A stretch of DNA of 24,249 nucleotides, from positions 1 to 24,249 of IMG/VR virus record IMGVR_UViG_3300026078_000087; one strand, written 5' to 3'. The first letter of the stretch is position 1, and every line of letters starts with the position of its first letter. The notes under the pieces were generated by a model. It ran no database searches. It had not been told where the DNA came from and saw nothing but the letters and a program-made list of their open reading frames with translations. This DNA is from a virus. Made by a program: the position numbers and the translations under genes. Positions 1-24,249 of the stretch are shown one piece after another.

Positions 1-470
1 TTATCAAACGCATCTAGAGTTAATTTCAGGTAGCCATTCTCTACAAATTTCTTCGGAACCTTGTCCCGAATTGTCCGAGCCACGTGGTCAGCTTCGTCTG
101 GTCGCGAGGCGATCATGACTGCGACCAAGGCATTTAGAAGATAGCGCATTGAGTCAACGTCATTTTCGAGCTGGTGGATAGCCTTATCCGCCGCTCTTTT
201 GTCCGCGCCGCCCTCTTCATGGGCGTATGAGTTCGGACCTTCCGGAAACGGATCACCATCGCCAGTAAGTAACCAGTTGAGGTTGACCCCGGTTACTGCC
301 CGCAGTTTCGGGCCAAACGTCCCAATCGAATTCGTGTTGACCCACTTGTTGACGTTCTGTGGACTGGTTCCTATCGCGCGCGAGAACGCCGCAGGCGTCG
401 GATAGCGACATTCTCGAATGATGTATTCGACTCTGCCGCCAACGGTTGAGAGATCGTAATTGTCTGCCAT
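1..470 (-). CDS. CI-like phage repressor, 3' end outside window
   Basis: Reading the minus strand from the ATG at 470 gives at least 156 codons with no stop before the window edge. Residues about 10-60 form a helix-turn-helix region (FSRAIGTSPQNVNKWV) followed by the motif NLNWLLTGDGDPF, which is typical of CI-like repressors of lambdoid phages. The visible C-terminal half has a helical stretch (QLENDVDSMRYLLNALV) and no recognisable S24 peptidase Ser/Lys pair, so it may be a repressor without self-cleavage or a shorter regulator. It is transcribed away from the early operon, with repeated operator-like motifs between them. The role, repression of the early promoter and maintenance of lysogeny, is inferred from family and position. 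It contains no TAG codon. Confidence 0.8.
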   Translation of the reverse strand, partial: MADNYDLSTVGGRVEYIIRECRYPTPAAFSRAIGTSPQNVNKWVNTNSIGTFGPKLRAVTGVNLNWLLTGDGDPFPEGPNSYAHEEGGADKRAADKAIHQLENDVDSMRYLLNALVAVMIASRPDEADHVARTIRDKVPKKFVENGYLKLTLDAFD

Positions 471-483
471 CCGCTGATAGTGA

Positions 484-542
484 ACTAAATCAATCGCTTA
501 GTCGTTGGCAACAAGTGGTTGACAACTGCATCAACTGTTAGT
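484..542. promoter_or_regulatory. Operator region with direct and inverted repeats
   Basis: Two related copies of ACTnnATCAAnnnnTTAGT lie at 484-502 (ACTAAATCAATCGCTTAGT) and 525-542 (ACTGCATCAACTGTTAGT, one base shorter). Between and overlapping them are two near-identical palindromes, GTTGGCAAC (504-512) and GTTGACAAC (518-526). They lie between the divergent repressor and early genes and overlap the -35 element of the rightward promoter, so they are candidate CI/Cro binding sites. Binding is inferred. Confidence 0.5.
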
Positions 543-549
543 GTATAAT
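519..549 (+). promoter_or_regulatory. Rightward early promoter (PR-like)
   Basis: A consensus -35 TTGACA (519-524) and a consensus -10 TATAAT (544-549) are separated by 19 bp, slightly long for sigma-70. The -35 lies inside the palindrome GTTGACAAC, as expected for a repressor-controlled promoter. Transcription would start near 556 and feed the whole early operon. Confidence 0.6.
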
Positions 550-587
550 TGAGCCTCCCGAAGCTGGCCTGGGTTGTTCGATTATCC

Positions 588-854
588 ATGCGCACGCCAC
601 CCGCAATCCCGAATCCGTTGCAGGCAAGTCGCAACGATATCCGCCTCGCGCTCGGTGGTGGTGAAGGCGATGACTACGTAGTCAGTCCCACGCCGCTGCC
701 CGAAGTTGACCCGGTTGATCGCGAGCATGTCGCGCACTGGTTCGACGTGGGTTGCCTGTTGGGAATGGCTCCAAAGCACGGCGAAATTTTGCTGTCTGTC
801 CATGCTCAGAATTTTGCCCCCGAATCGTTCGTCAACGCGAGTCAATTGTCATGA
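588..854 (+). CDS. Hypothetical first early protein (Cro position)
   Basis: An 88-aa reading frame starts at ATG 588, about 30 nt after the predicted transcription start, and ends in TGA overlapping the next ATG (ATGA at 851-854). I see no clear helix-turn-helix and recognise no family; position is where cro would be. The in-frame TTG at 549 lies in the promoter -10 and is unlikely to be the start. No good Shine-Dalgarno is visible. An opposite-strand frame of 87 codons (845-582) competes for the same DNA, so this call rests on direction and the 4-nt overlap. Confidence 0.4.
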   Translation: MRTPPAIPNPLQASRNDIRLALGGGEGDDYVVSPTPLPEVDPVDREHVAHWFDVGCLLGMAPKHGEILLSVHAQNFAPESFVNASQLS

Positions 855-1270
855 CCGATGTTGTTGTACAGGCGCAGTTGCCAATGATCGGACGTCGTGT
901 GGACGTTGATCTTGATGAGGTTCGTCGCCAGCCAAGCGGCTCTGCGGCGCTTGCTCTGTGCGCAACAAAGGCTGGATTGCTAGACAAGATTGTGGCTGCG
1001 GATCTTGGGTTACAAGAGGCTGTTTGGTCGCGCATCAAGACCGGTCAGAACAGTCTGAGCCTTGATGGCATCGTGGCTTTGATTCAGCGCTGCGGCAACG
1101 ATGCGCCGCTGAATTGGATGCTGCTCAAACTCAACTATGACCCACGTAGCTTGCGCCGGCTTGAGTCGGACACGGAACGTGAGTTGCGGGAAACGAAAGA
1201 GGAACTGACGCGCCTGAAAACTGAGCGCGAGGTTGAAATGCGTTTGCTCAGAGACATGAGGTCCGCATGA
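851..1270 (+). CDS. CII-like transcriptional regulator
   Basis: This 139-aa protein has a central helix-turn-helix-like region, about residues 35-75 (LLDKIVAADLGLQEAVWSRI, then TGQNSLSLDGIVALIQRCG), followed by LNWMLLKLNYDPRSLRRLE and a highly charged C-terminal coiled coil (TERELRETKEELTRLKTERE). This arrangement is common in phage regulators downstream of the PR promoter. It overlaps the upstream gene by ATGA and its own TGA overlaps the ATG of the HNH gene. The function as an early or lysogeny regulator is inferred. Confidence 0.6.
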   Translation: MTDVVVQAQLPMIGRRVDVDLDEVRRQPSGSAALALCATKAGLLDKIVAADLGLQEAVWSRIKTGQNSLSLDGIVALIQRCGNDAPLNWMLLKLNYDPRSLRRLESDTERELRETKEELTRLKTEREVEMRLLRDMRSA

Positions 1271-1524
1271 GTAATCAGATTAAACGGAAGATGCGGATAG
1301 CCCTCTACGAACGCCAGAGACATAAATGCGCCTATTGCGGACGCTATATGGAATTCAAGGAAAGCACTCTTGACCATGTGGTGCCGAAGAGTAAGGGCGG
1401 TCGATTGACTCGGGACAATCGAGTTGTGGCGTGCGCCAAATGCAATACCCGCAAAGGGAATCGAAGCGTTGGCTCGTTCGTATGCGAACTCGTAGTTAAT
1501 CATTTCCTTGGAATAGCGGCATGA
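1267..1524 (+). CDS. HNH endonuclease
   Basis: This 85-aa protein carries a complete small HNH domain: a CAYC zinc knuckle near residue 19, the core motif LDHVVPKSKGG near residues 37-47, an N-x3-AC step (NRVVAC), and a second CxxC (CAKC) followed by N and K residues. It is the free-standing HNH type common in phages, either a homing nuclease or a DNA-processing nuclease. It is joined to both neighbours by ATGA overlaps, so it is translated as part of the early operon rather than sitting as an obvious insertion. Confidence 0.8.
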   Translation: MSNQIKRKMRIALYERQRHKCAYCGRYMEFKESTLDHVVPKSKGGRLTRDNRVVACAKCNTRKGNRSVGSFVCELVVNHFLGIAA

Positions 1525-1724
1525 ACAATAGCGAAGCAACGAGCTTCGGGGCGTCAAGCCAGAAAGTGATGCCCGGCATAAACAACACTGGCAGTGCGCG
1601 CTCCGGCGCCTTCTTGGCGGAGCGGGAATTTACGGAAGGCGAACTGGCGAACGCTGCGGCGGTTCTGGCGCAGCCGATCGATCCAAAGCAACCGGAACTG
1701 TTCGGGGGAAAGCATGGCGGGTGA
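1521..1724 (+). CDS. Small hypothetical early protein
   Basis: A 67-aa frame starts in an ATGA overlap and ends 11 nt inside the following replication gene. Its second half (EREFTEGELANAAAVLAQPI) is acidic and probably helical. No family recognised; position just before the replication initiator suggests a replication or regulatory accessory protein. Confidence 0.5.
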   Translation: MNNSEATSFGASSQKVMPGINNTGSARSGAFLAEREFTEGELANAAAVLAQPIDPKQPELFGGKHGG

Positions 1725-2496
1725 CTGGATCAAGATGCGCGTAGACCTTCAAACGCATCCGAAAATTGTCCGCATTTTGTCCGCAACCAAAGCGGACAAA
1801 TTTCGGGTCATCGGCGGACTGCATGCGGTATGGAGTGTGTTCGATACGCATTCTGTTGATGGAACCCTGAACGGCTATACGCCAGATACGCTCGACCACA
1901 TCATCGGATGGCCCGGGTTTTCTGAGGCGATGATTCGCGCAGAATGGCTATCTTTCGATGGCGCTGAAACCCTTGTTCTGCCTGAGTTTGACGAGCATAA
2001 CGGCAAGTCAGGAAAGCGCCGCGCTGAGGATCAAAAGCGCAAAAGGGATGGTCGGAAATGTCCGCAAAATGTCCAGAATGAAAGCGGACAAAATGCGGAC
2101 GAAAATAGGACTAGAGAAGAGAAGAGAAGAGAAGAGATAAAAGATACCCCTATATCCCCTAGCGGGGATTCGTCGGCATCGTCGATCTTGGAGCAGTACC
2201 ACGCCAAGCTACCGAACTGCCAACGCATCGCAGTCCTGAACGATAAACGCAAGAAGCGACTCGTCGCCGCCGAAAAGCTGGCGAAGAAGATTTGCGCGGA
2301 TCAGGGCTGGAAATACGACTCGCCTGTTTTCTGGGGTGCCTTCTTCGGCGAATGTGCCAGCGATGCATGGATGCGCGGTGACGTGCCGAATCCGAATAAC
2401 CCGGCATGGAAGCAGAACATCGATGTCCTGCTCGCCGAGGATCGGATTGCATCCGTCATGGACAAGGCAATCGCAACGATGCGGGGTGCGCAATGA
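1714..2496 (+). CDS. Phage replication initiator-like protein
   Basis: The start is placed at ATG 1714, after AGGTGACT-poor sequence with GGGGGAAAG upstream, giving 260 aa (MAGDWIKMRVDLQTHPKI). N-terminal residues 1-90 look like a winged-helix DNA-binding region of phage replication proteins (KADKFRVIGGLHAVWSVFD, GWPGFSEAMI). A low-complexity basic/acidic linker follows (residues about 95-145, including TREEKRREEIKD from a GAAGA repeat), then a C-terminal domain (LAKKICADQGWKYDSPVFWG) and VPNPNNPAWKQNIDVLL. This N-DNA-binding plus C-partner-binding layout is like lambda O. It is directly followed by a DnaB-like helicase, as expected for an initiator. The gene itself contains clustered GCGGACAA repeats that may be the origin. 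Confidence 0.7.
   Translation: MAGDWIKMRVDLQTHPKIVRILSATKADKFRVIGGLHAVWSVFDTHSVDGTLNGYTPDTLDHIIGWPGFSEAMIRAEWLSFDGAETLVLPEFDEHNGKSGKRRAEDQKRKRDGRKCPQNVQNESGQNADENRTREEKRREEIKDTPISPSGDSSASSILEQYHAKLPNCQRIAVLNDKRKKRLVAAEKLAKKICADQGWKYDSPVFWGAFFGECASDAWMRGDVPNPNNPAWKQNIDVLLAEDRIASVMDKAIATMRGAQ
1766..1800. repeat. Iteron-like repeats, cluster 1
   Basis: TTGTCCGC occurs at 1766-1773 and 1777-1784, exactly 11 bp apart, and its inverse GCGGACAA at 1792-1799. The last two form a perfect 9-bp inverted repeat TTTGTCCGC/GCGGACAAA with a 7-nt spacer (1776-1800). Location inside the initiator gene suggests origin iterons. Confidence 0.5.
2058..2102. repeat. Iteron-like repeats, cluster 2, and candidate origin
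   Basis: ATGTCCGC (2058-2065) and ATGTCCAG (2069-2076) are 11 bp apart; inverted copies GCGGACAA (2084-2091) and GCGGACGA (2095-2102) are also 11 bp apart. A purine-rich tract made of GAGAA/GAAGA repeats follows (about 2107-2145), which could act as the easily melted region. The same core occurs in cluster 1 about 290 bp upstream. Initiator genes with internal phased repeats next to a purine-rich tract recall the lambda O/ori arrangement. Origin function is inferred. Confidence 0.5.
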
Positions 2497-3911
2497 GCCG
2501 CTACGACGAACAGGTGCTACGCGTGCCGCCGCATTCAATCGACGCGGAGCAAAGCGTGCTCGGCGGCCTGATGCTCGACCCCGCATCGCTGGCGAAAATT
2601 TCGGATTGGCTCGCTGAGGATGATTTCTACCGCAAGGATCATCGGATGGTCTATCGTGCAATCGGCGAACTGGTCAAGGCTTCGCGTCCGTGCGATCCAG
2701 TGACTCTGGCCGACTGGTTTGAGCTAAACGGATTGTCTGATCTGGCCGGCGGTTCGAACTATGTGATCGAACTTGCCAACACGACCCCGAGCGCAGCGAA
2801 CATCGTTGCATATGCGGAGATTGTTCGAGAAAAGTCAGTTCTGCGGAAGTTGATCGATGCAGGAACGACGATCGTTTCCGATTCCTTCTCGCCAAACGGT
2901 AAAGCGTCAGCCGATATCGTTGCTAACGCCTCGCATGCGCTGAGCGGACTTGCGGCGACGCCGAAGGGCGGACTGATGCCGGCGAAGGGAGCGTTCAAGG
3001 CGCTTGTCGCGCAGCAGATTGAACGCTACGAGGCAGGCCCGAAGCTTCTCGGCTTGCCTACGCCCTGGCATGAATTGAACAAAATCACTCATGGCTTGCG
3101 GCCTGGCGTGCTCTACATCCTCGGCGCTCGCCCAAGCATGGGGAAGTCAGTCTTCATCGAAAACCTTGCATTTTTCTCTGCTCTACGTGGAACAAACACC
3201 GCGATTTTCTCGGCGGAAATGACGGCGCAGGAATATGCGGCGCGCGCAACTGCATCGCATGGGGATATTCCGTTCACGTGGGTCGAGCAACCCAGCAATA
3301 GCAAGGAATGGCCTGACGCGGAAATCTACTGGTCACGCAATGGCGAAATTGTCAATCGCTTGATGCGGGCGCCAGTGCTGATCGATGACACGCCGGCCAT
3401 CAATATCAATCAATTGCAGGCTCGCGCACGTCGCGCGCACACGCAGAAGCCTATCGAGTTGATCGTGGTCGATCACTTGCACGACATGGATCACGGCAGG
3501 AAGCCGGAAGCCATTCGCCATGAAATTGGCATCGCCGTTCAGGGCCTAAAGACGCTCGCAAAGGAATTTCACTGCCCCGTTGTCGTTGCCGCGCAGTTAA
3601 ACCGTGGTGTTGCGAATAGAACAGACAAGCGACCAACGCTAACCGATCTTCGCGAGGCGGGCGAGATCGAGCAAAAGAGCGACGTAATCATGTTCCTGCA
3701 TCGCGAGGACTACTACGACCCGAACAAGGAACCAGGATGCGTCCAACTGATCCCTGCCAAGGGTCGCAACATCAAGATCGGTGAGGCGATTTACCTAAAA
3801 AACAGTTTCGACCGCATGCGCTTGGATGACGGCGAAAGGCCCGCCAGTTCCGCGCGTGAACCTGTGCGATCCAGTCGCTTTGATGCGCAATCTGACCCCT
3901 GGGCCGCATGA
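2493..3911 (+). CDS. dnaB: DnaB-like replicative DNA helicase
   Basis: The ATG at 2493 overlaps the previous TGA and gives 472 aa, the normal length for DnaB. The N-terminal domain begins with the signature RVPPHSIDAEQSVLGGLMLD and HRMVYRAIGELV. The RecA-like ATPase domain has Walker A GARPSMGKS at about residues 209-217 and Walker B LIVVDHLHDM near 323-332, then AAQLNRGVANR, LREAGEIEQKSDVIMFLHR and a C-terminal PAKGRN. It unwinds the replication fork 5' to 3' as a hexamer. The adjacent initiator probably loads it, so the phage carries its own helicase rather than recruiting only the host one. No TAG codon is present. Confidence 0.95.
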   Translation: MSRYDEQVLRVPPHSIDAEQSVLGGLMLDPASLAKISDWLAEDDFYRKDHRMVYRAIGELVKASRPCDPVTLADWFELNGLSDLAGGSNYVIELANTTPSAANIVAYAEIVREKSVLRKLIDAGTTIVSDSFSPNGKASADIVANASHALSGLAATPKGGLMPAKGAFKALVAQQIERYEAGPKLLGLPTPWHELNKITHGLRPGVLYILGARPSMGKSVFIENLAFFSALRGTNTAIFSAEMTAQEYAARATASHGDIPFTWVEQPSNSKEWPDAEIYWSRNGEIVNRLMRAPVLIDDTPAININQLQARARRAHTQKPIELIVVDHLHDMDHGRKPEAIRHEIGIAVQGLKTLAKEFHCPVVVAAQLNRGVANRTDKRPTLTDLREAGEIEQKSDVIMFLHREDYYDPNKEPGCVQLIPAKGRNIKIGEAIYLKNSFDRMRLDDGERPASSAREPVRSSRFDAQSDPWAA

Positions 3912-4090
3912 AACCCCATGAAGAATTTCACCTACACCAAACCAACTATGCCGAATGGTGCCAATACGTCGCGCCACGATGGAAGGAGCTTTTGATGAAC
4001 GCCACGAAAGAAGAAAAGCATCGGTTGTGGAACATCGCTCCGGCGCAGTTGCGCGAGGCGATTAAGGCGATTGCGAAGGAGGCGGCGTGA
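3908..4090 (+). CDS. Small hypothetical protein
   Basis: A 60-aa frame in an ATGA overlap with dnaB; its TGA overlaps the GTG start of the next gene. It is charged and probably helical (APAQLREAIKAIAKEA at the C-terminus) with no membrane segment. No family recognised. Confidence 0.55.
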   Translation: MKPHEEFHLHQTNYAEWCQYVAPRWKELLMNATKEEKHRLWNIAPAQLREAIKAIAKEAA

Positions 4091-4542
4091 ATCGCGGATT
4101 CTTCGAGATCGGCATCTATCGCAGCAAAACGTCCGCGAATGTAGGCACGCTATGGCGTTCTGCGTTTCAAATGGGCGCCGCAGGCATCTTCACGGTCGGG
4201 CGCCGCTATCCGCAGCAAGCTAGCGATACGGTCAAGGCGTACAAGCATGTCCCGTATCGCGAGTATACGGACTTCGATGCGCTTGTCGAAGGGCTGCCGT
4301 ATTCCTGCCCGCTGGTCGCTGTTGAAATGGGTGGCAAGCCAATGCAGAACTTCGTCCATCCGGAACGAGCGATGTATTTGCTTGGCGCTGAGGATCACGG
4401 AATCCCGCCGACGCTGCTCGCTCGCTGCCATCACGTCATTTCGCTTCCGTCAATCCGCACGCAGTCCTACAACGTTGCGGTCGCTGGTTCGATGGTGATG
4501 TTTGACCGGCAGAGCAAGGCGGGATGGAGGGATGTCGCATGA
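4087..4542 (+). CDS. SPOUT (TrmH/SpoU-type) RNA 2'-O-methyltransferase
   Basis: Start is GTG 4087 in a GTGA overlap; 151 aa, the length of a minimal SPOUT domain. The three family motifs are present: motif 1 SANVGTLWRSAF (N and R conserved), motif 2 YLLGAEDHGIP (like FGSEGxGL), and motif 3 ISLPSIRTQSYNVAVAGSM (like the SLNVSxA knot). Such enzymes transfer a methyl group from SAM to a ribose of tRNA or rRNA. There is no extra RNA-binding domain, as in the small TrmL group that methylates wobble nucleotide 34. Because the phage carries tRNAs including an amber reader, one of them is an attractive substrate; that link is inference. Confidence 0.85.
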   Translation: MNRGFFEIGIYRSKTSANVGTLWRSAFQMGAAGIFTVGRRYPQQASDTVKAYKHVPYREYTDFDALVEGLPYSCPLVAVEMGGKPMQNFVHPERAMYLLGAEDHGIPPTLLARCHHVISLPSIRTQSYNVAVAGSMVMFDRQSKAGWRDVA

Positions 4543-4802
4543 AAACCTTCGCTGACGTGCTGCGAAATTTCCAGAAGCGCAAACGCCAAGTTCCGTCATG
4601 CCGCTATGCGCGCATCGTGGCGGAAATCGCCAAGGGCAATATGCAGGCCGAACAGATTGCACATGCGACGGGCGAATCGCTCAAGAACGTACAGAACCGC
4701 TTAGGCGAACTGCGCGAGGCTGGCGTGCTGCAAGTTAGATCGCTCGCGATGCCGTTTGATCGCACTGGTCGCTCGCGGATCGAATGGGGGATTGCGGCGT
4801 GA
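4539..4802 (+). CDS. Winged-helix DNA-binding protein
   Basis: The ATG at 4539 (ATGA overlap) gives 87 aa; the frame extends 5 codons further upstream but without overlap logic. Residues about 22-65 form a winged helix: YARIVAEIAKGNMQAEQIAHATGES, then LKNVQNRLGELREAGVLQVR. This looks like a MarR/ArsR-like HTH that recognises DNA. Role in the operon is unknown, probably regulation of replication or accessory genes. Confidence 0.6.
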   Translation: MKTFADVLRNFQKRKRQVPSCRYARIVAEIAKGNMQAEQIAHATGESLKNVQNRLGELREAGVLQVRSLAMPFDRTGRSRIEWGIAA

Positions 4803-6187
4803 ATTACGATGAATTCATCTCGCGAAAGCTTTCAATCGTTCCGCCCACTGGATTGCGTGACGTTGGCGAGATTGCGGGTCCGCTTTTCCCGCATCAAGAC
4901 GTTTTGACGCGATGGGCGCTAAGTCGTGGACGTGCTGCGATCTTCGCAGATACCGGCCTTGGCAAAACGCGCATGCAACTGGCGTGGGCGGATGCGGTGC
5001 ATCGTCTTGCCGGCCATGATGTTCTGATTCTCGCCCCGTTGGCCGTGGCCGCGCAAACGGTTCGCGAAGGCGCAGAAATGGGATTGACGATTACGCACTG
5101 CCGCGAACCGGAGGATGTGCGCGCGGGCGTAAATATCACGAACTACGACCGCATGCACAAAATCGATTGTGAACGGTTCGGCGCTGTCGTGTTGGACGAA
5201 TCGAGCATCATTAAGCATCACACTTCAAAGACGTTGAAAGCACTACTCGTCGCTTTCCGTGACACCCCGTTCAAGCTGTGCGCGACGGCAACACCGGCGC
5301 CGAATGATTGGGCCGAGCTTGGCACACACGCGGAATTCCTCGGCATCTGCACGCAAGCGGAAATGCTTGCGGAGTATTTCATTCACGATGCGGCAAAAAC
5401 CCAGGACTGGCGCTTGAAAGGCCATGCGCGCGAATTGTTCTGGAAATGGGTAGCGACTTGGGCGGCGATGGTTCGCAAGCCATCGGACCTGGGCTTTGAC
5501 GATGGCCCCTATGTTTTGCCGCCGCTGGATATTTCCGAGCACCACGTCGAGACGGCCGCCCAAGCGGCAGATGGGATGCTGTTCGCGCTTGAGGCATCTA
5601 GCCTGAGTGAGCGCCGAGACGCCAAGCGCGCGAGTTTGGCTAACCGCGTAGCGGCCTGCGCTGAGATGGCGAATGCAGATAAGCAGCAATGGATTGTTTG
5701 GTGCGATCTGAATGACGAAGGCGACGCGCTGACTGCGGCGATTGACGGAGCAGTGCAGGTCGCAGGATCTGATGATCCGGAAGTCAAAGAACAGCGGATG
5801 ATGGATTTTGCCGCCGGCAAGATTCGCGTACTCGTGACCAAGAGCCGTATAGCTGGGTGGGGAATGAATTGGCAAAACTGCGCCCGCGTCGCCTTCGTCG
5901 GCGCTACGGATTCGTGGGAATCGTATTACCAGGCAATCCGACGCTGCTGGCGGTTCGGACAAAAGCGCGAGGTTCATGCGCATATCTTTGCAAGCGAGCT
6001 TGAGGGCGCGATCGTCGCCAATCTCAAGCGTAAGGAAGCCGACGCCGCAACTATGGCTGATGCACTGGCCGCAGAGACTGGCGCGGCAATAAAACAATCC
6101 GTGCTCGGACTTATGCGCGAATCGAACGCATATAAGCCGGCTCGTCGAATCGTGGCACCCAATTGGCTTAGGAGTGAGGCGGCATGA
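4799..6187 (+). CDS. SF2 helicase (DEAD/SNF2-like)
   Basis: Start GTG 4799 lies in a GTGA overlap; 462 aa. Helicase motifs appear in order: a Q-like LFPHQDVLTRWAL, motif I ADTGLGKT (about 50-57), motif Ia LAPLAVAAQTV, motif II VVLDESSIIK (about 130), motif III CATATPAPN (about 161), motif V VLVTKSRIAGWGMNWQ and motif VI YYQAIRRCWRFGQ (about 378-389). This matches the compact SNF2-type helicases often found beside phage DNA methyltransferases and replication genes. It uses ATP to move on double-stranded DNA. The next gene, overlapping by 4 nt, is a DNA methyltransferase, so the two may act together. Confidence 0.9.
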   Translation: MNYDEFISRKLSIVPPTGLRDVGEIAGPLFPHQDVLTRWALSRGRAAIFADTGLGKTRMQLAWADAVHRLAGHDVLILAPLAVAAQTVREGAEMGLTITHCREPEDVRAGVNITNYDRMHKIDCERFGAVVLDESSIIKHHTSKTLKALLVAFRDTPFKLCATATPAPNDWAELGTHAEFLGICTQAEMLAEYFIHDAAKTQDWRLKGHARELFWKWVATWAAMVRKPSDLGFDDGPYVLPPLDISEHHVETAAQAADGMLFALEASSLSERRDAKRASLANRVAACAEMANADKQQWIVWCDLNDEGDALTAAIDGAVQVAGSDDPEVKEQRMMDFAAGKIRVLVTKSRIAGWGMNWQNCARVAFVGATDSWESYYQAIRRCWRFGQKREVHAHIFASELEGAIVANLKRKEADAATMADALAAETGAAIKQSVLGLMRESNAYKPARRIVAPNWLRSEAA

Positions 6188-8070
6188 ATTGTCTGGATTC
6201 AACGACGGGCGAAAACTTCGCCCTGTATCACGGTGATTGCGTCGAGGTATTGCGCGGGCTGCCGGCGTCGAGTGTCGATTATTCGATCTTCTCGCCGCCG
6301 TTCGCGAGCTTGTACACGTACTCAAATAGCCCGCGCGACATGGGCAACGTGCGCAACGATGCGGAGTTTTTCGCGCATTTCGCGCACCTGATTGTAGAGC
6401 TTCGCCGAGTGATGAAGCCGGGGCGCAACGTTTCGTTTCACTGCATGTTGATGCCGACGAGCAAGGAGCGCGACGGCTATATCGGACTGAAAGACTTTCG
6501 CGGGGATCTGATTCGCGCATTTCAGGCGCAAGGATTCATCTATGCGAGCGAAGTCTGTATCTGGAAAGACCCGGTTACGGCAATGCAACGCACCAAGGCA
6601 TTAGGACTGCTGCATAAGACCGTGCGCGGCAACGCGGCCATGTCGCGGCAGGGCATTCCTGACTATCTCGTGACGATGCGCGCGCCAGGTGAGCAGATCG
6701 ACCGCGTGACGCATGGCGAAGATTACCCGGTAGACAAATGGCAGAAAGTCGCCTCGCCCGTTTGGACGGATATTGATCCCTCGGACACGCTGCAATATCG
6801 CAGCGCTCGCGAGCATGACGACGAAAGACACATATGCCTAGCCGCTGGCTCGCTGGTGCTGACGCGCGAGCATGGCTATTTGGAGATCGAGGAAGTTGAG
6901 CCAGGTGACCATGTGCTGACCCACATGGGGCGGTGGAAGCCTGTTCTGGCGAAACGTTGCAATGGGATCGCCGAGACAGTGCGAGTCTGTGCGCAAGGCG
7001 TTGCCGATCTTCGAGTGACGCCGGATCACAAACTATGGACACGCATCGCTGATGGTTCAAGGCCCAAAGAAAAGTCGAAACGAACTGACCCCGCATGGGC
7101 GGAGGCGCGGACTGTGCTCGGGTCATATTTGAATCAACAGTTGCCACCGGAAGAGGAAAGCGAACTCACCGAGGATGAATGGTGGATTGTTGGCCGATGG
7201 CTGGGCGACGGCCATAGGGGCGGTCACCGTCGAAGTGGGCTGCGTGGTGGGTTTGGGCAGTTCTATATTTCTTGTTCGCACACGGAAGCCCCCGAACTAT
7301 TGGCAAGACTCGGCAAGTATGCGGGGTATGCCGCAAAAGTAACGGCGACTCAGATCGCGCTCGTTGGCCTGCGTGAAGTGGTCCGCGACGTTCTCAATCG
7401 CTGTGGTGAAGGTGCCTACAACAAGCGACTTCCCGGCGAAGCCGTCACGCTTTGCCCCGAAAAAGCAGAGGCGCTGCTCGCGGGGTATTTGTCGGCAGAT
7501 GGTCACTACGTCGAATCACACGACAGGGTGATGGCGTCATCCGTGTCTCGCGGCCTTTTGCTCGGCATGTCAATGCTTGCGCAGCGCGCGAGGTCCGTTG
7601 TTGCAAGCGTCTATGCAGGGCGCCCAGGGCGTGACGGGGAGATTGAAGGCCGGGCAGTTGCGATGCGGCAAGACTGGATTTACAGCTTCAGAAACTCCGA
7701 TGGCAAGAAGAAATCCGGATGGATTGACGCGCTCGGGGCTTGGAAAAAGGTTCGCAAGATTGAGGAAGTCGGCGAGGCCGAGGTCTGGGACTTGCAAGTT
7801 GAAGGGGATTCATCTTTCACAGCCGAAGGCGCGATCGTTCACAACTGCCCGTTGCAGCTTGAAGTAATCCGGCGCGGAATCGATCTATGGACGAATCCCG
7901 GCGACGTGGTGCTGTCGCCGTTCGCCGGCATCGGCTCTGAGCTTTACGTCGCGCTGCAAATGGGCCGCAAGGCTGTGGGCGCGGAACTGAAGGCGAGTTA
8001 TTACCGGCAAGCCGCACTGAATCTCGCCGCCGCGAACAATCAATCCGACATGTTCGGAGCCGCCGCATGA
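6184..8070 (+). CDS. DNA methyltransferase interrupted by an intein
   Basis: This 628-aa product is a SAM-dependent DNA methyltransferase split by an intein. The N-extein (residues 1-217) has the catalytic motif IV SPPF (37-40), as in beta-type N4-cytosine/N6-adenine enzymes. The C-extein (555-628) begins CPLQLEVI and carries the SAM-binding motif SPFAGIGSE (578-586). The intein occupies residues 218-554; without it the enzyme is 291 aa, a normal length. The motif order IV before I fits the beta class. The SPP variant favours N4-cytosine modification, though this is not certain. With no restriction partner seen, it probably protects phage DNA. It overlaps the helicase gene by ATGA. Confidence 0.9.
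   Translation: MNCLDSTTGENFALYHGDCVEVLRGLPASSVDYSIFSPPFASLYTYSNSPRDMGNVRNDAEFFAHFAHLIVELRRVMKPGRNVSFHCMLMPTSKERDGYIGLKDFRGDLIRAFQAQGFIYASEVCIWKDPVTAMQRTKALGLLHKTVRGNAAMSRQGIPDYLVTMRAPGEQIDRVTHGEDYPVDKWQKVASPVWTDIDPSDTLQYRSAREHDDERHICLAAGSLVLTREHGYLEIEEVEPGDHVLTHMGRWKPVLAKRCNGIAETVRVCAQGVADLRVTPDHKLWTRIADGSRPKEKSKRTDPAWAEARTVLGSYLNQQLPPEEESELTEDEWWIVGRWLGDGHRGGHRRSGLRGGFGQFYISCSHTEAPELLARLGKYAGYAAKVTATQIALVGLREVVRDVLNRCGEGAYNKRLPGEAVTLCPEKAEALLAGYLSADGHYVESHDRVMASSVSRGLLLGMSMLAQRARSVVASVYAGRPGRDGEIEGRAVAMRQDWIYSFRNSDGKKKSGWIDALGAWKKVRKIEEVGEAEVWDLQVEGDSSFTAEGAIVHNCPLQLEVIRRGIDLWTNPGDVVLSPFAGIGSELYVALQMGRKAVGAELKASYYRQAALNLAAANNQSDMFGAAA
6835..7845 (+). mobile_element. Intein with LAGLIDADG homing endonuclease
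   Basis: The 337-residue insertion starts with Cys in block A (CLAAGSLVLTREHGYLEIEE) and ends in block G VHN followed by Cys of the C-extein. Block B is TPDHK (T279, H282 of the precursor). Block F is VWDLQVEGDSSFTAEGAIVHN-like. Between them lie two dodecapeptide-type motifs, WWIVGRWLGDG (about 333-343) and LLAGYLSADG (431-440), so it is a homing, full-size intein. All splicing residues seem intact: Cys1, TxxH, penultimate His, terminal Asn and Cys+1. The joined exteins read DERHI-CPLQLE, a conserved methyltransferase sequence. Active splicing and homing are inferred. Confidence 0.92.
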
Positions 8071-8252
8071 CCGACTTCGACACCTTGGAACGCGCGGCCA
8101 GGAAGCTATGCGAGCAACGCCACGGCGCAGGATCATGGAACACGAAGCATCGCAAGCGCGCAGCCTATCGGCGCATGGCGGATCGCATGCTATCGCTGGC
8201 GACAGCGGATGCGTTCATGGCGATCTTTGGACTCAAGCGGGTGACGAAATGA
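8067..8252 (+). CDS. Small basic hypothetical protein
   Basis: 61 aa, ATGA overlap on both sides. It is rich in Arg, Lys and Ala and probably all-helical (ERAARKLCEQRHGAGSW, RKRAAYRRMADRML). No family recognised; may bind nucleic acid. Confidence 0.55.
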   Translation: MTDFDTLERAARKLCEQRHGAGSWNTKHRKRAAYRRMADRMLSLATADAFMAIFGLKRVTK

Positions 8253-8695
8253 CCTTCCGCCGCGCCATAGGAAATCCAACGGCTCGCCAGCAAGAGGAAC
8301 AGGACCGGATTCGCGCAGTCGGTTGTATCGCGTGCCTCATGCGCCGAGTTAACGGCCAGAACGCGCCGCTTCATACGCCAGCCGAGATTCACCACATCAC
8401 GCGCAACGGTATGCAGATGGGGCAGGACTTCGTGCTGCCGCTTTGCCAATTTCATCACCGCAGCCAAATCTTCACTGACACGCTCAGCACCGCCGAAGCA
8501 TGCCGCCGCGAGCTTGGCCCATCGCTCGCCGAAGGATCGAAAGCATTCTTCGCGCACTTCGGCAGCGACCAGACGTTGCTTGACCTATCCAGGTGGATCG
8601 CGGGGTTGCCGCCTATCGCTATTCCTAACAAGGCGCAGCGCAAGCCAAGGGGCAGCACGCGCAGCCCGGCGAAGATGTTGGGGAGGGTGGCATGA
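8249..8695 (+). CDS. Ref-like HNH nuclease
   Basis: The ATG at 8249 gives 148 aa. It has a CIAC knuckle near residue 27, the motif EIHHITRNGMQMGQDFVLPLC (His pair) and FHHRSQIF, which together form a beta-beta-metal HNH fold like P1 Ref and similar phage recombination-associated nucleases. Ref cuts DNA bound by RecA and helps recombination. It sits between the methyltransferase block and a possible NinB-like gene, as in the nin-type regions of lambdoid phages. Family assignment is moderately firm, function less so. Confidence 0.7.
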   Translation: MTFRRAIGNPTARQQEEQDRIRAVGCIACLMRRVNGQNAPLHTPAEIHHITRNGMQMGQDFVLPLCQFHHRSQIFTDTLSTAEACRRELGPSLAEGSKAFFAHFGSDQTLLDLSRWIAGLPPIAIPNKAQRKPRGSTRSPAKMLGRVA

Positions 8696-9150
8696 GCACT
8701 TGTTTCTACCTCCACAAAAATGACACCAACAGACCGATGGTGCTCGCGACTGCTCACGAGTTCCTTGATCGACTCCCGGATACGAAATCGTGGGAAATCG
8801 AGGTCACAATTTTCAGGAAGCCGCGAACCGATAAGCAGCGCAAAGCGCTATTCGCCGCTGCGTATGGACCGATCATGGAGCACATGGGCTTGCGCGGCAA
8901 TGACGACAAGGAAGACTTGCACGCCTTTTTCTGCGGAGAGTATTGGGGCTGGCATTCGCAACTGAAGAATAAACCGATACGGACGACAACCAAAAACGAG
9001 CGCGGAGTGCGTGACGAAATCAGTGTCTCGCAAGCGTTGGACTTTTACGCGTTCATTCAACAGCGCGCCATCGAGAACGGCGTTTTTGTTCCGGACCCGG
9101 ACCCGTTCTGGCGTGAAACGGCACAAAACGAAGCGAGGAGAGCAGCATGA
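8692..9150 (+). CDS. Possible NinB/Orf-like recombination protein
   Basis: 152 aa, joined by ATGA to the Ref-like gene. The region FRKPRTDKQRKALFAAAYGPI, then DDKEDLHAFFCGEYWGWH and LDFYAFIQQRAIENGV resembles small phage recombination proteins of the NinB/Orf type, with the characteristic start (R-T-x-x-Q near residue 43). NinB binds single-stranded DNA and loads recombinase. The match is by eye and position only. Confidence 0.45.
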   Translation: MSTCFYLHKNDTNRPMVLATAHEFLDRLPDTKSWEIEVTIFRKPRTDKQRKALFAAAYGPIMEHMGLRGNDDKEDLHAFFCGEYWGWHSQLKNKPIRTTTKNERGVRDEISVSQALDFYAFIQQRAIENGVFVPDPDPFWRETAQNEARRAA

Positions 9151-9227
9151 CCATTAGCCGATATTTTGAATGGCTTCGCAGGGCAGCACTTCGCACGCAG
9201 AGCAAGGTAGTCAAGAGGAAAGCCTGA
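9147..9227 (+). CDS. Tiny basic peptide
   Basis: A 26-codon frame starts in an ATGA overlap with the previous stop and its TGA overlaps the next ATG (TGATG), matching the pattern of the operon. The peptide is Arg/Lys rich. It may only couple translation. Confidence 0.35.
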   Translation: MTISRYFEWLRRAALRTQSKVVKRKA

Positions 9228-9415
9228 TGGTAGATATTTCAAAATGCAATACGCAGTCTTGCCCATCGCGGCTGGAGTGTTACCGATTCACCGCGCCAGC
9301 TGGGCCGATGCGGCAATCCTATTCGGACTTCGATGCGGTGCGAAATGGCGCGAATGTGTGCGAGTACTTTATTCCCGTTTCGGCAGTGCTGGAACGGGAC
9401 AGTGGAGGAAATTGA
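9227..9415 (+). CDS. Small Cys-rich protein
   Basis: 62 aa. Four cysteines in C-x4-C-x5-C ... C spacing (KCNTQSCPSRLECYRF and NVCEYF) suggest a zinc-binding mini-domain, a type common in proteobacterial phages upstream of recombination or late genes. No function assigned. Start overlaps the preceding TGA. Confidence 0.6.
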   Translation: MVDISKCNTQSCPSRLECYRFTAPAGPMRQSYSDFDAVRNGANVCEYFIPVSAVLERDSGGN

Positions 9416-9417
9416 AC

Positions 9418-9669
9418 ATGGGAATGGCAGAACGCAGAAGGTTGCGGGAAGTCGTGGCCACGCTACGACAGAATCGCAGGACGCGCCTTGATCGCATGCC
9501 CGAGGAAACGGCGCAGGAGTACATCGACCATTACGACGCCTACGGATGGGAGCACTTCACGCGCGAACATTGCCCCGCGCATCTGTATACCGAGGTCGAG
9601 GCGCGGTTTATGGCGACGGCATACGTCGATTTCGCGCTATCTCAGAATGGGCTAAGGAGGGCGGCATGA
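9418..9669 (+). CDS. Hypothetical protein
   Basis: 83 aa from ATG 9418 with a strong Shine-Dalgarno (GGAGG in AGTGGAGGAAATTGAAC). It is charged, mostly helical, with an aromatic middle (DHYDAYGWEHFTREHC). No family recognised. It is the last gene before the first recoded gene, and its TGA overlaps that gene's ATG. Confidence 0.65.
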   Translation: MGMAERRRLREVVATLRQNRRTRLDRMPEETAQEYIDHYDAYGWEHFTREHCPAHLYTEVEARFMATAYVDFALSQNGLRRAA

Positions 9670-9968
9670 GACGCGCAGCGCGACGAGATACCAATCATGC
9701 CTAGATCGTTGCTGCACTACGCAGCCTTGGCGTACTCGTGATCGACACCGCCAGTGCTGGCGATGGCATGACGGATTTGGTCTGTATCTGGCGAGGTCGC
9801 GTGGAGCTAGTGGAAATAAAGGATGGTGAAAAATCAGCGTCGCGTCGAAAGCTGACACCAGCGCAGGTATTGCTACATGGCGAGGCATTGCAAAGGGGAT
9901 ACAAGATGCATGTTGTCGAATCGGTGGAGCAGGCGCTTGCGGTGTTTGGCGCGAGGGTTGCGGTATGA
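9666..9968 (+). CDS. VRR-type nuclease, recoded (1 internal TAG)
   Basis: Read with TAG as Gln, this is a 100-aa protein; the TAG is codon 13 (9702-9704). The fold matches the small VRR-NUC Holliday-junction resolvase family: an N-terminal helix (QIVAALRSLGVLVIDT), acidic DGMTDLVCIWRGRVELVEIKDG (D...E-x-K catalytic pattern) and a helix with KLTPAQVLLHGEAL. The N-terminal helix before the TAG is needed for the fold, so the TAG is read through or the protein fails. The next downstream in-frame ATG (or GTG 9738) would remove this helix. This is the first gene in the window to carry an in-frame TAG. Confidence 0.75.
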
Positions 9969-10318
9969 GCTATTGCCGTTGGTCGAGTGATGATTTTCAA
10001 TGTGATGTTTACGTCTACGAAGACTGCCGCGGCGGATTCACGACCCATGTTGCTGGGTCACGCCCGGTCTTCGCTGAGCCATTGCCTCCGAAAATTGATT
10101 CACGCACAGATTTCTCAGCGTGGTTTGCGCGTGGTGCTGTGGTGCGCAAGATGCTAAAAACTGCGGGACGGGAGTTCATCGATCTTCCCCATGATGGCGA
10201 AACATTCAACGACGCGACGGCGGCACTATGCGCTGATCGTCTCGAAACACTTCGGAGGATGGGCTACAACGTTCCGCAACGCGCGATCGATGCGCTGCGC
10301 GAGGAAGCCGCCGCATGA
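9965..10318 (+). CDS. Phage hypothetical protein (SYCRWSSDDFQCDVY type)
   Basis: 117 aa, ATGA overlap with the nuclease. It begins with MSYCRWSSDDFQCDVYVYED, a start seen in many small phage proteins of unknown function; then a soluble mixed alpha/beta domain and RRMGYNVPQRAIDALREEAA at the end. No TAG. Function unknown. Confidence 0.7.
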   Translation: MSYCRWSSDDFQCDVYVYEDCRGGFTTHVAGSRPVFAEPLPPKIDSRTDFSAWFARGAVVRKMLKTAGREFIDLPHDGETFNDATAALCADRLETLRRMGYNVPQRAIDALREEAAA

Positions 10319-10584
10319 TCTTCCTGCAAGACGGCCTGATCGAGTTCTGCATGTCCCAGGGCGCCAGCAGGGCGCTGGCGGCCGATTTGGCGAATGAGCT
10401 TGCCGATAAACTAGCGCGCGCGATTGAGACTGAGCGCCGAAATCAGAACATTGCCGATTTGTTCGCGCGGGGCAAAAGTTACGGCTATATCGCCAGAAAG
10501 GAGGGGTGCAGTAAATCGACTGCGCACGACGTAATCAAGAAAACGTTCGGAACTTAGATTCAATCCGAACGCCATACGCGATAA
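10315..10584 (+). CDS. Helix-turn-helix regulator (TAG at codon 81)
   Basis: Read to the TAA this is 89 aa; a TAG at 10555-10557 (codon 81) would instead end it at 80 aa. The N-terminal half is amphipathic helix (ALAADLANELADKLARAI). The C-terminal half is a Mor-like HTH (DLFARGKSYGYIARKEGCSK, STAHDVIKKTF). Mor and related proteins activate late or middle promoters. Because the HTH ends before the TAG, this is the one gene where TAG as a stop would still give a complete domain, so readthrough here is uncertain. Regulation of the late genes is a plausible role. Confidence 0.65.
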
Positions 10585-10593
10585 CCTGAAATT

Positions 10594-10779
10594 ATGGACA
10601 AACGTAAAAGTGGAAAATAGATCGGGATGCGCGGCGATATCTTGCCCGACGGCATTTGCCACGACCCGGACTGGATGGGCGGCTACGACGAGGCGCAGGA
10701 ACTGAATTTCGGTGAAGCGCCGCGCGGCATCCGATTGGAACGGCGACAACTTGAGGCGCTTGTTGAATACGGCGACTAA
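10594..10779 (+). CDS. Small hypothetical protein, recoded (TAG at codon 9)
   Basis: From ATG 10594 with TAG 10618-10620 read as Gln it encodes 61 aa, ending in TAA that overlaps the ATG of the HNH gene. An alternative start at ATG 10627 avoids the TAG and gives 50 aa. No family recognised; acidic, with GICHDPDWMGGYDEAQEL. Confidence 0.45.
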
Positions 10780-11276
10780 TGACAGAACACGCAGGTACAG
10801 CTTCAGGAGTTCCGGTGTATATGGAACACATATCCCAGCCAGACCCGGCCTGCGCCCCCGATTCGAAGTATCTGAGGTACAGAGAAGCAAATAGAGAGTT
10901 GCTGCGCGCCAAGTCTAGGCAGCGGTATGCCGAAAATCCCGAACGGCATCGCGCGTCAACTCTTGCATGGAAGATGGCAAATCTAGAGCGCCTGCGCAAG
11001 ATAAAAAGCGCATACCAGAAAGCAAACAAAGAAAAATGCGCTGCTGCTACTGCCGGGCGTAAGGCAATTAAAATGCATGCGTGCCCGTCATGGGCTGAAG
11101 CCGAGATTATAGAACTGATCTACTCCGAAGCCGCACATCGTGGTATGCATGTAGATCACATAATTCCCTTGTAGGGCAAAACGGTGTGCGGCCTCCATGT
11201 CCATACCAATATGTAGCTCCTAACAAAAATGCAAAACATTAGTAAGGGGAACAGGTTCACGCCATATGCGGCGTAA
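10779..11276 (+). CDS. HNH endonuclease, recoded (2 internal TAGs)
   Basis: Starting at ATG 10779 and reading TAG 11172-11174 (codon 132) and 11214-11216 (codon 146) as Gln gives a 165-aa protein ending in TAA. Its C-terminal domain then reads VDHIIPL-Q-GKTVCGLHVHTNM-Q-LL followed by N and K residues. That is the conserved DHIxPLxGxxVCGLHxxxNLQ motif of phage HNH endonucleases, where a Gln is normal at the position after N-x. Residues 30-105 are basic and helical (KYLRYREANRELLRAKSR), a typical DNA-binding stretch. Stopping at the first TAG would lose the second half of the nuclease motif. This is one of the strongest sites showing TAG means Gln. Confidence 0.88.
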
Positions 11277-11280
11277 ACAA

Positions 11281-11700
11281 ACATCGGCGGCAGCAGAACA
11301 TTAACGGCCAAATGGGTAGCACCCTCTGGCGGGGTCGGGAGACTGGCGCAAAGCTAGACGTAACCCTGAAAACCCGATGCTGTAAAGGTGGCGCGTCATC
11401 GTCCCGCCGATTTGTATAGGAAAGTCGGGAATTTGCGACATATCGCCGAAATGTGTATCGAAAACGGCGAAAGTTGAGCATTTCCAACTTGTGAATCGCG
11501 GGCACTGATTGTGGCCCGCAAACCCTCCCCCGGTAGGGCTCGGACAACCGGAAACTGTGTCGTAACAGTCCTCGCCGGGAGCTGACCCCGGCAACAATCC
11601 AAAGCTGATCGTCCATGCGGCGAAACAGTTACGGCCTCGCGAAATGCGGGGCTAGGAATTTGCGGAGTGCGCGGTGCTGACGCGCCAATCATGTGAGCGA
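11281..11700 (+). ncRNA. Candidate large structured phage RNA
   Basis: No convincing protein frame occurs here, but at least eight perfect hairpins are packed into about 370 nt. Examples: CCGATTT/AAAGTCGG (11407-11428), TCGCCG/CGGCGA (11443-11470), AAGTTG/CAACTT (11471-11490), GCGGGC/GCCCGC (11498-11519), ACTGT/ACAGT (11554-11569), CCGGG/CCCGG (11575-11591), GCCTCGC/GCGGGGC around a GAAAT loop (11634-11652) and GCGCG/CGCGC (11669-11685). Longer pairings such as GGCGGG/CCCGCC (11328-11408) and TCGGG/CCCGA (11335-11377) are possible. It lies just after an HNH gene and just before a tRNA-like element. Large phage RNAs of the GOLLD or ROOL kind occur in similar places near tRNAs; I cannot assign a class. 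Strand follows the flanking genes. Confidence 0.45.
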
Positions 11701-11716
11701 GACTGAAACGGGTGTC

Positions 11717-11820
11717 GGGTCAGGGCAGGTTTGCTGAGCGATGCGGTTCCGAATTTGTCGTTCTAGATAAGACATAGGCGGATAGCAGGACTCGCCGGTT
11801 CGATTCCGGTCTGATCCTAC
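11717..11820 (+). tRNA. tRNA-like element, possibly degenerate or nonstandard
   Basis: The 3' part is convincing: T-stem GCCGG, loop TTCGATT, CCGGT (11794-11810), followed by CTGATCC. That strand pairs with GGGTCAG at 11717-11723 over seven positions with one G-U. About 101 nt separate the acceptor ends, long even for a Ser/Leu-type tRNA. The middle holds TGTCGTTCTAGATAAGACA (11756-11774), an imperfect anticodon-like arm. Depending on pairing the anticodon would be TAG (Leu) or CTA (amber), with a mismatched stem. The D-arm is unclear. Could be a tRNA domain within the preceding ncRNA. Confidence 0.35.
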
Positions 11821-11835
11821 GTTCAATGTAAAACG

Positions 11836-11886
11836 CGGCGTTGATACCACGCCGATTGCCACAAAGCCGGAACTAACAGCACCGGC
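11836..11886 (+). other. Two hairpins in the 5' leader of the next gene
   Basis: CGGCGT/ACGCCG (11836-11841 with 11849-11854) and GCCGG/CCGGC (11866-11870 with 11882-11886) lie between the tRNA-like element and the GTG at 11923. Neither has a U-run, so they may be processing or structural elements rather than terminators. I see no clear promoter in 11887-11922. Confidence 0.35.
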
Positions 11887-11922
11887 CCGCAAATAAATTC
11901 AACCTTTCGCGGAGACGGCGAA

Positions 11923-12144
11923 GTGAGTAACCCAATGAAGGGCCTTGTGATCGCGATTGCGACCGAATGCCTAGTGAGCATCTTCTTTGCAGTCCTCAAG
12001 CTGACCGGATTTGTCGATTGGGGCTGGGCCATCGTGACATTGCCAATTTGGATAGGGCCAGTCTTCGCAATCGCCTTCGTTATCGCGGCGCTGGCGTTCT
12101 ATGGCATCCAGCATGCGCGGGGTGTGGATATCGATCGCGCATGA
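11923..12144 (+). CDS. Small membrane protein, two TM segments
   Basis: GTG start at 11923 preceded by GGAGACGG; 73 aa. Two hydrophobic segments, about residues 5-25 (GLVIAIATECLVSIFFAVLK) and 33-58 (WAIVTLPIWIGPVFAIAFVI), with a short polar tail. It is the first gene after the RNA block and overlaps the next by ATGA. It could be a holin-like or superinfection protein; no family is certain. Confidence 0.65.
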   Translation: MSNPMKGLVIAIATECLVSIFFAVLKLTGFVDWGWAIVTLPIWIGPVFAIAFVIAALAFYGIQHARGVDIDRA

Positions 12145-12584
12145 CGGCACACGTTCGCAAGTTCGAGACTGGTGCAACGCGCGATCTCGATGCCAGCAAG
12201 CTAGATTTCGAGGGCTTCCTAAGCCCGCTAGTGCTGGCTCGGTACGCCGAATACATGCACGCCAACCGCATGACCGCAGAAGGACTGCGCGAGAGCGACA
12301 ACTGGCAGCTTGGCATACCGAAATCGGCCTACATGAAGTCCGGCTGGCGCCATCATTTCGCATGGTGGTCAGCGCATCGCGGAGAGCCGACGCACGAGGA
12401 CATCGAAACCGCCATCTGTGGAGTTCTGTTCAACGCAAGCGGCTACTTGCACGAGATTCTAAAGGCACGAGGCGCGAGCATTGGAACGCAGATCCACGAT
12501 TCACAAATCGCGAAAGATTCTGCCGATGCTGCGGTCGCTGAATTGCTACCGCCGCAGCCTGCGACGATTGCGACGGATGACTAA
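12141..12584 (+). CDS. DUF5664-like protein (possible dATP/dGTP diphosphohydrolase)
   Basis: 147 aa from ATG 12141. It contains FETGATRDLDASKLDFEGFL, then LARYAEYMHANRM and MKSGWRHHFAWWSAHRG, which fits the DUF5664 family (also named dATP/dGTP diphosphohydrolase N-terminal domain) found in many phages. Members are predicted all-helical MazG-like pyrophosphohydrolases that would act on deoxynucleotides. The C-terminus is an unstructured Ala/Pro tail. The next gene, a metallophosphatase, may belong to the same nucleotide-handling module. Enzyme activity is inferred from the family name. Confidence 0.6.
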   Translation: MTAHVRKFETGATRDLDASKLDFEGFLSPLVLARYAEYMHANRMTAEGLRESDNWQLGIPKSAYMKSGWRHHFAWWSAHRGEPTHEDIETAICGVLFNASGYLHEILKARGASIGTQIHDSQIAKDSADAAVAELLPPQPATIATDD

Positions 12585-12587
12585 GGT

Positions 12588-13421
12588 TTGAGCACCCACT
12601 ACATCCTCCCGGACACGCAAGTGCGGCCGGGGGACATCACAGACCACCTCGACTGGATCGCGCAAGACATCGTGCGCCGCAAGCCTGATGTGCTCGTATG
12701 TCTCGGTGATTGGTGGGATTTACCGAGCCTTTCATCGCATGATGCGCCGGGCTCGGCGAAGAAAGAAAACGCGAGGTTCCGCGCTGATTTGGATGCGGGA
12801 CATGCCGCGATGGCACGGTTGATGGAGCCCATCGAAAAGGAACTATCGCGAATCCAGCGCCGCAAGATCAAGCGCTGGCCGCTGCGCCAGGTTTTCATAA
12901 CCGGAAATCACGAGAACCGAGCAGATCGAATTGCGGCGAATGACCCAGTACTGACAGGCGTAGTCGGTTCGCAGCTTTGCCGAGTCGAAGAGTTCGGTTT
13001 TGAGCGTCACGAGTTTCTAGCGCCCGTAGCAATTGATGGCGTGCATTACTCGCACTACTGGCAATCATCGCATAGCGCGCGACCAATCGGCGGAACGATC
13101 GACAATCGCTTGAACAAGCTCTGCGCAAGCTTCGTGTGCGGCCACGAGCAGGGTTTGAAGTACGGCAATCGACCATTGCCAATGGGCAAGACGGTTCACG
13201 GCATTGTTGCCGGATCGTGTTACCTGGGCGTTGAGGACTATCGCGGTCCACAAGCGCGCAACGAATGGCGCGGAACTGCGGTTCTGCATGACGTTCGCGA
13301 AGGTGACTTCGAGCCCATGTTCCTGACGCTGCGGTATTTGTGCAAGGAATATGCCGGTGAAGATCTGCATTCATACATGACGAGCCGCTATCCGGATCGA
13401 GACTGGGCACATCTGCAATGA
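12588..13421 (+). CDS. Calcineurin-like metallophosphatase
   Basis: TTG start at 12588, three nt after the upstream TAA; 277 aa. Metal-binding motifs in order: LPDTQV (D near residue 9), LGDWWD (near 42), FITGNHENR (about 105-113), and a late VCGHEQG (about 185) with YSHYWQ before it. The pattern D..GD..GNHE..H..GHE is that of the metallo-dependent phosphatase superfamily, acting on nucleotides or nucleic-acid ends. Substrate not determined. Encoded beside the DUF5664 gene. No TAG is present despite being in the late half. Confidence 0.85.
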   Translation: MSTHYILPDTQVRPGDITDHLDWIAQDIVRRKPDVLVCLGDWWDLPSLSSHDAPGSAKKENARFRADLDAGHAAMARLMEPIEKELSRIQRRKIKRWPLRQVFITGNHENRADRIAANDPVLTGVVGSQLCRVEEFGFERHEFLAPVAIDGVHYSHYWQSSHSARPIGGTIDNRLNKLCASFVCGHEQGLKYGNRPLPMGKTVHGIVAGSCYLGVEDYRGPQARNEWRGTAVLHDVREGDFEPMFLTLRYLCKEYAGEDLHSYMTSRYPDRDWAHLQ

Positions 13422-13669
13422 CCGAAGAAGCGGAAGCCGAGGAAGAGGGTCTGGGTGAGATCGAAATGTACGAACCCGTACTCGCGGAACTCCTCCCCGA
13501 AGGCGGCCTAATCTTCGACGTGATCGAATTCGCTGAACTGACAAACTCCATTGCAGCACAGATGCGCGATGGCCAAATTTTCGTACTGGACCGGGATTCG
13601 CGCACATGGCGAAGCGTTGAGCCAGAAAAAACCAAGGGCGCAAAGCTTGCCGCCGTGAAGAGGGAGTAA
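13418..13669 (+). CDS. Small acidic hypothetical protein
   Basis: 83 aa in an ATGA overlap with the phosphatase. It has a very acidic start (TEEAEAEEEGLGEIE), a middle IFDVIEFAELTNSIAAQMRDG and a basic end. No family recognised; sits immediately before the lysis genes. Confidence 0.6.
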   Translation: MTEEAEAEEEGLGEIEMYEPVLAELLPEGGLIFDVIEFAELTNSIAAQMRDGQIFVLDRDSRTWRSVEPEKTKGAKLAAVKRE

Positions 13670-13676
13670 CAGGGGA

Positions 13677-13889
13677 ATGCAGTAGATTTCTGACCATCCG
13701 ATGGCCGCCGATGCGGTGAAGATCGTCCCATTCGCGGGCATCTCTGCTGCAAATTTCTTCGGCATGAGTGTGCCGGATGCAATCAACTACGTGACCCTGT
13801 TTTGCGGTATCTGCTATGCGCTTTCTTGGTGCTGGCGAGGCTATGTTTTCGCCCGCGACAAGAAGTACCTGCCTGAGCACGAAGATTAA
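13677..13889 (+). CDS. Holin, recoded (TAG at codon 3)
   Basis: 70 aa from ATG 13677 with TAG 13683-13685 as the third codon (M-Q-TAG-I-S). A GAGGGAG Shine-Dalgarno at 13660-13666 sits 10 nt upstream of this ATG. The only later ATG (13701) has no Shine-Dalgarno, so the TAG is probably read. The protein has hydrophobic segments around residues 14-28 and 36-52 (DAINYVTLFCGICYALSWCW), then RDKKYLPEHED. Size, membrane segments and place just before the endolysin fit a small holin that triggers lysis by opening the inner membrane. A TAG at position 3 would block essentially all holin synthesis until suppressor tRNA is active. Confidence 0.75.
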
Positions 13890-13893
13890 GCGC

Positions 13894-14385
13894 GTGTCAT
13901 TCAACACCCGAATCGCAACCATCTTTGCCGGCGCCGCGCTCGCGATTGCGGGCACGATGGCGACGCAGCATGAGGGTACGCGCTACGAGGCGTATTAGGA
14001 CGTTGGCGGCGTGTGGACGATCTGTGAGGGCGATACGCACGGCGTAAAGGCTGGCGATATAGCGACGCGCCAAGAGTGTGACCAAAGGCTGCGCGCCAAT
14101 CTCGTCAATGCGAACGACGCTTTTGACCGCTGCGTATTTGAGCCGGTGAGTGTTTTCGAGAGAGCGGCTGGTATCGATTTTATTTTCAATGTCGGCTCGG
14201 GGAATTTCTGCAGATCCACGCTCGTCAAAAAACTCAATCTCGGCGACCACAAGGGCGCCTGCGACGAGCTGCTGAAATGGGTCTACGTGGACGGCAAGGA
14301 CTGCCGCATCGCAGCCAGCAATTGCTACGGCATTGTGAAGCGCCGGCAGGCTGAGCACGACCTTTGCCTACAAGGCATCCAATGA
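13894..14385 (+). CDS. Lysozyme (GH24, SAR endolysin), recoded (TAG at codon 35)
   Basis: GTG start at 13894; 163 aa read through TAG 13996-13998. The start MSFNTRIATIFAGAALAIAG is a weakly hydrophobic signal-anchor-release segment, so the enzyme may be exported without a holin. The catalytic set is E27-x8-D36-x5-T42 (TQHEGTRYEAY-Q-DVGGVWTI), identical in spacing to T4 lysozyme (E11, D20, T26). The recoded codon lies exactly between E27 and D36, so only readthrough as one residue preserves the active site. The enzyme cuts peptidoglycan N-acetylmuramyl bonds. A downstream Cys pair (DGKDC, SNC) may form disulfides. Neighbours are holin and spanins. Confidence 0.93.
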
Positions 14386-14558
14386 AATGGTTCGCGCTAC
14401 TGCTTGGCCTACTGCTCGCGGTTGCGATCTACACCATCGCTGAGCAAGACGAGCAATACGTACAGATGCGCAACTACGCGATCAAAGCAACGATCAAAAA
14501 CAAGATCCAAGGTGACGCGCTGGCCACATGTCAGCGGTATACGTGGAAGAGTACGTGA
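14382..14558 (+). CDS. Small membrane protein in the lysis cassette
   Basis: 58 aa, ATGA overlap with the lysozyme. Residues 1-20 (MKWFALLLGLLLAVAIYTIA) are a signal peptide or single TM segment; the rest is polar with DEQYVQMRNY. May be a lysis regulator, antiholin or spanin helper. Its TGA overlaps the next ATG. Confidence 0.6.
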   Translation: MKWFALLLGLLLAVAIYTIAEQDEQYVQMRNYAIKATIKNKIQGDALATCQRYTWKST

Positions 14559-14710
14559 TGAGCGAATTCGCCTTTTGGCTGGCTGACCCGATCTTTCGCA
14601 TCAATGCGGGTCTAGCGGCATGCTGGGACTTGTATCTTGACGCCCTATTGGAAGAGATGGAGGGCATGTTGAATCCGAATCTTCCCGCGCCGGAGGATGG
14701 CTGGTGCTGA
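14558..14710 (+). CDS. Small lysis-cassette protein
   Basis: 50 aa, start overlapping the preceding TGA (TGATG). Hydrophobic-amphipathic (FAFWLADPIFRINAGLAACWDLYLDALLEEME). No family recognised. Confidence 0.45.
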   Translation: MSEFAFWLADPIFRINAGLAACWDLYLDALLEEMEGMLNPNLPAPEDGWC

Positions 14711-14955
14711 CCGCATTTCTCGTTAAGGCCAAAGGCTGGGCAATCGGCATCGGTGCCATTCTGTTGGCTGTGTTCATGGCGATCATCCTCGCCTTCCGCA
14801 AGGGATCGAACGCGGCAACCGCCAGCATCGAGGCGACCCAAACGCGCGCAGTGAATGACGCGCTGGTGAAGCAGACTGAGATTGTTGCCGAAACCCATAG
14901 CCTGCCATAGGGCGAGGCGCTCACGGAGTTGAAGAAGAAATGGGCGCGCGATTGA
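14704..14955 (+). CDS. Rz: Rz-like inner-membrane spanin, recoded (TAG at codon 69)
   Basis: GTG start; 83 aa read through TAG 14908-14910. N-terminal TM segment at about residues 10-32 (KGWAIGIGAILLAVFMAIIL) is followed by a helical periplasmic region (ASIEATQTRAVNDALVKQTE) and, after the TAG, GEALTELKKKWARD. This is the inner-membrane spanin layout. The TAG separates the last 14 residues, the part usually contacting Rz1, from the rest. The coding region then overlaps the start of the Rz1-like gene by 16 nt, as in classic nested or overlapping Rz/Rz1 pairs, an overlap that exists only if TAG is read. Confidence 0.8.
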
Positions 14956-15164
14956 GAATCATCGTCAAAGCGGCAACGTTCGTTGCTCTGGCGGCAACAC
15001 TCGCAGGATGCAATCTGTTGCCAGTGCGCACGGTCCATGATTATTGCCAATTGGCGCACCCTCTGCGTGTGTGCGAGTCGGATCAAATGTGCGACCCGCT
15101 GGCTAAGGACATCCTTGCGCACAACGAGACAGGCGAAAGGGTATGCGGGAAGAAGTGGAAATGA
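14940..15164 (+). CDS. Rz1: Rz1-like outer-membrane spanin lipoprotein
   Basis: 74 aa. The signal peptide ends in a lipobox, LAATLAGC (Cys near residue 22), so the protein should be lipidated and anchored in the outer membrane. It overlaps the end of the Rz-like gene in another frame, the classic Rz/Rz1 arrangement. The mature part is Cys-rich (CQLAHPLRVCESDQMCD) and lacks the Pro-rich segment of lambda Rz1. Together the two proteins would fuse inner and outer membrane in the last step of lysis. Confidence 0.75.
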   Translation: MGARLRIIVKAATFVALAATLAGCNLLPVRTVHDYCQLAHPLRVCESDQMCDPLAKDILAHNETGERVCGKKWK

Positions 15165-15343
15165 ATCCCGAGATCGTCTACGGCGGCAGTTTCGTTCTTC
15201 ACTGCGCAGGAAATAAGCCGCATATCAGGAAATTCGGCCCGTTTTGGTTGTGCTCGCTGGGGCTGGATTTTTGCATGGATTTCACACCAGCGACCGCATT
15301 CCGTTCTCTCATTACACTGATCCAGAAAGACGGTACGTGGTAA
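15161..15343 (+). CDS. Small hypothetical protein
   Basis: 60 aa from ATG 15161 (ATGA overlap with the Rz1-like gene). Contains hydrophobic stretches GPFWLCSLGLDFCMDF and ATAFRSLITLIQ, so possibly membrane-associated. No family recognised. Confidence 0.5.
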   Translation: MNPEIVYGGSFVLHCAGNKPHIRKFGPFWLCSLGLDFCMDFTPATAFRSLITLIQKDGTW

Positions 15344-15386
15344 GCGCATAAACGGCAGATATTCGATTCACGCATGAGGGAGACAA

Positions 15387-15542
15387 ATGCAAATCATCGC
15401 GGGATTCTTCGGAGTTATATCGTTCCTGTTCGCATACGCCGAGTTCCGGGGACTTAGCAGAACCTCCCCTTCGACGGTGGGGATTTTGTGGATTGTCAAT
15501 GGACTGGCTCTGCTCTTGCCGATATTTGGGCCACAAGCGTGA
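15387..15542 (+). CDS. Small two-TM membrane protein
   Basis: 51 aa. A strong Shine-Dalgarno (GAGGGAGA) precedes ATG 15387. Two hydrophobic segments, residues 2-19 (QIIAGFFGVISFLFAYAE) and 31-48 (VGILWIVNGLALLLPIFG). Could be a second holin or antiholin near the lysis genes. Confidence 0.6.
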   Translation: MQIIAGFFGVISFLFAYAEFRGLSRTSPSTVGILWIVNGLALLLPIFGPQA

Positions 15543-15562
15543 GTGACAAAACGGGCTGGTAA

Positions 15563-15802
15563 ATGAGTCGCACGAAACGCAGCGAGCCGACAAGCGGGTG
15601 CTGGATGCGAATTCCGAAGGGTAAGAAGTCCGAACGCAAGCGCCTAGAGCGCATCGCTGACGACTACGGCGACGAGGGGATTGTGCAGCATAGGCAGCGC
15701 AAGGCGCTCCCTCCCGATGCGTGGGACGACTTGCCGATCAGCTATACGCGCGGTCAGCCTTGGCAACGAGTGGTGAAGTCGAAATGGCAGAAGGTCAATT
15801 GA
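15563..15802 (+). CDS. Small basic hypothetical protein
   Basis: 79 aa, rich in Lys and Arg (SERKRLERIADDYGDEG). Contains SGCWMRIPKGKK near the start. No family recognised; TGA is followed directly by the next ATG. Confidence 0.5.
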   Translation: MSRTKRSEPTSGCWMRIPKGKKSERKRLERIADDYGDEGIVQHRQRKALPPDAWDDLPISYTRGQPWQRVVKSKWQKVN

Positions 15803-15955
15803 ATGACAGCCACCGTTTTACTAATCGCCATTGGTGCCATGTTTCTACTTGAGACCGCGAAGCTGTACGTGAACGACAAGGACATTTCGGACGGCGCCGG
15901 TTGCCTTTGTATCGCCGCAGGTTTGCTGCTTGGCGCGTTGGAGATCATGGCTTGA
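15803..15955 (+). CDS. Small membrane protein
   Basis: 50 aa with two hydrophobic segments (TATVLLIAIGAMFLLETAKL and CLCIAAGLLLGALEIMA). Translated directly after the previous gene. Unknown role. Confidence 0.5.
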   Translation: MTATVLLIAIGAMFLLETAKLYVNDKDISDGAGCLCIAAGLLLGALEIMA

Positions 15956-15966
15956 GTTCCGAATAG

Positions 15967-16299
15967 ATGCCAGATCCGCAGGAATCCGCCGAGATTGCAA
16001 TCGAATCACTCGGCCATCGCGTCGCATCGATCTACGATCCGCAACGCGGCGTGCTCAAGCTGTTTATTGACCAGCCCGAGTGGATGACGCCGGCAAGCTT
16101 GGAAAGGGCGGATGACGATTATAGGGCACGCGCAGTGCGGCCAAGTGACGAGAAGCAAATACGCAAGGCGGCTCGATGGTTCACGCAATTGTACGCGCTC
16201 ACGAATCCGCAGTTCAAGCGCGTCCTAACCGCCGGCGAGTGCCGCGAACAGTATGTCGACTATTACGCAAAGGTCGTCATGCACGGAATGCGGAAATGA
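15967..16299 (+). CDS. Hypothetical protein
   Basis: 110 aa from ATG 15967. It begins PDPQESAEIAIESLG and has a helical C-terminal half (KAARWFTQLYALTNPQFKR). In the same frame an upstream TTG at 15952 overlaps the previous TGA (TTGA) and is separated only by one TAG (15964-15966); under the recoded reading the protein could start there as MSSEQMPD, with GGAG about 9 nt upstream. Family unknown. Confidence 0.55.
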   Translation: MPDPQESAEIAIESLGHRVASIYDPQRGVLKLFIDQPEWMTPASLERADDDYRARAVRPSDEKQIRKAARWFTQLYALTNPQFKRVLTAGECREQYVDYYAKVVMHGMRK

Positions 16300-16505
16300 A
16301 TCCGCTACAGGTGATCGACGAACGCTAGGCCGACTTGTGCGGCCAGTACGCGAACGAAGGCGTAGCGGCATTCCTGATTCGCACGACCGAGGACGGGAAC
16401 TGCCGAATCATCGGGCCACAGTTCGACCCGCAGACCATCGCGAACATGCTTAGAACGGCTGCGCAGGTCTACCTCGACCAGGTGCCGCCGATGAAGACGA
16501 ATTGA
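16296..16505 (+). CDS. Hypothetical protein, recoded (TAG at codon 11)
   Basis: 69 aa from ATG 16296 (ATGA overlap) with TAG 16326-16328 read as Gln. After the TAG the frame is open for 58 codons (ADLCGQYANEGVAAFLIRTT), ending in TGA directly before the tRNA cluster. Good frame continuity and the start in an overlap support a real gene. Family unknown. Confidence 0.6.
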
Positions 16506-16511
16506 TAATTC

Positions 16512-16580
16512 GGGGCGCGCGTTGGGACGCAGAACTGCCCTGCAAGCAGATCGGTCAGGGTTCAATTCCCTGGTGCTCCA
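16512..16580 (+). tRNA. tRNA, Ala(TGC) or Cys(GCA), short D-arm
   Basis: Acceptor GGGGCGC pairs with GTGCTCC (two wobble pairs), T-arm CAGGG TTCAATT CCCTG. The anticodon arm is CTGC-CCTGCAA-GCAG, anticodon TGC with an unusual C at position 33; a one-base shift to CTGCAAG would give GCA (Cys) with U33. The D-arm is very short (GCG TTGGGA CGC). No CCA is encoded after A16580. Identity unresolved. Confidence 0.55.
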
Positions 16581-16585
16581 TCATT

Positions 16586-16663
16586 CAGGGGTTAGTTCAG
16601 TCTGGCCAGAGTCCTCGCTTTGGAGGCGAGTTGTCGAAGGTTCGAATTCTTCACCCCTGACCA
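16586..16663 (+). tRNA. tRNA-Pro(TGG)
   Basis: Acceptor CAGGGGT/ACCCCTG, anticodon arm CTCGC TTTGGAG GCGAG giving anticodon TGG (reads CCA), T-arm GAAGG TTCGAAT TCTTC, encoded CCA. All canonical. Confidence 0.93.
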
Positions 16664-16671
16664 TTTCAAAC

Positions 16672-16757
16672 GCGCCGTTGGCGAAATTGGTAGACGCACC
16701 GTCCTTAGAAGTCGGCGCCTCACTGGCATGGGAGTTCAAGTCTCTCACGGCGTACCA
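16672..16757 (+). tRNA. tRNA-Leu(TAG)
   Basis: Type II tRNA with acceptor GCGCCGT/ACGGCGT, anticodon loop CTTAGAA (anticodon TAG, codon CUA), long variable arm, T-arm GGGAG TTCAAGT CTCTC and encoded CCA. The anticodon stem has one U-U mismatch. Note this TAG is an anticodon for Leu, not a UAG reader. Confidence 0.9.
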
Positions 16758-16762
16758 AATAT

Positions 16763-16847
16763 GGAAACGTGGCCGAGTGGCCGAAGGCGGCGGGTTGCTA
16801 ACCCGTAGATCGGCAACGATCCGTAGGTTCGACTCCTAACGTTTCCG
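16763..16847 (+). tRNA. tRNA-Ser(GCT)
   Basis: Type II tRNA: acceptor GGAAACG/CGTTTCC, D-arm GGCCGAGTGGCCGAAGGC, anticodon arm GCGGG TTGCTAA CCCGT giving GCT (codons AGC/AGU), long variable arm, discriminator G. CCA is not encoded. Confidence 0.92.
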
Positions 16848-16859
16848 CAGAAAAATTGT

Positions 16860-16934
16860 TGCCCCGTGGCGTAACGGTAGCGTATCTGCCTCTACAGCAG
16901 AGGGTGTCAGTTCGATTCTAGACCGGGGCTGCCA
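16860..16934 (+). tRNA. Amber suppressor tRNA, anticodon CTA (reads UAG)
   Basis: The anticodon arm is a perfect TCTGC-CTCTACA-GCAGA, so anticodon CTA at 16892-16894 reads UAG. Canonical positions check: U8, A14, G18G19, A21, U33, and T-loop TTCGATT. D-stem GCGT/GCGT-type pairs include two wobbles. The T-stem GTCAG/CTAGAC needs one bulged A (16920) or contains mismatches. The acceptor stem pairs GCCCCG with CGGGGC, leaving an open U1-U72 position if the tRNA starts at T16860, then discriminator G and encoded CCA. An unpaired 1-72, G73 and U35 resemble glutamine tRNA identity, in line with Gln at the TAG sites. It lies between tRNA-Ser and tRNA-Gln(TTG). Confidence 0.95.
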
Positions 16935-16939
16935 AATCT

Positions 16940-17014
16940 TGCGACATCGCCAAGTGGTAAGGCATCGGTCTTTGACACCGACATCCGCAGGTTCGATCCC
17001 TGCTGTCGCTACCA
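16940..17014 (+). tRNA. tRNA-Gln(TTG)
   Basis: Anticodon arm TCGGT CTTTGAC ACCGA gives TTG (codon CAA). D-arm GCCAAGTGGTAAGGC and T-arm GCAGG TTCGATC CCTGC are canonical. Acceptor GCGACA/TGTCGC with U1-U72 unpaired, the same open pair as in the amber tRNA next to it; discriminator A and encoded CCA. Confidence 0.92.
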
Positions 17015-17030
17015 CATTTCGAGAGAAGAC

Positions 17031-17216
17031 ATGGAATGGAACGAAGCCATAGCGGGACGAAAAGTCGTTTCCGCATCAGATATTCCTGGCGATGGCGGCT
17101 TCAGTGTCAACGACACAATTGCTATCCGGTTCGATGATGGGTCGGTGCTTGAGATCGAATACGATTACGTCTACAGCATTGAGCTGAAAACTAAGCGCAT
17201 GTTGCTTGAGCGTTGA
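17031..17216 (+). CDS. Small hypothetical protein
   Basis: 61 aa with a good Shine-Dalgarno (GAGAGAAG). Beta-rich small domain (DTIAIRFDDGSVLEIEYDYV) with a short basic end. It follows the tRNA cluster directly. Family unknown. Confidence 0.6.
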   Translation: MEWNEAIAGRKVVSASDIPGDGGFSVNDTIAIRFDDGSVLEIEYDYVYSIELKTKRMLLER

Positions 17217-17306
17217 ATAGGGGCGCGAGGAACATGACATGCCAAGCATGCGCCAAGCGCAGATAGTGGATGCTGGATAAGGTCAAATAGGTTTGGAGGC
17301 TGATAA

Positions 17307-17594
17307 GTGACACGGAAATTACCCAATCCAATACCGCAAGGTCCGGGACCAGAACCGCCGCCATCACCGCCGCCCCGGCCGCTGCCGATATGGGATTTTC
17401 GATTCCGCAATCATCAAGCGCAGAAGCGCGATCAGGAAACCGCCCAAATGTGCGAGACGATAGAGGCCATTCTCAAGATGGCCGACGCAATGAACAGGCA
17501 GACAGAGAGCATCCTTAGGCTGACGGAAGTTCTCCTGAATCCACCCGAGAAGGATGAGCCAGATGAGCACGCATCTGGGTATCTGAGCGGATGA
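17307..17594 (+). CDS. Hypothetical protein with Pro-rich N-terminus
   Basis: 95 aa from GTG 17307 with a strong GGAGG 8 nt upstream. A proline-rich start (PIPQGPGPEPPPSPPPRPL) precedes an amphipathic helix (TAQMCETIEAILKMADAMNR) and an acidic tail. Between 17217 and 17306 a different frame starting at ATG 17234 would read through two TAGs into this gene; I did not call it. No family recognised. Confidence 0.6.
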   Translation: MTRKLPNPIPQGPGPEPPPSPPPRPLPIWDFRFRNHQAQKRDQETAQMCETIEAILKMADAMNRQTESILRLTEVLLNPPEKDEPDEHASGYLSG

Positions 17595-17604
17595 GCAAAC
17601 AAGA

Positions 17605-17910
17605 ATGAATAAGTGGGGCAAAGGCAGAGGCGGTAGACCGTGGCGCAGGCTGGTCGATCAGGTAAAGGCCCGTGACAAATATATCTGCCAGTCATGCGGA
17701 CGCCTCACGGAAGATGGTGATTGCGATCACGCAATACCAACGTCCAAGGGCGGCAAGACAGAGCTGGCTAATCTCCAATGGCTATGCAGAGAGCCATGCC
17801 ATAGGCTGAAGACCGAGAAAGAGGCCGCTGAATCGCAAGGCCATAAACTCAAAGCGCGAATTGATGCGAATGGGTGGCCGACCGGGGCGGGCGGGTCGAA
17901 ACTTTTGTGA
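17605..17910 (+). CDS. HNH endonuclease (terminase-associated)
   Basis: 101 aa. HNH motifs: CQSCGR knuckle (about residues 29-34), DCDHAIPTSKGGKTELANLQWLC-type core and HRLKTEKEA at the end. A single HNH gene just upstream of the terminase small subunit is common in HK97-like phages with cohesive ends, where it can assist DNA packaging. Function in packaging is inferred from this position. No TAG. Confidence 0.85.
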   Translation: MNKWGKGRGGRPWRRLVDQVKARDKYICQSCGRLTEDGDCDHAIPTSKGGKTELANLQWLCREPCHRLKTEKEAAESQGHKLKARIDANGWPTGAGGSKLL

Positions 17911-17918
17911 ACAAGGTT

Positions 17919-17945
17919 GGACACCGTGTCCGGCTTCTGTTTTTT
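17919..17945 (+). terminator. Weak hairpin plus U-run between HNH and terminase
   Basis: GGACA/TGTCC with loop CCG (17919-17931), then GGCTTCTG and a run of six T (17940-17945). The eight-base gap makes terminator action weak; it could also be part of the packaging site. Low confidence. Confidence 0.3.
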
Positions 17946-17986
17946 CCCATCCACAATTGGTCGAATGACCGAAAAAGCAACAGATC

Positions 17987-18379
17987 ATGGCAAGACCAAG
18001 ACTTCCCCAGGCCAAGGCTGAGGCATCTGGCGCGATCCTGAAGAACGCAGGCCGATTCGCTGGCCGATCCGCCCAGAAACATGCCCGACCTATCGGCGAG
18101 CCATACGCCCGAATGACGGACGAGCAGAAGGCATGCTGGCATGAATTCGTCGGGGACATGCCATGGTTGAACGCAGCGCATCGCACGTTGTTGCGGCTTG
18201 CCTGCTACCACGCGGCTAGGTTAGATATAGATGCCGAATTCGGAGTATCGGCCACGCAGGCGCTGAGTTCGATCCTTTCAAAGCTCGGCGCAACTCCGGT
18301 GGACGAAACCAAGGTAACGCATGGTGGCGCAGACGACGACGAAGACCCGGCAGAAGAGTTCTTCTCTCGCGCGCATTAA
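17987..18379 (+). CDS. terS: Terminase small subunit
   Basis: 130 aa. It shows the P27-like small terminase pattern: a Gly/Pro start, then YARMTDEQKACWHEFVGDMP, LNAAHRTLLRLACYHAARLD and ALSSILSKLGATPVDETKV. Small terminase binds the packaging site and hands DNA to the large subunit. It overlaps the large-subunit start by 59 nt. No in-frame TAG, while the adjacent large subunit has one. Confidence 0.8.
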   Translation: MARPRLPQAKAEASGAILKNAGRFAGRSAQKHARPIGEPYARMTDEQKACWHEFVGDMPWLNAAHRTLLRLACYHAARLDIDAEFGVSATQALSSILSKLGATPVDETKVTHGGADDDEDPAEEFFSRAH

Positions 18380-20165
18380 CGCCTATGCCGAAGGCGTGCT
18401 ATCTGGATAGATCGTCGCCGGCCCGCATGTCCGCAATACTTGCCGGCGTCATTTCGATGATCTGAAAAGCGGCTCGGATCGCGGGTTATGGTTTGACGAG
18501 GAAGCCGCCGAACTTGTGTTCGGGTTCTTCGAGAACGTTCTGAGGCTATCCGAGGGCCAGTTTGAAGGATTGCCTTTTGAGCTTCAGCCGGCGCAGGCAT
18601 TCATCGTGGGGAGTTTGTTCGGATGGAAGCGTGCAGATGGCACGCGTCGGTTTCGCCGGGCATATATTGAGCAGGGGAAGGGGAACGGAAAATCGCCGAT
18701 GGCCGGCGGCATCGGACTATTCGGAATGCTTGGTGATGGCGAGGCGGGATCGCAGGTTTATGCGGCCGCCGCGAAGCGAGAGCAAGCCGGAATCCTATTC
18801 GCCGATGCTGTGAAGATGGTTCGCGCGTCGCCCGCGCTACTCAGGCGCGTCGAGTTCAGCGGCGGTGTAGGACGTGAATACAATATGGCGCATCACAAGT
18901 CCGGAAGCTTCTTCCGGCCGGTGTCGCGCGATACTGGCAAGTCGGGTTCCGGCCCGCGCCCGTACTTCGTTCTAGCGGACGAGGTGCATGAACTGCCAGA
19001 CGGCAAGATTCTGGAAATGCTGGAACGCGGCTTCAAGTTCCGACGCCAGCCGCTCATGTTCATGATTACAAATAGCGGGTCAGATCGGAATTCGATTTGC
19101 TGGGCTGAACACGAATGGGCGATCAAGGTTGCGGCGGGAAATATCGATGCAGTGACCGACACAACCTATATTGGAGATGTGCTTGACGATTCGACCTTCT
19201 CCTATGTTTGTGCTTTAGATGAATCCGACGATCCGTTAAACGATCCGTCATGCTGGGCCAAGGCAAACCCCTTGCTCGGCGTGACGATCACCGAGGACTA
19301 TCTTTCCAGTGTAGTCGCGCAGGCAAAGAACATCCCCGCGAAACAAAATGGAATTCTCCGGCTGCACTTCTGCATGTGGACGGATGCAGACGCGGCATGG
19401 ATGAGCCGCGAAGTAGTGGAACCGCTTTTGACGGACTTCGATATTGCCGAGCATCATGGGAAAGATGTGTTTCTCGGACTTGACCTTTCGCAGAACCGCG
19501 ATATCACGGCGATGGGTGCGGTGGTAAGGACTGGCGAGACGGCGGAAGGCAAGCCAACGTTTGACGCGTGGATTGAAGCTTGGACACCTGGTGACACTGT
19601 GCAGGCCAGAGCCGATCGCGACAAGATGGAATATCTTCCGGTATGGGTTAAGCAAGGCCACATCCACGCCCCGCCCGGAGAGTCGATCAGCTATCGTCAT
19701 GTCGCGCAAACGATGGTCGAGTACGAACAGGATTACAGCGTGCGAATGGTGGCGTATGACCGTTACGCATTTCGCAGGTTCGAGGATGATGCAACTGAGC
19801 TTGGGCTGAGCGTCAATTTCGTCGAGCATCCACAGGGCGGCATACGTAAGGCAAAGCCAACGCAGGAAATGACCGATGCCGCAAAGCGGATTGGCAAAGA
19901 GGCAGAAGGGCTTTGGTTTCCTGGTTCGTTGCGCATGCTTGAGGATGCGATGCTTGAGGGCCGAATTCGGCTCAAGCGCAATCCGGTGCTGGTAAGCGCG
20001 ATCATGTCGGCCGTTACCGAGAGCGACAAGTGGGATAACAAGTGGCTGGCGAAGCAAAAGTCAGTCAATAAGATCGATGCGGCAATAGCTCTAACGATGG
20101 CTTTCGGCGCGGCGAATGCACTTCAAGCCGAATCAAACAAGAAATTCCAGATGTTCATATTGTGA
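18321..20165 (+). CDS. terL: Terminase large subunit, recoded (TAG at codon 30)
   Basis: ATG 18321 (59 nt inside terS) read through TAG 18408-18410 gives 614 aa. The recoded region reads NAYAEGVLSG-Q-IVAGPHVRNTCRRH, the standard start of HK97-type large terminases (Y-A-x2-V-x2-G-x-I-V). A Walker A-like QGKGNGKS lies at about 118-125 and a Walker B-like VLADEVHEL near 216. The C-terminal nuclease domain has LGLDLSQNRDITAMG (about 384) and MVAYDRYAFRRF. It packages phage DNA into the prohead by ATP hydrolysis and cuts it. Starting after the TAG would lose the N-terminal linker. Confidence 0.95.
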
Positions 20166-20172
20166 GAAAGAC

Positions 20173-20787
20173 ATGACAGATAATCTCCGCGCCTATTCGG
20201 TTTTCCAGGTCAAAGCCATTGATGCCGCGAAGCGCACGTTTACGGGCTTGGCGACAACGCCGGCCGTTGATCGCGTTGGCGATACCATCGATCCGCTTGG
20301 GGCGACCTTTCAAAATCCTGTCACGCTACTTCACCAGCATGAACATGACGAGCCGATTGGCTAGGCCATTTTTGGCAAGCCGACCGCGAAGGGTATTCCG
20401 TTCACTGCAACAATCCCGCAGACCGATACATTGCCGGATTGCGAGCTGAAGGATCGATTGGATACCGCATGGGGCGAAATTGAGCTAGGTATTGTTCGCG
20501 CCGTTAGCATCGGCTTCCGGCCGCTGAAGTATGCGTTCAACGATAACGGCGGCGTCGAATATCAAGAGTATGAGGTATATGAGCTTAGCCCTGTCTCTGT
20601 GCCATGCAACCAGGAAGCCATCATCACATCCATTAAAACAATGGACAAAGCTCTATCCCGCGATGTCGTAGATAAGCTGAAACAATTCGACAGCGCTCCG
20701 GCGAAAGTCCAGAAACACATCAAGCATGCAATCCCGTTAGTAACGGGTGCGCGAATTCCGAAGGGCGCGGTTTCGCTCAAGAAATAA
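20173..20787 (+). CDS. Prohead (HK97-like) protease, recoded (TAG at codon 64)
   Basis: 204 aa from ATG 20173 with TAG 20362-20364 read as Gln. The HK97 prohead protease pattern is present: TGLATTPAVDRVGDTIDP, catalytic His region LLHQHEHDEPIG-Q-AIFG, and the catalytic Ser in RAVSIGFRP (S112), then VYELSPVSVP. The Gln follows H-D-x-P-I-G, where families have a short strand after the His. A stop here would leave only the His without Ser. It trims the capsid delta domain during maturation. Basic C-terminal tail. Confidence 0.93.
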
Positions 20788-20803
20788 TTCATACGCGGAC
20801 ATC

Positions 20804-20824
20804 GCCCCCCTTTGCTGCGGGGGC
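20804..20824 (+). other. GC hairpin between protease and capsid genes
   Basis: GCCCCC (20804-20809) pairs with GGGGGC (20819-20824). No U-run follows; may act as an RNA processing or stability element just ahead of the highly expressed capsid gene. Confidence 0.35.
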
Positions 20825-20859
20825 CACAAGGCCGCAAACCAACTAAAAGGAAATTCAAC

Positions 20860-22293
20860 ATGGCAGGTAAGACGTTTGCAGAGCAGATTGCCGATCTCAA
20901 GGCGACTCGCGAGAGCAAGACCAATGAAATGAACGCCTTCGCTTAGAAGTCGTTGGATGAGAATCGTTCGATGGATGAGGCCGAGGCCGAGGCTTTCGAC
21001 ACTCTCGAAAATGAAATCAAGCGCATTGACGGCGATATCGCTCGCCTGACGCGTCTTGAGAAGATCAACGCCGAGAAGGCCGTGCCGGTTGCTGGCTTGA
21101 AACCGGAAGATGCGATCAAGGCCCGCGAGGGCGTGACGGTCAAGAATACGCAGAAGCTTGAGCCGGGCGTCGAGTTTGCCCGTTATGCGATGTGTCTGGC
21201 TGCGGCCAAGGGTGACGTCGGTCGCGCGTTCAACATCGCTAAGAGCCAGATCCCGCAAACCGATCGTGTCGTCAATGCGTTGAAGTTCCAGGCCGAAACA
21301 GGCCAGAGCTTTGAAGCGCTTATCAAGTCCAACGTCAACGCCGGCACGACCACGGATGCGACCTGGGCCTCGCCGCTCGTCAACTATCAGATTTTCACGG
21401 CTGACTTCGTCGAATATCTGCGTCCGCAAACCATCGTTGGCAAGTTCGGTCAGGGTGCGATTCCATCGCTGCGTAATATCCCGTTCAATGTCCGAATTGC
21501 TGGTCAGACTTCGGGCGGCGCGGGCTACTGGGTTGGTCAGGGCGCGCCGAAACCGCTCACCAAATTTGATTACAACGCGACGAATCTGACCTGGGCCAAG
21601 GTGGCCGCGATCTCGGTCATCACGGATGAACTGATCCGCTTCAGCAATCCGTCTGCCGAGGCGCTTGTACGCAATGGCTTGGTGGATGCACTGCGCGAAC
21701 GTCTGGATATCGACTTCATCGATCCGGGTAAGGCCGCGGTTGCGAATGTTTCTCCGGCGTCGATCACCAATGGTGTTGCGGCAATCAGCTCCAGCGGTTC
21801 GGATGAAGCGCATGTCCGCGCTGACCTTCGCGCTCTCTGGGCGCCGTTCATTGCGGCGAACATCGCCCCGACTACTGCGGTCTACATCATGTCTTCGACT
21901 ACGGCCCTTGCCCTGTCGCTCATGGTCAATGCCCTGGGTCAGCGCGCGTTCCCAGACATTTCGATGAACGGTGGCACGCTGCTCGGTATTCCGGTCATTG
22001 TGTCGGAATACGCAAAGAACACGGGCGGTTCCGCTGGCGGCCTCGTCATCTTGGCGAACGCTTCGGATATCTGGCTGGCAGATGACGGCGGCTTCACTCT
22101 GGATGCGAGCCGTGAGGCTTCGCTGCAGATGGACGATGCGCCGAGCGTCAATAGCGCCACCGGCACCGAATCGCAGCTCGTCTCGATGTTCCAGACGAAC
22201 AGCGTGGCTCTGCGTGCGGAGCGTTTCATCAACTGGCAGAAGCGTCGCAGCGCTGCCGTGTCGTATCTCGACGCGGTGACCTGGGGTAGCTGA
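20860..22293 (+). CDS. Major capsid protein (HK97 fold), recoded (TAG at codon 29)
   Basis: ATG 20860 with AAGGA upstream gives 477 aa read through TAG 20944-20946. The N-terminal 100 residues are the helical delta/scaffold region (EQIADLKATRESKTNEMNAF-Q-KSLDENRSMDEAEAEAFD), cleaved by the protease. The body carries HK97 features: LKFQAETGQSFEALIK, FGQGAIPSLRNIPFNVR, GYWVGQGAPKPLTKFD, TKFDYNATNLTWAKVAAI, VNALGQRAFPDI and the late LFQ-type VSMFQTNSVALRAERFINW. Termination at the TAG would leave 28 aa of scaffold. The most abundant phage protein thus depends on UAG decoding. Confidence 0.95.
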
Positions 22294-22306
22294 GTAAGTT
22301 GAATTG

Positions 22307-22337
22307 GGTGCGGCTCCTAACGGGGCCGCACCATTTT
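22307..22337 (+). terminator. Intrinsic terminator/attenuator after the capsid gene
   Basis: An 11-bp stem GGTGCGGCTCC/GGGGCCGCACC (one G-U) with the tetraloop TAAC spans 22307-22332 and is followed by ATTTT. It lies just after the capsid gene. Partial termination would make capsid transcripts more abundant than those of downstream genes. Confidence 0.7.
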
Positions 22338-22346
22338 GGAGGGATG

Positions 22347-22652
22347 ATGAGCAGAGTTCCAATAAAAATTACTCGTGCGTTTCGCGGTAATGCGGTTGGC
22401 AGCGAAATGCGGGTTTCGGCGCACGAGGCGCGGTTTCTTGTGCTATCCAATCACGCGCAATACATCACCACGGCATTGACGCCGGAGAAGCCGCCAGTTG
22501 CTGTTGCGGTAGTCGATACGGTCGCCGAATCGGCGGAAGTTGCCGAAGAGACTAATGCCGGCAGCGAAGAAGAATCCGATGGCGTCGAAATCTCGCCGCG
22601 CACCGGCCTTCCTAAGCGGCAATATCGCCGTCGCGATTTGACTGCGGAGTGA
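22347..22652 (+). CDS. Hypothetical head protein
   Basis: 101 aa from the second of two ATGs (22347), four bases after GGAGG. The N-terminal half is a small beta domain (SRVPIKITRAFRGNAVGSEM), then an acidic Ala/Glu-rich linker and a basic tail (LPKRQYRRRDLTAE). Such proteins often follow the capsid gene. Function unknown; may be a decoration or connector-associated protein. Confidence 0.6.
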   Translation: MSRVPIKITRAFRGNAVGSEMRVSAHEARFLVLSNHAQYITTALTPEKPPVAVAVVDTVAESAEVAEETNAGSEEESDGVEISPRTGLPKRQYRRRDLTAE

Positions 22653-22873
22653 AGATGAAGGTGATCTGCGGCTATGCTTTGGCGTTTGCTGCGCAAGTGC
22701 GCCGCATTGCCCTATCGCCGATTACTTGGGTGCTCGCCCTTTTCGTGGCTGGCGGCGCACAAATCACGCACGGCATCGCACTCGCTGCCGGAGTTCCTTA
22801 TGGCTGGATTTGTGCTGGCCTATTTTGCCTCGCCATGGCGTATTTGATCGTAAGAGGCGTGCGGAATGCCTGA
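22649..22873 (+). CDS. Small membrane protein
   Basis: 74 aa from GTG 22649 (GTGA overlap) or 72 aa from ATG 22655. Two or three hydrophobic segments (VICGYALAFAAQVRRIAL, ITWVLALFVAGGAQ, GWICAGLFCLAMAYLIV). It overlaps the portal start by 8 nt. Unknown role. Confidence 0.5.
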   Translation: MKMKVICGYALAFAAQVRRIALSPITWVLALFVAGGAQITHGIALAAGVPYGWICAGLFCLAMAYLIVRGVRNA

Positions 22874-24249
22874 CATTTTTCAAGCGCTTGGCGGGCTGGT
22901 GAAGTCCGTACCGGGTAGCCTATAGTCGGTCGATAGTCGCGGCTGGCTCCCGCTTGTGCGCGAACCATTTCCCGGCGCATGGCAACAAAACGCATCGCAG
23001 ACGGTAGATGGACAATTGTCCTACTACGCGGCATATGCATGCGTCACATTGATTTCAAATGACTTCGGTAAATTGCGTCCTCGCCTTGTCGAAAAACGCG
23101 GGAACATCTGGAAGGAAACGACGAGTTCGGCATTTTCGCCAGTCATTCGCAAACCGAATCGCTATCAGAACCATATCCAGTTTAAGGAATGGTGGGCGAT
23201 GAGCAAGTTGGTTTTCGGAAATACGTATGCCCTGCTTGAGCGCGATGCTCGCGGCATCGTGGTTCAGCAATACATTCTCGATGCTCGCCGCGTTTTGCCA
23301 CTCGTTGCGCCAGATGGCCAGGTCTACTATCAGCTTCACACGGATAACCTTTCCGGTGTTACGGAAGAAATCCTAGTTCCGGCATCAGAGATCATCCATG
23401 ACCGGATGAACTGTCTGTTTCATCCGCTGGTCGGCATCTCGCCGCTATACGCTGCCGGCGTACCTTCGGCGCAGGGTATCGCGATCCAGAATTCCAGCCG
23501 TAGTTTTTTTGCGAATGGTGCGCGTCCATCTGGCGTGCTGACTGCGCCCGGTCAAATCGGCCAGGAAACCGCTGACCGCCTGAAGCTGGCATGGGAAGAA
23601 AAATTTACCGGTGTGAATTCCGGCAAGATCGCCGTACTCGGCGATGGCTTGAAGTATGAACCGATGGTCATGACGAGCGCCGATGCGCAACTCATCGAAT
23701 AGTTGAAAATGACCGCGGAAATGGTCTGCGCCGCCTTCCATGTTCCAGCGTTCAAGGTGGGTATCGGCCAGATGCCGACCTATCAAAATGGGGAAGTACT
23801 GAATCAGATCTATTATTCGGACTGCCTGCAATCTTTGATCGAGGAATACGAGATTTGTCAGGATGAAGGGCTTGGTATTGGCGAGGCGGTCACTATCAAC
23901 GGGCGCAGCACACAACTAGGCGTTGACCTCGACTTGCGCGGTCTGTTCCGCATGGATACGGCGACATAGATGCGCACGCTTGGCGAGGGGGTGAAAGGTT
24001 CCATCCTGACCGTCAACGAAGCGCGCGAGGAGATGGATCGCGACAAGATTGCCGGCGGTGATACGGTATATATGCAGCAGCAGAACTTTAGCCTCGAAGC
24101 GCTCGCCAAGCGCGATTCCCTGCCCAATCCATTTGTCATCGATCGTCCGACCGCAAACCCCGACCCATCTGTTAGCGGGCCTCCGGCGAACGCCGATCCG
24201 AACCAAGACCAGGCGACCGGAAAGGCTTTCGCCTATGACGTGCAAAAAG
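22866..24249 (+). CDS. Portal protein, recoded (3 internal TAGs), 3' end outside window
   Basis: ATG 22866 opens a frame that continues to the window edge (461 codons) when TAGs at 22923-22925, 23700-23702 and 23967-23969 (codons 20, 279, 368) are read as Gln. It shows HK97-like portal features: YYAAYACVTLISNDFGKLRP, WWAMSKLVFGNTYALLER, VPASEIIHDRMN, LVGISPLYAAG, FFANGARPSGVL, then SADAQLIE-Q-LKMTAEMVCAAFHVP and RMDTAT-Q-MRTLGEGVKG. The DAQxxE-x-x-K-x5-I/V-x3-F-x-V-P segment is a highly conserved portal motif, and its continuity across the TAG is decisive. The portal forms the DNA channel and joins head to tail. Order after capsid is unusual but seen. Confidence 0.95.

Follow-up and report, generated by a model that had tools for sequence, protein, structure and literature searches.

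Probable reading of UAG as glutamine in the late genes of a compact, temperate-type HK97-head phage with its own CUA suppressor tRNA

In a temperate-type phage with an HK97-type head, UAG in the late genes is very probably decoded as glutamine by a CUA suppressor tRNA that the phage itself encodes, while its early and lysogeny genes would be translated in the ordinary code of the host. The stretch of DNA analyzed here—hereafter the window—is a linear virus record of 24,249 bases and holds part of this lambda-organized phage. The observations behind the reading are the positions of in-frame TAG codons, the glutamine identity of the matching residues in homologs, a tRNA gene, a split between early and late genes, purifying selection on the recoded genes, and the recurrence of the TAGs in relatives.

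TAG codons in the early and late genes

Gene identities were obtained from family searches (PHROG and other protein families) and are collected in Table 1. Twelve genes that are broken by the standard code become whole in open reading frame translation once TAG stands for a residue. An earlier note on this DNA, made from the sequence alone, had counted 15 in-frame TAGs in these 12 genes; all were recovered, from position 9702 onward, and the residue numbers given there (29 in the capsid protein and 20, 279, and 368 in the portal) are exact. The same note held that no gene needs TAG as its terminator. Indeed, the recoded genes that end within the window stop at TGA or TAA—the portal gene runs off the end—and the late genes ending within the window use TGA 20 times, TAA 10 times, and TAG not at all. 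Eleven of the 15 TAG sites are clearly internal. The remaining four, close to one end of their genes, are weaker: those at 10555 and 14908 precede the end of their genes by 8 and 14 codons, and those at 13683 and 10618 are codons 3 and 9, each with an ATG shortly downstream that might be the true start. A sixteenth TAG at 15455, whose frame competes with a more gene-like open reading frame at 15387–15542, was left out of this set. A gene caller set to the standard code would interrupt the portal, capsid, protease, terminase, and lysozyme genes of the clade to which the window belongs.

Table 1. Features of the window, with TAG sites and the residues or codons at which they fall
Feature	Position	Strand	Remarks
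Repressor-like gene, cut by window start	3–470	-	Weak PHROG matches
Early genes	1714–9669	+	Standard code, no TAG; O-like replication protein, DnaB, SpoU methylase, helicase, DNA methylase with intein, RecA-dependent nuclease, NinB-like
Endonuclease/Holliday junction resolvase-like	9666–9968	+	TAG 9702 (residue 13); PHROG 93, 5702
HTH protein	10315–10584	+	TAG 10555 (residue 81; weak site)
Small protein	10594–10779	+	TAG 10618 (codon 9; weak site), kept in G001, G002, G004
Endonuclease VII-like HNH protein	10779–11276	+	TAGs 11172 (residue 132), 11214 (residue 146)
Holin	13677–13889	+	TAG 13683 (codon 3; weak site); PHROG 920
Endolysin (Phage_lysozyme)	13894–14385	+	TAG 13996 (residue 35); CAG in G001, G002, G004
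Rz-like spanin	14704–14955	+	TAG 14908 (residue 69; weak site); GAA in relatives; PHROG 1026
Small protein	16296–16505	+	TAG 16326 (residue 11); CAA in L232
tRNA cluster Pro(UGG), Leu(UAG), Ser(GCU), CUA suppressor, Gln(UUG)	16586–17014	+	Within late region
Suppressor tRNA, anticodon CUA	16860–16934	+	ARAGORN 16861–16930; CCA encoded; Rfam tRNA 35.2 bits
Terminase large subunit	18321–20165	+	TAG 18408 (residue 30); Glu/basic residues in homologs
Prohead protease (Peptidase_S78)	20173–20787	+	TAG 20362 (residue 64); CAG in G003
HK97-type major capsid protein	20860–22293	+	TAG 20944 (residue 29)
HK97-type portal, off window end	22866–24249	+	TAGs 22923, 23700, 23967 (residues 20, 279, 368)

Among the 2,657 codons of the early genes there is not a single TAG, whereas the 4,396 codons of the late genes hold 16, a count that includes the doubtful TAG at 15455 (Fisher p about 0.001; the probability of finding no early TAG at the late rate is 6e-5). 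The matching early genes of three relatives, G001, G002, and G004, are likewise without internal TAG. G001 (56,420 bases, read as L186–L188) is collinear with the window and, in the part that extends beyond it, encodes RecT, SSB, and an integrase whose arm-binding domain is of lambda type, none with an internal TAG; its tail genes bear many TAGs, 19 of them in one frame of 1,572 codons. It is expected that early and lysogeny genes avoid internal UAG because they are translated with the ordinary code of the host. Translation table 15, which the earlier note had assigned, fits the late region but not the genome as a whole, where the standard code applies before about 9.7 kb.

The residue at UAG and the suppressor tRNA

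The codons at orthologous TAG sites were counted among orthologs at 60% identity or more. They are CAG or CAA for glutamine in 12 cases, compared with three for glutamate, two for threonine, and one each for serine and aspartate, whereby the pair of HTH proteins that gives one threonine and the serine probably reflects an alignment shift. Since TAG and CAG are only one transition apart, the two-step CAA–TAG exchanges carry more weight; these are found in the portal at 23268, 23688, 23700, and 23967, and the L232 codon matching 16326, read by eye from the DNA, is CAA as well. Across homologs, glutamine occupies portal residue 279 in 130 of 134 sequences and HNH protein residue 146 in 22 of 23. 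When all 20 candidate residues were scored on the same alignments, glutamine came first (+18.8) and glutamate second (+8.6), with the rest negative; in the controls, the range for ordinary glutamine sites was 20–59 and the median for glutamate sites 6. The score of the TAG sites places them at the bottom of the range for ordinary glutamine sites, so that the positions occupied by UAG are somewhat more tolerant than the average one. Portal residue 20, protease residue 64, and terminase residue 30 fall in variable, nonglutamine columns of the homologs and count against the glutamine reading. The earlier note had suggested such an alignment and had named random, nonconserved TAG positions as the outcome that would speak against it: some sites are variable, but taken together the TAG columns are glutamine-like far beyond any other residue. 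These residues and the phage-encoded CUA tRNA—which was absent from that note—support its reading of TAG as glutamine in the late region, which thus appears essentially right.

The recognition of a tRNA by Escherichia coli GlnRS depends on G73, U35, G10, G2–C71, an open or weak 1–72 pair, and G3–C70. The CUA tRNA of the window (U1·U72, G2–C71, C3–G70, G10, U35, G73) fits every one of these determinants but G3–C70; its C3–G70 pair and one bulged A in the T stem count against charging with glutamine. The identical tRNA is found in L135 and L232. In the latter the match extends over the full tRNA, with the protein encoded beside it only 54% identical to that of the window, and the tRNA has therefore been maintained or exchanged as a unit. 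In G001, G002, and G004, a CUA tRNA unrelated in sequence occupies the same slot after the Pro–Leu–Ser tRNAs, and here, as read from the sequence, all GlnRS determinants are present (G2–C71, G3–C70, G10, U35, G73, and an open C1·C72). Two unrelated tRNAs bearing the same glutamine-type marks in one slot can be taken as good evidence of function. Compared with named phages, the suppressor tRNAs gave only short partial matches.

A CUA tRNA might also insert a residue other than glutamine at UAG—glutamate, lysine, serine, tyrosine, tryptophan, or pyrrolysine—which we regard as highly improbable. Glutamate has the second-best score and is found in relatives at terminase residue 30 and Rz residue 69, but glutamine is ahead of it by about 10 nats and of all others by more than 30, and the exchange partner is glutamine at 12 sites. 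For pyrrolysine, ARAGORN labels the tRNA Pyl, a label that follows from the anticodon. A tRNA-Pyl has one base between acceptor and D stem, a 6-bp anticodon stem, and a short variable arm, and is accompanied by a pylS gene; the tRNA of the window forms an ordinary cloverleaf, in which acceptor and D stem are separated by two bases, the D loop contains GG, and the anticodon stem has 5 bp, and pyrrolysine was rejected on this shape. Among the proteins that were scanned, none matched pylS. As is generally known of tRNA identity elements, G73 argues against tyrosine, lysine, and leucine, and the short variable arm against serine. It is also very unlikely that UAG remains mainly a stop codon, with leaky amber readthrough or host suppression giving two products and no reassignment. 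Release factor 1 is presumably still present and the repressor-like gene of G001 appears to stop at TAG, but TAGs interrupt genes for essential structural proteins (the portal gene with three, a G001 tail gene with 19), so that mainly truncated products would be lethal; moreover, the late genes ending within the window do so with TGA or TAA and the phage supplies its own CUA tRNA.

The probability that the TAGs are sequencing errors or the marks of a decaying prophage is close to nil. While both are general possibilities for metagenomic contigs, many of the TAGs of the window are found again in relatives from other metagenomes—that is, in independent assemblies—which excludes sequencing error. 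On the 3′ side of the TAGs, dN/dS is mostly 0.04–0.14, which corresponds to strong purifying selection and excludes pseudogenes; the frames are otherwise intact, and the CUA tRNA is present.

Timing of suppression and lysogeny

For glutamine insertion by the phage's own suppressor tRNA, the following course can be proposed. The tRNA gene is located in the late region and presumably is transcribed with the late genes; the host would charge its product with glutamine, either through GlnRS or through GluRS plus GatCAB. The charged tRNA would then compete with release factor 1 at UAG, and its build-up would allow for full-length UAG-containing lysis, packaging, and head proteins—the early/late split might hence delay the late proteins. 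Four TAG genes (9666–11276) lie upstream of a noncoding block and far from the tRNA, which counts against simple timing, and the border of the recoded region therefore need not coincide with that of a single late operon. Among named phages, no relatives of this noncoding block were found, nor does the block contain a tmRNA; a permuted tmRNA is encoded in G001 and G004.

The repressor-like gene of G001 is identical to that of the window over the 156 residues present in the window and reaches a TAG at codon 168, where it appears to end; readthrough would add 22 codons. The window ends before this codon, and G001 holds the only relative of this gene among the viral contigs, so that the TAG terminator is seen in one sequence. 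Similarly, integrase, RecT, and SSB are seen only in G001, the window stopping short of that region. UAG may thus have two meanings in one genome. Such a double meaning might even be tied to the lysis–lysogeny decision, although we consider this unlikely: in the lysogen, UAG would end the repressor-like gene and block full-length late proteins, whereas the late suppressor tRNA would extend the repressor C terminus, open the late genes, and help to render the switch irreversible. Ribosomes that the altered decoding disturbs would then be cleared by the permuted tmRNA that some relatives encode.

Relatives and known recoded phages

Of the homologous locus entries that were compared, 15, among them the window, show at least one TAG in these head genes (portal, capsid, protease, terminase, and the small gene lying between them); in all others, numbering well over 100, these genes are free of in-frame TAGs. 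A tree of the portal groups nine recoded rows into a single clade (100% support); L026 and L040 branch elsewhere and may mark separate origins of recoding. Judged by these comparisons, the TAG trait is clade-specific and not noise. The relatives of the window terminase at 79–84% identity mostly have glutamate at residue 30 and sit in standard-code contigs. In the genome collection, the portal has only relatives at 41–63% identity, mostly in Proteobacteria; searches with the methylase or the capsid protein, run on samples from three bacterial groups, gave no close match. The nearest named relatives infect Proteobacteria, for example Stenotrophomonas phage SOVA965 and Rhizobium phage RHph_X2_26. 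These two share a homologous portal, capsid, and/or terminase with the window phage and are known here by similarity only. The related HK97-head viral contigs L010–L012 also carry homologs of one or more of these proteins, but without an internal TAG in the head genes.

Recoding seems to be caught in motion here, with a TAG-bearing terminase whose relatives at 79–84% identity belong to standard-code contigs and with two unrelated suppressor tRNAs alternating in one slot. The window phage extends late-gene UAG recoding to a compact, integrase-type lineage whose nearest named relatives infect culturable Proteobacteria, rhizobia and Stenotrophomonas for example. With a member in culture, laboratory tests could address the role proposed for recoding, in which lysis would be delayed until the suppressor tRNA has been made.

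Recoding of late genes with code 15 is already known, mostly from gut phages; the earlier note had remarked that this code occurs in some metagenomic phages. The crAss-like phages recode TAG to glutamine in late genes with a suppressor tRNA (PMC7886860), which is proven by peptides (PMC9523058). The window phage resembles them in its use of TAG as glutamine mainly in late genes, its phage-encoded suppressor tRNA, and the standard code elsewhere. Unlike these large gut phages of Bacteroidetes, it is compact, with an HK97-type head, of integrase type, and with named relatives that infect Proteobacteria. In one described phage, the gain of a TAG suppressor was followed by the first TAGs in conserved genes, the terminase among them (PMC7886860), and the terminase of the window with its TAG at residue 30 resembles this case. 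Sup-CTA tRNAs are encoded by 52.4% of code-15 phages (Cook et al. 2024, PMC11210395), and a wider survey of recoded phages was given by Borges et al. 2022 (as cited in PMC13059738). The phages of these two surveys likewise combine a Sup-CTA tRNA with code 15 and recoded structural and lysis genes; the surveys cover gut catalogs and cultured phages. The clade of the window differs in alternating two unrelated suppressor tRNAs in one slot. Outside the gut, recoding has been described for cold-seep viruses (PMC10504277). A suppressor tRNA within a phage tRNA cluster together with code 15 is also found in systems with theta-ribozyme-linked suppressor tRNAs (PMC10879173). Unlike in these, the suppressor tRNA is closely followed by another gene, tRNA-Gln in the window and a protein-coding gene in G001 and G002; with this next gene beginning within about 10–20 bases, spacing alone leaves no room for a theta ribozyme at the tRNA 3′ end. 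What is new is hence a compact, temperate-type member of the known late-gene code-15 recoding with proteobacterial-type relatives, distinct also in the two alternative suppressor tRNAs of sister phages and in the permuted tmRNA of two relatives.

Terminase exchange and in-frame TAGs beyond the main clade

On sequence comparison, the terminase module of the window is a swapped one. Its large terminase shares 75-84% identity with those of standard-code contigs but only 25% with that of G001, the collinear 56,420-base relative—and this despite capsids that are 98% identical between the two. The swapped terminase gene already contains a TAG. In-frame TAGs also occur outside the main recoded clade of the portal tree, where two more distant contigs, L026 and L040, are placed (head genes at 50-59% identity): their head genes bear several, and no suppressor tRNA was found in the stretches available for them.

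Features of the window and its relatives
Feature	Location	Strand	Context
Terminase module, swapped	window 17987-20165		
Long noncoding block	window 11277-11922		between HNH gene and next late genes
Intein in DNA methylase gene	window 6838-7845		
SpoU-family RNA 2'-O-methyltransferase	window 4087-4542		early region
Permuted tmRNA gene	L187:14169-14600	-	relative G001
Permuted tmRNA gene	L193:12084-12515	+	relative G004

The noncoding block

About 200 bases of the noncoding block (11283-11490) are well conserved in G001 and in the recoded relatives G002 and G004, across which several compensatory pair changes occur. This stretch, which matched no Rfam family, is possibly a structured RNA. The same block houses the permuted tmRNA gene in G001 and G004, whose tag reads ANDDSYMPMAQAA and ends in TAA; unlike in these two, the block of the window is without a tmRNA. 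At 11717-11825 of the window, where neither a tRNA nor a tmRNA was called, a tRNA-like remnant shows a 7-bp acceptor-like pairing flanking the T-arm-like GGTTCGATTCCGG.

Lysogeny and early regions

The lysogeny region of G001 (L188:8255-9514) displays long overlapping open frames, which are built from many near-identical short repeats, with VAARRAVG units on the minus strand. The methylase intein of the window is missing from the aligned relatives G001, G004, G007 and L232—the last a diverged relative with an identical suppressor tRNA. The SpoU-family methyltransferase shows 85-95% conservation in G001, G002 and G004, and might serve in the modification of tRNAs, the suppressor tRNA included.
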